Positions 1 through 64,000 of a stretch of 64,000 nt of DNA are shown piece by piece (position 1 is the first letter of the stretch; each line of letters begins with the position of its first letter). A model generated the notes under the pieces. The model had not been told where the DNA came from. It saw only the letters and a program-made list of their open reading frames with translations, and did no database searches. The position numbers and the translations under genes are program-made. Where the stretch lies: the NCBI GenBank assembly GCA_963969365.1, contig OZ017750.1:1364001-1428000 (forward strand). The letters run 5' to 3'. The stretch is from Asterochloris sp. CNOR1 (Eukaryota; Chlorophyta; Trebouxiophyceae; Trebouxiales; Trebouxiaceae).

Positions 1-3000
1 CAGCAATGCGCTGCAGGAGTGGTACTCGAGCTAGCAGCTAGCCTGCTGCCACTCCTGCCGGCAGCATGAGCACACTGCCAGACAACCAGCTGGAGGTCTT
101 CTGAGCTCACCTGGTCTACTCCATGATGGTCAAGCGCTTCAGGCTCAGCTCCCAGGGCATGCCCACACAGCTATCAGAGGCTGCCTCTACACCAGTCACA
201 AGGTGACCTACCTGGTTCCAAAAATGACTGGTCAGGCACTTCAGGCTGAGCTGGAAGGACATGTGCAGCTAGGGAGCTCTCAGCCCAGGCACCACCCCAC
301 ATACTGAGGCAGCTTACCTGTGTCCACCCCACATCGGTAAGGCGCTTCAGGCTCAACTCCAGGGGCTTATCCACATCAGTGCCGCCAGTGAAGCCGCCAC
401 TCAGGAAGTCCAGCAGCTGACGTATGCCCTTCGCAGTTGTATCGAGCTCCAGCTCCATGACCTGACCTGGACCGCTGCAAAGGCACACACATGAGGGCCA
501 CTTGGGTGCTGCAGCATGTGGCGGGCTGGCTCATGGCTGGGGGTTTGGTCAAGCTCAAGCTCCATGACCCTAACCCTGCGGCTGCAGAGACACCAGACAG
601 GCACGCTACCAGCGTGCTTGATGCCAAAGGGCATGCCAAGCCAGCACGCCTACACTTCATCACCAGACACCGCCCGCTGCACAGGGACACGCGCACATGG
701 CTGCTGAAGCCTGTGCTGCAGTGCGGGCAGGCCTTTGGGGCTGGCATTCAGCCGCAGCTCCATCACCTGACCTTCATCACACATGAAAGCTGTCCCCAGC
801 CTTGCTGCTGCGGCCCTGCTTGGCACGCCAGGCCGGGGCAGCTGCTCAGGTAGCTCACCACTTGCCACTGCTACGCAGTCCAGCCTGATCTGCATGACTG
901 GCACTAGCACAATCCCACCAACTGAGGGCGCAGGTGCACCTGAAGGCATAGAGGTAGCACTGCCGCTCCTGCCTGTGGGCCCCTCGCATGCACTCCAGCG
1001 CGACCGCCTTGGCCACAGTCTCACGAGCACCAGCCATGGACCCTGCACAGCGCAAGGAGCTGCTCAAGACATCGCACCAAGTGGCAGAGCCGCATGCAGA
1101 GCTTCCCTGGCGCACAGTGGGGAAGGTGGGCTGCCAGGACACTGGCTAGCCAGCACATGCCACCACAGTCATGGTGGCATATGACGTGAGGCACTCAAGC
1201 TCGGCCCCGATGTCAGGGGTCCCCAGCTGCATGTCAGCTGCATGAGATGCCCTGCACCAGATCAGCACAAAGGAGCAGAGACGAGCCCTGCCAGGCCTGT
1301 GAATCTAACCCAGCATAGTGGCAGGCAGTCCATGTGCAGCAAGACAAGCCAGCACATCAGTTGCATGGTTCCGGTGCTCGGCGCACCTGAGGTGTCCAGG
1401 CAGCAGATGATGGGCCCCATCTCTGCAGCTGGCCGGATCTCCATCCTGGCAGTCACCCGAGTGGGCTCCCCCTGCAACCACCCTGCACAAGCCCAGAACA
1501 GGAGTCTCATCAAGCCTGCGTGTCGCAAGCAACATCCCTGATGGGTGCTCTTTGGCATAAAAGTCAATAGGTGCAGGCAAGACCTGCCATATTCAGCAGG
1601 GGGGTATGGTCTCTGAGCGGCATACATGCAGCGGTGGCAGCCCGTGGAGGGCTCTCATCCAGGCAGGTAGCCTGCTGCTGAGCGAGACAGCAAACAGCTG
1701 CTGACCCGGGAAGCGGCTCTCAAGGTGCCCGCCTGTGCCCCCACCTGTGCGCTCATAGCTCATGAGATTGCGCTCCACGCGGCGGACCATGTGGAGCAGG
1801 CGCGCAGCCCGGGAGCCCTCAGGACTTTGGCCACTGCGCCCACTCTGGTCCTGGAAAGTGAGGGGAGTTGGGTTCATGCCTGTCATCACTTCTGCATGGC
1901 TGCACCAGCCACACTGGGTATGACGCCCACAATTCATTTCTGACACATCAGTGGAGCAATGACTGGGCGTTGGTCCTCCTCGCTAACACCAGCATACACT
2001 GTGTGGTTTTCCTTGTGAGACTGCAGTCACTGCAGACTCCATTCTCTGGCGCGTCTGTGGGCCAAGACCTCACCTGAGGCACCTCCCCTGCCAGCTCCCG
2101 GAGGCGGGCTGCATGCAGCGCTCCCCGCCGTGTCTTGGGCCACCCTGCGGCCATCAGGTGTGCCTCAAAGGGCAGCATGCGAGACAGGTCCCCCGAGCGG
2201 GCAATGCCTCGTGTCTCCTCAGGTTGCAGCGGGGACCGAATGAGGCCTGGAGGGCGCCCAGCCTTCCGCACCTGCAGACAACAGGCTGTGGCGGCTGGGG
2301 CAGCAGCGCACCGTCTGAGCTCAATGGGGCGGGTCTTCGTAGAGAGCTTTGCTGATCTCTGCAGGCAGCTGCAGGCAGAGGGTACTGGCGGCGTGAGCAG
2401 CAGCCATGTCTTGCCAGGCCCTGGAAGCGGGCGTTGCTCATCAAGTGCCACAACCCACAGGCAAGAGACACTGGCAGCATGATCAGCAGTCCTGGTTTGC
2501 CATCCCTGACAGCTGCTGCCACGCCAGTCACAGGAGGCTGCAACTATGCCATATGCAGCCAAGCACACTGATGAGGACCCAGACCTGCTGCCTTCCCAGC
2601 ATGGCATCCACAAATGACCAGTCTCACCTCCTCGGGAGCCCTTCTGAGGGGTCCCACTCCCCCCGCCCGCCCCAGTTGGCGCACCAGCTCCCTCAGCTCA
2701 GGCAGGTCCTCCAGTTTCTTGCGCAGGGACTCCACCTCGGCCCACCCTGTGCTCTGCCAGACCGACAGGGAGCTGTCAAAGCCCTCAGGACCGTCCATAA
2801 GCCCTGCAGGGAACCAAGGTTGCCGGTCCAACTTGTCAGCCCTGGTCTTGACAGGCAGCGTGCAGGCGCATGCTCTTGATGACATTGACACTGGCCAAGC
2901 GCAAAGCTTGCCGTGCCAGATAATTGGCAAATGCCATTGGGGTAGAACGTGTGCCTACTTACGGCCCAAGACGATCGCAAGTGCAGCACTGGCAGGGAGC

Positions 3001-6000
3001 CATGGTGACGTCAGACCTTTCAAGTCATCAAAGGCCTTCGTTGCCTTCTCCATGTTTTCTGCAGCAGGTTTCCACTCCTGCTCAAATTGCTGCACCAGGT
3101 CGTCTGCAATCTTCTCCATGGCTGCAGATATGTCATCAGTAGTCTGCTCTGGCTCCCTACACAGGCAGGGGACAGCAGTGAGGTTGACGTCAGCCTGTGC
3201 AGCAAGTCCCTGAGCCCTCAGGCTGCAGGCGGCCACATCACCCCAGTACCGCATGGAAGCAGATGGCACTCTCTTCATCAGCTTCCCTACTAACAGTGCG
3301 TCGGCTGGCTTGACCCAGCAACCATGGCCCCCATCACACAGACACCAGCCCAGTATTGCTGTGTGAGGCTGCTGCCAGTCCCTAGCACTAGCTTGAAACT
3401 GAACCCTCCCCTGACCAGGGATCAAACCTTACCATGACCAAATGATGCAGACACAACACTGCTGGGTGCAGGTGGACCCCATGGTGAGGCTCACACCTAC
3501 CCTGTACTGGGCAACAGTGCTAGTGGCCTGCGCCAGATCCAGGCTCAGCATCCCAGGCCAGAACCTTGGGTCACGATGCAGCTGGTCCTCCCTTGCTCTG
3601 ACGGCGCATGCTCAGTTGTCACTTAGCTAGGTCTTGTCTTAACTCAAGACGAGCCTCACCCTTCTCCAGGGCTGGGCGACGAGTCCTGGGGCTGCATCTC
3701 CATCTTGATCTCCTGCCCCTCCTGCTCCCCAGCAGCATCCATGGCCTGCTGCATCATCTCCTCCATCTGCTCAGGTGTCAGGTCCTGCAGCACAGCAGTG
3801 CCACGCTGCCTGTCTGCCAGGCTCTGTGCTGTCTGGCGCTTGCTTGCGCAGGCCTGAGCGAGGGCCATGCCGCCCATGCCAGATCACAGAGGGGCCCTTC
3901 CAATGCAGCTGGCGGTGAAAGCAGATGCGAAGAGGCGTTCAAGCGTGGCTTGAGGCAATATCAACCACAGCAGACTGTTCTGACTCTAGAGTGCAACCAG
4001 CGATCCAGGCTGCTGGCATTTGCCAAAGCAGGAGGTCCGCATCAAGTGTCACTCGTTGAGGCAGGCAGGCACCCCAGCTCACCAATCGCTTGACATGCTG
4101 CAAAACTGCAGAGGCTTGCGGACTGACGAGCATGCTGTTAGCGTGTGAGCATGCCTTCAACACATGGAGGGCGGAGGGGCCAGCCCCCAGCTCTATACTT
4201 GGTTGGTATGGCTGCAAGAGAGCCCACCTCAGGCTTCATCTGCTCGCCAGGCTGCCCGCCCTCTGCTGCATCCCCCTCCTGGCTCTGGGCCTGCCCCTGG
4301 GTGTCCTGCTGCTGCTGAGGCTGCTGTGCCTGCTGCTCCTGTTGCTGCTGCTTCTTCTGCTGCTCCTCCTCCATCTTTGCCTCAAACTCCTGCAGGTCGG
4401 GTGTGCTGACTTGCAGCCAGCACGGGGCGGCAGTGGCACTGTACTGCTCTGTCTTTGGCTGCTCCTCTGCCCTCTCGGCCTCAAAGCACTGCGGCGCCTC
4501 CGCATGCAGGTGATCAAGGCACGTAACCAACTAGCCTGCTGCCAAGCTTGAGGCCGGCGCATGACAAGGCAGATGCCCTGCAACTTGGCGGCCATGCCAC
4601 TGCGACAGCACAAGGACAGGTGCTCACCAAGACATGATTGAAGCGCGACCTGAAGACCAGCAGCTCACAGCTGTTCACGTTACGGAGGCATCTGGCCTGC
4701 CAATCCTCACACTTACTGCGCATCCTCAAAGCAATCCCACAGGCTGCTCAAGCATTGATGTACGAACAGGCCCTGCGAAGGCCCTCACTCCCTGCCCTCA
4801 CGTGTGCCATCTCAACAACTTGCTTGACGATGCTGTCGCACAGGCGGGGGTAGCGCCGCGTGAAACGGGGCATGCCCAGGTCGCCCAGCGCCTTGAGCAT
4901 GCCACTCTTGAGGGGGTCCACCGGCCACCTGCACCCAGCCAGGGACATGCCACCATGACACAGGCTCCAGGTGCGGAACTGCCAGCCTGGCCGTGGTGCA
5001 GGGGACAGGCAGCTGCGTGCCCCTCAGCTGGCCGTTCGCAGCTGCCGTGGCCTTGAGCAGCCCACTCACAAAGCATTCCATGACTGCCTGCAGTTCACTA
5101 GCACCATCTCAAGACTCAGGTGTGATGACGCCAGCCGCAGTCTGCCGGGCTGTCCACTGTCCCTGTGCAGCTGTCAGTGCCAGGCCGTCATCACATTGGC
5201 CACATCCCATCCCTGTGCTTCTTGGAGACCGCATGCAGCTTGTGTGTGCTTCCCAGCTGCAGCAGGGAGCTGTGCATGACCGTCTAAGGAGCCTCAAGCT
5301 ACACCCACCATGACTCAATTGGCCCTTGTCCTGCAGAGGCCACCTGACCACTTGATGGCCTCAAAGCGGGGCAGCACCCTGGCAAGCAGCAACACAGCAA
5401 AGATGGCATGGCCCGGGGTGCCTGCTCACTCAATGGTCTCAGGTCCAGGGAGCACCCCCCGGGTGAGGCTGGCCTTGATGGCTGACAGGTCATAGGCGCG
5501 CTGCTGCAGATCCAGCATGCCCTTGGTGCCAGGGAGCTCCAGCAGGGACTGGATGGTGCTTCTGTCCAAGTTCAGGGCGCGAGCAAAGTTCTTGCTCATT
5601 GGCCTGCAGGGTCAGGGCAGGGGCTCTGCCTGAAAGGGTCGAGCGCCGTGGGGCTGCAGGCACGCTGAAGATGTCACTGTCAGGACCCTTGCACGACCAC
5701 GACTGCTTGATGCAGATGGCTGCCTGCCAAGAAGCAAGGCACGCATGCTAAGCTGACCAGCAACAACAGGGAGTGGGCTGTCAAGCAGTGCCAGCAGTGC
5801 ATGCAATCATACAAGCATGCAACCTGCTGTTTCAAAAACGCAAGGGCTTGAAAGGCGTAACGCTTGCTGCTGGAGGGCCTTCTGTTGGCACCGCACCCGA
5901 TCATCTCGCCGCCCACTGCATTCTGCTGGGTGCTGGCCATGCCTGCATCTGCCACAGATGGAGCAGCAGCTGGGACTTTTCCGAGATCTGCTGCAGCATC

Positions 6001-6270
6001 AATGGGTCCTTGCACCTCAGTCAGGGGCACACTTGCTATCGTGTCTTGCACTGCTGCTTCCCTGTTGCTGGCAACACTCTGCCCCAATGCATCTTTGGCC
6101 CTCTGGGCCTCAGGGGGCCGAGTACTGTCTTCAGCTGAGTCCCCAGGCCGTGCTTGTTCGGCTGTGCATATCAGATGCAGCTTCCTTGATGGAGCATGTC
6201 TGGCAAGACTAGTTCCATGTGCACAGATCTGAAGATGCACCCGGTGCGGCACTCTGTAGAGGTGTGCCAT
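1..6270 (-). CDS. VWA domain protein, CoxE/ViaA-like, organelle-targeted (partial, C-terminus off window)
   Basis: Multi-exon minus-strand gene. The ATG at 6270 opens a Ser/Arg-rich, Ala-rich N-terminus that looks like a transit peptide. Downstream exons encode SKNFARALNLDRST (about 5435-5600), LKSGMLKALGDLGMPRF (about 4870-4920), a Gln-rich stretch (about 4230-4400), TPEQMEEMMQQAMDAAGE (about 3720-3790), LRELVRQLGRAGGVGPLRR (about 2650-2710), ETRGIARSGDLSRMLP (about 2170-2220) and MVRRVERNLMSYERTG (about 1740-1790). The VWA domain follows. Its MIDAS motif is split by an intron: one exon ends CLDTSG near 1390 and the next (about 947-1042) begins SMAGARETVAKAV. Exon 318-474 carries GGGTDVDKPLELSL-type sequence. 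The rest of the VWA fold lies left of base 1. Bacterial ViaA works with the RavA AAA+ ATPase; a partner role here is inference, since no MoxR ATPase lies in the window. The exon joins between 2800 and 5870 are only approximate. Confidence 0.75.
60..780 (-). repeat. Decayed tandem copies of VWA exon segments
   Basis: Two parts of the real exon 318-474 recur around it. The segment coding GQVMELEL (443-470) has degraded copies at about 547-575 and 745-776, upstream in the gene inside the intron. The segment coding LELSLKRLT (340-360) recurs at about 213-233 and 132-152, inside the following intron. Only the 318-474 copy continues into a proper VWA sequence, so I treat the others as relics. Confidence 0.7.
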
Positions 6271-6563
6271 GCCGGTGTGTGTTGGACCCTGAGCTGATTT
6301 TTATCTAGCCGAGCTTTGACCGACGTGCCCTAAATCTGAAAACGCCCTAGGTGCATGAGTTGCCAGACTGGGATTGGAGTGCAGTCAAGAAGCTTCATTC
6401 TGCACATCAGGCAGCAGTTTTGACGATTGCGCGTACAGCACTTAAGCTGACATAAACAGTGCTTTGCGCCCCCTACGAAGCTTGAAGGGCTTTACATAGA
6501 TTATACAGCAGCAGGACAGATGGCCCTTTTGACAATGTAGTCCCCTCCCCCCAAACGCAAAGT
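6271..6563. promoter_or_regulatory. Divergent intergenic region between VWA and FUSC genes
   Basis: About 290 bp separate two divergent start codons. The stretch is less GC-rich than the genes and must hold both 5' UTRs and core promoters. I recognise no specific motif in it. Confidence 0.4.
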
Positions 6564-9500
6564 ATGGATGGAGAGCACATGGACCAGCACCAATTCAAGC
6601 CTCACCATATCCTCAATATTGAGGACAGCAAGCCTGCACAGCCCGCAGAACCTTTCAAGCTGTGGCAGCCAACATGCTTCGATCGCTTCAGAAGATTCAT
6701 GCTGTCAGAGGATGTGACAGCAGCAGTGCAGCTAGGGTTTGGTGAGTGCAAAGCTGGCCTGCCTGCAATAAGTCTGGACATGGTGTCTCCAAGCATGCAA
6801 AGTGACCACCAATGGTACAAGAAGCCAGATCGTGCAAGTCGACGTATGTTGCGGTGCAGGCAACTTCACAATAGCCCTGTTTGTGTTCATCACATCAATC
6901 ACCTGGTCCCTCGCCTGTATTGGAGCCATTGTAAGTCCATCAATGTTTCCAGAATTTGCCCTGTGCTGTGGTGTCCGTGGTACTGACTTGGGCTTGTCTG
7001 CCTGCAGTTCTGCACAGCAGGTAGGCAGTGGTTGTCCTGCGCTCTAGCCAAAGCAGATTCTGAGACTCTGAACTGTAGAGTTGCGCTGACACGGGTGCGC
7101 CGTCATGCCAGGCCTTCTCATTCTCAGTCCATCCACACTGGTTGGCTCCAGATTCACAGCGGCTGTTGCTGTGTTTGGGTCGCTCTGGGTTGGCCTTGCA
7201 CTGGGATGTGGCACGGTGAGCAGACAGCAAAGCTGCATCTCGCAGAGCAGATGCCTCATTGCTTTGGATCTCTAGCACTCAGTCCCCGCGACGCTGAGCT
7301 GCCCCCACAGCTGCCGTCACTGGCTTGCTGATGGGGCTGGTTGGAGGATTACCAGCAGCACTTCGAGGCCCCTGGTGCTGGAGCTGCCCCTGGCGACTGC
7401 CAGAACCTGTGTCTACTGCTGCGCTGCCCGTTGCCTTGCTGCTCGCTGCCTGTCTTTGTACTGCCAGCTGCACTTCAGCCACCCATGCTGCTGCAGCTTT
7501 CGCTGGCACATGCCCCAGGCGTCTGGTACACAGGCTTCCTCTGCATCTTCTCTGCGATCTTCATCATCCCTCTGTGCTCCCTTCGAGCCTGGGGAGGGCC
7601 CCCGGCCGGCCTGCTGGGTGAGATGACAGAGCTTGTCACCTGGGGCAGCCAGGCTCACTGGCCATGCCTGCAAATGTTGCCTCCTTCTGCAGCTGGCGCA
7701 TGCAGATCTGCTGCTACCTCTTTGCAAGAGGCAGGAGTGGCCCCTGATCCCTGCAGGATGTGTGGGGTTCCTGCTGGTCATCCCCGCCGGGTACACAGCC
7801 TGGCCCGCCAGGCTGCTGTGGAAGGAGGTGAGGGTGATAGGAGTGCGGTGCCATGTGATGTGGGACACGCGTCGGAGGAGTTGAGCAATCCCCTGTCCAT
7901 GTGAAAGCATGATCTCCATGACATAAGGGCTCCTGACGCCCTTCAGCTGCCATGCCTGCAGCTTGTCCTGCATACATGATCCCCATCTGCATGGAAGGCC
8001 AGCTGGCAGGTGCCAGAACTGATCCCCCTCCCCTCCTCCACTTCATGCCTGCCGCACCTGCAACTCACGCCGCACTGGGTCTGAGGTGGCAGCAAGCTAC
8101 CCCCATGCAAGGTCACGTGTCCTTCGGCTGTTGTGACTGCAGGTCATGTGGCACTTGACTAAGTCGGGGCTGATCTCCATGCTGGGGACTGTTGCAGCTG
8201 GCACACTCGTCCTGCCCAAGCTGGCACGCAACGAGCTGTGTGTCACAGTCTCAAGAGGTGAGGACACTGCCCTCTGGTCTGTTTGATCGCAAGGCATGTG
8301 CCCTGGGTCATTCACAGACACAACTGCAGGTTGCTGCCTTCGTTTTTGGCCAGCAGCTGAAGCTCAGATCATGACTCTGCGTCTCCATCAGCATCACACT
8401 GGCATGAGTGCATGCTCTGCCTGCAGAGGCGCCTGTTGAATCGTTGCTGTGCTGCGTCTGCAGTCATGGTGGGCATGGGAGTGGCGCTTTCAGACTTCTC
8501 CACCCATCTCTTCTTGGCGTCACACCACCATGATGTCGTTTACCCAAGTAAGCTGAAGTGCCTCCCCCCCCCTTCCTCGCCGCCTGCAGGCAGTCAAGGT
8601 GCCAGCAAAGGGCGGCTGCACTTTGAGCTGCAGCAAGCTTGCTGACAGCCAGGGGCTATGTCATGCACTAAGAGAGGGCTCTCACATGTGCACATTGACA
8701 TGCACATCACGGCACCAATTGTTACCCTGCTGCCAGGCCTCACTGCTCTGGAGTACCCAGTGTTGCAGCACGTGTTGTGAGGCAGCTGCGTTCTGACGCA
8801 CTACCACCTGCCTGCAGCGGGGAAGCGCCTGAATGTCCCAAAGTATGATCCCTACAAGCCGCAGGAGAACGGTACCAGCCAGCACTTGCCTCCCACCACA
8901 GACCCCTCTGGCAAGCTGCGGCGGCAGCTGACCTTGCATGGGGAGGACATGACTGAACCTGACTACCGGGATTGGCTGGGGCGTGCCACTGATCCCAATC
9001 GGAGCCGGCCCAACAAGTGAGCCCCTTGTGGAATGGCAAGCCCCAACCTAAAGCCGCCGCATCCGCCTGCTGCATGGTGCTCACTTCCATCCACTGGTGC
9101 CCCCTTGAGTGGGGAGTCTGCTCCCTGGCTGCTGCCAGGACTGTGGCGTGCAGTGTGTGCTGTCGACAGTGAGGGAAGGCATGGGCAGGGCCGTTCCAAC
9201 AGGACACTATGCTGCTATTGTCGACATATCTGCCGTCTGGATGGCACTGTCCAAGGCAGCGTGAACCACAGCGGAAGGATGCTTCAAACACAATGAAAGT
9301 ACAGTACTATATCAGCCTGCTCTGCAAGAACCAGGGCGGCGGGGGCCACCTCACAAGCAAGATGGCAACAGCTCCCACTCACGCTACCATGTGAGACCTG
9401 TCTGCAGGAAGGGTCAGGGCAAGGGGCACTCCACTGGCAACATCGCACTTCTGCGAGGGGAGCTGGCCAGTGCGCGGCGCATGGTGGGGGAGGCCAAAGT

Positions 9501-12500
9501 TGAGCCCCCCTTCTTGGCTACCTACCGCTGGAAACCAGAGGAGCTGGCGCCTGTGCTTAACGCAATGGACGGCGTCATCATGGCTTCTGCAGCCATGGAG
9601 TCCCTGTTGGAAGGTCAGCTGCGATAAGGGGCTCTGCCTGATGGGCTTGGATCTCCTGCTCGATTCTCAGCTCCCTATAGAGAACCTGGACTATGGATGC
9701 ATGCCTGTGCAATTCCCTGTAACGCTTTGCTTGAGGGGCTCAAAAATCCTGCAGATATTTCAAGCTGCTTGTAGGGACCTGCATGGGTCTCCCAGGACTG
9801 CTTCTGTGTAAACTATTCTGCACTTGGCCACAGGCAGACTGCTGGCAGGTCAGCTGCTCAAGAGACCCTGTTGCACAGGCTGGTGCCTGGGGGATCTTCA
9901 CAGGTCAAATGTCATGCGTAGGGGGCTGTCCAGTTCCCTGAAGCACCGCAGGGTTCACAGAACCTGCAGCAGCCATGGAGCTGCTGCTGTGAGGCCTGCT
10001 GGCATTGATTTCTATTAGGATCGGGTGCATAACTGTCCCAGTTGAAGCACGCTGCATAAGGCTGAAGTTGACCAGCTGCTTTCAGAGGCGCTTCACAGGT
10101 GCTTGCAGATGGACCAGCTGCTTCATGTTGCATGTCAGCACCAGATGTGCTGCCTGCATGCAGGGGATGAGCCCCTGCTGGACGAGCGGGCTCTGGTGGC
10201 GGCCATGGGAAGTGACCCGCTGCCCATGTTTCGTCAGCTGCATGCGCGGATGGCTGCTGCCTGCACCCAGATGGCAATTGTCGTCCTGGAGAAGAAGCAC
10301 AAGGGAATCAGGCGCAGCACGCCCCCCAACAGCATGAACCATGCGGACTGGGTGCGCCTCAGGCTGCAGGCCAGGTGTGATCGCCAGCCCTGCAGGCACC
10401 TGTACATGTGTAAGAAGCAGGGGGCCTGCTTCCTGCAGCAGCAGCCTGAGCTGTTCAGGCAACAGGCCTCAATGCAAGTCATTGAAAGCTGCAGGCCAGA
10501 CCTGGATGCCTGCCTGCTGCCAACACATCCACATCCTGACCCATTGCAAGGCACTTTGCAGCCTTCACAGGCCTCCTCATCCCAACACCCTGTTGGCCTC
10601 AATGCAGGGTTCTGTCTGCCCTTGGCATGCCTGCTCATACTCGCCATGTAGGGGCCCGGCCTGCGGGGAGGTGCCACACTCTGTCCCTCTTGTGCACAAC
10701 TCAGGGTTCCTGGCTCAGACATTGTGTTCCTGGCCTGCAGGGATGTGCTGCACGCTGGCCTGCAGGGCCATTGGAAGCAGTTTGAGGCAGGCAGCCACAA
10801 GCAGACATCGAATGCACCTCGGGAGGTACTGCTGCTGTCTCCATCCTGTTGGACAGGCGCTGTCTTTGCTGCCCCTCAGTGCCTGCTGCTGCAAGCTTGA
10901 ACTGACCACTTCTGCTGGACCTGCAGCTGAGAGCACTGCTGTATGTTGCCAGACTGACAGGTGAGGGGCAGGGTGTTGAGCCCTGCCAGCAGCTTCTTGC
11001 GGCAAGTATTGCCATGCAGCACAAAGCAGCAGCGCCCACAGCAAGTTGCAACACCTTGCCAACACGCCAGCTAACAGCAAGCTTTTGCTTCATGGCCCCG
11101 CCTTCTGATGCCTTGCATGCCCCCACGTTACCTGCCGCTACCCCTCACCAAATGCAGGTCAGCACCTGCCAGCAGCCACTGCCTCTTGGTGCATGCAATG
11201 TGCAGTGCAGGTCCCTGTTGTTATTGACTTAGGCCAGCCTGTGCAGGTGGCATCATGGAAGCCATGCACGAGCTAGAGCGTGCCCTGTTCCCTGAAGTGT
11301 CTGAGGACCACAGCAAGCATGGACGCCAGCTGGAGCCTGAGAGGCCAACTCAAGATGAGTGGGAGGTGAGGCATGCAACCATAATCATCTGTTGTAGGCT
11401 GAGCATGCCCGATCTTGACTTGCGGGGGCAAGGATGTATGGGAGGTGAGGGGACAAAAACACCTTGTGTGACTTGAGCATGTCTGAGTTCTGAGGGTCAT
11501 CTGCTTGCTGACATGTTACCAGAATGAGGCGAAGGTCGGCTGCCAGTCAGGCGTGCAATTGCCACCACGCAGAGTGAGGCATGCTGGCATGTTGTTTGCT
11601 TGCCAGCCAGTGGGTGGTGAACTGCTGATAAGCCCTGCATCTGCCGGCAGCGGGAGGTAGATTGTCGGTAAGCCCTGCAACTGGGGCTGGTCAAAAGTCT
11701 GTACATGAGTGCTCCTTGAGCAATTTGCTTCATTGCAGCTGAGTGCCATGCATTTACTCTGCTGGCTGCAGCACCCTGCTGTGCTGCAGCAGTGCTTTGG
11801 TGGGGCTGACTTGCTTACTGTGTGCAGAGCTGTGTGGAGCACCAATTTGCGCCAGCTGAGCCTGCCCTAGGGTACGCAGGAGCAGTCATGCATGAACCTG
11901 CTGAGGTGCCGCAAGAGAGCGAGGATGACGGTGCGCTTGCAGCTGGTCAGGCTACAACTTTTGCTGAAATGCAGCCTGCTTCCGCTGTAGGCACTGCTGA
12001 CTCGAGTGCTGCCCCTCAGTGCTGCCCTGCTTGGCTGTGACGCCTTCACTGCTGACTGGCACGCTGGCCCCTGTTGCTGCCTTGCTGGCTGCCTAGTCTC
12101 CTGTTCAGCAAGCTGCTCACGCCCAATGAGCGAACCCAGGTGAGCTCGCCCTCTGTGGTGTGCTGCAGGGACCACACAGCAGTCACGCAGGCGGCCGCGC
12201 CTACCGACCTTCTATGACATCGCGTGGCTGAAGCCTCTGCTGTTCATCGCGAGCGGCATGCAGGTCATGCAGACCCTGGGGGATATCATCGTCACGGGGA
12301 TCCCCAAGTTCCTAGGGACCCCTGGCAAGGCGTGGCACACCGTCAGGTAAGGACATTCACTGGCAGACTGCCTGCCCATGGCCTGCACCTGCTGTGACAG
12401 GCATCCCTTGCCCTGGCTGCAGCGCAAACCGAATCTTCCAGTACGGACTGAAGCTGTACATGGCAGCCACAACTGTTCTTACTGTGATAGTCATCCTTCT

Positions 12501-15500
12501 CTCGCAAGAAACCTGGATCCAGCAGTGGTGAGTCCACTGGTTTCCTGGCACTTGTGTCTCTGCTCTTGGCCCTCTTCTCGTCACAGGAGCTTGCTTGCCT
12601 ATGCTGCAAAGCTAAGAGTGTGCTGCTGCGCGATGTAGGAGGCCACTTTGTAAGCATCAGCTCGCGCACACAAGACAGATTGAGCTCACATACCTGCCTG
12701 CTGCACCACAATGAGACGTGCAGCAAATTGACTTGTGTCCCGTCTGCAGATCTCACAATCACAGTGGCTGTTGTCTTTGTGGAGAAGGTGAGTGTAGGCC
12801 GAGTCAAACTGCAAAATGTAGCTTAAACTGCCTGCACTGCAATCCGTCCTGCTTCCTGCAGTTTGAGGCCACCATAGCCAAGGGGATCTTCAGGATATGT
12901 GGAGCAGTCATTGGTGGCACGCTGGGTGACACAGCCTGCCTGGCATGGCCTATGCGCATTCCCACACAGCACTCCTGACGTATCCTTCCAGCAGGCCAAG
13001 TCACATCCTCCTCTTGTTTGCCAGTCTTGCTCTGAGTTGAAATGGCCGTCAGCGTCCTGACCCCTCACGTGCATGTGTCTGGTCTGCAGGCTACTTGGTC
13101 ATGCTTGATTACAATATGGCCACCAACCCCTATGGTCTCATGGCCATCATTGTGGTCTATGTCATCATTTTCAGCTTTATGGCCTCCAGCTTCGTACAGC
13201 TCAAATATGCAGCCTTCTTGCTCATCGTGAGTGCTGCCCGTCAGTCATGGTGTTGTCTTGTGGATTGGCATGGCTGTCTGCAGGCAGCACCCAGATGCCA
13301 TGCTTCAGGGATGCTGCCGGGTAGTAAGGGGCAGTGCAGTCAGCAATAGTGTTGGGTGCAGCAGGCACACTGGGGGGGATGTATGTGCAGCAGCGTTGCT
13401 GTTGGAAGGCTGACCAAGGCACCTGCTGCAGATTTCCTTTGATGCCACTGTGCTCTGCCAGTATACCGGCACGAAACCTGGCGCCGCCCTTTACTACGCG
13501 AGCAGGGTGGTGGACTACACTGTTGGTGTGGTGGTAGTGGTCATTTTTGAGGCCATTCTGCCCTGGTGAGCCTCGGCAAGAACTCTGCCCTGTGGCTCCC
13601 TGCATGGCCAAGCTGCAAGGGTCTTCATGTGGCCTGCCAACCTTTGCACAGGGGGTGGCACACCTGTAGTTGACCATGGCTGCAGGCTGTACAGCATGCC
13701 GTGGGGCTGCTGCTTGCTTGCTGCATGTGTGCACTGCAAGAATGCAAGGTGCAGGGCCTAGGTGTGGCCTGTCTGCCCTGCCAGATGTGGCTGGCGTGGC
13801 AGGCTTGCAGGTCCCAAGGTGCTGCGCCTGTGGAGGGTCTGCCACCACGCTGCTGTGCGTCTACAGCAGCTGCAGGTGGTCAGGCCTGCAGCATTGTTTG
13901 GGGCTGCACCAGGCCTGCTGGACCTGACAGATGTGGCATTTCTCGCTGGCTTGCAAGACTTCAGCAGCGCTGCAGCTCTGAGGGAACCTGCATTGTGCCA
14001 ACAGCGCCCGCAGAAGGGCTGATGCGCAGCAGTGCTGAGGCCTGCATCACGCTCGCTGGCCGTGGGTGGGTGTGGCATGTGTGGCTGGCCTGCAGGTCCA
14101 TCCAGGGTGCAGCTCTGTGGAGCCTTGCAGCAGTGGCTGCTGTAACATGGCAGCACGCAAGCAGGGTCTGGATGTGGTTTTGGCAGCCCTGGCAAGTGTG
14201 GCTGGCCTGCAGGTCCACCAACACTGCAGCTCTGGAGGGCATGGCACAGGTGGCCAGGAGCGCTGCACAACTGCTGGACCAGTACTACCATGTCTTCTAC
14301 GAAGAGCTGGAGCTGGCAGGTCAGCTGTGCTCCTGTTCAGCATGCCAGCTGGCCTTCTCTCTCAGGACGCCCTAACCCTTGCGACCTGGCACACGCCGCT
14401 GGCAGGGCAGCAGACCATCTGGACCATCCCTTGCTCTCCTGATTTCCCTCTATGCTGCAAAAAAAGGCAGCATCTGGCACAGACACTCAAAAGCATGCAG
14501 TTCCTGCAGTGCCGCTGCTGCTCCGCAGCCTGTCAGGTCTAGCCTTTGGCAGTTGTCCTCCCTGGCCAGCAGTGCATCTTTGCTGCCTCATTTAGTTCCC
14601 AGGCCTTGCTGTCAGTGGCTGACAAGCAGTCCTGTGACATGCAGTGCCCCATGAGGGGGAGGGCGGGGACTCACAATCTGGCCCAGATCACCAAGAGCTG
14701 CAGAAGGGCGTCCGCGCCATGGGCAAAACCTGGCTGGAGGATCGCATTGCCAAGCCTCTGGGTGAGGCAGGCTGCTGCGCCTCAGGCAGACTGCCCTTCT
14801 GTGACCTGTGCCTCTCTGAATTGCATCTCCCACCTGCTCCAGAAGGCACTGTCCAGATTGCCATGCCGCGCAACAGGAATGGGCTTATGACAGACTCCTG
14901 TTGCAGCCACTTGCATGCCACCACAGTACGTCGGGTTGTCAAACGAGATTATGCACCTCAATCTGCAGACGGCACCGAGTTGGGTCCCTGCTGCGCAAGT
15001 GCAGCACTGGCTGGGGGGGACTCAGTGCTGCATACAAGTGAAGTGCTGCAGCCTGTGGTGAATGCGAAGCCAGCTTGCCTCTCGGCCCCTGCAGCCGGCA
15101 TATACAACCTGCCAGCATCGCTGCTGTGCCCGAACATTGCGCCACCTGATGATGCAGCTGGCGCATAGCCCCCCCTGCCGCGCCGCACACCCCTGCATCT
15201 CAAAGTCAGCTTCCCGCCTGTCCTTGCAGCTTGCATCCAGCTGTACTTGCTGCATGGATGTGTGCCTGGCAATGCTGCTCTCCTCAGCCAGTGTGCCGCC
15301 TCCCCTGCACCTGGCAAGCAGCCCTGCCGGCCATGCAACACACAGCTGCATCTCTTAAAGGACAGTGTCCCACCTTGCCCCGCAGCCGGCATCCAGATGT
15401 CCCTGCTGCGCGAGAGTGTGGCGTGGAAAAGGGGCCCTTGGGCAGTGCCCCCCATCATCGGCAAGGTGTTGGGGCGCCTGCGGGCAGTACTCGACAGCCT

Positions 15501-16823
15501 GGCCGCCGTGGAGATGGTGCTGGTGCAGCACCCTGTCATCAGCCAGCACTACAGCGCCAACCCCTTCTGTTTCATTATGAAGCCGCTGGCTGAGCACCTG
15601 CAGGGCACAATGGACCATATCAAACAGGTGAGGCAATGGCTGGGGAAGCGCAATGCAGAATGACATGGCAGACCCGGTTGTGCCTGCAGTGAGGGTGTGC
15701 AAGTGGCACACAGGCAGGTGCTGGGCCTGTGCTGGGCCTGTGCTGGGCCTGCTGGGTCTACATGCGTGACCTGCAGCCACCATACTGGCAGTGCACTTGC
15801 AGGGGCCCATGGACCATGTGAACAAGGTGAGGAATGGCTATGCAGTGTGTGTGACTGAAAAATACTTGCTGCCAGGCGGACAGCCCATGAGGGCTGGGCG
15901 GCCCTCCATGTCTGCTGTTCAGCTGAGTCCTGGCAGCAAGCACATGCCCTGTTTCGAGCTGTCATGCCTGCTGCAGGTGTTTGCCTGGTCGCCAAGGCAG
16001 AAGCAGTGTCAGTGCACCTGGGCAGTGCCTGCCAGGTGTGCTGCAGCAGCTCGATGTGCTGAGGCACAGCTATATGGGTCTGCAGCATGGGAGGGTGCCC
16101 TCCCATGTCCCACAACAGATGCTGGGCGCCAACCCCAGAGCTGCTCACAGCCACCTCTGGCCGCTGCAGGTGGCTGCAGCAATCAGTGTGGTGCTGGAGG
16201 GAACAGTGACCATGGCGTCCATGCAGGGCATTGAAGATGCCATCGAAGCTTGTACGCACCAGAGGTGGGGTTTCGGCTGTCTGCTGCCCATCCATTGCCC
16301 ACCTCTGTGCTCGATTGTTGCCCGTTGGTTGCTCTGACTCACCAGGGGTGACAGCGTCCTCATCTGCTGTGCATGGGGAAAGGCTGCTGTGCCTGTTGTG
16401 ATCAATGGCTGCCCTGCAACAGTCTGCCAGTGTGTGTATTACTGTGGAGCAACACCATTGGTTCTGCCAAGCACAGGCTGCTCACAGCTGCTGTGTCTGT
16501 TGTGCAGACATGTGACACGGCAAGCCTACATGGCGCTGGAGCAGAAGTATCGCGCCAGAGTCGCAGCCAGCAGCCCATCAGATCCGTGTGTGCTGAATAG
16601 GTCACAGGATGACTCTATTCGCTTCATGTCGACCCTGTTTGCCATTTCGCAGGCCTGTGACAAGATGATCTCAGTAGCTAGGGTAGTTGCAGATGAGCCA
16701 ATGCTGAGACACCAAGCCTCCACCATTGGCTGGCGCAAGAGGTGGGTGGCCACCTTTGTACGCTGCGCCCTTCCAAGCACCATGAGCGGCAACAAGTCTC
16801 AAAGGGGCAAGACTGCAGAGTAA
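6564..16823 (+). CDS. FUSC-superfamily membrane transporter with two membrane domains
   Basis: Large multi-exon gene starting MDGEHMDQHQFKPHHI. The first membrane domain is spread over short exons, including NFTIALFVFITSITWSLACI (about 6862-6930), FTAAVAVFGSLWVGLALG (about 7155-7215), WYTGFLCIFSAIFIIPLCS and FLLVIPAGYTAWPARLLW. A hydrophilic section follows (about 8820-12040), rich in Glu and Lys. The second membrane domain begins near 12176 and includes FYDIAWLKPLLFIASGMQVM, then KGIFRICGAVIGGTLG, then MATNPYGLMAIIVVYVIIFS (about 13110-13230) and RVVDYTVGVVVVVIFEAILP (about 13500-13560). The C-terminal cytoplasmic exons include LLDQYYHVFYEEL and RFMSTLFAISQACDKMIS, and the stop is TAA at 16821. 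The pattern of glycine-rich membrane helices plus an R-x-x-D-helix fits the FUSC/ALMT/YccS-like superfamily, which exports organic or aromatic anions. The substrate is unknown. It could be two adjacent genes joined by my reading near 12050, but no stop-plus-promoter boundary is evident. Confidence 0.65.
13783..14240 (+). repeat. Four tandem copies of an acceptor plus exon start in a FUSC intron
   Basis: A module reading roughly TGTGGCTGGCCTGCAG, then GTCC, then GCAGCTCTGGAGG occurs at about 13783-13815, 13929-13988, 14079-14124 and 14196-14240. The last copy is the one joined to a good exon (from about 14213, coding QLLDQYYHVFYEEL). The first three are diverged and lead nowhere. Confidence 0.7.
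15087..15845 (+). repeat. Decoy acceptors and a decoy donor around one FUSC exon
   Basis: The exon from about 15386 starts CCGGCATCCAGATG after CGCAG. Diverged copies of this acceptor and exon start lie upstream at about 15087-15125 and 15221-15257. The exon's donor end, ATGGACCATATCAAACAG followed by GTGAGG (about 15610-15633), has a diverged copy downstream at about 15807-15831. The exon is therefore flanked on both sides by copies of its own edges. Confidence 0.7.
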
Positions 16824-17213
16824 CTGTATGAACCCCTAAATTTGTAGCGCTGTCCTGATGCTTTTGCTGCATCAAGGCTGCTGAGCCATGAAATGACTTC
16901 CCTGTTTTTCTCATTTATGCATGGCCAGCCTGAAGTATCGTTGAAGAAAGTACAACTTTGTTTGAGCAAACATGTCACCTACCGGTGTTCCGGAAGCCAG
17001 ATTGCATGCCACCTGCGACTATGCATTTGACCATGCATGCGCATAGACCATGGATGCTCCGAGCACACCTCTCTCCTTGCCCTCGGAAACACTGCTTTGC
17101 TGGACAGGTGAGTTCCTTTGGGCCAGCATCTGTACCTGATACAGCGCGTTCTGCTGTGTCAAGCCCTCCTGCTGGTGCAGATCTGTGCCTCTGCAGCATA
17201 TGCTCCTGCCAGG
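16824..17213. other. Intergenic region between two co-directional genes
   Basis: About 390 bp hold the 3' UTR of the FUSC gene and the promoter and 5' UTR of the next gene. The stretch near 16890-16970 is AT-richer. No additional gene or clear motif is seen. Confidence 0.4.
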
Positions 17214-19037
17214 ATGGAGAAGCAGCAACAGGACCTGCCATGCTCTTTTAGACGGCTGGTGGCCAAAACCACAGGAGACACCTTCCAGCAGGTCTCTGAG
17301 ATTGTGGAGCGCCCACTGGACCCTCCATCTGAGGAGCAGGTGTGGAGGAAGTGTCGTGACCGTTTAAACACCAATTTATGTTATGTTGGCGCTTTCACCT
17401 TGAGCAGCACACTGCTGGCAATTCAGGGCTCAGCCATGCTGCTGTGCAGGTTATTGTCAAGGTCCATTACGCCGGCGTGAATGGCGGCTGCGAGACCTTC
17501 AGAGCACGTGGCGAGTGGGCCTTTGCCCGCAACAAGGATGTCCCAGAGTTTGCCCTTGGTGCAGAAAGCTCCGGTACTGTGGTGGCCACTGGAGCTCAGG
17601 TGCCAGACTTGGAGGTGAGGGCCCATTCCACATGGTAAAGGCAGGCGATGATCATGCCTGCCTACTGCAGCCATCCTGCCGCCCGCTGCCGGCCACCAAT
17701 GGTGTGATCTTGCTGCCAGGGCAGGCACCCTGCCATGTGATGCTGCTCTTTTTGGAAGGCCGTTCTGGCCACAGCAATCCAAGACGTGCTGCCTGCTGGG
17801 GTGGGCAGCCAGTCACCATACCTGGAGATGACATGCATGCATGCTCCTGCTGCCTTAGAGCATGTCTTCTGCCCTGCCAGGTGGGGCAGCCAGTCATCTG
17901 CTCTGGAGGCAATGCCTTCTCAGAGTATGTCACCGTCCCAGCGCGGAGCTGCTTTGGAGTGCGGGTAGCAGATGCAGAGGCCTGCACGCTCGCCGTGTCT
18001 GGCCTGACCGCTGCAGGTGGGCACTGCATTGCTCTGCAGCTGTATCTGCCCTGGTCGTCATGCAAAGTCTGCAATGCTGCATTCACGGCTGCAGTTGTGG
18101 CTTCAATTGAAGAGCTTAGCCAGGCGCATGACTTATAGGACTACGTGACCTGGTGTGCGCCACAGCCTGCGGCATGCTCCTGGGCGCACCGGCTCACATG
18201 ACCCGCATCCGGTCTGGCACCTGCAGGCGCGCTGTGGGGCACAGCTGGCATGAAGGCAGGCGACACCGTGCTGGTCACAGCTGCTGCAGGGGCTACAGGG
18301 CACCTGGCAGTGCAGCTGGCAGTGCAGGAGGGCTGCCGCGTCGTGGCCATCTGTGGTGGCAGACGCAAGGCAGAGGCAGTTGCCACACTGGGTCCTGCCA
18401 GGGTGATCGACCACAAGGCAGAGGTCAGGGGCATCTGATGCTGGATACCATTGTCCTCCATCTGCCTGCGGCCTCCCATTGTGCTGCGTAATTATGCTGC
18501 TGGGCCTGAGCTATCCAGTCGCCATCTGCACGGCGAGACAATATCCCTGTGCCAGGGCCCTCATGCGCTTGACTGCCCCCTGCCCTGCAGGATGTAGCTG
18601 CTGTCTTGACAGCTGAGTTTGGCAAACAAATCGACATTGCGTATGAGGGTGTCGGAGGGCAGCTGCGCGGGACGGTGCTGGAGAACTTGGCACCTGGAGG
18701 GCGGCTGTTAGCTGTTGGTTATATAGGGTCCTACGCGCACAACAGCAAGCCTGCTGCGCTCAAGTCAGCACCTGACCTGCCAAACAACGACAAGCTGATG
18801 TGGGAAGGCATGACTATTGGGCGCAAAGACCAACAAACAGTCTACGGAAGTGTGTGGCCCAAGGACCCATCCAAGCTACAGCAGGCCAAGCAGCGACTGT
18901 TTGACATGTACGACAATGGCATGTTACAAGTTTGGGTCGACCATACTCATGACTTCCAGGGCTTGCAGTCAGTGAATGATGCCATGTCATTCATGTTGAG
19001 TGGCCAAGCTCTCGGCAAAGTGGTTGTCAAGCTATGA
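17214..19037 (+). CDS. Zinc-free MDR oxidoreductase, ZADH2 / prostaglandin reductase 3-like
   Basis: Five exons with consistent phase: 17214-17339, 17450-17614, 17881-18016, 18227-18423 and 18591-19037, giving 356 residues, a normal length for the family. The N-terminal GroES-like part carries VKVHYAGVNGGCETF and GAESSGTVVATG. The Rossmann part carries the NADP-binding stretch VTAAAGATGHLAVQLAV. The sequence IAYEGVGGQLRGTVLENLAP and the end GQALGKVVVKL are typical of quinone-oxidoreductase-like MDR enzymes. I see no catalytic-zinc cysteine/histidine set, so it should reduce an enone, quinone or 15-oxo lipid with NADPH. The substrate cannot be told from sequence. The 3' end faces CFAP52 with only 49 bp between stop codons. 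A decoy acceptor copy lies at about 17797-17835, before the real exon start at 17881. Confidence 0.88.
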
Positions 19038-19086
19038 ACCGATTTGTCCTCATTGTCACTGGCGAGCCATTCCTAAGGAAGGCATC

Positions 19087-22000
19087 TCATGTTGATGCCT
19101 GTTGCTGCTGCTTCTCAGGATAGGCCCATATCAACACAGCGCCTTCGGTGCCCACAGATATGATGGCAGTCTTGTCATGTGTCACAGCCACGCGAGTCAC
19201 GGCGCCGCTGTGTCCCTGGCCAAGCTGCCTGCAGTTACCGTCGTCATAGGACCACACCTGCAGAAGGCAGGCAGCATTGGCTGATACACATGGCTCTCGT
19301 ATCCTATGGCAGCGCCTGGCAGCAGTCCCAATGCGCTGCTCTGCAAGGCAAGCCAGAAGAAATGCGGCAGCAAAGGGGCCAGCACACCTGCCCAGCAGCA
19401 AGCTCAGCATCCTCGAGACATCTTGCTAGGGAGGTCAAAGCAGGACTATGTCAACAGCAGCAACAGCGCCCGCAGCGCATCACCCAGGCAGAAAACACTG
19501 CTGTCATCTGCTAAATAATGAGCAGCTGCAAAGGTGTCTGCCTCAACGTGGCAGCTGCATCCTCACCTTGACACTCTTGTCGTACCCTCCGCTGACAATG
19601 AGCTCCCCATCGTGATCTATGGCCAGCGCGCTGACCTGCTCAGTCTCTGAGCCCTCCAGGATGCGGATGGCCTGACCGTCAAAGGCATCCCAGTATGTGA
19701 TCTTCCTGTCCGTCCCTGCGCACACAGGCTGGCTCAGTCTTTGCAGACACTGTCTACCCATTGGATCTCAGTTGAACTCTGCACCTTTGACAGGGCAAGC
19801 AGCTAGTGCCAGCCTTTGCAGTGGTCAGCAGGCCCTGCCTGAGCGACTTCAATCCTAACAGGCAGCGACAGTGCATGTGTGTGGAGGGAATGGCTTGGCC
19901 TGTGCTCACCGGAGGTCACTATCTGTGAGCCATCGGGGTGGTACACAACTGATTTGAAGAAGGTGTTGGCCAGCAGCGAGCTCCTGCGCTTGAAGCTGCA
20001 CAGATCCCAGATGATGCAGCTGCCGTCGCTGCTGGCGCTGATGCACTCTGTGCTGCTGCCCTCCTTCACATAGATGCTGTTCACAACACCCTTGTGCTCC
20101 TGCATGGAGACGTGGGAGTCAGCCATGGTGCAGGCAGCCCTCAGCATGCAGCAGTGCACTGCCTGGTGTGCAGCCCCCTGCCTGGACTGCTGAGCATCAG
20201 CGGCAGACCCAGAGCACGCATAGGTGCATCACCAAAGGCAAATCAATGCTAAGACATGCCACAAACTCAACGCCTCAACAGGGCCTCATCAACAGGCAGC
20301 CCACATCCCGGCCAGGCTCCACAGCGGCTAGCCTTTACCAGCTCTACCTAGGCAGGCCACTTTCATGCTGCCTCCATCTGGATGACTCCCCCGTGCTGCC
20401 AAACCCTTTGAACCAGTTTCAGGACCCTGCTGGCTTGCAGCAGGGGTGCAAGTGTACTTTGTCATCTCATCTCCAAACCCAAATTCAAGGGTTGTCTGCC
20501 TTGTGCTTTGCACGTGCCTGGCCAGCCAAACGCACGACAAGTTGCTTATGCAAAGTTCCAGGACACTGCTGGCTTGCAGCAGGGCAACCCTTGTACCAAC
20601 AGTCATCAGAATCAGATCAGCACCTCTCATTCGTGCTGGCCAATATCTTAGGGATCTCCATGCTTTTCTCACTCACCCAGCAGTCCCTGCACAGGCTTGG
20701 TGCCTCTGCTGGCTTGCTCTCGGCCTGGCTATACCCAGCCTTCACCGTGTAGAGCCAGCGCAAACACATCTGGCAGGCAGTCTTGCTGCTTCAGCCCTTC
20801 CCCCCCCCACCTTTCACCCCCCATTTTCCGAACACTCCCTCCACAGAGCAAGCGCATGCCTTTGCTGGCTTGTGCGAGCTCCTTCCCAACCTTCACCAAA
20901 ACGCGCCAGCAGCCCACTGTCACGCTGGCCTCCATCTGGCGGCTCTCTTTGCCCCTCAGGCCTCTGCTGGGTACACCAGGGCTGCCACTACCACTTCATT
21001 GAAGCCCAACTCCAGCAATCCCACCTTCATGCTGGCTTCCATCTGGCGGCTCTCCTTGCTGACCCGCCACACACGCACGGCACCCTCCTCTCCGCCAGAG
21101 AGGATACGGGCGCTGTCAGCAGTGCCGGCAATGGCTGTGACAGCACCGTGGTGGGCGTCATGAATCGTGTACAGGAGCTTCCCACTCTGGGGGCCAAACG
21201 CACGGATGCGCCCGTCACTCCACCCGCTCACTATGGTGGTGCCATTCTGCAGGACAGGCACAAGTGTGTTGCCCTGGAGAAGGTTGCAGGAGTGATTGAC
21301 AACCCTGTGAGGCGTGCAGGGAGTGGCCTGCTCATGTGCACAGCGGGTGCCATGGGTGCAGGCAGTCGCTTGTCCATGGGACGGGCCAGGCAGGGCCTGC
21401 TTCTTGAGCATTTTCAGGCCAAAGCGGCTGCTGTGTCAGGGTCGCAGATTGCACCAGCTGGAACTTGCAGGTAGGGGACTATCTCAGCACAAACGGTCAG
21501 GTTCAAAGAGGAGCGAGTAAGCAGGCAGCACCTCCAGGTAGCAGCTGTTGCTAAGCAGCTAGCTGCCTTAGGGCGAGAGGCGGCAGGGGCTGCAAGCCCA
21601 GTTCGTGGCAGGGAGGCCACAGCAGCATGTCACACAGGCAGCATGCACCTCACGGCAGGGCAACTGGCCCAAGTCAGGCATGGCTACTTGCGGGGCATGA
21701 TCTCCACGGGGTGGCAGAGGCATGGCTGTCTGGTGCAGGACTGGGCTGCCACTGACCTGCATGAAGGCCACGCAGGTGCACCCCAAATTGGGCACGCTGA
21801 TGCGCAGCAGCTCCCGCCGGCTGTGCAGGTGCCAGACACGGATCCCCCCGAAGCTGCAGGTTGCAAACACCTCACTGTACTGGTGGGGGAAGGCCAGGTC
21901 GGTGATCTTCTGGCTGTGCGCCGTCTGCAGCAGCTCTGGCCGCAGCTCCTTGCTCTGCACAGCACCCGTGAGCTGTCAGTCTCTAGACAACATTGCTGCG

Positions 22001-25000
22001 CCAGGTCCTTGATGGTCTGGCTGTGTGCTGCCTGCAGCAGCTCTGGCCGCAGGTCCTTGCCCTGAAGCACTCAGCACCTTCCCACATCATGTGAGTGAGT
22101 ATGGCAGCAAGGCCCCTGCACACAGTGCCAGCTGGAGGTGACACCCTTTATGAGTATCCCCGACAACGTGTTGCTGTATAAATCTGTGATGTTTGTGCTG
22201 CATGGCATGAGCTCCAGCCACAGCTCGTCGCCTTGCACAGTTGCTTCCAGTTGTGTGCGACCTCATGTAATGTCCTGCACAGCGCTTGCTGAAAGCACTT
22301 GCTGACAGTACATGCAGCCACTTGTGTGTGTCCTCGAGAGTACTGCAGTCACCCCCACACTGCTTGCCATGCGCACAGCTGTGCCAGCAATGTAAGACCT
22401 GGAGTGCTTGCTGTCAAGCCACGGCGGGGCTGCAAGACAATACAGCCTCACCTGAGGGGTGCACTGCACCCTGAACAGCTCGCAGGCGCTGGTGCCCACC
22501 AGGAAGGAGAAGTCACCACCCCGCCCTGAGGAGCTGCCCTCCAGCGTCAGGCTGGTGATGGAGCCTGCAGGGGGACACACAAAAGCAGCTAGATTCTGCG
22601 ACCCCGCGTTGCCATGCATGGCAGCCAGGAGGGCACAGACTGTGAGTCCGACATCAGAGGAGGCCTGCAGTGCCAGGCAGGTGCATTGGCCTTGCCGATG
22701 GAGGTCCGTTGGGCACCTCCCGCAGGACCAGACGCAGCTGACACCTGCGATTGACACCGTCTGGGCTGGTAAGCAGGGATGGTCGCACCTCTGTGCACAC
22801 TGGGCACCTGGACCAAAGCGCCTGCAGCTGCACAGCTTGACATGCAGATGAACCCTCAGCGTATGCCCTGGATGTCTCTATCGCATCTCACCATAGATGC
22901 GCGCCCAGGCTGACTGAGAGAGCCTAGACTGCCAGAAGATGAGGGAGCCTGGATGTCCAATTCTGACCCTGCGCCCTGCCCAACCCCGGCGGCCTCAATT
23001 GGGCCCATATCTGCCGACGCGGGGATTCTGGCCCAAGGCTCATGCGCTGGCATCTGCACAGCCTGGCACAGAACCCAGACCATCTGGATGTCTCACCAGT
23101 GATCTGTGCCCTGGCCACCGCGGGCAGCTTGGTGATGAACCTGGCGTCTGTGCCCTCAACATCGTGAGCCAGCAGCACCAGGGAGCCATCCCCTCCACCC
23201 ACCACCAGGTCGCCTGCCGGTGTCAGCATCAGGGCCGTTGCGCCCTGCTGCAGCTGCCCCTTGGCGGGGCCGCTGTTGCGCAGCAGCTGGCGGTCCAAAT
23301 TTACCTGCAGAGGTTGGGGGGGTGTTCAGGAGCGTTTTCGTCAGCCACGTCCCATTGAGGCTGACACTGGGCTGCTGCTGGCTCCCATCATGCTCAGGGC
23401 AGGCTCAGGCAACTTGCGGGACACAGTGACCCACTTCAGCCTCCCTTTCCAGCTCATGGGCGGCCAGCCATCCTTCACAGCCAGCACCCTGGGCTTGAAG
23501 CATGGCAACCTGTGCCAGGGGCTCCCAGCCCTCCTGTTGTCAGCCTGAGAACATGCAGCATCGCAGGCGCTGACCTGAAGATGCAGCAACAAGCTGACTG
23601 CAGAACGCTTCCTGCTCTCCATGCATTTTGTGCAATGCTTCAACATTGGCTCTATGAACCCTGCACCTGCAGGATGTCCCCTGTCTTGGTGGCTGCGTAC
23701 ATGTAGTGGTCCTCCGCATCCACCACCACCGCATTGAAGCAGCGCCGCAGCTGCCCCAGGTTGCAGTCATGGGGCCAGAGCTTATTCAGGGGGGCATCGT
23801 ACTCCCAGATGTTCAGGTTGTAGTTGCCACAGGTGACCTGGTTGCAAGGTGGGGAGCTTCTCAGCACCATTTGGTTGTATTTGGTTTGCTGAAAGGCTGG
23901 CCAAGAGCGCTGGCTTCATCTAAAACCTGCCTGCAAGGAGTCCAAGCTAACAGACAGGCCAGGTCTCTTGGCTTATACTGCCCGATGTTGGCCCCGGCGC
24001 ATGCTGGTGCGGGTAAGGCAGCAGCACCCAGCCAAGCGATGCAAAGCAGCGGTGTCAGGCTGAGACCCTAATAGTAGGCTGACGCCTAGCGGCAAGCCAG
24101 CAGATGCACAGACGCAGCGCTGACCAGCTTGGTGCTGTCGTGCTGGTAGAACCTGAGCGCCAGGGTGAAATCAGCTCCGGTGGGGCTGCCGCAGATGGCC
24201 TCCCCATTCTCAACATTCCACAGCACCTGCAGGACAAGGAACAGTACAACTAAGGAGAGATCGCAATCGGTGGCGTCAGTGCAGACGGCTTTTTCCCACT
24301 ATTCCCATCCCACTGCACCTGCAGGGAGCACGAGTCTGCCAGATTGAACCTGCCTGAGTGTTGACTCAGTACAAAACACATCACCTGCAGGGGTTGAGGC
24401 TTGGCTGGTTGAGCCTGCCAAGGCTGTGGTGCCGACCACAGGCTGCTGGTGGCGGCCTGCTGCTGCTAGGTGGCTCTGCTGCACAGGCTGCAGCTGTCCA
24501 GAGCAGGCTGCTGAGCACTGCATGCTGTCGGCTGCACAGGCTGGCACAAATACTACACATAGGACACCAGCGGCAGTTTGGGCAGGCCAGTTGATCCAGG
24601 ACAGGCAGGGGCCGACAGATGCCCCTGTCAGCTGGCATGGTGAAGACAGAGGCCGTTCAGGGGAGCCATGGCTGCCACTGGCATCCACAGCAGCACCAAC
24701 CAGGGAGTTGTCGTCCTGCCCGCCCAGCGACGCCAGTATCTTCTCATCAGGGCTGAAGTCCAGGGCCTGGATTTTGACCTGCAGACGGGGCATGTACTGG
24801 CAATCAGCTGTCCAGGCCTGCAGGGGTGACTGGCCTAGCAGCGCGTAACATGGGGCTCAGCATGGCCGCAGGCGGCTCACCTTGTGCAGGCTCATCCTGT
24901 GCAGCAGCTTGCGTGCCTCCAGGTCCCACAGGATGATGTCTGCCTTCAGACCCATGTATGTCAGCTGCCCTACAGGTCAGCGAGGGCATGCTGCGTGACG

Positions 25001-25349
25001 CTGGAGTACTGGTGAGGGGCATTGCATGCACAACACCACACCTCACCTGAGGCCAGGTAGCGCCCTGACTTGCTGATGGCCAGGCATGACACCTGCGGGT
25101 CGCTGAGAGCAACTGAGGCTGCATTGCCTCTTTTTTAGGCCTTACATGCCGCAAGGTGCCAGGGACACCCACCTTGTCTGTATGGCCCTGCAGAAAGTCC
25201 TGCTGCTTCAGGCCCTTTACGTCCCTGACCACAATGGTGCTTCCCAGGGGATACACCAGCGTCTGCCCATCAGGGTGCAGCTGCAAGCCGTTTTCGACAC
25301 TCCCGCTGAAGCCGATGCAGCTAGTGAGCGGCAGTGCGGTGGTCTGCAT
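19087..25349 (-). CDS. CFAP52: Cilia- and flagella-associated protein 52 (WDR16), WD40 repeat protein
   Basis: Multi-exon minus-strand gene. The first exon (about 25160-25349) encodes IGFSGSVENGLQLHPDGQTL and YPLGSTIVVRD, followed by FLQGHTDKV, the characteristic CFAP52 N-terminus. Later exons follow the family order: ADIILWDLEARKLLHR (about 24900-24950), ALDFSPDEKILASLGGQDD (about 24710-24770), LWNVENGEAICGSPTGADF (about 24170-24230), GQLRRCFNAVVVDAEDHYMY (about 23700-23760), GGITSLTL-like sequence near 22550, TDLAFPHQYSEVFATCSFGG (about 21850-21910), GRIRAFGPQSGKLLYTIHDA (about 21150-21210), STECISASSDGSCIIWDLC (about 20000-20060), TDRKITYWDAFDGQAIRILE (about 19660-19715) and a last blade ending WAYPEKQQQQAST. 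The two seven-bladed propellers form a microtubule inner protein of doublet microtubules in motile cilia. The first ATG is chosen because no in-frame upstream coding is evident. A short extra 5' exon remains possible. Confidence 0.9.
20361..21065 (-). repeat. Decoy donor copies in a CFAP52 intron
   Basis: The real exon end coding SRQMEASMKV lies at about 21026-21065. Diverged copies lie downstream in the intron at about 20924-20960 (preserving SRQMEASV) and 20361-20396. The same intron holds a repeated GCTGGCTTGCAGCAGGG module at about 20430-20447 and 20568-20585. Confidence 0.7.
21991..22067 (-). repeat. Decoy acceptor and exon copy in a CFAP52 intron
   Basis: Read on the minus strand, this segment encodes KDLRPELLQAAHSQTIKDLA after a TTCAG. 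The real exon about 100 bp downstream (21886-21962) encodes KELRPELLQTAHSQKITDLA. The copy degenerates right after this and has no WD-repeat continuation. Confidence 0.85.
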
Positions 25350-25860
25350 TGGTGTGTGCGCAGGCGTCGTTCAAGCAGCCCGTTGACCTTTCCATGCCTT
25401 GCATGCCAGCTTGCTGGACGTTGGCTCATGTCCGCTCAATTGCCTTGCTGACTCAAGGACTGGACATTCATCGTGGCCGGCCTCCCTGCGACCGACAGGC
25501 CCATCGTCGCAGGCAGATGCAACCGTGGTGACATTATTTCCCCGCTGCTGAGGCAGCAAGGCACCACAGGCAGCAAGGCCACCAAAACATCACAATCCAT
25601 TTGGTGTGCTGTTTCCTTCACGCGGCAAATACAGCTTGTTCACAGGTGAATTCAATGCTGCTGGACATACTGCTGTGGAACCCTAAGAGCATGCAGGCCT
25701 GCACAATCATGAAGAGTCTGTCACCCAGATGTAATTTTGTTTGCCCGAAGTGCAGCTCTGGGGTTGCCAGCAGAGCTATGCGGCCTCAGAAGTGCTGTGC
25801 TGAGCAGGCTGCGCCTGTGCTGTCCTGCAGAGGTGTTCAGGCCGCTGCTGAGGCGCTGCC
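25350..25860. promoter_or_regulatory. Divergent promoter region between CFAP52 and the cGMP-dependent kinase
   Basis: About 510 bp separate head-to-head start codons of two genes with likely ciliary roles. It must hold both promoters. I did not recognise a defined ciliary-gene element. Confidence 0.4.
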
Positions 25861-28800
25861 ATGGGCAACACAGCGTCCACTCAGGATGCAGCCCCTGAAA
25901 CCCCTGGCCTGGTGGGCAAGCTGGGAGCCATCCCCCGTGCAGCTGCCATCACTGAGGGTGGTGGTGGCAAACGCAAGGGGGGTGCCGCTCCTAAGCTTCC
26001 CCCGAACTCTATCAAGTCTCAGGCAGAGGACTGGGCCTACATAGAGGTGGGCTAGAACTGCCACCACCTGCCAGCCACCTGCTGCTGGCACCAGCATGCC
26101 TGCAGCCTGCCACAGGGCTTGTTGTGGGCCTGCACAGGGAGCCTGCTGCACTTTGGAAGACTTGCTGACGCTGAAGCAACCCTGACGGGGCAGCCCCCCA
26201 CAGCACATTGACAGCCCTTCAGTCCAGGAGCGCAAGTCTCAGACCCCTGCTTCATGGACAAGACTGCCTGCCAGCTCCTGCTGCAGCAAGATCTGAGCAA
26301 GCCGCCCTGACACCCTGCTTGCCTGCCTCAGACAATGCCTTGGGATGCCTATCGTCCTGCCCGATCGCTGCTCCTGCACCTGCTGCATCAGTGCCTGCAC
26401 AAGCTCCTGCACCTGCTGCAACAATGCCTCACCAAGGCTCCTGCATCCTGCTGCAGCAATGCCTCAACAAGCTGCTGCTGATGGGGAAGCTAGACGCGGC
26501 GGTGCAGCGCAAGGTCGTGCAGGAGATGTACGAGCGTAAGGTCACTGCCGGGGAGATTCTCATCAAGGAGGGCGACACAGGTGAGCTGGGCGGAGTGTTG
26601 TTTGAGAATCCCCTGGTGGCCCGTCGCTGTCAGTTGGTGAGGGTGGACCCTCTATCATGACCCTCTATGTCACACGGCTGTCAGTTGGCCACTTGTGAGT
26701 GCTCATACCGTCAGCCCTAAATCACCCTTCCCCACCAATGGAGTGTGTGCCTTCACTGCTGCTTGCCAACCATGCTGCTCTAGTTTACACAGGCCAGGTC
26801 TTCAACCGAGGCTGTGTTCCCTGACTGCCAGCATGTCGCTGAGCCACCCCTCTGCCATCTGTTGGCCCAGGCAGCTCCTTGTCTGTGGGGTGCAGGCCGG
26901 GCAGCCCAAGCGCTGTGTCTTGTCAATGCTGCTTGCCTATGTTCCCAGCCCCCAGCTTGCAGCTTTGCAACTCTTCCCACCCTGGGTCTGCAGGCCTGGC
27001 AGCCAGTGAGCTGTATGTGGTGAAGGATGGCGAGTTCGAGGTGCTGGAGCGGCGGCAGGGCGTCAACATGCGGGTGAACATGAAGCACCGAGGGGACACC
27101 TTTGGCGAGATTAGCCTCATGTATAACAGCCCTCGCAGTGCAACAGTGGCGGCCACGCAGGACTCGGTCGTCTGGGTGCTGGAACGCACCATCTTCAGGT
27201 ATGCACTGGTTTGAGTGAGTGGTTTCACTGGATGAAGGGGGTCTGGGTGCTGAAACACACCGTCTCCGTGTGGTGTGCATCTTTGCCTTTGGCCTGAAGG
27301 CTGCATGGCCTTATCTTGGTTGCCCGGCCCGGTCAGACGTGCAGTGGCATGTCGCGCCTTTCGACGCAGTGCAAGGCCACATCAGCTGCAAGTTGACCAG
27401 ATTACGTGAGGTTGTGAAGGCCACCTGTTTCTTGGAACGGTCTGGGGAGCAGATCAGTGCTGAGATGGCAGTGCTCTATCAGCGCTGTAAGCACCCGCAT
27501 CAGACCGCTTGACAGGAGCAGGGGATTTGGCCATGTTGATGCTAAATGTTCATGCCGCTGACAGGATGTGACCCCTGGCATGCGTCCAGCATGCAGTGCA
27601 CCTGAAAACGGTCAGCCAGCCCGTCTGCAGAGCAGCTTGTCTAACATCCTGGGCGTCCAGGCAGCCCACAGCACGCTGGGCTTGCCTGCTGGCAACAATC
27701 TGCACTGTGGCCCTAGGCCCAGGCATGCACCATGTGGACATTGCAGATCAGCTGCCAGCCTGCTTTCTGGTGACTCCAGGGCTGCAGGCCTGTGTGAGGG
27801 AGGTGCATACCTGCATGCCAGCCATCTGCACACCAGCAGTGGACACCGCCCTGCAGGCACTTCATGAGGACGGGGCATGAGGAGGTCGTCTGGCATCTGC
27901 AGTCTGCCCATGCAGGCGCCAATGAGAGGCTGCCCTCCTGTGCTGCAGACATTATGTGAGGGAGGTGCATGAGACGGACGCCAGCCAGGTGGAGCTCTTC
28001 CTGAACAGCGTGCCCATTCTGGCGCCCCTGACACGCGATGAGAAGCTGCTGCTGTTGGATGCGCTGGAGGAGCAGGTCTATGGGCCAGGCGTGCGTGTCA
28101 TCAACCAGGTACGCTGCTGGACTGTGGACCTTGACAGGCCCGCAATGGCACAAGCCATGTTAGGTGGGTGGTCAGGATAATGTCGCCAGCCCTGTCAAAT
28201 GCTGCTTCTGGGGTTGGCCTGTGCGCTGCAGGGATGCCCATCATCAAGCTCATAGGTTGCTTGATGGATATCACTGTGTTAATGGGTACTGGCTGATGGA
28301 GAGGGGAAATTCTAGCACATCTGAGGCGCACTGGCTCTTGAGCTTCCAGCCAACAGCATGGCTGGCCAGACAGTGTGCAGGGGTGGCCCTTGCATGCGCA
28401 GGCAGCACCTGGAAGGGACTGCCACACGCCGCAGACAGGACATGAGCCCACGCTGCTGTGAGCACTTCCGGACGATTGCGATGCATCCAAGCCAGCCTGC
28501 CGCCTGCAGCATTCTGGTCCAGTCCGCAGCAGGCCCCCCAGTCACCAGTCCAGACTGCACAGTCCACCTGCAGCCAGCACAGAAAGGCAGCCCTGACAGC
28601 TGCCGCCATAGCCTGCAGGGCGACCAGGGTGATCTCTTCTACATCATCAAGGAGGGGGAGGCTGTGGTGTACCAGAGCACCCCCCAGGGCACTCGCAAAG
28701 TAAACCACCTGTTCAAGGCAGACTTCTTTGGGGAGCGCGCCCTGCTGGTGGATGAGCCCAGGTCAGGCCAATTGCTGGACAGGTCGTGCTACCAAGTCAC

Positions 28801-31800
28801 CGTGGAAGGCAAGAGGCCAGGCTGCTGCGGCCACCTGGTGCCGGCCACACCAGGATACAACTTGTGATACGTGCTATTACTTCCTGCAGGACCGGCAAAG
28901 ATGCGCTGCAGCAGTCATGTCCTCCATCCACTGCCTGTGACTGTACCTGCAGCAGTGCATGCTCGGCAAGACCAGCCTTGCCCAGGCTGCAAGAACAAGC
29001 AGAGGCAGTGCTCACGCTGCATGGCCACTGCATTGGACCTCGCTTGCTGTGCACAAGGCGTTTGGTGCTATGTGCTGAGTTGTGCAGCATGTGATGCAGC
29101 AAGTGCACAAGAACAGGGCGCAAACTCATCGCCCGCTGTCACTGCAGGGCTGCCAGCGTGGAGGCCATCACCCGCCTGGTGTGCCTGACCCTGAAGCGGG
29201 AGCGGTTTGTGGAGATGCTGGGGCCCCTGGAGCAGCTGATGGCCCGTGAGAAGAGCCCCCAGGCTGTCACGCAGCGCCTGATGAAGCTGCAGACGAAGGG
29301 GACCCCTGCCCACATGCCTGCCGAGGTGGGCAAGCATGGGCGTGCCACCTGGTGCACAAGAATGCACCTGCCGGTGGGCTGCACCGAAACTATTCCGCGC
29401 CATTCAGGGGTCTGCGGCATAACCTGAAGCACGTGGATAAACAATGGTCGAGTGGTATGCACCTCCTGCCCTGCCTGGCGGCTGCACAGGACAGCTTTCC
29501 CTGTGGGACTCTGCCTCATGGTGCCCTGTCTGCTTGCCTGTGGCATGCCCTGTGAGCACATGGTGCAATGTCTTCTGCTTCTACCAGCCAGATCATCGCA
29601 GTAGTTTTACCTCGCCCAGCGCTGCGCCCCTGGCCAAGGAACAGCTGCTTGACTCCCCAAAGCGCTGACTGAGCATGGAGGCCAGGGCGCTCTATGGCAG
29701 CTGTCAGACTCTGCCCCAGCTGTCTTCATGAGCTGTCCAGTCACCACAAGGACTCCTGCAGCAGAGTCATGCTGCCAAGTAAGTTGCAGGTACAGATGAA
29801 GCAGCTCAAGCATAGGCCTAGTGGCATCCAGGCAGCCTTGTACACCTGTCAGCTCGAGCACACGAGCCCTGACATGTTGCCCTGCAGGTGCCACGCAAAC
29901 AGCTCAAGCACAGACGCTCAGCAGTCATCTGCTGCTCCAGGCTCCCTGATCTCAAGGACAAAGCCAAGCGCAGGCACAGGCGCTGTGAGCTGCGTGCAGC
30001 AGAATATTTCGGAGACCAGGGCCCCAGGTTTCAGCAGTCGAGCCAGCCTGGACTGCCCTGCAGGTTCTGGTCAAGTGTGTGGCCGCATCAGCGCGCACAC
30101 CTGAAGGTCCTTCCCATGGCTTCAGCGCGTGAGACATGAGTCTGACCTGACATGGCGTGTGCCCGCACTGCAGGTGCTGATCAAGCGGCGCAAGCGTGGG
30201 CGCACCGGGGTGGAGACCTGGGAGGTCGTTCGAGCACGGGGTCACCTGGACGAGGTGCAGGAGCTCAAAGCCACAGAGCCCACCGTGGGGCCAGACGGGA
30301 AGGCCAGCAAGGAGAGCATGCAGCTGGTGCTGACCGAGGGGGCTGTGCTGGGCGGGGGGGCCTTCAGCAGGGTGTCCATCGTGACAGGTGGGCGGCCACT
30401 GGGTGCCGCAATGCATGGCGCTCATGCACGGGATTGTGCTGTGCAGAATAGAACTGCGACAGGGCTGGGTTCTGCATTGCATGGTGCTCCTGCGTGGGAC
30501 TGTGCTGGCCAGAAGAGTGCTGCGTCCATTGTGACAGGGAGGCAGCGGCTGGCTGCCGCCTTGCAAGGTGCTGCTCAGTATCAAGTCATGCACAGGATTA
30601 AGCTGGGCAGGGTGCAGCTTGTTTGGGGCATGGTGACAGGCGTGGACTTGTTGCTAGAGACAGTCTGTGCGGAGGCCCATCCCAATCAGCCCAAACGCCC
30701 TCTGACAGGTCCATTGCCAGCCTGCAGAGCATAGACGCTGCTGCCCTGCGCTACGCCCCTGTAGTGGAAGGCGTCCACACTCTCTCTCTGGGCTCACCTG
30801 CTCAGCTTCTTTTTCCCAGAGAGGGCGCCTGCAGAGGCGTCAATTGCTGCACCCACGCTCCTGGCTGCCACTGCCAGAAGTCTACGAGCTGGCTTGTAGA
30901 GGAGTTGCCAGGCGTGCACTGCTGAGTCTCGCTTGAGCACATGGGGCTACTCGACCATTGTTGCCTGCCCTCCTGTCTGCAGAGGAGTCCTCCGCACGCA
31001 CCTACGCGCTCAAGCGCATGCGCAAGTCGGCTGTCGTGCAGTGCCCCGAGCACGTCTTCTGCGAACAGGCCATCACACGCAACACAGCGCACCCCTTCTG
31101 CATTCGCCAGTACGCCTCCTTCCAGGTGGGGCACCACCACAAGGTCCCTTTGTGTGCAGGCTCACCCCCCCTTAACCCCCTTGCGGAGACATGATCTCAG
31201 TGATTAGCAAGCTCACATGCTTGCTGTCATGCTGCATGACCGCCGCTCGCCTCAGAGGACAGCTTTGTGCTCGCAGCCTCATGAAGCATGTGTCCTGCAT
31301 GATGCCACATAGCGCGTTTTCATGGGGCAACAACCTTCACTTTCCTACCTGCAGGACAAGTACCACCTCTACTTTCTGTTTGACCTCATGATGGGGGGCG
31401 ACCTGATGGACGTCCTCGTTGCAGAGGCCAAGGTCATCAAGAGGCGCATTGCGCAGGGGGCATGGCGGCGGGCCTGCCTCGCTCCCAAGGTGGGCAGCCG
31501 CTGCGGTCATGCTTTCAGGGTGATTGCACTGTGCAGAATGCATGATGGCAGGCCTGACTCGCGCTTAGGATGAGGAGTGCTGCTATCACGGTTTGAGGGT
31601 GTCGTCTGTGTTGGCAGCCTGCAGTGGGCCTGCCCTTGTGCCCACAGTGGGCCTGAGCGGATCCGTTCTGGGGCATGGGGTTGGCGTAGGGCTGTCTTGC
31701 GCCCAAGGTGGGGTGGGCTTGAGCTGTGTGCTTCAGCAGTGCTACCTGAACATTGCCCTGGCCTTGGAGGCATCCTGCTTCAGGCTGTGGCCCCAGCCTG

Positions 31801-34010
31801 ACTCTGCTGTCCTGCTGCCAGGGGCACTCAACATGCTGTAGGGCACTCAAGAGTCTCACTGGGGACTTTTGACCCTGGCCCCGCGCCTCACCCTGCTGTC
31901 ATGCTGGCATGCAGGTCAAGATGCTGAAGGGCATGGAGGAGAGCTTGGCCAAGTTCTATATCGCCAGCATCGTGCTGGCATTGGAGTATCTCCACGAGAA
32001 CAACATCGTGTACCGTGACCTCAAGCCAGAGAATGTCTTCATTGATTCTGTGGGCTTTGTGAAGCTGGGCGACTTTGGCTTTGCCAAGGTGAGCAAACAG
32101 CTCACAACTGACTCAGTCCAACCCAAATCTACAAGCAGCTGTGACCCAGTGAACTGCCGCTGGGCTTTGTGAAGGCAGGGGTACAGGCCATTAATCCTTA
32201 GACTGCACCAGAGCAGCCTGCTTGGCAGCCCAGTGCATGAGAGCTGGGCCATCCACAGCTAGCTGCAGCGCGCATAGCAATCAGCCAACAAAGGGTGTCC
32301 GTCTGTGTCTGCTACCTGTCAAGCAAGCTGGTGTAAGGTATGGACAACAGGTGGCATGTTTGTTGGTAGGGCACATTGCTGACACACCCCTGAGATCTGT
32401 CCTTCCTGGTCGGCAGATCCTGGCGAATGCCGCCAGAACCTGCATCGACTGCGGCAGCCCAGCTGGGCGGTTGCTGAGAGCATTTTGACTGACTTTGCCG
32501 ACCCTTTCTGAGCAGCTTTCACCTGTGTGCAGATCCTGGAGAATGCCAACAGGACATACACCTTCTGTGGGACCCCCGGGTATGTGGCCCCTGAGAATGT
32601 GCTGGCTCACGGGTACAACTACTCGGTGGACTGGTGGGGCCTTGGCGTGCTGCTGTATGTTCTGCTGACCGGGCGGCAGCCCTTCAGCTCACCCAAGACA
32701 GATGACCCCATGGTGGTCATGAGGCGCATTGTGGACGAGAACTGGCACATCAAGTACCCACCCTACCTGACGCCGGCAGCCAAGGTGAGGGTGCAGGAGG
32801 ACTTTGTTTTCAGTTGTGGACAAGAGAGTGGCACGTCAGTACCCACTGTTCTGACGCTTGCAGTCAGGGTGTGCTGCAGGAGAGGTTTGGACTGGGTGCT
32901 GTCCAGCAGCACACTGGATCAGCCGTGATCTTGCATCATCACTGGCTTGCAGGCTGGAACTTGGCAGACACCACTGCTTCACCGCACAGGGCTCGACTCT
33001 CTGCCAGTGGGAAGTTTGCAGGCACCCTGGCTACCCGCAAGGCAGGCAGCATCCTGCCTAGCTGCTTGACCTGAGTTTGGCCAGCCACACTGTGCCATGC
33101 GTGACACACGCATGGCTGCAGGACCAGGTGTCTATCTGCAGGAATGCAAGCTAGCACTGCGGCTGGGCAGGCTTGGAGCACAAAGCCATGTTTCAATTGC
33201 CACAGTGGCTGGCCAGGCTAGACAGCAACCCATACCTGGCGAGCTGCCCTTGCTCATAAGACCTGATGTTTTGCCTGCTGAGCCCAAGCTGGGTCCATGC
33301 TGTTGTGGAATGCTGCAACAGCTGAGCATGCCTTAGTATGATCTGCAAAACCTCACTAGCCTTCTGTTGCAGGACCTGGTGTCTCGCCTGCTGGAGCGGA
33401 AGCCGGCGCGGCGATTGGGCATGCTCAGCGGACGTGCGGGGGACATCAAGAAGCACAAGTGGTTTGAGGGGCTGGACTGGGAGGCGCTGGAGGCACGCAA
33501 GGTGGAGCCCCAGCGGAAGCCCAAGGATGACTCGTCCAAGCGGCTCAAGGAGCTCACGGTCGGTGCTGGCTGCCTGCTCCTTTGCAGGTGGTGTCACTGG
33601 TGGCTGTGGCGCTGGTGCCAGAGCCGTGGTGCGCTGCACACCCATGGGTGGTGTGCACCTCGTCCAGGTGGCTTTTGGAGCACAATGGGCTGCAGCCTGT
33701 GGCCTGGCTGATGTCTCTGCAGCAAGATTGCACTGGGCTGTCTGCTCCATTGCAGCTACAGTCTGCTCACGACTGCTCCCCTTCCTGCTGTGCTGAATGG
33801 GACTGGGGTGCACAGGCACTGCACACATGAGTATGAGGGGAACTGCTGCTGCTCAGGTATGTCCAACGGCGTGCGCTGAGCGGTCAGCTGTGGATAGGCC
33901 CCTGAGCTTGCTGGTTGCCCTTGCAGGACAATGAAAAGAAGCAGAAACGTGAGACCAAGGAGACCGCTGAGGAGCTGCAGGAATGCGAAATGGTCTTCGC
34001 TGACTTTTAA
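25861..34010 (+). CDS. cGMP-dependent protein kinase (PKG, AGC family)
   Basis: The first exon starts MGNTASTQ, a good N-myristoylation context, and ends near 26045. The first cyclic-nucleotide-binding domain spans 26457-27200 in pieces: [20 protein letters not shown], then [16 protein letters not shown], the phosphate-binding cassette with its Arg. The second spans about 27950-29220: [34 protein letters not shown], then [13 protein letters not shown] continuing as AASVEAITR. Kinase exons follow: [12 protein letters not shown] (Gly loop, about 30345), [11 protein letters not shown] (catalytic Lys, about 31003), [39 protein letters not shown] (about 32070-32085), [20 protein letters not shown] (activation segment, about 32562-32620), [33 protein letters not shown] (about 33375-33420), and a C-terminal tail ending EMVFADF with TAA at 34008. 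It phosphorylates Ser/Thr on cGMP binding. A piece around 31434-31490 ([17 protein letters not shown]) may be an algal-specific insertion after [10 protein letters not shown]. Confidence 0.9.
26377..26490 (+). repeat. Three back-to-back copies of an acceptor and exon start in PKG intron 1
   Basis: Units of about 33 bp start at 26377, 26410 and 26444. Each reads roughly C-CTGCTGCA-CA-TGCCT-AC-AAG-CTCCTG. The third unit's CTGCAG is the acceptor of the real exon, which begins CAATGCCTCAACAAGC at 26457. A weaker fourth relic lies at about 26271-26300. Confidence 0.8.
30371..30700 (+). repeat. Decoy donor copies after the PKG Gly-loop exon
   Basis: The exon end GTGTCCATCGTGACAG with GTGGGC (30371-30392) is followed in the intron by diverged copies: GCGTCCATTGTGACAGG at about 30520-30536, with partial matches to the adjoining intron sequence at about 30464-30505 and GCATGGTGACAGG near 30628. 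Confidence 0.6.
32417..32460 (+). repeat. Decoy acceptor and exon copy before the PKG activation-segment exon
   Basis: After GGCAG, this 44-bp segment encodes [15 protein letters not shown]. The real exon start at 32533-32576 encodes [15 protein letters not shown] after GTGCAG. About 32 of 44 bases match by eye without gaps. The activation-segment threonine context is lost in the copy. Confidence 0.85.
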
Positions 34011-34231
34011 GCATTTGCAGCGCCTCTGCCAGCTTGCAGCAGCAGGCAGCACACCATCAGTCTGTGGATCATTTGCCAGAAGCAATTGTTTCCAACACAG
34101 ACTGAAAACGACATTACCATGTTACATCACTATATTGGATGAAAATGAATGCTTTGTAACAAAAGAGATGCAGCAGCTGGCAGAGAGCAAGGAGGGAGGG
34201 GCAAGCAGCAGGGAACCGAGGTTGGGAGACG

Positions 34232-37200
34232 TCAGGCAAGGGTAGGCGCTGCATTCACGTCTTCCTGCAACTGAGCAAGTGCCTCTTGCTGATCAAGAGC
34301 GATCATGTCCTGAATGCTGTCTTCAATGCTGCCTGCCAGAACATTATCCAGTGGGTAGTTCTTCTTTGTGCGGTGATCAGACACCCGGCTGTCCTTCCAG
34401 TGATACGTTTTGATCTTCTCGGACCTGGACCCAGTCCCGACCTGCGGCCAGGCAGTGCTGACAATCTTGAGATGGGCATGGGCCTTGCTGCGCAGTGAAA
34501 GTGACATGGAGCGCCAGTGCCAGGCAAGACCATGCACCCTGCACGCTGCCAGACATCTCAGTCTGCCTGCAGCACACCAAGCAAAGCAGCCTGACAATGC
34601 CAAACAGCTCTTTTCATCAAGAGAGTGATCCAAAGTCTGAGTCTGGGACCCCATAAACTTCCCTCCTTCCCTCAAGATCGGCCTGACACCACTTATCTGC
34701 AGCACTCACCTGGCTTTTTCGCTTGGCAGCGACCTCAGCTGCCTGCTTCTCCCGCTCCATCTCAAACAGCCTGGACCGCAGCACGCTCATGGCCTTCTCC
34801 CTGTTCTTGCCCTGAGTGCGCTCCTCCGTGCAGAAGATCCGGATGCCTGCAGGGTGGACGGCCGGTGACCTTTGCCCTGATGCGGTCCATGCTCACCCAT
34901 GACGCGCCTCAGATAGAGCTTGACTCAGATTTCCCTCGCCTTCTCCTCTCTGCCACATGCAGGACTCTGCAAGGCATCGCCAACAACCAGGGAATGCGCA
35001 GCCTGGGAAGCAGGGAGGCAGGAGGAGCAGGACAACCTCAGCAGCAGCACAGGCTTCCGCAGCAGCGGCATGAAGCGAGCACAGGTGCACGGGGGAGACC
35101 GCATCAGGTAGCTCGAGAGATGAACGGTGATCCCTGCTGGCACTTCGGGCTCATCCCTGCGCAGAGCGCTGCAACCTGTTCCCACCTGTGGGCTTGTGGA
35201 TGAGGTCCACAGCCGTCTCAACCTTGTTCACATTCTGCCCACCAGCCCCACCAGAGCGTGCTGTCTTCAGCTCAATGTCCTTGGGGTCTATCTGCACGTC
35301 CACATCGTCCACCTGCCACCACAGACAAACACAGGGTGAGCGGTGGGATTGCTTAAGCGGCTGCCTTGCTGGAGGAGAGGGGCTACACCAGCTCTTGGGA
35401 GCTGGACAACCGCCATGTCAGCTGACACAGCATGTTTGGAGACTGGAGAAGCCTAGCTGACTGGTGCAAGCAGCTTGCCGCCACTCCTTGAATCCACTAG
35501 ATGTACAGCACCCACCTCCGGCATGATAGCCACAGTGGCTGTGGAGGTGTGCACCCGTCCAGAGCTCTCAGTTGCGGGAACCCGCTGCACACGATGAACT
35601 CCGCTCTCAAATTTGAGCTTGCTGTACACCTTGTTGCCCTTCACCTGCAGGCCAGAGCAGCATCTCCTGCGGCCAGCTCTGTGCAAAGCAAGGTGCTGTG
35701 AACGGCATCCGTTGCTGTCTGAGGAACTTTTCAGAATGACACTCCACTCTCGACGTTGAGGCTGTCTCAGTCCCTCCCAGTCCCCCTGCCCCTCCCCCAG
35801 CAGGTGGGGCATGTTGTCGTGCAGTGAAGCTCTGTGAGCACCACAGTCTGGATGCAGGTCAGCATTTGCAGTAGCCCAGCTGTTGGCGGAGGCATCTGCT
35901 GGTCACCTGGACGATGCACTCGCGGTAGCCGCCCTTTTCTCCCTCCGTGCTGCTGATGAAAGACACTTTCCACTGCTGCTGGTCGGCGTAGCGCTGGTAC
36001 ATACGCACCAGCTCAGACACCCAGAGCGCAGCCTCATCGCCGCCGGTGCCAGCTCGCACCTGCATGCACAGGCTGCGGTCAGTAGACCTGCATGCTGGAG
36101 ATCCCACAGCACAGTCCCATTGCTGCTAACCTCAACTTTGGGTCTGCAGTCAACTTGTACCAGAGCACACAGGCCCCAGTTTCAGCATGCAGCTGTGCAC
36201 ACGACAGAATGGGGTCGCACTCAGCAATGATCCTGATGGAGCACTCGAATCCCAGCCTTGTCAAGAAGATCAGCAACCTGCAGGAGCACACTGCCGTCAG
36301 CAGCGTAAAGGAAGCATCGGCAGCAAGCTGGCCATCCCAGAGCTGCAGAGTCTGCTTGGCCACTGAATGCTGCTGGGGGTCTTGAGAGTTGTGGGCTCAG
36401 TAGCAGCTGCAGCAGACAACCAACACCAAGCCGAGCTACAAGGTGAGATTTCACATGACCTGTGCTTGACGCGCTTCCCTTCTATTGTGTATTTTGACAA
36501 GATGGAATGCATCAACGGATATGCATTTGCAGGCATCATGCCCAGGGGCATCACACCAACACTCCTGGCGCAGCTGCTCAGCCACATGGTCGCCTGTCAC
36601 ATGGGTTGCAACCTACATCGACACCCGCCCCACCTCCAGCATGATGTTGCGCTCGTCCATCGGGTCCTGGGGCAGCAGCAGCAAGCGGCAACGCTCCTCC
36701 AGCTTGGCAGCCCGCCCGCTCAGCATGAACACCTCCTCCTGAGCCAGCTCCACCATCTCAGGGTCGCCTGCGCAGGTCAAGCAAGGTCAGGTTGCACAGG
36801 TTCAGGCTGAGAGTGCTGGGTCAGCTCCCCCCCCGGGTGTCGGCCGCACAGGCTTCTGCTAGTCAACTTTGAACCTGGGCTTGCTGTTCAAGTCAAAGCC
36901 CAGCCTTGGCCCCAGCCTTGTTTCCTGGGCCAGAGGGCTCAGTGCCTGGCTCATGTTTGCCATCGGTGAGTACGGTGATGGGTCGTGGTGCTTCTGTGGC
37001 TGAAGGCAGCCCAGTGTAACAAGCAAGTGTTGCTGCATGCTCTGTGCAGCCCTGCCAGATTGCTTGTCTACCGAGATGAGCAGCATAAGGCTCGGCAACT
37101 CCCAGTGAAAAGTACACAGTACCTGACCGGGGGGCGCCTGCTGGCCGCAATGGTAAAGATTGCAATGTCAGAGGCGAAATGTCACCTCCAGAGTCTGACA

Positions 37201-37742
37201 GCATCTGCTTGGCCCCTCGGAGCTCCTGCACCACCTGCTGGTACTCCCGCCAGGCAGTCACTTTCTCCTCCATGTCTGCGGCGGCCCTGGCCACCTTTTG
37301 AAACTCGTCAGGATTGCCAGAGACACCTGAATCTGCCATTTTGGCCTGTGGGAGGCAGCAGAGAGGTGTCTGGGAACAGCAGGCCGGCAGGGGCATTCAG
37401 GCCTGGCACGCTTGTCACCTGTAGAGACTCGTAAGCCTGGACTGTCTGGTCCATTTTGATGGCTATAGAAGCAGAGCCCTATAGAAGAACAGGCAAAATC
37501 TGTCCATTTGCACCATGCCCAAACCGTGTGCTTGGACGGCAACCTGCTGACTGCTGGCTGAAAGCACTCACCGCAGCCATGCATACTACATGCTGGTGCC
37601 TGCAGCCAACCTCACGATGCCTGCTTTGTCTGTTCAAGGCTTCGTGCCAATGTTGCTGCCTGCAATGTGCTCTCCTCCCTGGCAACTGCATGCAGCCATG
37701 CTGCAGGCCAGGTCCTGTTGTGCCTGTCCACGGCATCCCCAT
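34232..37742 (-). CDS. prfA: Plastid-type peptide chain release factor 1
   Basis: Minus-strand multi-exon gene ending at TGA 34232-34234. Recognisable exons in order: [12 protein letters not shown] (about 37419-37454), [17 protein letters not shown] (about 37230-37345), [20 protein letters not shown] (about 35990-36060), the codon-recognition region [20 protein letters not shown] with its PAT tripeptide (about 35540-35640), the catalytic [17 protein letters not shown] with GGQ (about 35210-35260), [20 protein letters not shown] (about 34770-34840), and [19 protein letters not shown] (about 34370-34440). It hydrolyses peptidyl-tRNA at UAG and UAA. The [13 protein letters not shown] form is nearer plastid RF1 than mitochondrial or bacterial RF1. 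A likely 5' exon (upstream of a GTGAGT donor at about 37574) adds an Arg-rich leader joining as [17 protein letters not shown] place the start at 37742, but 37691 or 37814 are possible. Confidence 0.85.
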
Positions 37743-37805
37743 GTCTGGCGGAGCACTTGCACGTATCAGATGGGGTGAGTGGGAATCGGGAGCGCCAGAC
37801 ACAAC

Positions 37806-38336
37806 ATGGTCCACTTGGAGCCAGATGCATTCCTGAGCCAGCTAGATAAGCTGTTTGAGCGCAACAAGTCCTCAGGGTCCGTCTGTCTTACAATGAAGAG
37901 GAGTGAGTTGCCTTGAAGAGGCTGGTCCACCTGCAGGGATGTGCCGACCTGATGCTAAGCCATTGTTGCTGCCTGCAGCCAATATGAAGCCCAGGAATAG
38001 CAGGTTTCCCCAGGTGGTGCATCTTTATGTTCAGCTACAGTGCTCTGCTGGCAATGCTGAAGTGCTGTTGATCTTCTGCAGACTGCAGAGTACAGGTGTC
38101 TGGTGAGGGCCAGTGACGACAAGCGGAAGATCACCACAGAGGTGCGTGCAACGTCTAAGGCAATACTCGGAGCACCTGCACTGCAACTTGAATGTATCGC
38201 CAAGCTATCACACATGCAGATCAGCAGCAAAGAGCAGCTGAAGTTTCAAGAGTCCTACAGCACGATTCTGCGGGCGCACATGAACGGACTGAAGCGGCGA
38301 GACAAAAAGGCGGTGAAGGCTGGGAAGGCGAAGTAG
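37806..38336 (+). CDS. SRP14: Signal recognition particle 14 kDa subunit
   Basis: Four exons with consistent phase: 37806-37902, 37979-38013, 38082-38141 and 38220-38336, giving 102 residues. The start reads MVHLEPDAFLSQLDKLFERN, followed by SGSVCLTMKR. After a short plant-type loop encoded by the 35-nt second exon (KPRNSRFPQ) comes EYRCLVRASDDKRKITTE. The last exon reads FQESYSTILRAHMNGLKRRD with a Lys-rich tail. This is the complete SRP14 fold. SRP14 pairs with SRP9 on the Alu domain of SRP RNA and causes elongation arrest during ER targeting. The start codon lies close to the divergent RF1 start, so the two share a very short promoter region. The stop is 70 bp from the probable end of the convergent FAM184-like gene. 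Confidence 0.92.
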
Positions 38337-38406
38337 TGGTGCTGCCCTGCCACGAGATGCCGACTGGATCAACATGTTCATACTGTCGCATCGTCAGGCA
38401 CATATG

Positions 38407-41400
38407 TCACTGCATGGTTCTCCTCTGTGAGCGTCCGAAGGCCTGCGGCTGCGCCATTGCTTTCTTGTTGGCCCCCTTGGTTTTCAACATCCAGTCCACC
38501 ACCCCCTGCAGCCCAGCCGGCGCATACATTGTCACAAGCAGTGGTGCGTCCACCCTGCCCAACTGCATTGCATGCTTCCAGATATTGTGAAGCAGCAATG
38601 ACGATGCTGAGTCGGCTGCGGTGAACAGCACTGCCCAGCGGCAGCCCTTTTTATAACTGACACGCCGTCGTGACCCATTGATGCTTGGGTTATCGAGGGT
38701 CCCTTGAATCACATGCAGCACCTCATGTGCTTCAAAGGCACTGCTGACTATAGTACGAGCTTACTATACTGTGATGCAACTTCCTTAATGACCAAGCACT
38801 GCAAAGATGATCACCTGCTGGGCAGTCATAGCCTTGTCCACTGCCAGCGCCCTCTGGCCAGCCCCTCCATTGCTGAAGGTTTTGTTGTAGTTGTCCTCCC
38901 TCAGCAGCAGCTCAGACCTCATGTTGGCCAGCTTCTCCTCAGACTGCTGGATGGAGTTGAGCTGAGCAGCCACAGTGGCCTCCAGGCCGGCGATGCGCAT
39001 CAGGTCGTCTGCTCGCGACTCCCTGCAGAGCCACTGGCAGAGGGCACTGTTGACGCTGCAGTCTGAAGGAATGCAGTGTGCAACGGGCTGACGCTGTGTC
39101 CCTTGTCTGGGCAAGCAGCAGTACCGCATGCAATTGTGCGGGATGCAGCGCTGGCACTGGGATGCCACTCAAGACGACAGCTAGCTGCCCACCCACAATG
39201 AATTCAGCCCCGCCAGCCATGCAGCAGCTCAACAGCAACAAGAGCCAGCAGCATGGAGCTAACCCTGCCTTTGTAACGCTTAGTCGCAGAAGCGGCTCAC
39301 AGCACCCATGGCTGCATGCCTTCAGGACCTCACTGGCCTCAGGAGGGCCTGCGCGCATCTCACAGGCAGTTCAAGGTTCTCAGTGCTGAGGCAACCCCAC
39401 CTGGCATCAAAGCGCCTGTCCAGATCATTGTAGGACAGCAGCAGCGCGGCATACTGTTCCTCAGCTGCCCCCTGCTGGGCCGCCAGCTGCTCCTGCAGCT
39501 TGCCCGCCACCTCTGCATGCTGCTCCCGGAGGCGCCTGCAGGCTGCTGCATGGTCCGCATCCAGCACTGCCATCTGGCGGGCATGCTCCTCATGCATTTC
39601 TGTCTGCTTCTGCTGGTGCAGCCGGACATTCGCCTCTGCCTGCTGGCGCGCAGCGCGCAGCTCTGCGCCCAGCTGCCTGCCCTGCTCGAGCAGCGTGTGG
39701 GCCTCTGCCTGCAGCCTGCCCTCCCGCTGAGAGGCAGCTGCAGCCTCAGCCTGCAGCTGCTGCACAGTGCGGGCGTGCTGGGTCTGCAGGTCTGTCAGGG
39801 TGCGCCTGTGCTGTCGGTCTGCCTGCTGCTCAGCCTCAAGGTGCTGCGCTGTGGCCTGCTGCAGCTGGGCCTGCAGCTGGGCCTGCAGCTCTGCCCTGAT
39901 GGCCTGCAGCTCCTGCCCCGCCTGCTGCACATCTGTGGCAGCTTTGCTCTCCAGGTGAGCAAGCTCCTGCTGGTACTTGGCATGCACTGCCTGCACCTCC
40001 TGAGCAGCACCCCTCTGATGCTCTGCCAGCTGGGCTGCATGGCTCTCTCTCTCTTTTGCCAGGACAGCTGCATGCTGGGCAGCAGCCTCAGCCAGAGTAG
40101 CATCAGCCTGGCGGTCTGCATGTGCCCGCTGCTGCTGCAGCAACCCCTCGTGCTGCTCCTGGGCATCGGCCAGCTGCTGCTGCCACCCCTGCTCAGCCTG
40201 CGCCCTGTCAGCCTGGGCACGCTGCAACAGGTTCCGCTCTGCGGCAGACCTGGCAGCCTGCAGCTCCGCCTGTAGCTTGCGCTGCGCCTCTGCCGCTGTG
40301 GCTGCCTGCTCTGCCATAGCAGCAGCAATGGCATCGTCCATTACGCCCCGCCACAGCCTGTCTTTGGTGCTCAGCTGCTCCTTGTGAGAGGCAGCAGCCT
40401 CGGCAGCCTCCTGCAGAGGCAGTCATCTGGGCTCGGTAAGGTCTCCTGTAAACTGTCCTTGCTAGTCAGCTGCTTCTTCTGACACTCAGCAGCCTCTGCG
40501 GCCTCCTGCAGAGGCAGCCACTTGGGCTGAGGGGGGCCTGCCACAGCCTGTCTTTGGTGGGGCAGCCAGCAGCCTTGCAAGCCTCCTGCAAAGGCAGTCA
40601 GCCTCTCTCAGCGGCGCCTTGCCAAGACTGAGCGGCACAGCATTGACTGACTGAGCACAGACCTCCCTGTGTGGTCAAGTAAACGTGGTTGTCAGTGTCG
40701 CACAGACACTGGTTAGTATTGTTGCTGTAACGCAGAGCTTATGAAGCAGTGGTGCTGCCAGCACGCTGACATGCATTGCCCTCCCTGCGGGTACAGCCTG
40801 CCTGCCTGGGGGCGAAGGTGGCTCGGATACAGCAGTCTGGCAATGAGGGCCCAGCCTGCTGGACACCTAACGACCACTGATGATGTTCTGCAGGGCTGAG
40901 GGGTGACAGCTGCAGCCCTACCTGTCGTGCCTGCCTCTGCAGGTCAACCAAGTCCTGCTCCAGCTCCGCCCTGTCTTGCTGTGCAGCTTGTGCGTGGCTG
41001 CGCAGCTTGGGGGCCTCCGCCTCCAGAGCAGCCCTGGCCTGCTGCTCCTCTGCCAGGCGGCCCCGCAGCCCCTGCTGTGCGGCCGTGCCACAGGCAACCT
41101 GCAAGCACACTAGGCCATCGGCAGCAGCAGGGCAGGGAGGTACTGGCAGGTCCCCCTGCACAATGGACGCGTATCAGATGCGTGGTGGCAGCAAGGGCAA
41201 GTTGGAGAAGCTTGCATCCCTCACTCCAGCAGGCAGCCTAGGGGTGATTATTGGCATGCTACGGGAAGCAGCCATCATTGGACAGGCATAAGCCAGCTCA
41301 TGCAGGGTGCTTGCTGACCTCCTTCTGCAAGCTGGCAACGGCGTCCTGCAGCCCTTGCACTGCCTCTGCATGAGCTGCCTGGACCTCACGCAGCCTATCA

Positions 41401-44400
41401 TCTGCAGCAGCCACCCCCTGCTGGCCCTGTCTTTGTGCCTGCTGCAGGTTGGCCTGCAGCTGAGCCACCTGGGCCTCATGTTGCTGCCTCAGGCTGCCAA
41501 GCGCTGCAGCATGCTGCTCCTGGACCGCAGCCAAGGACTGTTCCCTGCTCTGCTGAGCTGAGGCTCGGGCTTCAGACAGCCCTGCAGCTGCAGCTGCATG
41601 CTGTCTCTCTGTCTCAGCCCTGCACAGGAAGCCAGATGCTGATGCTTACAGCGTGCCACATATGGGCCTGTAGGTTGACAACAAGAGCACAAGGCTGCTT
41701 TCCCAAAGCGTCCATGCTTGCATGTGACAAGCGCAGCAAGGCTAAGGCACGCATTGGGGCCAAGCACTGAATGGCGTGCCCGGGCGTCACTTTGCCCAAA
41801 CCCTGTCCACCGGAGAAGCCCACCCACCTGAGTCGTTCAAGGTCTGCCTGATGGGCAGCTTGCTGCTGCACCAGCTCCTGCCGCAGGCTCTGCTCAGCCT
41901 TGCCCCTGGCAGCAGCTGCCTGGGTTGCCGCAGCCCTGTGCTCCTGCGCTAGGCTGGCCTGTACCTGCCTGGCTTGCCGTGCCTCCTGCTGGTGCCTGCT
42001 CACTTCGTCGACCAGCTGCCTGCTCTGCTGCTGCAGGTCAGCTATGTGCCGCTGAGCAGCCTCCAGCCTGGTCTGGCAGGACTGAAGCGCAACTCTGGTC
42101 TCCTGCAGCTCTGCCTGGCAGCCCGCTAGCTGCTGCTGCAGGGCACTGCTCTCATCCTCTCCCTGCTGGGTCACCCTGTCCAACCGTGACTCAAGCTCTG
42201 CAGCTTTAGCAGCACTCTCAGAGCTGACATCCTCCAGCTGGTGCCTTGCAGCCTACAGCAGCAGTCAGCATCAGTTGTCAGCTCGTGTGGTGCACAGCAC
42301 GGTGATCACTGCAGTACTTGATGGATTGTGCAGAGTGGGCATCAGATCAACAGTTTGCCTGGCGCAGTGCAGAAACAGCTTTCCAATGCTCCACACACCC
42401 CCTGCAGTCACCTGCAGCAGTTGTTCTGCACGCTCTGCACGGTCAGTCTGCTGGGAGCTCTGCTCCTCGGCCGCCTCCAGCGCTGTCTGCAAGTGTTGCA
42501 CCTCTGCCTCAGCCTCCTGCAGGCGCTGGCCGACTGCTGCACTATGCTGCTTGGAGGCGTCCCACCCGGCTTCAGCCTGGATCAGGGCTGACTCCAGCTC
42601 CTCCTTGACCGCAGAGGTCTGCCTGCAGCAGCACAGATGGCGATTGAGAACCAGTCAGAACATGTTCAGGAACGGCTCCGAGGCAGAGGCCTGCCAGCCT
42701 GCAGCCAGAAGGAGCTGATCCCAGCCAGTGACTGACCAGACACGTCACACTTGAGAACATGGCCTGCAGCGCCTGCCGCATGCAGTGGGTAACATGCAGA
42801 CATGCCTCATCATGTTGTGAGCAGAGCAAAGCTGCTGAGGGCAAATAAAGCTGACAGGTTGCACCTTAAACTGGCCTCCAGGCTCGCTGCATGCTGCTGT
42901 GCGCTGCCGGCATGGCTGACATAGGCCTGGTGCTGCTCGCGGTGGTGCCTCAGGTCAGTCATCGCCTTTTGCAGGCGGGACTGCCACTCCGCCTCGGTGC
43001 ATGCCTGCTGTGCCTCATAGCCTGCCCGCTCCTGGGCCCAGGCGTCCCTCTGCCGCTGGTGCTCAGCATCCCTGCAGGGGCAGCTCAGTGATGCGCAGTG
43101 CACACACAGCGCCATATGCTTTTAGCAAGCTGTGCCCTGAGTCTGTGCCTGACTTGGACATGGGGCCAGAGTGTGACATCAAGCAGAGGATCAACAGGGT
43201 GCACTGGTACCATACAGCCCCAGGCCATAGACGCATTAGCCAGAGAGAGTACCAAAGCAGCCCTTGCCTTCTCATGCCAGCCTTTCTATTGAGGCGCCAG
43301 CTTCTGTCCAGCCTCAACCAAAGATCCCCTGCTTTCCCTTGTCTGCCTCCTTCTCACAGCCGAGGAAGTACAGGATCAGACTGAAGCACCCAAGCCCCAC
43401 CGCCCCAAACTTCCTTTGCCCCTCCTGCCCCCCTGCTGAGAAGATTTTACACTGGACGGCAACACCCCTTGCGCTGTTTCAGGGCCGCATTGCAGCCCAT
43501 CTACCTTCTCTTGGCGGTCTCCTTTTCCCGGCTGAGCTGGTGCCTCAGCTCGTCCTCTGCCCCCAGCCTCTCTGCCAGCATGTCTGCGTACTTGCGGTTG
43601 CCGTCATGGATGGCCGCTTGCGTCTCACGTTGCGCGGCTGCAAGTGCAGAGGCGTGCTGGCGCTCTGCAGCCTGAGCCTCATCCTTCAGGCGCTGTGTGG
43701 TGCCGCGCTCCTGCTGCAGCTCACGCCTCAGGCCTGTTATCTGCAGAGCACAGCAGCTGTCCAGGAAGGCTCACCCCATGCAGAGCACAGTGGTCCATGG
43801 GCAGCCAGGCAGCTAGTGACTGCAGACCTGCAGGCCGCCGCACCTGCTGCACATTGTGCCTCAGAGTTTCCTGATTTTGCAGAGCAATGGGCTAGTGGGG
43901 TGATCACAGATGGAGTCACCTGCAGGAAGTGTCGGGGACCTCTTTGCAAGAGGTGGTGTCTTCTCCAAAAATGGTTTGAATGACCATCAGGCTGGGAGCA
44001 GACGACTGGGCGCTTGCTTAATTGCAGAGCAGTGTTGAATGACCACGGAGTCTGCCAGCACTGGGCACGAAAAGGTACCGCTCTTCAACCAGCTTGTACT
44101 GGGTCAGTCCTCACCTGCCGGCCTGCAGCAGAGATTCCTGACAGCCCTCGACGCTCTTAATGTCAACTTTCAGCTCACCTGCTGATTGGCTTGCTGAAGC
44201 TCCGCCTGAGACGCTGCCTCCAGCCTTGTCTGAGCCTCCCTCGCAGCTTTCTCCTGCTGCTCAAGTTGGCGATCGATCTCACTCATGGCAGCCTCATGCT
44301 CCTGCACATGCAAATTGTTTTGCAGGCAGCTGGAACCACAGGAGGTGTGGGGCTTGATCAAAGCATTGCAGCCATTCAACTGACCTGCACCATGATCTTC

Positions 44401-44720
44401 ATGCGAGCTTCCTCCACTCTCAGCTCTATCTGCTCTGCAAAGCTGTTGACCTGCTGCACAGTTTGCTGCAACATCTGCTGAATCTCAGACTCATACTCGC
44501 CAGCTGCGCTTCCCAGGCTGGTATCTGTCTCCCGCGCGTTGAGGTGCTGGATGACCTGCACTGCCGGCTGGCTCTTGTGAGGTGCTGAAGTCAGGCGTAT
44601 CAGACAACGAGACCTGTCTGCATGTGGCCATACCTTGGTGAGCTGTCCCACTTTGCTGCGGACCCTGGCCTGGAGGCTGGCAGCCAGGCTGACATCGGCG
44701 TCCTGATATGTCATGGCCAT
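38407..44720 (-). CDS. FAM184-like long coiled-coil protein
   Basis: The first exon (about 44634-44720) reads MAMTYQDADVSLAASLQARV then RSKVGQLTK. The next (about 44390-44567) reads VIQHLNARETDTSLGSAAGE and MLQQTVQQVNSFAEQIELRV. This resembles the conserved N-terminal domain of FAM184 (a KIAQLTKVIY-LNT-like motif followed by a helix). Many exons of heptad-rich Gln/Glu/Ala/Leu sequence follow, the longest open stretch covering about 39420-40341 (KLQAELQAARSAAERNLLQ and similar). Near the C-terminus, ANMRSELLLREDNYNKTF (about 38870-38925) matches the FAM184 terminal REENYNK-type motif. The final exon is unsure: an open frame ends at 38407, but the coding region could stop nearer 38780. The biochemical role of FAM184 proteins is unknown. 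Other long coiled-coil families cannot be excluded. Confidence 0.6.
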
Positions 44721-45375
44721 TGACACCGAGCTAGCGCCAATGCAGGCCAGTCACATTAGGTCAAGTGACTCTTTGACCTGCATGCCGTTACCAATTTCCA
44801 GCAACCAAGCTGACACACATCCTTTACTGCACAGCCTGCTTTGTGATCATCCCGACTGCAAGTGCCGTCTGCATGGCAGGTGTTGGCCTGCACAGCGACA
44901 ATGTCTTCAGTGAACACCATATAATTGACCATCAAAGCATCCCACCACAAAGCAATCATGCCAGCCTTCACACACAGCCTTCAGTGAACTACATTGAAGT
45001 CATGTGGGGGAGTTTTGCCACTCCACGTCAGGCGACAGTTGGCTGTGCACCCTGGCCTGGAGGTGGCAGCCAGGCTGACAGCCAGCTGCATCCGCAAATC
45101 TAATCGCCATAAACACCAGGCTGCACCGGCAGATCTGCCCACAGGTCAAGTGTGCTTTGACATGGCATGCCGTCAGCATCGTCCAGCTCGAGCTGGCATC
45201 GCTGGAGGTTATCGTCTGCTTGATGATTTTGAAGTAAGTGTCATTAAGCATAATAGTTCAAATTGGCCTTCTTCTTGGCCTGCACGGCAATTATGCCTTC
45301 ATTGAAGTCCTCGTGGTTGACCTCTAATGCATCCCGCCGCAGTGCAAGCATGCCAGCCTCCACACACACAGCCTT
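44595..45375 (-). repeat. Tandem duplication (unit about 390 bp) across the RPT5 3' end and FAM184 5' end
   Basis: Two direct copies, about 387-392 bp apart. Copy A (about 44985-45375) contains the true RPT5 3' end and a dead FAM184 start. Copy B (about 44595-44984) contains a dead RPT5 tail and the true FAM184 first exon. The dead RPT5 tail at about 44880-44970 (minus) encodes KAGMIALWWDALMVNY, then FTEDIVAVQA; the true exon has [16 protein letters not shown], then [10 protein letters not shown]. The dead FAM184 start at about 45030-45110 keeps CCTCCAGGCCAGGGT, identical to the real exon at 44663-44677, but frameshifts remove the domain. The shared spacer reads ACGGCATGC, then GTCAAAG, then CACTTGACCT in both copies. 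Confidence 0.85.
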
Positions 45376-48300
45376 CAGCTGGGCCGCGTTGAAATCGTCT
45401 GTGGACCGTGCCAGCTCCTCGAAGTTGACGTCCGGTGACACATTCATTTTGCGGCTGTGAATCTGAATAATCTTTGCCCTGGCGTCTTCTGTGGGGTGGG
45501 GGAACTCGATCTTCCGGTCTAGCCTGCCTGATCGCATGAGCGCAGGATCCAGAATGTCGGCCCTGTTGGTGGCTGCAATGATTTTGATGTTCTCATCGCT
45601 GCTGAAGCCATCCAGCTGATTGAGCAGCTCCAGCATAGTCCGCTGCACTTCCCTGCAGGCAAGGACTGCATGCTGCTACAATGCCAGGAAATGTAATACC
45701 TGTATGCAGCGTGGGGTCATGTAGGCTGGCACACACAGCCGGCTGCAGTGCCCCAACAGAGCAGGGCCCTGCAGGCACGGCCTGCTTTTTCCAAGACCAC
45801 ATTCAGCAGTAACCTGGCCGCAAGATTCAGAGCTGTGCCCAGCTTACTGGGCAAAGAGAACAGCTGCACTGGCAGCAAGCAGAGCTGCACCTAGCTGAGC
45901 CCTGGATCACGATGATGGCTTGGCGACGCACCTGTCGCCGCTGAGCTCAGAGTCAAAGCGCTTTGTGCCGATGGCATCAATCTCATCAATGAAGATGATG
46001 CAGGGCGACTTCTCCTTGGCCAGGGCAAAGGCGTCCCGCACCAGCTTGGCACCGTCGCCAATGAACATCTGGACCAACTGGGGCCCTGCCAGCTTGAGAA
46101 AGGTGGCATTTGTCTGGGCTGCACAGGCTCTGGCTATCAGCGTTTTGCCTGCAGGCAGTGGGCAGGGCCACTGAGATGGGTGGAATGCTGTCAAGCCTGC
46201 CCATATGGATGAGCTGAGCATGAGCAAAATGTGTCTTTCGTCCAGGCACATAGTGCAGACTGTGTCATGTTGAGGGCCACCAGCATGCCTTCAGGGGAAG
46301 CAGGCCGCTTACCAGGAGCACAGCTCTGTGCTTCTCATCCTCGAGAGGGCAGCAGCGCAGCCCTCTGCTGAGACTGCAGGCTGCCTCACCAGGTGTTTCT
46401 GGCCTGCCTGGCCAACCCACCTGTGCCAGGAGGCCCGTAGAGCAGCACGCCCTTTGGAGGGCGGATCCCAAGCGACTTGAAGCGCTCCTTGTGGGTCACA
46501 GGCAGCACCACTGCCTCCACCAGCTCCTGAATCTGCTTGTCAAGCCCGCCTGCACGTAATTTGGAAAACACATTGCTGCTGGGCCAATCCACCAGCACGT
46601 TTTCAGGCGGCTGCAGCTCATGCACTGCTGCTTCTCGCTTTGTGCAGATGGGCGACATGCAGAGCACTGGTGGCACACTGTCAGGAGTGTTACAGGACAG
46701 AGTTGTGTGCCTCAGCTGCCAACCTGGCACCTCGTCTGACATCCACTGGACGAGTCTCTGTCAGGCATTCCCCGAGGGCCCTTTCATCCATTCTGAGCGG
46801 CAATTGAGCAAAGGCTCATGACCTCCACCACCATGTGCCCCTGTGGTTCTGCATCGAGCTCTGTGTGGTGGCAGGGCAGCCGGACTGACGTCCAAGAAGT
46901 CTCCCTGGGATTCAATACCACCTCAGGGCTTCCCTCATCAACAATGTGCAATGGATGCAAGCAGCCCCAACAGCCAGCCCACTCCAGCAATCATGCTGGG
47001 CCGACCATTGCATGATCCTCCATGGGGTTCCTGGTGATGGCAGGACTTTGAACTTGCTTAGAGCAAGCCTGCCCCGTGTGCAAGCTCAGCAGCATTCTCC
47101 TGTGGGCTCACACATGGATCTGCAACCTGTCCATGATGTCTGTGTCCACCACGACCTCTTGGCTCTGGAATGCTCTGTGCACATGCTCACCGATGTCCGA
47201 GTAGTCCTCTGTGGGCTTCTCGTCCACCTCCATGGCCTTCACACGAGAGTCGTACTCCGCTGGCAGGGTGTCCAGGATGAGATAGCTGTCCTTATTCACG
47301 CCCACCAAGTCCCCAGGCTTGAGGGTGTCTGAGTCCACCAGACCCACCACTGGCAGGAAAATGGTCTGCCTGCAGGTAGTGATTGCATGGGTGGTCATCC
47401 CGCACAGTGGTCAGGGCTCTGTACAGACATGAGATGTTGACCTCTGGGTAGAGAATGGCCACAGCAGAGCAGCTGCACAGTGTTTGCTGAGCATTCATTC
47501 AGACCCAAGCGACTGACGCTTCTGCAACAAACGACTGCACAGGAAACAAGGGAACGATGAGCTTGGCCAGTTGAACAGGAGTCCTCCTCACAGGGCATGC
47601 ACGCACTCCTCGCTGTCAGCATTGGGTCCTCAAAGACCAGTGCAAGGCTCAGTCAGCAGTGCCTAAAGAGAGCCAGAGCATTGGGCCTCCGACAGCTGGC
47701 TGTCCAGGACAAGTATGCTTAGGTGCGATTGCAGCAATGCAACTATGGCAACCCTCCCAGCCAACCCATATAGGCTTCCTCTGACACTGGCTGCCAGAAA
47801 GGAGCATTGGCGTTTCTCAGCTTCAACCAAAAGTCCTGGCACCCTCCTGGCATCTGAGATGAGCACAACACGCTTCCCCTGACAACAGCTGTCCAGGCAA
47901 GGGTTGTCTTTGGCACAACACACTTTCCGCGGTGCTGACTTCCTTGAAGAGGGTTGTCTTGAGCGCTCTGCACTTTCCATTGCGTAGACTGTCCAAAAGA
48001 GTTTTGCTCTGATGGGCAGACTGCCTCTGCCACCAACAATCACTTCACCTGATGCAGGCACCCACCTGGCCACCTGACACGCATTTCGTGGAGGTCTTGT
48101 GGACCCCACCACGCTTGCCTGGAGCCACTTGCAAAGCTCATGCCGCAGCAGGGCAGTCCAGCCGGCCTTCCCAGCCCACCGTGAGGAGGCTTCCCCTGGC
48201 GCTGGTTGTCCAGAAAGGGTACGTTGCTGCTTCTCAGCATCGGGCAACATTGCTGCACCCACCTGGTGGAGGTCTTGAGCACCACGCACTTCCCTTGGCG

Positions 48301-49083
48301 CTGGCTGTCCAGGTCCACATTGGCACCATCCTCCTCGTCCTCCTCCTCGGGCTTCACTGTGAGCACCTCCACCACATTCCCCACCAGGTAGGGCAGCTGG
48401 TTGTTCAGCTTGATCTTCTCCTTGTTCTCCTTGACCTGCACAGGCAGTGCATGGTCAGCGCCCCGTACAACGCGGCCAAGGGTCTTGCTGGGTATCATAT
48501 GCCTGGGCTCGTGTCTGGGCTGGGTGGTCACTGAGCTGCACTGCAGGGCAGCAGCACAGCGCAAGCGACGGTTGACGCTGAGTGAGCTGCGCAAGGAGCC
48601 TGGCTTGGCGCACATCACAAAAGAAGCATGCACAAGCCCGGCACAAGGAGGCAGAGGGGAGTATGTGAGCGATTAAAGCAAGTATCTGTGCTGCACGAGC
48701 TGACTCCAAGACATCCTTGACAGCAAGTGAGGATGCCCAGGCAGCTGAAGGATGGCTGTCTGCAGGGCCTGCGCCTCCAACAGACAACATATTCACATCG
48801 TGCAAGCCTTTAATCAGTGCAATGCGCAGTTCCTAGGCATCAGTTTCATGTTGCTGATGGCAATCGACGGGCTGACTGGTGCCAGCAAGCGCCAGGCAGG
48901 GCTCACCTTCTCTTTCATGGTCTGCTGGTCAAGCTGCAGTCTCTGGGACTCGTCCTTGAGGACCCTGATCTCATTGTCAAGCAATCTGGAGCGCCTGGCA
49001 ATGTCATCAGCAGACATTTGCTTGAGTTCCTCGGGCAGGTCATCCTGAGCGTCGTCCCCGAAGATCTGCTGCTCCAGCTCCAT
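45244..49083 (-). CDS. RPT5: 26S proteasome regulatory ATPase subunit RPT5 (6A)
   Basis: Minus-strand gene of about six exons. Exon 1 (about 48908-49083) starts [20 protein letters not shown], with a coiled coil. The next (about 48257-48440) reads [19 protein letters not shown] and an acidic stretch, ending CVVLKTST. Then come [20 protein letters not shown] (about 47230-47330), [12 protein letters not shown] (about 46430-46470), [20 protein letters not shown] (about 46080-46150) and [14 protein letters not shown] (about 45955-46000). The Walker A motif GPPGTG-KT is split by an intron; Walker B is intact. The last exon reads [20 protein letters not shown] down to the stop. The protein ends [10 protein letters not shown], the HbYX-type tail that docks the 20S alpha ring. 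It unfolds and threads substrates in the 19S base. The intron after the second exon holds an array of exon-end relics. The gene is divergent from AAE14, with 164 bp between start codons. Confidence 0.95.
47740..48320 (-). repeat. Array of decayed donor-side exon copies in an RPT5 intron
   Basis: The real exon end (minus, about 48314-48257) runs CTGGACAGCCAGCGCCAAGG then GTGGTGCTCAAGACCTCCAC and donor GTGGGT. Downstream copies start CTGGACAACCAGCGCCAGGG at about 48217, and GTGGGGTCCACAAGACCTCC at about 48110. A further copy at about 47890-47750 starts CTGGACAGCTGTTGTCAGGG and also repeats the following intron sequence (AAGCTGAGAA, CTTTCTGG, GGGTTGGCTGGG), so a composite of earlier copies was duplicated again. 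Another relic (AAGTGTGTTGTGCCAAAGAC) lies near 47935-47910. Confidence 0.75.
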
Positions 49084-49247
49084 TGTGGGCTGTGTAGAAA
49101 TGCAGCTTGATGAATACCCCGAGGGCAAACTTACATTTGACCCGCAACAAATGAGAGCGGGGCTTGATTGCTGAGACCTGACGGGTGGGCAAAGCAGCTT
49201 ATGCTCCAACCATTGCCATCAAAGTCTGTACCTCTGCCTTGCAGGCA
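49084..49247. promoter_or_regulatory. Short bidirectional promoter region, RPT5 / AAE14
   Basis: Only 164 bp separate the two divergent start codons, so both core promoters and 5' UTRs must overlap or be very compact. No motif identified. Confidence 0.4.
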
Positions 49248-51275
49248 ATGGCACACATATGCCAGTACCTCAGCATTGTGGCCAGCAGGCACCCAGACAG
49301 GCCCCTGTTCACCTGTGAGGATTCCCAGCGCACTGCCGCCCAGGTGCTGCAGCGAGTGGCAGCTCTGGCCACCTGCCTCCGCCAGCAGCATGGTATCGCC
49401 CCCGGCGACAGAGTCTTGCTGGCAGGCCACAACACAGACATGTTCCTGGAGGCTCTGCTGGCCATCACGGCCGTGGGCGCCATTGCAGCACCTCTCAACT
49501 GGCGCTGGAGCACAGTGGAGGCTGCAGATGCTGCCATGCAGTGTAAAGCCAAGCTGCTGTTGCATGACAGCGCTTGTGCCAGCTTTGCGGCCCTCGCCAA
49601 CAGCAGCAGGTGCCCCACTCTGCGCGGTGCTCGGCTGCTGTCAGTGGAGGGCCCCGGCTCAGGTGCAATAGGGTCCACCATGGAGCCTCTGCAACACAAC
49701 CAGGATGCAGCAGCTGTCATCTGCTTCACGTCAGGCACCACTGGCAGGCCAAAGGGCGTGCTCGTCAGCCACACTGCCTTCCACTGCCAGGTGCGCTGCA
49801 AACACCATGATCGTCATCACCCCTTCACATCAAGGTACACAGCCAGCAGAGGCAGCAGCCAGCTCTTAGCCACATCGCTGGAACTTGCTTTTAGTGTTGC
49901 CTGCTGGTTCCTGCAGCTGTCTGGCCTGACCTGCAGGCTGCAGCCAAGCTGCTGGTGGTTGGATACAACAGCGACGATGTCTACCTGCACACAGCCCCTC
50001 TGTTCCACATTGGGGGTCTTTCCTCTGCTGTAGCCATGCTCATGGCTGGCGGCCGCCACATCTTCGCCCCCCGCTTCTCAGCAGCAGGGGCTGTGGCACT
50101 CATTCGGCGCCACAGTGTGACAGCCACCATTGCTGTGCCGGCCATGGTGGCTGACCTAGCAGCGGCGGCAGGTGCAGACAGTGCACAGGCAAGTGGCACT
50201 CCCTTGCTTAGCCAACACAGCAGGGCCTGGAATGTGCTGAGCCTGCTACACCAGGCTAGTCACATCATCGTAGGTCGAACAGAAGTAGCACCACGAACAT
50301 CAGCCAGTGCGACTAGGCCTGGTGTGCGCTGAGCTCACTGCACCAGGCCTGCCCGCCCCCCAACCTGCGCTCAGCTGTGTGTGCCACGCCTGGGACTTGC
50401 GCCTGCAGGTCGGGGCCCCAGCTGCTGCCCTGGACAGTGTGCAGAGGCTGCTGGTGGGAGCAGGGGGCATGTCTACTGCACTCCAGCAGCAGCTGCGGCG
50501 CCTCTTCCCAAACGCTGCACTGCTCACGGCTTACGGGATGACAGAGGCCTGCTCATCCATGACCTTTCAGATGCTGCAAGAGCCCGCACGCACAGGGCAG
50601 CGTGTGCCCAGCACAGAGCAGGGCGTCTGTGTGGGGCGCCCACCTGCGGGCATTGAGATGGCTGTCCTGCCTGCTGGCACTGAAGCAGGGCCTGGCGCCG
50701 CTGGTCTGCTGCACAGCAGCCGGGCTGGAGCAGAGGGCGAAGTGGTGACTCGTGGGCCCCACACCCTGCTGCGCTACTGGGGCATGCCAGCCGAGACAGC
50801 AGCAGTCTGCCTGCCTGGCAGCTGGCTGCGAACTGGCGACATGGGCAGCATAGATGGCCAGGGACAAGTCTGGCTGCGGGGGCGGGTCAAGGACACCATT
50901 CGCAGTGGCGGGGAGACAGTGCATGCCAGTGAGGTGGAGAACGTGCTGGCATCCCATCTAGCAGTCAGGGCAGTGGCTGTGGTTGGCATGCCCCACTGCC
51001 GCCTGGGGGAGCAGGTCACAGCCGTGGTGCAGCTGCAGCCAGGGTGGGCCTGGACTGGTCCTCAGCTGCCGGGCCAGATGCTGCAGCAGGCAGAACAAGC
51101 TGAGACCATTTCCCTAGTAGCGCTGCAGCAGCACTGCAGGCAGGCTGGCCTCTCGCCATACAAATTGCCCCGCGCAGCCTTTGCTACTCAGGCACCTCTG
51201 CCCATGAATGCCTCCGGCAAGGTTCTCAAACACCAGCTAAAGCAGCTCTTGTCCAAGCAGCTTTCCAGAATGTGA
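49248..51275 (+). CDS. AAE14: 2-succinylbenzoate-CoA ligase, AAE14 type, with C-terminal PTS1-like SRM
   Basis: Three exons in consistent phase: 49248-49790, 49937-50188 and 50409-51275, giving 553 residues, close to plant AAE14. It starts MAHICQYLSIVASRHPDRPL. The AMP-binding P-loop is VICFTSGTTGRPKGVLVSH. Further ANL motifs are YLHTAPLFHIGGLSSAVAML, LLTAYGMTEACSSMTF, LRTGDMGSIDGQGQVWLRGR and DTIRSGGETVHASEVENVL; the closing Lys motif lies in PLPMNASGKVLKHQ. The match to AAE14 through GYNSDDVYLHTAP and GMTEACSS is specific. It makes o-succinylbenzoyl-CoA for phylloquinone (vitamin K1). The protein ends KQLSRM; SRM is an accepted plant peroxisomal targeting tripeptide, in line with the later peroxisomal steps of the plant pathway. 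The second intron has a GC donor (CACAG-GCAAGT), required by frame. No clear plastid transit peptide precedes this start. Confidence 0.9.
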
Positions 51276-51477
51276 AGTTTCTTTATTGAAGCTGGGGTTG
51301 AATAGTTCACTAGACCAGGAATGCAGCCCACCACATGCAAATAAAGTTGCGTTTTCTTCCAGCAGACCATCTCAGGTACTGTGTTGAACTGCCAAGTTCA
51401 CATGGTGGAGCAGTCGTGCAATGTTGAAAATTGAAGGCTGCCCCAGAATCATGGTGGCAATCTTCAGGCATCCGCCC
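51276..51477. other. Convergent 3' intergenic region, AAE14 / hydroxyacid oxidase
   Basis: About 200 bp of AT-richer sequence between two facing stop codons, presumably holding both 3' UTRs. I see no gene in it. Confidence 0.4.
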
Positions 51478-54095
51478 TTACAGCTTGCTGAGCTGAATCA
51501 CAAGATCTCTGGTGATGCTTTGAAGGTTGGGAACCCCGGCCAGAACCATTGCAAGCTCTAGCTGCCGTCTGAGCAAAGACAGGACCTTTTCAACACCCGC
51601 TTGGCCTTGCAGGGCCAGGCCCCACATACAAGGGCGGCCCAGCAGCACAGCATCTGCACCCAGAGCCAGAGCCTTCAGCACATCAGTCCCCCACCTGCAC
51701 AGCCAAGACGAGCCACTCAGCTCTGCTGCTTGAGCAAACACGGTCTGTGCTGACCCAAGAGGCAAGGCGTAGCTCAACTACAATGCCTCTGCTGTGCAGA
51801 GCGATGGCAGGCATGCCTCCGCAGAGGTCCTGCCTTCCCAGCCAGGACTGCTCACCGAATGCCACCATCCACCTGGTACAAAGCAAAGCACGTGTCACTT
51901 ATATAGTCGTGGTTGCAATCATTACGTGGTCAGCTTTACATGGTGCAATCAAAGGTAATCTCACCAGCAGCGGCACCTGGTCACCAACAGCCGCTTTCAC
52001 TCTAGGCAGCTGCACCAGCACACGGAGTCAGTGGCTCTCAAAGCTGGCACGCTCCACAACAGGCAATTGGAGCAGCAAAATCTTGGGGGTACACAGCGGG
52101 GTTCACCATGTCAAGTGTTGCAGCGCAGTGGTCTAGCTGGCGGCCACCGTGGTTAGACACCACAATGCCTGCAGCCCCTGCATCAACTGCCAGCCGCGCA
52201 TCCTGAGGGGACATCACGCCCTGCATCACCAGGAGGCGTCGGTCCATTTCTAGCGGACGTTGGGCTTCCCTGCCAGTGCAAAGGAGGCAGCAGCTCCACA
52301 TCAGCGTGATGCTGTCAAGCGCACCTTGACAAAAACAGGCAGACTAGTCACCGTCCTCATCCAACTTAAGAAGTTCCAAGTCAGACTGTCGTCCATGTTG
52401 GCACTGCAGCAATGAGCCAAGCGCTTGCAGCTTATCCTTCTGCAGCCTGTCTGCCAAAAATGTATGTGTCCACCACAGCAGCAGGTGCTCAGGCTTCAGG
52501 TCTGCAGCATGCTGCAGGGCACGGGGCACCCCACGGGGCCAGATTGGCCCCAGCTCAGCCTGCCTCACTTGAAGAGCTGCGCAGGGGCCGAAGCGCTGCT
52601 CCTGTTGTGGTCATGTGTCTGCACAGCCCTGGCAAGTGCCAGGTCTGCCAGATTGCTGTACTCCAGGTCCTCCCTGAGGGATAGTGAACTTCTCTCGTCT
52701 GCCTCGCGGTTGCCAGTTCTTGGAGAGTCTACGGTGACCATGATGGCCCTGTACCCTGCTTTCTCAGCCCCTGCAGGCGTGCCGTCAGCGAGACACTGCT
52801 TCTTTGGCATGGCATGGGCTCTCACTCCGTGCCAGATGCTGCGCTGGGCGTGCTCTATCAGCCCCTGCGGGCGTGCTGGCACCATAAGAGTCTCGCTTTG
52901 GCATGGCAGGGGCTGGCCTGGCACCATGCCAAGCACGGGCTAAGCATGCACAGGTCTTATCTTTGCAGGGCTAACTTTGTATGAGGCTGGCCGTGAACTT
53001 GCGATCCTTTGTCACATACAGCTGGAAGATGAGGCAGGGAGCTGACTGCCCCGCAGCTGCTACGTCCTCCAGGCTGGTGGTTGCCATGGTCGATACAACC
53101 TACACAGGCACACAACAACTACTTTGGGCAGGTGTCCCACGTGAGGACAGGCAGTAGCCTGCATACAGCACAATGTGGGCTAGGGATGCAGCCAAAGTGC
53201 AACAGCTGGTCCACAATAGGGCAACAGTCTCCGAAGCGAGTTGGCTGCAAGATGCTGCTGCACAGACAGCTAATCAGATGGTTGCCATGGTGGAGACGAC
53301 CTGCTTCAATGTTGTCAGGCTGTGAGAGCAGGACAGTTGCGGCAGGCAGCAGACTGCATGCAGCTGTGCCAGCAGCTGCCTGAGTCTGGCTGACCCCAGC
53401 CTGCCAGGCCGTCCCCACTCCGCCTGTGTGCTACACCTGGCCTGGCTTCCCCGACCAGCATCCGACTACAGTGCACAGAGCTCAGCCACACACCATGCAA
53501 GTCTTGGCTGCCGCTGCAGCATGGGCCATTGCCACTTCCCCTTCATGGTGCGCCATGCGCATCTGGCTCATGGGCGCAATGAGCACAGGCATCGCCAGCC
53601 GTTGCCCTGCATGGCAGGTGTGTGCACCTTCCCAATGAACAGTCTGTTCTGGAAAGTGTCCAGCAGCTGCTGGTTTGCTGTTGGCAGCAGGGCCTCACCA
53701 AGCAGATTGAAGCTGAGATTAATCTGGCTGACGTTTATCATGCATCTTGGTATGAGCCTGAAGCACAGGCATGAGCGCTGCTCAAGCTGCAGGTCAGTCA
53801 CAATGGAAGCTGCAAATGGCTACCCACCTCCATTTGTGAAATGCAGCTCTGCAGGCAGCCGCCAGGTGTCAGCACATGTACAACCTGAGCTGCCTCCCCT
53901 GCCGAAGCAGAATTCACCTGTTATCCCTCACGGTTGTCTCTGAATCGGATCCAGATCTGACATAGTGGAAAAACTGCAGCAGCAGAGTAGCCAAGGTGAC
54001 TCAAACACAAACATGCCTGCAGCATGCCAAAGGGCCAGGCACGCACTTACAGGGCCTGGTAAGACTTTTTTGGCAAGGACCTCTACCTCCTGCAT
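51478..54095 (-). CDS. Peroxisomal FMN-dependent L-2-hydroxyacid oxidase (lactate/glycolate oxidase family), PTS1 SKL
   Basis: Exon 1 (54051-54095) encodes [15 protein letters not shown]. Exon 2 (53932-53973) encodes [14 protein letters not shown]. Further exons read [20 protein letters not shown] (about 53690-53750), [20 protein letters not shown] (about 53535-53600), [18 protein letters not shown] with [10 protein letters not shown] (about 52985-53097), [20 protein letters not shown] (about 52700-52765), LPVFVK ending an exon near 52330, [15 protein letters not shown] with [13 protein letters not shown] (active-site His and Arg, about 52130-52215), and finally [20 protein letters not shown] with the end VIQLSKL. 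The alpha-hydroxyacid oxidase fold and catalytic residues are present, and SKL is a strong PTS1. Position 82 (spinach numbering about 78) is Met in IAPMSQM, and the Trp of the usual SSWATSS is Met here. These suggest L-lactate rather than glycolate as main substrate. Several exon borders between 53600 and 53930 are unresolved. Confidence 0.85.
52772..53307 (-). repeat. Decoy acceptors in hydroxyacid oxidase introns
   Basis: The real exon start coding VVSTMAT lies at about 53076-53105. A copy with GTCGTCTCCACCATGGCAAC and a preceding CAG lies upstream in the gene at about 53276-53307 and stops immediately. The acceptor GCCTGCAG with GGGCTGA at about 52772 has a copy (GCCCGCAG with GGGCTGA) at about 52861. 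Confidence 0.7.
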
Positions 54096-54427
54096 GTTGA
54101 TGACACTGCTCAGCTGATGATGCTATGTCAGGGCCAGCATGGCAGGAGATGGTTAAAGATTGCATCGGAGTGGTTACAGATTGCATGGCAGGGGAAATTT
54201 ACAAATTGACCAAATGCTTCACTTCACCTCAAGGTTGTAGATGGTGGGCACCATGCCCTGGACACTCTCTGCTGGTGAGCACTGGCCTTCACCTTTGATC
54301 ATTGACTTTGACCAGCTGGTAGTTAGTGGGGGTTTGATGGGTCACCGTGAACTAGGAGCGAATCCTGACTGTAGCAACACAGCAGCATGATGTAGCATAT
54401 AGGACAGCTGATGGAACAGGGCAGTGC
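54096..54427. promoter_or_regulatory. Divergent intergenic region, hydroxyacid oxidase / TMEM41-like gene
   Basis: About 330 bp between divergent starts. It contains a two-copy direct repeat, GGTTAAAGATTGCATCGGA at 54151-54169 and GGTTACAGATTGCATGGCA at 54172-54190. No other motif recognised. Confidence 0.4.
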
Positions 54428-55936
54428 ATGAGGCAAGCCTGGCAGCTTGCAGGGCGTGGGCTGCTGGCAGCCCTGGCCATAGCAGTTGTCATGTCAGCCG
54501 CTATAGCATCCTTGATCCTCAGTCTGCCCAAGGTCTGGGGTGTGGCCTGCATGTGGCATGGTTTGATTCTGCACCAAGCAACCTGTTGCGCTACCTTTCT
54601 CTTTCAGGCACAGAGCTTGGATCAGTTGAGGCACATATTCCCACCCAGGTCCATTCCAGAGATCGCTGCCTACCGTGACTGTCTTCTAGGTGTTGCTGCT
54701 GAGTCTCCAGTGAGTGGGCTGGGGGGACCTGGGATGCCCTGAAGCTGAGCGAGCTTGACACAGCTGGCATTGACCATGGCTGAGGCGTCCTGCTTGCCCT
54801 CAATCGCTTGCTTTGTGCACCCTGCAGGTGCACATTGCTCTAATATTTGCACTGGTGTATATTGAAATGCAAACATTTGCCATCCCGGGGACCATCTCTT
54901 TGAGCCTGCTGGGTGGAGCCATGTTTGGTGTGTGGAGAGGCCTCGCCCTTGTTTCAGGTGTGGACCCCTGTCTGGCACAAGGCCCTCCAGGCATGCCTTG
55001 GGCAGGTTGTGGCTTGCCGTTGCAGCTGCTGCCTTGATTGATGGGTGCTCCCCCATTGCAGCTGCTGAGCTGCTGCATCCGCTTCTCTGCACCTGTCAGC
55101 AATCAGTCTGCAGACCACTGATGCCTTCCTGAAGCCCTGCGTCCTGCACCCTGCAGTGGGCGGCACCACACCTGCGCTGCGGCCTCACATTCCATGCACA
55201 GCAGTGTATGCAGTGCCGTTTTGCTGAAACGCTGCATCCCATGCCCTACAGTGGTCAGCACTGTTGGTGCCTGCGCCTGCTATTGCCTGGCCAGAGTGGC
55301 TGGACGGAGCGTGGTGCATGCTCTCTGGCCCGAGCGCTTGCACAGCTTTGCTGCTGAGGTCAAAAGGAGAAAGCAGCACCTTCTGAACTACATCGTCTTC
55401 CTAAGGGTCACCCCAATCTTGCCCAACACCTTTGTCAACGTGGCATCTCCCATCGTTGACATGCCGCTCAACACTTTTGCCGCAGGCAGGTGCCTGTGTG
55501 CTTGCACAGGGCACGCATGCTATGAGGCGTGAGCAGCAGCAGCTGCAGCAAGCCTGCCTGTGAAGTCAGGTTCTTGTTAGCAGAGGAGCCCAGTGGGACA
55601 CTTGCTCACCACCAGTCTTCTCTGCAGGCACCCTCCTAGGCTGTTTGCCCAACAACTATATGGCAGTCTCAGCTGGCAGCAAGCTTGGGGAGTTGAACTC
55701 GCTGAGCGACCTTTACGACACCAGATTACTGCTTACAGGTTAGTGGTCTATGTCTGGCTGTTTCATCTACGACGATAATCTGGACAGCCAACGTATGCTT
55801 CACAGTCTACTGGTGATGGGCAGGTATAAAGCAAAGGCCATACAACCAGGGGTTGCAATGCGAACATGGACCCCTTGGCACTGCAGGTACAATGGTTGGC
55901 GTGCTAGCGCTGCTTGCTGTCAGGTGGCGGGTGTGA
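54428..55936 (+). CDS. TMEM41/VMP1-type VTT (DedA) domain membrane protein
   Basis: Six exons in consistent phase: 54428-54532, 54608-54709, 54828-54957, 55252-55485, 55628-55738 and 55887-55936, giving 243 residues. The N-terminal transmembrane segment is LLAALAIAVVMSAAIASLIL. The VTT domain follows: MQTFAIPGTISLSLLGGAMF, then RKQHLLNYIVFLRVTPILPN, then FVNVASPIVDMPLNTFAAG, then LLGCLPNNYMAVSAGSKLGE, and a last membrane helix VGVLALLAVRW. The FAIPG, FLRxTPxLPN and ASPIV motifs match TMEM41A/B closely. In animals TMEM41B is an ER phospholipid scramblase needed for autophagosome and lipid-droplet biology; the same role here is inference. The fourth intron has a GC donor (GCCGCAG-GCAGGT) fixed by frame. 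A decoy acceptor (CCTGCAG then TGGGCGGCACCAC) lies at about 55150-55165, before the real one at 55251. Confidence 0.88.
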
Positions 55937-56539
55937 CCCTCTGTGGCATGACCCTGTGAGCACATCTGACCAGCATGCATGCTGTTCTTGAATGCTTCTT
56001 GAATTATCATGGAGAAATTCATATAAAGAAGTTTAGTGGACCAACACAATGTCAGTTGGGGAGTGAGAATTTAAAAGCTGGAGAGGACACTCAGCTGTGT
56101 GATACAAAGACTCAAGACGGACAGTGAGCTACTTGGAAGCTGAAGGTGGTGCTGGCCATATAGGGGGTCTCGGCCAGAAGTCAAGCGCCAGCCCAGTGAA
56201 ATGATCTGTGTTGCCGAATGCTTCCTGGCACCCCAAAAGACGCTACTCAATATGTCAACATGGAGAAAGAATCACCCCGGAGAGCTTAAAAGGTGGAATT
56301 GCCAGATGCCAGTGCACAGCTGGCATCTTTCTTGTGTGACACAGACTGTGGACCTTACTGACTAAAGGATGACTGCCAAATGGTTAATGCCCCCCGGAGA
56401 AGCCTCCAGGCGCCACCCAAGGCGCTCAGCAATCCAGGGCGGGCAACATGTGTCTGATCTCCAGACTGGGACGTGGCACTCTGTTGTTTCGAGGTGAACA
56501 CTACTCCTGAAAGTTTCCTGGATTGTAGTGGCATATGCC
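55937..56539. other. Convergent intergenic region, no gene seen
   Basis: About 600 bp of lower GC content between facing genes, probably the 3' UTRs of both. A short open frame on the minus strand (56355-56582) has no recognisable features. No repeat or element found. Confidence 0.4.
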
Positions 56540-58358
56540 TCAGCGCAGTGGGCCGCTGCGAGCACGGAGGGCGTCCTCCCACGATTTGCGTTTCTGGCTC
56601 CGTTTAGCAGCCAGGGACACCTGCAGGCAGACAGAGCCAAGCTGAAAGAACATCAGGTCCAAACTGAAGAGCTCATCAGCTCCACATGGCCAGCAGACCT
56701 GCAGACACATGTCAGGGGATGCCACCTGACACATGTCTGTCCTACTTACCTGAAGGCGGCCGCGGCTGGACAGATGTCCTGAGAGAAGCAAGTGCCTGCT
56801 TAGAAAAGCATGTACAACCCACCTGGCACTAACACCAAAAGTGCCTGGTCTGCAGCCGAAGCTGATGCTGTGGTGAAGAGAGACCCAGCTGACACCCCAA
56901 CCAATGAAGGCTCTGGAGCAAGCAACAGAAGCATGGCCTACCTGGCTGGCCTCTGGCAACTGGGCAACAGCTGGCACCAGCATTTGCTGCTGGCCTCCCA
57001 ACGTCCTGCCAAGACTCCCAGTCGAGGCTGCTGTGGAGGTCAGGCTCAGCAACTCCTGCCCTGGAGTGGCAGCGCCAGGGTACATGGCTTGTGGCGGCCA
57101 GGTCAGCAGCGAGGGCTGCCCAGGCTGCAGAATGAAGGGGTTGGGCCCAAAGATTCGTGGCGGGTCCCTGAGGCCTGGCTGGTGGTCATATGCTGCCGAC
57201 AGACGGAGTGGAGGGGATTGCAGCTGCGAAGGGTTGCTAGTGTTGCTTCCAGTCGCAAACTGCAGGTTTGCAATGCACATCAGCATCTGAGGGGGACGTG
57301 TGATGTTGAGGGTACAATGCGCTCCCGTGTCGGAGGATTTTTGGGCAGTTGACCCCTGGTAACAGCCACGGTTCCTTCAAGGCAGCTGAGTCAGTGAACA
57401 TGAGCCTTGCCACCTTGGCGCAGCTTGCAGTGACAGCCTCAGCAACCTGGGCCTGGCCCACATGTGCTGGGTCGCAGTCTGAGATTGGCTCCATTAACAC
57501 CACTCACCAAGCTGAAATCGCTGCTGTCGCTGTCTGGCGTGTCTCTATCGATACCAGATCGCTTCAACCCGCAAGCTATATGGTCTTTAGCTGCAGGCCA
57601 GGAGCAGAAGACTCGGGGCTTTTTATGCAGAGGGCTCTTGCAAGGCAAAGCAGGCCTCGACTCATGGTATGTCAGCAACCTTTGAATCATCAATGCCTCC
57701 CCTGAGAGCAACATTGACCGCTGGCGCTGCTGCATGTGCATCATGCATGGCTTGAAACGCGCTCATCATGACCGTCAAAGCATTTGCTCTAGCATCGTTG
57801 AGCACATGCAGTCCAGCAGGCTCACCGGAGAGGAGCTGCACCTGCGGGGGAGGTGATGGGGAGGTGCTCTGCCGGGACCCTGCAGCTGCCGGACCCTGCA
57901 GGATGATGCAGTGGTGTCTAACATGATCCTGCTGATGCGTCACTCTGTGGTCACCGCATCCCGTGAGGCAACACGTACTTTCCGCAGCAACACCAGGGAG
58001 CTGCACATCCAGTCTTCACACCTCAGAGTGATGTAAGGGCATTCCAGGACGATGCTGGAGCTCACCTGGTGGGACATCAGCGGACCAAGCTGGGACATGA
58101 AGTCTGCAGCAGGGAATGTGGTGGCTGTGGTTGAAAGGTCCTCAGGCTGTCGTCGCAGACTGTGTGGACTCCACTGGCAGCAGCTGAACCAGAGGAGGCA
58201 GCCCCTGTGGACAAGCGACATGGCACACCTGCTGGCCACTTGCCTGAGGACATGTCAGGGTGACTGTCCCACATCCAAGGCGGGGTAGCCATCGAGTGGG
58301 ACTCCTCAGATCCCAGTCTGACAAAATTACCTCCCATTGCGGCCCCTGCCGCAGACAT
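56540..58358 (-). CDS. Unrecognised low-complexity protein
   Basis: I do not recognise this gene. A minus-strand open frame from 57286 to 56540 reads SQLQSPPLRLSAAYDHQPGL, PRIFGPNPFILQPGQPSLL and LLSLTSTAASTGSLGRTLGG, and ends in a basic cluster, AAKRSQKRKSWEDALRAR, that could be a nuclear localisation signal. Upstream candidate exons with fair splice sites are HIACGLKRSGIDRDTPDSDS (about 57510-57590), VLNDARANALTVMMSAFQAM (about 57740-57810), DFMSQLGPLMSHQ (about 58070-58110) and a possible start MSAAGAAMGGNFVRLGSEES at 58358. The Pro, Ser, Gln and Thr content plus a basic end would suit a nuclear regulatory protein, but this is a guess. The exon structure is uncertain. Confidence 0.35.
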
Positions 58359-58814
58359 GCCGTGCTGCTAATGAAGGGTTGCTGCCTGCTCCCTGTGTGG
58401 TAAGATCTACCGACCCTGCACCTATGCTTGGATGAAGGGGGGCCTCAGGCCATGCCGGCCTGCAAGAATGCGGACAGGCTCGGCAGGTAAGATTCCTGGG
58501 TTGCTGCTGGTCGCAGATCACAGTGCTTCAAAGGCATGACGGTCCCGGGCTTGCTGGCAGGGGCTCACCCACATAGGCCAAGTGAAGACGGCCCTCCAGG
58601 CAGGATGCGTACATCAACACGGGTTCGTACGAGTTGCCCTGACTACGCTACCACACAGGGAGGCTAGTAACGGGAAGCCCTAAGACCTAATGCCATCTGA
58701 CATGGACTTTTGGGAGGGAACAGGCAGCTGGACTCCACGAGTCCTGTTGCATGCTGCACCTGATCCTAGGGGTGCCGATCTCCCGGTGCAAGGCAGTCCT
58801 GTTCCTCATCCCAT
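58359..58814. promoter_or_regulatory. Divergent intergenic region before the SNF2 gene
   Basis: About 455 bp between the presumed divergent starts. No identified motif. Its limits depend on two uncertain start codons. Confidence 0.3.
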
Positions 58815-61800
58815 ATGGCTGCTCAAGAGCTGCTGCAGCAAGCTGAAGCCCAGTGGCGGCAGCTTGTGGAGCCTCATGCAATTCCTGGCATGCTCTCGCC
58901 GCACATTGGCCACCTGGTGGGCGATGCTGAGCTTGCAATCGCATGTGATGTACGCCTGTGTTTTGCAGTCGGCACCAAGGTAGGCGTACTTGTCTCACGT
59001 CCTTGCTGCAGGCTCTACAGAATGCCAGTCGCCAGGCAAAGGCAGCCAATGTTCCCCTTGTGCTGCACAGGCATGTTCTTCCCTGCTCGCCCTCTCGGGC
59101 TGGTCAGGCCTGCGTCAGAGGCATGTTCTGTCCCAGTGATGTCACCCTGCTCTTCAGGCTGCTGCATAGCTTTGAGCCTGTCCTCCAGCTCGCAGCGTCG
59201 GGGCAAAGTGGAGTCCTGGGGATGGACAGCATTGCGCCAGATGCACCAGGCAGCTCTGGGCCTGCCACACCCCCTCAGCATGTGCAGGCAGGAAACTCTG
59301 GTAATGTCATGCCGGACACACAACCCAGGCTCCAGGTGTGCTCGCTGCCCGCCTAGTGCCTGGCTCAAACCTTCCGTGTGGCCTGCGCCAGCCTTCACTG
59401 CCTTGCGCCTGCAGGTGTCCACCATACCCACAGGCCAGCAAGCCTTCTATGAGCCTGCCGGCATGTATCTTCAGAGGCTGCAGTGTGCACAACTGCTGCA
59501 GCCACACAGGGCCCAGCTCCTGCAGGCTGCAGCTCAGAGTCACCAGGGACTGGACCGCAGGTGTGCTCAATGTGACGGCACTGCTGCAATCCCTGAGCTG
59601 GCTCAATCAGTTGCTGACCTGGGCTGTTTGCTGAACCTCAGGCATCAGGAGCTTGCAGCTGAGCGAGGTCTCTGCGCGTCTGCATCCTGTCAACACCAAG
59701 ACGTGAGGGCAGCAGGCATTATGCACCCAGCAGAGAGCCTCAGTGATGGAGTAGAGGGGATCAACTTGAGCCTCCAAGCACCAGCCTTCTGCTTGTGGTG
59801 CGGTGCTTAAGCAACACAAGTGCAGCATGAGCGTAAGCTGGCAACGGCACACTGCTCCAGCCCATGACTGTATGCAAGGTCTGCATGCCGCTGAGTCCAC
59901 TTGACTGTGGGCAATCGTTGCCACTGGCTGCCTGCTCCTTTTCAACTTGGAGCTGACTCTGATGGGTTCACTGACTTCAGGGAGGATGCAGCCCACACTG
60001 ACGACGAGGAGCAATGCCTGCAATGGGATGACAGCTGCATGGCTTCAGCCAGCAGCATGGCACTGACTGACTTAACCCTGCAGAGCCCCAGCAGCACACC
60101 TGCCCCTGCTGGAGAAGCAGCCCTTCATGCGGCTGCAGGCAATGCAGCAGGTCCTGTAGCAGCAGCTTACAGGTTGTCACTAGCAGGGGTCGGTCGCCAG
60201 AGGCCTCAGCAGGCTGAGCGCAGCGCTCGCCCCTCAGCTGGGAAGCTCACAGCCCCAGTGCTGCAGGCGGCTGCACTGTCCGCCCAGGTTCAGTCCTTCC
60301 TTCTGCTGCACAGCGTTGGCCTGGCAGACCTGGGGCATGTCCGTAAGCAGGTGCGCTTTCAGAGTCTCTAGGCTTGCAGGGCAGTTGTGTGACCTCTGGA
60401 AGCTGCTTTGGTGCATTGGTGACTGTTTCACAAGAGAAAACCGCGGCGCCAATGGAGCTGCATGCTTCTGCTTCTGTAGACTCCACAGTGCCAGTGACTG
60501 CTGCAGAAGCTGCTGTACTGTGGCTTGCAGCTCACTTCTCCATGTCAGTGCACTTGGTCGCTGCTCCTCCGCACCTGGAAGTCATCTTGCAGCTGCTGCT
60601 GAAGTGCAGGCCCAGCAGTGCCAGCAGCTGCAGCATGTGGCGCAGCAGCAGAGGCTGTTGGGCATGCGGGAGTGGCACAGGAATGCAGAAGAGGCAGCCA
60701 GGCATGCAAGGTGCTGCGCTGCCAAGATGAACACAAGCTGCAAACTGCACCATACCCGAAGGCACTTGTGCACTTGGCTTGGTGCTGTTGCTGTGCCTGC
60801 CTGCCTGCACTCGCTGATGACTTTGGCAGATGTGAGTGCGTGATCCTCTCTGCACAGGGAGGAGGCTGCCACAGAACGTTCGGAGGTGCTGCAGGCCAGC
60901 GGCTTGAATGCCTGCCTCAGTCCACTGCTGGTGCTCAGCTACACTGGCGATGTTGCCCATCTGGACTTGCGGCGCTTTGATTCACATTACTTCTTCTGTG
61001 GTTGGCAGGGAGGAGACTGCTCAGCCGTTCATGCCACATGGTAGCCGTTCAATCAGGCGCAGGACCTCTGCGGCTGCAGGGAAGAGGCTGACAGGCAGCG
61101 CCTGAAGGCGCTGAAGGCCAACGACTTCAACTTCTACCTGAGCCTGGTACGCCCAGCTGACAACAGCAGGATCAACAAGCTGCTACAGCAGACAGATGCC
61201 TGCCTGAAGCAGCTGACAGCTCGCCTGAGGCTCAACTGCAATGTGCTGAAGGCAGCGGTGCAGCAGGACAGTGCTTCTGGTGAGGTGGGCGTTGATTGCG
61301 GGCTGGAGGGAGTCTGGCTCTGGCCATCTTGTAAATACCTGCAGCTTGAATGGGGTCCCTTCTAGACAGCCGTGGACCCTTTCAGAGATGTTAGCATTGG
61401 GAGCCTTGTCTGCCAGGCATGTGAATGCCTGTGACTCATGAGCACCAGTGTCAGCATGACTTGACGCAACCTGTGCAGAGTACAGTACTCAGTCCTGCTT
61501 AGGAAGAGCAGCTGCAATCACCCCTAACACCATTCTCTCTGCTTTGCAGGAGCCACACTTGATCAGGCCGCCTTCCAGGAGAGCAGCTCCCAGTGGAACA
61601 GTTTCGCCAAGATGCTGGAGGCTGATGTGCAATCCCAGCCTTACCTTGTGCAGGGCAAGCTGCACCCATACCAGATGCAGGTGAGCCTGGTCAATTAACC
61701 CCCGCTTGGTGCAATGGAGGCGCATGTCCTGGCTCATCCTCAGCTTCTGTAGGGCAAGCTGCACCCATACCAGATACAGGTAAGCCTGGTGACCCAGCAC

Positions 61801-64000
61801 ACCCTAGGTTGGAGGCAGATAGTGGTCTCAGCCTCCTTATGTTAGGCAGTCCAGGCTCATATCAGATGCAGGCAGGGAAGCTGATAAGGTGGCACCCCTT
61901 GATACCTTGCAGGTGGTGGAGGGCAGGAAGGTTGAGCCTGTGCTGTGTCTGCCATGTCTCTTGAGCACATATGGTGCCCAGTACTGCAAGCTTTGCTCAG
62001 CTGAGTCCTGAAACGCCATGATTCACGTGCAGGGCTTACGATGGCTTCTTGGCCTGTATGACAACAATCTCAATGGCATCCTGGCAGATGAAATGGTAGG
62101 CACTGGTGTTCTGACTGCTTCGCTTATCACGCTTCACTCAGGACTTTGCTGACATGGTATGCTGGATGTACAGGGGTTGGGCAAAACAGTGCAGGTGTGG
62201 CACTTGCTCCCAGCCTGTCCACTCTGGCCTTGGCACATCTGCACGCGAGGTGCCTACCTGTGTGCAGATCCCCAGCCTGTGTGCGGATCCCTACCTTGGT
62301 GCTTGTCACCATGCAGAACCCCAGCGCTTGTGAAGCACCTGCCTGGGTGCCTCCTGGCTGCTTGCTTGCGGGCATGCTGCTTGCCTGAAGGCAGGCTTTC
62401 CGCCAAATCAGAGCTGCTGCCATGTGTGACTAGGTCTGCCACAGGTTATTGCCCTTCTGGCCTACCTGGTGGGAGAGCGCTGCGTTTGCACCCCCAGCCT
62501 GGTCGTGGTGCCAGCCTCTGTCAGTGCCAACTGGGCCATCGAATTCAGGCAATGGGCCCCCAAGCTGAAGGTTATTGAATACTTTGGACCAAAGGATGAG
62601 CGTGATGCAATTTTCAGAAAGCAGGTGGGCAGGAACTTCTCTCAGAACATTGGCTTGATGGGCAGCACTCTGGCCACATGCAGTGAGGAACACCCTCCTC
62701 AGGCGCATGCAGAATGAGTTCTGCACAAGCCAATTGCCAGCCAATTGCCAAGAATTGGGCTGCAGTAGCATTGGAGCGCAAACCATGCTGCCTGGAAGTC
62801 TGTCCTTCAGCTTCCAAAGCGCGGCTTGCGGTCAGTGGCTGGCCTGCAGGGTCCGCAACTGTCTTGCATGTCAAGTCTGTGGGCAACCAGCGCATGATGT
62901 CCTGCAATCTGCAGTCCCATCAGCACCGAGCAGGAGCTGTGCAATGGCTGTGGTCCTGTGCAGGTGACTGGACGTACAGGCAGCTTTCATGTGCTGCTGA
63001 CGACCTTTGAGCTGCTCATGGGCAGGCACGACAGGCCTCAGCTGAGCCAAGTCGGCTGGAATCTGATTGTGGTAGATGAGGCCCACAGGATGAAGAATGC
63101 ACAGTCCAAGCTAAATCGCGAGATGACACTATACAGCACAAAGCACAGGCTACTGCTCACAGGCATGGCCCCGCGTGATGGGCCTTTAGCTGCTGGTCAT
63201 GTTGCACCTGCATCCTAGGCGGCTCCACAGCTCGCTTCTGCACTTCTGGCGAGCCTATGCTGAGCAGGCTGCTGAGTGATCGCCTGTGGACATCCTTTGA
63301 GCAGGTCGTCACGGCACACCCGCCTTTCATGCAGCTGCAATGCTGCCTCTGAGGGCCTAAGGGTGAATGCAGCCTCTTGACCGCGTGCGATGTGGCACAT
63401 GCAGGCACCCCGCTGCAGAACAGGATGGCTGAGCTGTGGGCTCTGCTCAATTTTCTGGCCCCAGCCCTGTTCAGCTCCTCTGAGGAATTTGAGACCTGGT
63501 GAGCTGCACCCTGGACCATGATTGCATGGTCAGCCCGTTGACATTAGAGTTTGCGCAAAGGAGACCTGGTCCACAGCGCAAGCGTTGAAGCGATTTGCTG
63601 CCAGCGCAAATCACATATATCACAATACATATCTGGCCACACAGTCCACCAGGGTGTCTGAAGAGGGCGGAGATGCGTCCACCTTATGCAGTATTTCCTG
63701 CATTTGCATGGCAGGTTCAGCAGTGGCTTGTCAGAGGAGGGCAATAGGGCAGAGGCGGATGCTGCAGAGGCTGCGCTGCTCACTGATGAGGAGACCCTCT
63801 TGGTCACAAACAGGCTGCACCAGGTGCTGAGGCTCTTCATGCTGCGGAGGCTGAAGAGCACTGTAGCGCAAGACCTCCCCAACAAGGTATGCCACTGAGC
63901 TTTTATGTCTGCTGGTCTGAAGAGCTGCCAAGCACGTATATGAACTGTGTCTGGGCCTAAGCCCAGATGTGTGTTTTATTTCCCTGATCCTTCCCGCCAC
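58815..64000 (+). CDS. SNF2-family (Brahma-like) chromatin-remodelling ATPase (partial, C-terminus off window)
   Basis: The likely start is [20 protein letters not shown]. The N-terminal exons to about 60350 are low-complexity (an acidic [20 protein letters not shown] near 59960). A helical HSA-like part follows ([20 protein letters not shown]). The exon from about 61078 encodes [18 protein letters not shown], then [16 protein letters not shown], a Brahma-type linker. The helicase core begins GKLHPYQMQ (about 61655), then [27 protein letters not shown] (62174-62194), [12 protein letters not shown] (62445-62624), [30 protein letters not shown] (62964-63162), [17 protein letters not shown] (63405-63498) and [20 protein letters not shown] (63715-63886). 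The second RecA lobe and anything after (for example a bromodomain) lie right of the window. It should remodel nucleosomes with ATP in the nucleus. The linker and core sequence favour the BRM/SWI2 class over ISWI or CHD. The first exons are the weakest part of the model. Confidence 0.85.
60856..61100 (+). repeat. Three copies of an acceptor and exon start before the SNF2 linker exon
   Basis: CAG followed by GGAGGAGGCTG (about 60856), GGAGGAGACTG (about 61007) and GGAAGAGGCTG (about 61075). Only the third opens the exon that codes [16 protein letters not shown]. The first two run into unrelated or stop-containing sequence. Confidence 0.65.
61652..61790 (+). repeat. Near-identical duplicate of an SNF2 exon end and its donor
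   Basis: The exon end and donor at 61652-61691 (AGGGCAAGCTGCACCC, then CAGATGCAG and GTGAGCCTGGT) recur at 61751-61790 with two differences over 40 bases. The copy has CAG-GTAAGC, a stronger-looking donor than the original CAG-GTGAGC. Splicing from it would add 99 bases that contain an in-frame TAA. A third fragment lies at about 61860-61880. Confidence 0.92.
62174..62194 (+). other. 21-nt microexon encoding the Walker A motif
   Basis: Between acceptor TACAG and donor GTGTGG, the 21 bases encode GLGKTVQ. They join in phase 0 to ADEM (ending 62095, donor GTAGGC) and VIALLAYL (starting 62445 after CACAG). Without it the protein would lose its ATP-binding lysine while staying in frame. Confidence 0.85.

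Follow-up and report, generated by a model that had tools for sequence, protein, structure and literature searches.

Decayed small tandem duplications within introns and across exon-intron junctions of Asterochloris sp. CNOR1, and their suggested role in intron lengthening

Background

Why do introns in a 64-kb stretch of the Asterochloris sp. CNOR1 genome (hereafter the window) carry decayed copies of the ends of their own exons? A first-pass annotation of the window had read these copies as the product of a dominant, ongoing mode of intron growth by junction-spanning duplication, which would leave a large reservoir of decoy splice sites. The determinants of intron length are an open question, stated as such for some green algae (PMC8226300). 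Introns of the core-Reinhardtinia are described there as conspicuously long and without the usual peak at 60-110 bp, with a driving mechanism that is likely ancient (PMC8226300). Stepwise growth leaves a countable footprint that is visible in a single genome without an outgroup, which makes the question of intron length testable.

Methods

The sample comprised 334.3 kb of genome DNA, which was scanned for arrays at a spacing of 50-160 bp and a score of 16, with two Markov sequences of local composition as controls. The gene finder used a minimum intron of 55 nt and was blind to anything shorter. It labelled 9% of bases as intergenic; because about 26% has been published for Asterochloris glomerata (PMC6652019), some intergenic DNA has probably been counted as "intron" in this analysis. 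Only 1 of 94 arrays fell into DNA labelled intergenic, with 10.0 under random placement, but we claim no dearth there, as such DNA is under-labelled by the gene finder.

Exon edges were compared with their own introns on 1,010 intron sides at a score of at least 14, leaving out introns cut by a locus end or flanked by a predicted exon shorter than 20 nt; exons of other loci and the reverse complement served as controls. A self-match test covered 505 introns, each with 60-nt exon flanks, together with unrelated-intron and Markov controls. Low-complexity matches were removed before counting (3 of 82 in one scan), and the same filter was applied in later array scans. Overlapping arrays were merged to the best match, which reduced 117 matches to 85 arrays at lags of 15-1000. 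A further test, run without gene models, used 44 of 140 kinase matches. Four of the 96 left out lie inside sampled loci, each spanning stops, and the remainder lie outside the sampled DNA; stops are also spanned by six of the matches that were kept.

Results and discussion

Tandem arrays and their spacing

We found 94 decayed tandem arrays with a spacing of 50-160 bp in the 334.3 kb, compared with 0 and 0 in the two Markov controls. Over lags of 15-1000, 27 of 85 arrays fell into a peak at 90-119. Autocorrelation within introns was 2.3-4.0 times baseline at lags of 64-150 and was also raised at lags of 16-63 (2.1-2.4 times); the mode near 100 bp thus sits on top of a wider short-range excess. 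At a score of at least 14, 96 of 505 introns matched themselves, against 2 in the unrelated-intron and 4 in the Markov controls, and significant direct repeats of the type described in Daphnia are thus present in these introns. Among introns of at least 350 nt, 65 of 185 had a self-match. Copy-bearing introns exceed the others in length (median 417.5 vs 262 nt). Long introns give matches more room; length-matched unrelated-intron controls nevertheless gave 0 of 185.

The two copies are adjacent, lie in the same orientation and are spaced by the unit length, as in small tandem duplications. Gapped alignment covered a median of 0.77 of the unit in 55 arrays, and the full unit in the clearest cases. 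Words resembling CTGCTG are frequent in the genome (by eye), and one pair listed by the first-pass annotation, 15087 against 15386, failed on re-alignment: its score of 13 (16 matches, one gap) was reached ungapped by 7 of 505 unrelated intron pairs and is at chance level. The other 11 of the 12 listed pairs hold, in 7 gene models, or 8 when one that is probably a fusion is counted as two, rather than in at least nine genes. Chance or low-complexity matching in a CTG/CAG-rich genome has a negligible probability as an account of the bulk of the arrays: the Markov sequences gave none at a score of 16, unrelated exons and introns of this genome matched in less than 1% of cases at a score of 14, and the reverse-complement control gave matches of at least 14 on 2 of 1,010 intron sides.

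Individual duplications in the window

The clearest case lies on the plus strand at 61616..61809 in a gene of the SNF2 family (SNF2-rel_dom in Pfam), where a near-complete 99-bp tandem duplication (61616-61714 and 61715-61809) repeats the exon end PYQ(M/I)Q together with its donor. CAG|GTRAGC is retained in both copies, and the pair 61652-61691/61751-61790 (38/40 identity) is contained within this unit. On the minus strand, a 95-bp tandem duplication at 40358..40547 covers the acceptor of predicted exon 39401-40410 in a coiled-coil-like gene, with CTGCAG|G kept in the copy.

Three arrays occur in the CFAP52 gene (minus strand). The start of exon 21757-21954, a joint consistent with Asterochloris protein P0001, is duplicated into the upstream intron at 21893..22064 (21893-21957/22000-22064, 86% identity, lag 107), and the end of exon 21025-21246 is duplicated into the next intron at 20913..21059, also at lag 107. 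A 31-bp match of 94% at lag 139 (20415..20584) lies entirely within a predicted intron of the same gene.

The PKG gene, on the plus strand, carries four. A 33-bp array of 3.2 copies at 26370..26478 ends at the acceptor of predicted exon 26457-26580, and its upstream two copies read CAT and CAA (by eye) against CAG at the real site. The end of exon 26994-27198 is duplicated into the next intron at 27170..27265 (27170-27194/27241-27265, lag 71), where the decoy donor keeps its GT and is weak (score -0.4 vs 5.8 for the real site). The start of kinase exon 32533-32784, which is backed by a Pkinase match, is duplicated at 32413..32576 (32413-32460/32529-32576, lag 116) with decoy GGCAG|ATCC kept, and a 66-bp tandem duplication at 30399..30524 lies entirely within a predicted intron. 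Also on this strand, a duplication over the acceptor of predicted exon 14213-14319 at 14073..14254 (14073-14117/14190-14234, 87%, lag 117) retains the decoy CTGCAG|GTCC, and one at the acceptor of predicted exon 17890-18016 at 17792..17896 (lag 81) aligns at 17792-17815/17873-17896 with a score of only 14.

The remaining examples are on the minus strand. Part of exon 48263-48435 of a 26S proteasome ATPase (AAA and proteasomal ATPase domains) is duplicated into the next intron at 48190..48312 with loss of the decoy donor; the two copies, 48190-48213 and 48289-48312 (lag 99), lie just below the single positions first given for them (48217 and 48314). At 442..773, the start of predicted exon 318-474 is copied at 549-593 (442-486/549-593, lag 107) and at 755-773 (450-468/755-773, 18/19 matches, lag 305), with a fainter third copy at 644-688 (62%). 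A decayed duplication at 127..263 (lag 102) lies in the intron predicted between exons 1-10 and 318-474, and a related copy near 322-375 extends into exon 318-474. FMN-dehydrogenase exon 52569-52770 (FMN_dh domain) has a duplication at its start (52757..52914, lag 94). Predicted exon 52976-53087 has its outer edge copied at lag 201 (53078..53302; 53078-53101/53279-53302); in this gene model 53078-53101 sits at a predicted gene start, which leaves the junction putative.

Copies are private to their locus and genomic in origin

Introns resemble their own exons far more often than unrelated exons, as the first-pass annotation had expected: 52 of 1,010 intron sides matched at a score of at least 14, compared with 2 of 3,030 for exons of other loci. 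In the kinase test, a nearby copy was found for 14 of 44 exon pieces, against 1 of 220 for other kinase exons. Tandem duplication at the DNA level, likewise proposed for the window, is present throughout the sampled genome.

Green algae are among the rapidly evolving lineages in which introners have mainly been found (PMC9860276), and the present copies resemble introners in their wide effect on introns. However, an introner is a sequence common to many genes (PMC9860276), whereas all three units that were searched genome-wide (those at 61616 and at 21893..22064 in CFAP52 among them) gave two matches apiece, namely the tandem pair. These units are therefore not introners, and the earlier distinction between the copies and introners stands. 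Within the 334-kb sample, 91 of 94 units had no match elsewhere and 3 did, two of these near each other in one locus (L018). Many near-identical introns at unrelated sites, which would mark introner membership, were seen neither for the three units genome-wide nor for the rest within 334 kb. With other-locus exons matching on 2 of 3,030 sides as well, a dispersed intron-making element or other repeat family is extremely unlikely.

Matches often end near exon boundaries. The proportion ending within 6 bp of the junction was 0.43, compared with 17% at random and 0.11-0.19 under neutral simulation, and this would suit RNA-mediated copying, in which pieces of spliced mRNA are written back beside the gene. 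Such copies should run on into the next exon, but continuation of at least 8 bases there (11 of 52) equalled the control (12 of 52). Instead, 26 of 52 exon-edge copies continue for at least 8 bases into their own intron and 21 of 52 for at least 15, against 4 under the spliced model and 6 for random intron. Wholly intronic duplications are moreover nearly as common and similarly spaced, and we regard RNA-mediated copying as highly improbable. The source of the copies is genomic and unspliced.

Junction-spanning duplications are part of one process

Of 86 classifiable arrays, 48 have one exonic copy and 38 are wholly intronic, with median lags of 98.5 and 92, respectively. Junction-spanning duplication is thus real but is not the distinct mode that had been supposed. 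The share of one-exonic arrays, 0.56, exceeds the 0.41 of random placement and the 0.34-0.39 of neutral simulation; it is an excess, yet no separate process. Exon constraint doubling the visibility of exonic copies was tried as an explanation of the 0.56 and dropped, as the simulation gave 0.34-0.39. It was also noted at first that acceptor-side copies lie 5' and donor-side copies 3' of the real sites, which is true but follows from searching inside the intron and adds no finding.

The mutation type and splice-site logic are those of intron gain by tandem genomic duplication, a model that has been reviewed (PMC3443670) and seen in Drosophila (PMC2891723). In that accepted mechanism (PMC3443670), duplication of an exonic AGGT segment creates a new intron that reaches from the first GT to the second AG, so one copy should lie over the donor and the other over the acceptor of the same intron, at a lag equal to intron length. 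Exon and intron were present in both copies, in that layout, in 2 of 55 arrays at lags of 50-160 (locus L014 at 5597 and the window at 61616). Copy-bearing introns have a median length of 417.5 nt, compared with lags of around 100, and no predicted exon is reached by 38 of the 94 arrays. These figures make classical intron gain an improbable source of the arrays. In potato, a tandem duplication over an intron-exon boundary of an RdRp gene is reported (PMC4974935), and the likeness is close, with a genomic duplication that spans the junction and an exonic part turned intronic. The potato event is one recent case that made a new intron, whereas the duplications here are many and decayed and lie mostly inside longer, existing introns.

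Duplications with exon in both copies appear to be filtered by reading frame: the lag is divisible by 3 in all four exon-exon arrays and, at a lower threshold, in 5 of 7. In one-exonic arrays, lags that are multiples of 3 were not favoured (11 of 42, and 17 of 48 in a second count).

Fate of duplicated splice sites

Copies were held to include the splice site, and GT or AG is indeed kept at the mapped position in 18 of 52 exon-edge copies; it is lost in the remainder, and only 3 of 52 match or exceed the real site in score. The supposed reservoir of decoys is therefore mostly disabled. Neutral simulation predicted retention of the dinucleotide at 0.80-0.87, compared with 10 of 21 observed, and extension of at least 15 bases into the intron at 0.63-0.74, compared with 18 of 37 at lags up to 160; it also misfits the one-exonic share and the junction-proximal ends. 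Duplicated splice dinucleotides are apparently lost faster than neutral decay predicts, and these small numbers suggest both loss of decoys and a reading-frame filter. Selection against decoys would explain the junction-ending matches, the dinucleotide loss and the short intron extension, but not the one-exonic excess. Duplicated splice sites provide natural replicates for gauging the strength of selection that removes decoys.

The intronic copies might instead be alternative or mutually exclusive exons under selection. Their exon parts are more alike than the flanking intron parts (0.85 vs 0.47), and the copy at 61753-61779 was called an in-frame mini-exon by the gene finder. With a splice dinucleotide in 18 of 52 copies, real-site strength in 3 and one-exonic lags indifferent to the reading frame, this reading is very unlikely.

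Proposed mechanism

We consider it probable that small tandem duplications, most often of about 90-120 bp, have become fixed in large numbers in introns and over junctions and have then decayed. Insertion is what we infer from the repeats themselves. The duplications would have originated from staggered breaks, with one nick in each strand at a distance of about 100 bp, that were repaired by fill-in synthesis and end joining. One study reports that small tandem duplications arise when breaks with complementary 3' overhangs are filled in and their ends are then joined (PMC8355091). The Pol alpha-primase products of that study are similarly short and head-to-tail, but they were obtained in human and mouse cells after breaks had been induced, and the paper speaks of insertions of less than 100 bp; our literature search returned no comparable work on this alga. 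Matches to Ku-like protein and to family-A DNA polymerase are present in this genome.

Replication slippage or unequal crossing-over, in place of break repair, is a less likely but appreciable possibility. About three copies are present in some arrays (locus L028 at 2418-2764 and locus L039 at 89-380, both by gapped coverage; the window at 442-688), a pattern expected of unequal exchange, and in the array at 40350-40556 the match exceeds the lag by 17 bp. Among five hand-picked units, however, extra match at the join was 2, 0 and 1 bp in three; the fourth is the 17-bp case and the fifth is too decayed to tell. A spacing near 100 bp is also long for replication slippage.

Under the preferred fill-in model, junction-spanning duplications would be tolerated where the spliceosome can keep using the outer splice site, and duplications within exons would survive mainly if the frame is kept. 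Substitutions and indels would wear down the intronic copy, whereas selection would hold the exon copy, and duplicated splice sites would be lost faster than the rest of the intronic copy. Introns would lengthen stepwise, by about 100 bp at a time, with part of the adjacent exon included in about half of the steps that can still be seen.

Contribution to intron length

In Daphnia, internal direct repeats in introns are attributed to staggered double-strand breaks and occur significantly in 100 of 617 established introns (PMC4202315). As here, those repeats lie inside introns and are taken as traces of break repair by which introns passively gain length; the Daphnia account stresses new introns (55 of 90) and exon-end-shared repeats of 4-12 bp, whereas the present units are of about 100 bp in ordinary introns. 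Our literature search returned the related cases of potato, Drosophila and Daphnia, and did not find the 100-bp mode or such a scale in an alga.

These data suggest that small tandem duplications are an important route of intron lengthening in this alga, and tandem duplication as the dominant mode of intron growth is plausible. The description of the process as ongoing gains little from copy ages, as divergence is below 5% in 1 of 55 arrays and below 10% in 4 of 55, too few for a constant rate. It is conceivable, though we hold it only tentatively, that the roughly 100-bp duplication process is the main engine of intron length here, with selection erasing duplicated splice sites. Should this be true of other chlorophytes as well, it would help to account for their long introns and for the absence of the 60-110 bp peak of other compact genomes. 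Within the detectable age range, duplications add roughly 4% to intron sequence.

Introns lengthened by tandem duplication

The introns of Asterochloris sp. CNOR1 have been lengthened stepwise by tandem duplications of about 100 bp, which have left a real footprint across the sampled contigs. Tandem duplication in introns is a known kind of process, and this form of it appears to be new. The first-pass annotation, which proposed that introns carry decayed tandem copies of their own exon edges, saw the phenomenon correctly: four tests against chance agree, and 11 of its 12 repeat pairs were borne out on re-alignment, the exception being 15087/15386.

Sample and gene models

The genome comprises 56.38 Mb in 21 contigs; the published A. 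glomerata genome is reported to have 56 Mb and 9 introns per gene (PMC6652019). We sampled 334.3 kb (0.6% of the genome): the window, which covers 64 kb on contig C5; twenty pieces of 10 kb each, drawn from 16 contigs; and another twenty, shorter pieces (2.5-5 kb) that bear kinase sequence. Gene models are predictions from sequence alone, made with a home-made gene finder that started from kinase exons and reading frames of the window and was then iterated. In the sample it returned 709 predicted exons, a median intron of 274.5 nt and a predicted donor like CAG/GTGAG. The predicted acceptor in the window and the other pieces (L003-L042), CTGCAG/G, was unusually strong, with T 0.90, G 0.96 and C 0.97 before AG. 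Recognizable Pfam domains were found in 5 of the 6 window proteins scanned (PKG kinase with cyclic-nucleotide, RF-1, FMN_dh, SNF2 and proteasomal AAA) and none in the sixth. The window CFAP52 protein was 99% identical to the JGI Asterochloris model over 73% of the query, which fits an Asterochloris genome or one closely related (Trebouxiophyceae); that model, P0001, ends inside the intron after exon 21025-21246 (window 20956-21024) and is probably truncated. The single gene predicted at 6699-19037 has membrane-protein-like and quinone-oxidoreductase-like parts, named by eye only, and is probably a fusion of two genes. Among the 140 kinase matches listed, the sole near-whole-domain, one-frame match was G000:C19:10167-10916, which lies near a contig end and covers positions 3-263 of 263 in a single open frame.

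Copies exceed chance

Ungapped self-matching of the 334.3 kb at lags (copy spacings) of 50-160 detected 94 arrays of decayed tandem copies at a score of at least 16, against 0 and 0 in Markov controls, and 107 against 1 and 1 at a score of at least 15. For exon edges, 505 introns with a predicted exon of 20 nt or more on each side supplied 1,010 intron sides. A copy of the intron's own exon edge (score at least 14) was found on 52 of these, so that matches to own exons were indeed commoner than matches to unrelated ones (2/3,030 for exons of other loci); reverse-complemented own exons gave 2/1,010. Introns with 60-nt flanks matched themselves in 96/505 cases (65/185 among those of at least 350 nt), versus 2 for an unrelated intron and 4 for Markov sequence. 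A search of 350 bp on each side of Pfam kinase exon pieces, made without gene models, placed a copy near 14 of 44 (controls: other kinase exons 1/220, reverse complement 1/44).

Form, spacing and source

The copies are head-to-tail tandem duplications. Among 55 arrays (lag 50-160, score 20), the gapped alignment spanned a median of 0.77 of the spacing, and the full unit in the clearest cases. The best pairs on re-alignment included a nearly whole 99-bp unit in two copies (61616-61714/61715-61809), a duplication at lag 107 (21893-21957/22000-22064) and a 95-bp duplication (40358-40452/40453-40547) that the first-pass list lacked. Spacing is centred near 100: over lags 15-1000 the best-match lag had a median of 107, with 27/85 arrays in 90-119. 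At lags 64-150 the intron autocorrelation was 2.3-4.0 times baseline, against about 1 near lag 300; it was also raised, 2.1-2.4 times, at lags 16-63, and the mode near 100 thus sits on a broader short-range excess. Longer spacings would be detectable if common, and the power of the scan falls below about 50 bp, making the lower edge of the spacing soft. A perfect 11-bp tandem repeat of 3.1 copies lies at 15718-15751.

In a whole-genome search, each of three units matched itself and its neighbouring copy and nothing else. Within the sample, 3/94 units also matched at another place; two of the three lie in one piece (L018), separated by about 1.1 kb. Copies extended at least 15 bases into their own intron in 21/52 cases (6 for a random intron) and into the next exon in 4. 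As the copies run on into their own intron rather than the next exon, their source is genomic DNA.

Exon-intron junctions

Junctions had been regarded as the target of duplication, which over-reads the data. Spacing is similar in the two compatible classes, with a median lag of 92 in 38 wholly intronic arrays and 98.5 in 48 with one exonic copy. The latter made up 48/86 (0.56), versus 0.41 from random placement of the same matches and 0.34-0.39 in simulations with uniformly placed duplications, neutral decay and the real exon constrained or unconstrained. This modest excess may be due in part to intergenic DNA wrongly labelled as intron. In our reading, a single process made both classes, and the junction-spanning copies are its more visible half. 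The four purely exonic arrays found over all lags had lags of 387, 27, 120 and 111, each a multiple of 3, and the same held for 5/7 arrays with exon in both copies at a lower threshold; the numbers are small, and such lags are expected if coding duplications persist mainly in frame.

Splice-site copies

The proposed large reservoir of decoy splice sites (sites duplicated within intronic copies) was likewise overstated: the mapped GT was kept in 10/26 and the AG in 8/26 of the 52 exon-edge copies, and in 3/52 the decoy's score equalled or exceeded that of the real site. In the 21 cases whose match extended to the exon edge no more than 220 nt away, 10 kept the dinucleotide; the expected survival was 0.72, with adjoining exon bases matching at 0.85 (p = 0.015), and the simulated survival 0.80-0.87. 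Matches ended within 6 bp of the junction in 43%, versus 17% at random and 11-19% in simulation. Intron run-on of at least 15 bases, seen in 21/52 copies overall and in 18/37 at lags up to 160, was below the simulated 0.63-0.74 (p = 0.05 for the low end of that range and 0.0009 for the high end). Taken together, the lost dinucleotides, junction-clustered ends and short intron run-on suggest, from few cases and assumed indel rates, that selection acts against duplications with a functional decoy, or that the decoy is soon lost.

Age and contribution

The first-pass view of duplication as ongoing went too far. By Jukes-Cantor divergence, one of 55 arrays fell below 0.05 and three at 0.05-0.10; the next three 0.05 bins held 7, 8 and 6, followed by 11 at 0.25-0.30, 14 at 0.30-0.35 and 5 above, the old bins being inflated because only the best-kept parts align. 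The array below 5% is a 68-bp tandem repeat of more than two copies, 99% identical (L018:545-701). A constant process should yield young copies as numerous as middle-aged ones; either the rate has fallen, or young arrays are hidden by fixation or assembly. The 86 arrays that are intronic or have one exonic copy add up to some 8.4 kb, or 3.9% of the sequence predicted to be intronic, counting still-detectable copies.

Mechanism and precedents

Small tandem duplications have been reported to form when complementary overhangs are filled in and the ends are then joined (PMC8355091), and break repair of this kind may have generated the copies described here. In five hand-picked units, the extra end match was 0-2 bp in three and 17 bp in one, the fifth being too decayed; the 0-2 bp cases, a thin set, would fit fill-in and end joining. 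The genome contains one strong and one weak Ku-like match, and two contigs carry matches to family-A polymerases. Unequal exchange would account for the roughly three copies present at some loci.

It is accepted that introns can be gained by tandem duplication (PMC3443670), and a duplication reported from potato spans the boundary between an intron and an exon (PMC4974935), as do the junction-spanning arrays here. In Daphnia, young introns are said to grow longer through internal direct repeats, attributed to staggered breaks, and such repeats are reported in 100/617 established introns (PMC4202315). For Chlamydomonas and relatives, the account consulted leaves the cause of long introns open (PMC8226300). 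Searches of open-licence papers, judged by the titles listed, brought up none on tandem duplications of about 100 bp throughout the introns of an alga.

At 61753-61779 the gene finder took the copy of an exon end for an in-frame 27-nt mini-exon, which illustrates the annotation errors that such copies can cause.
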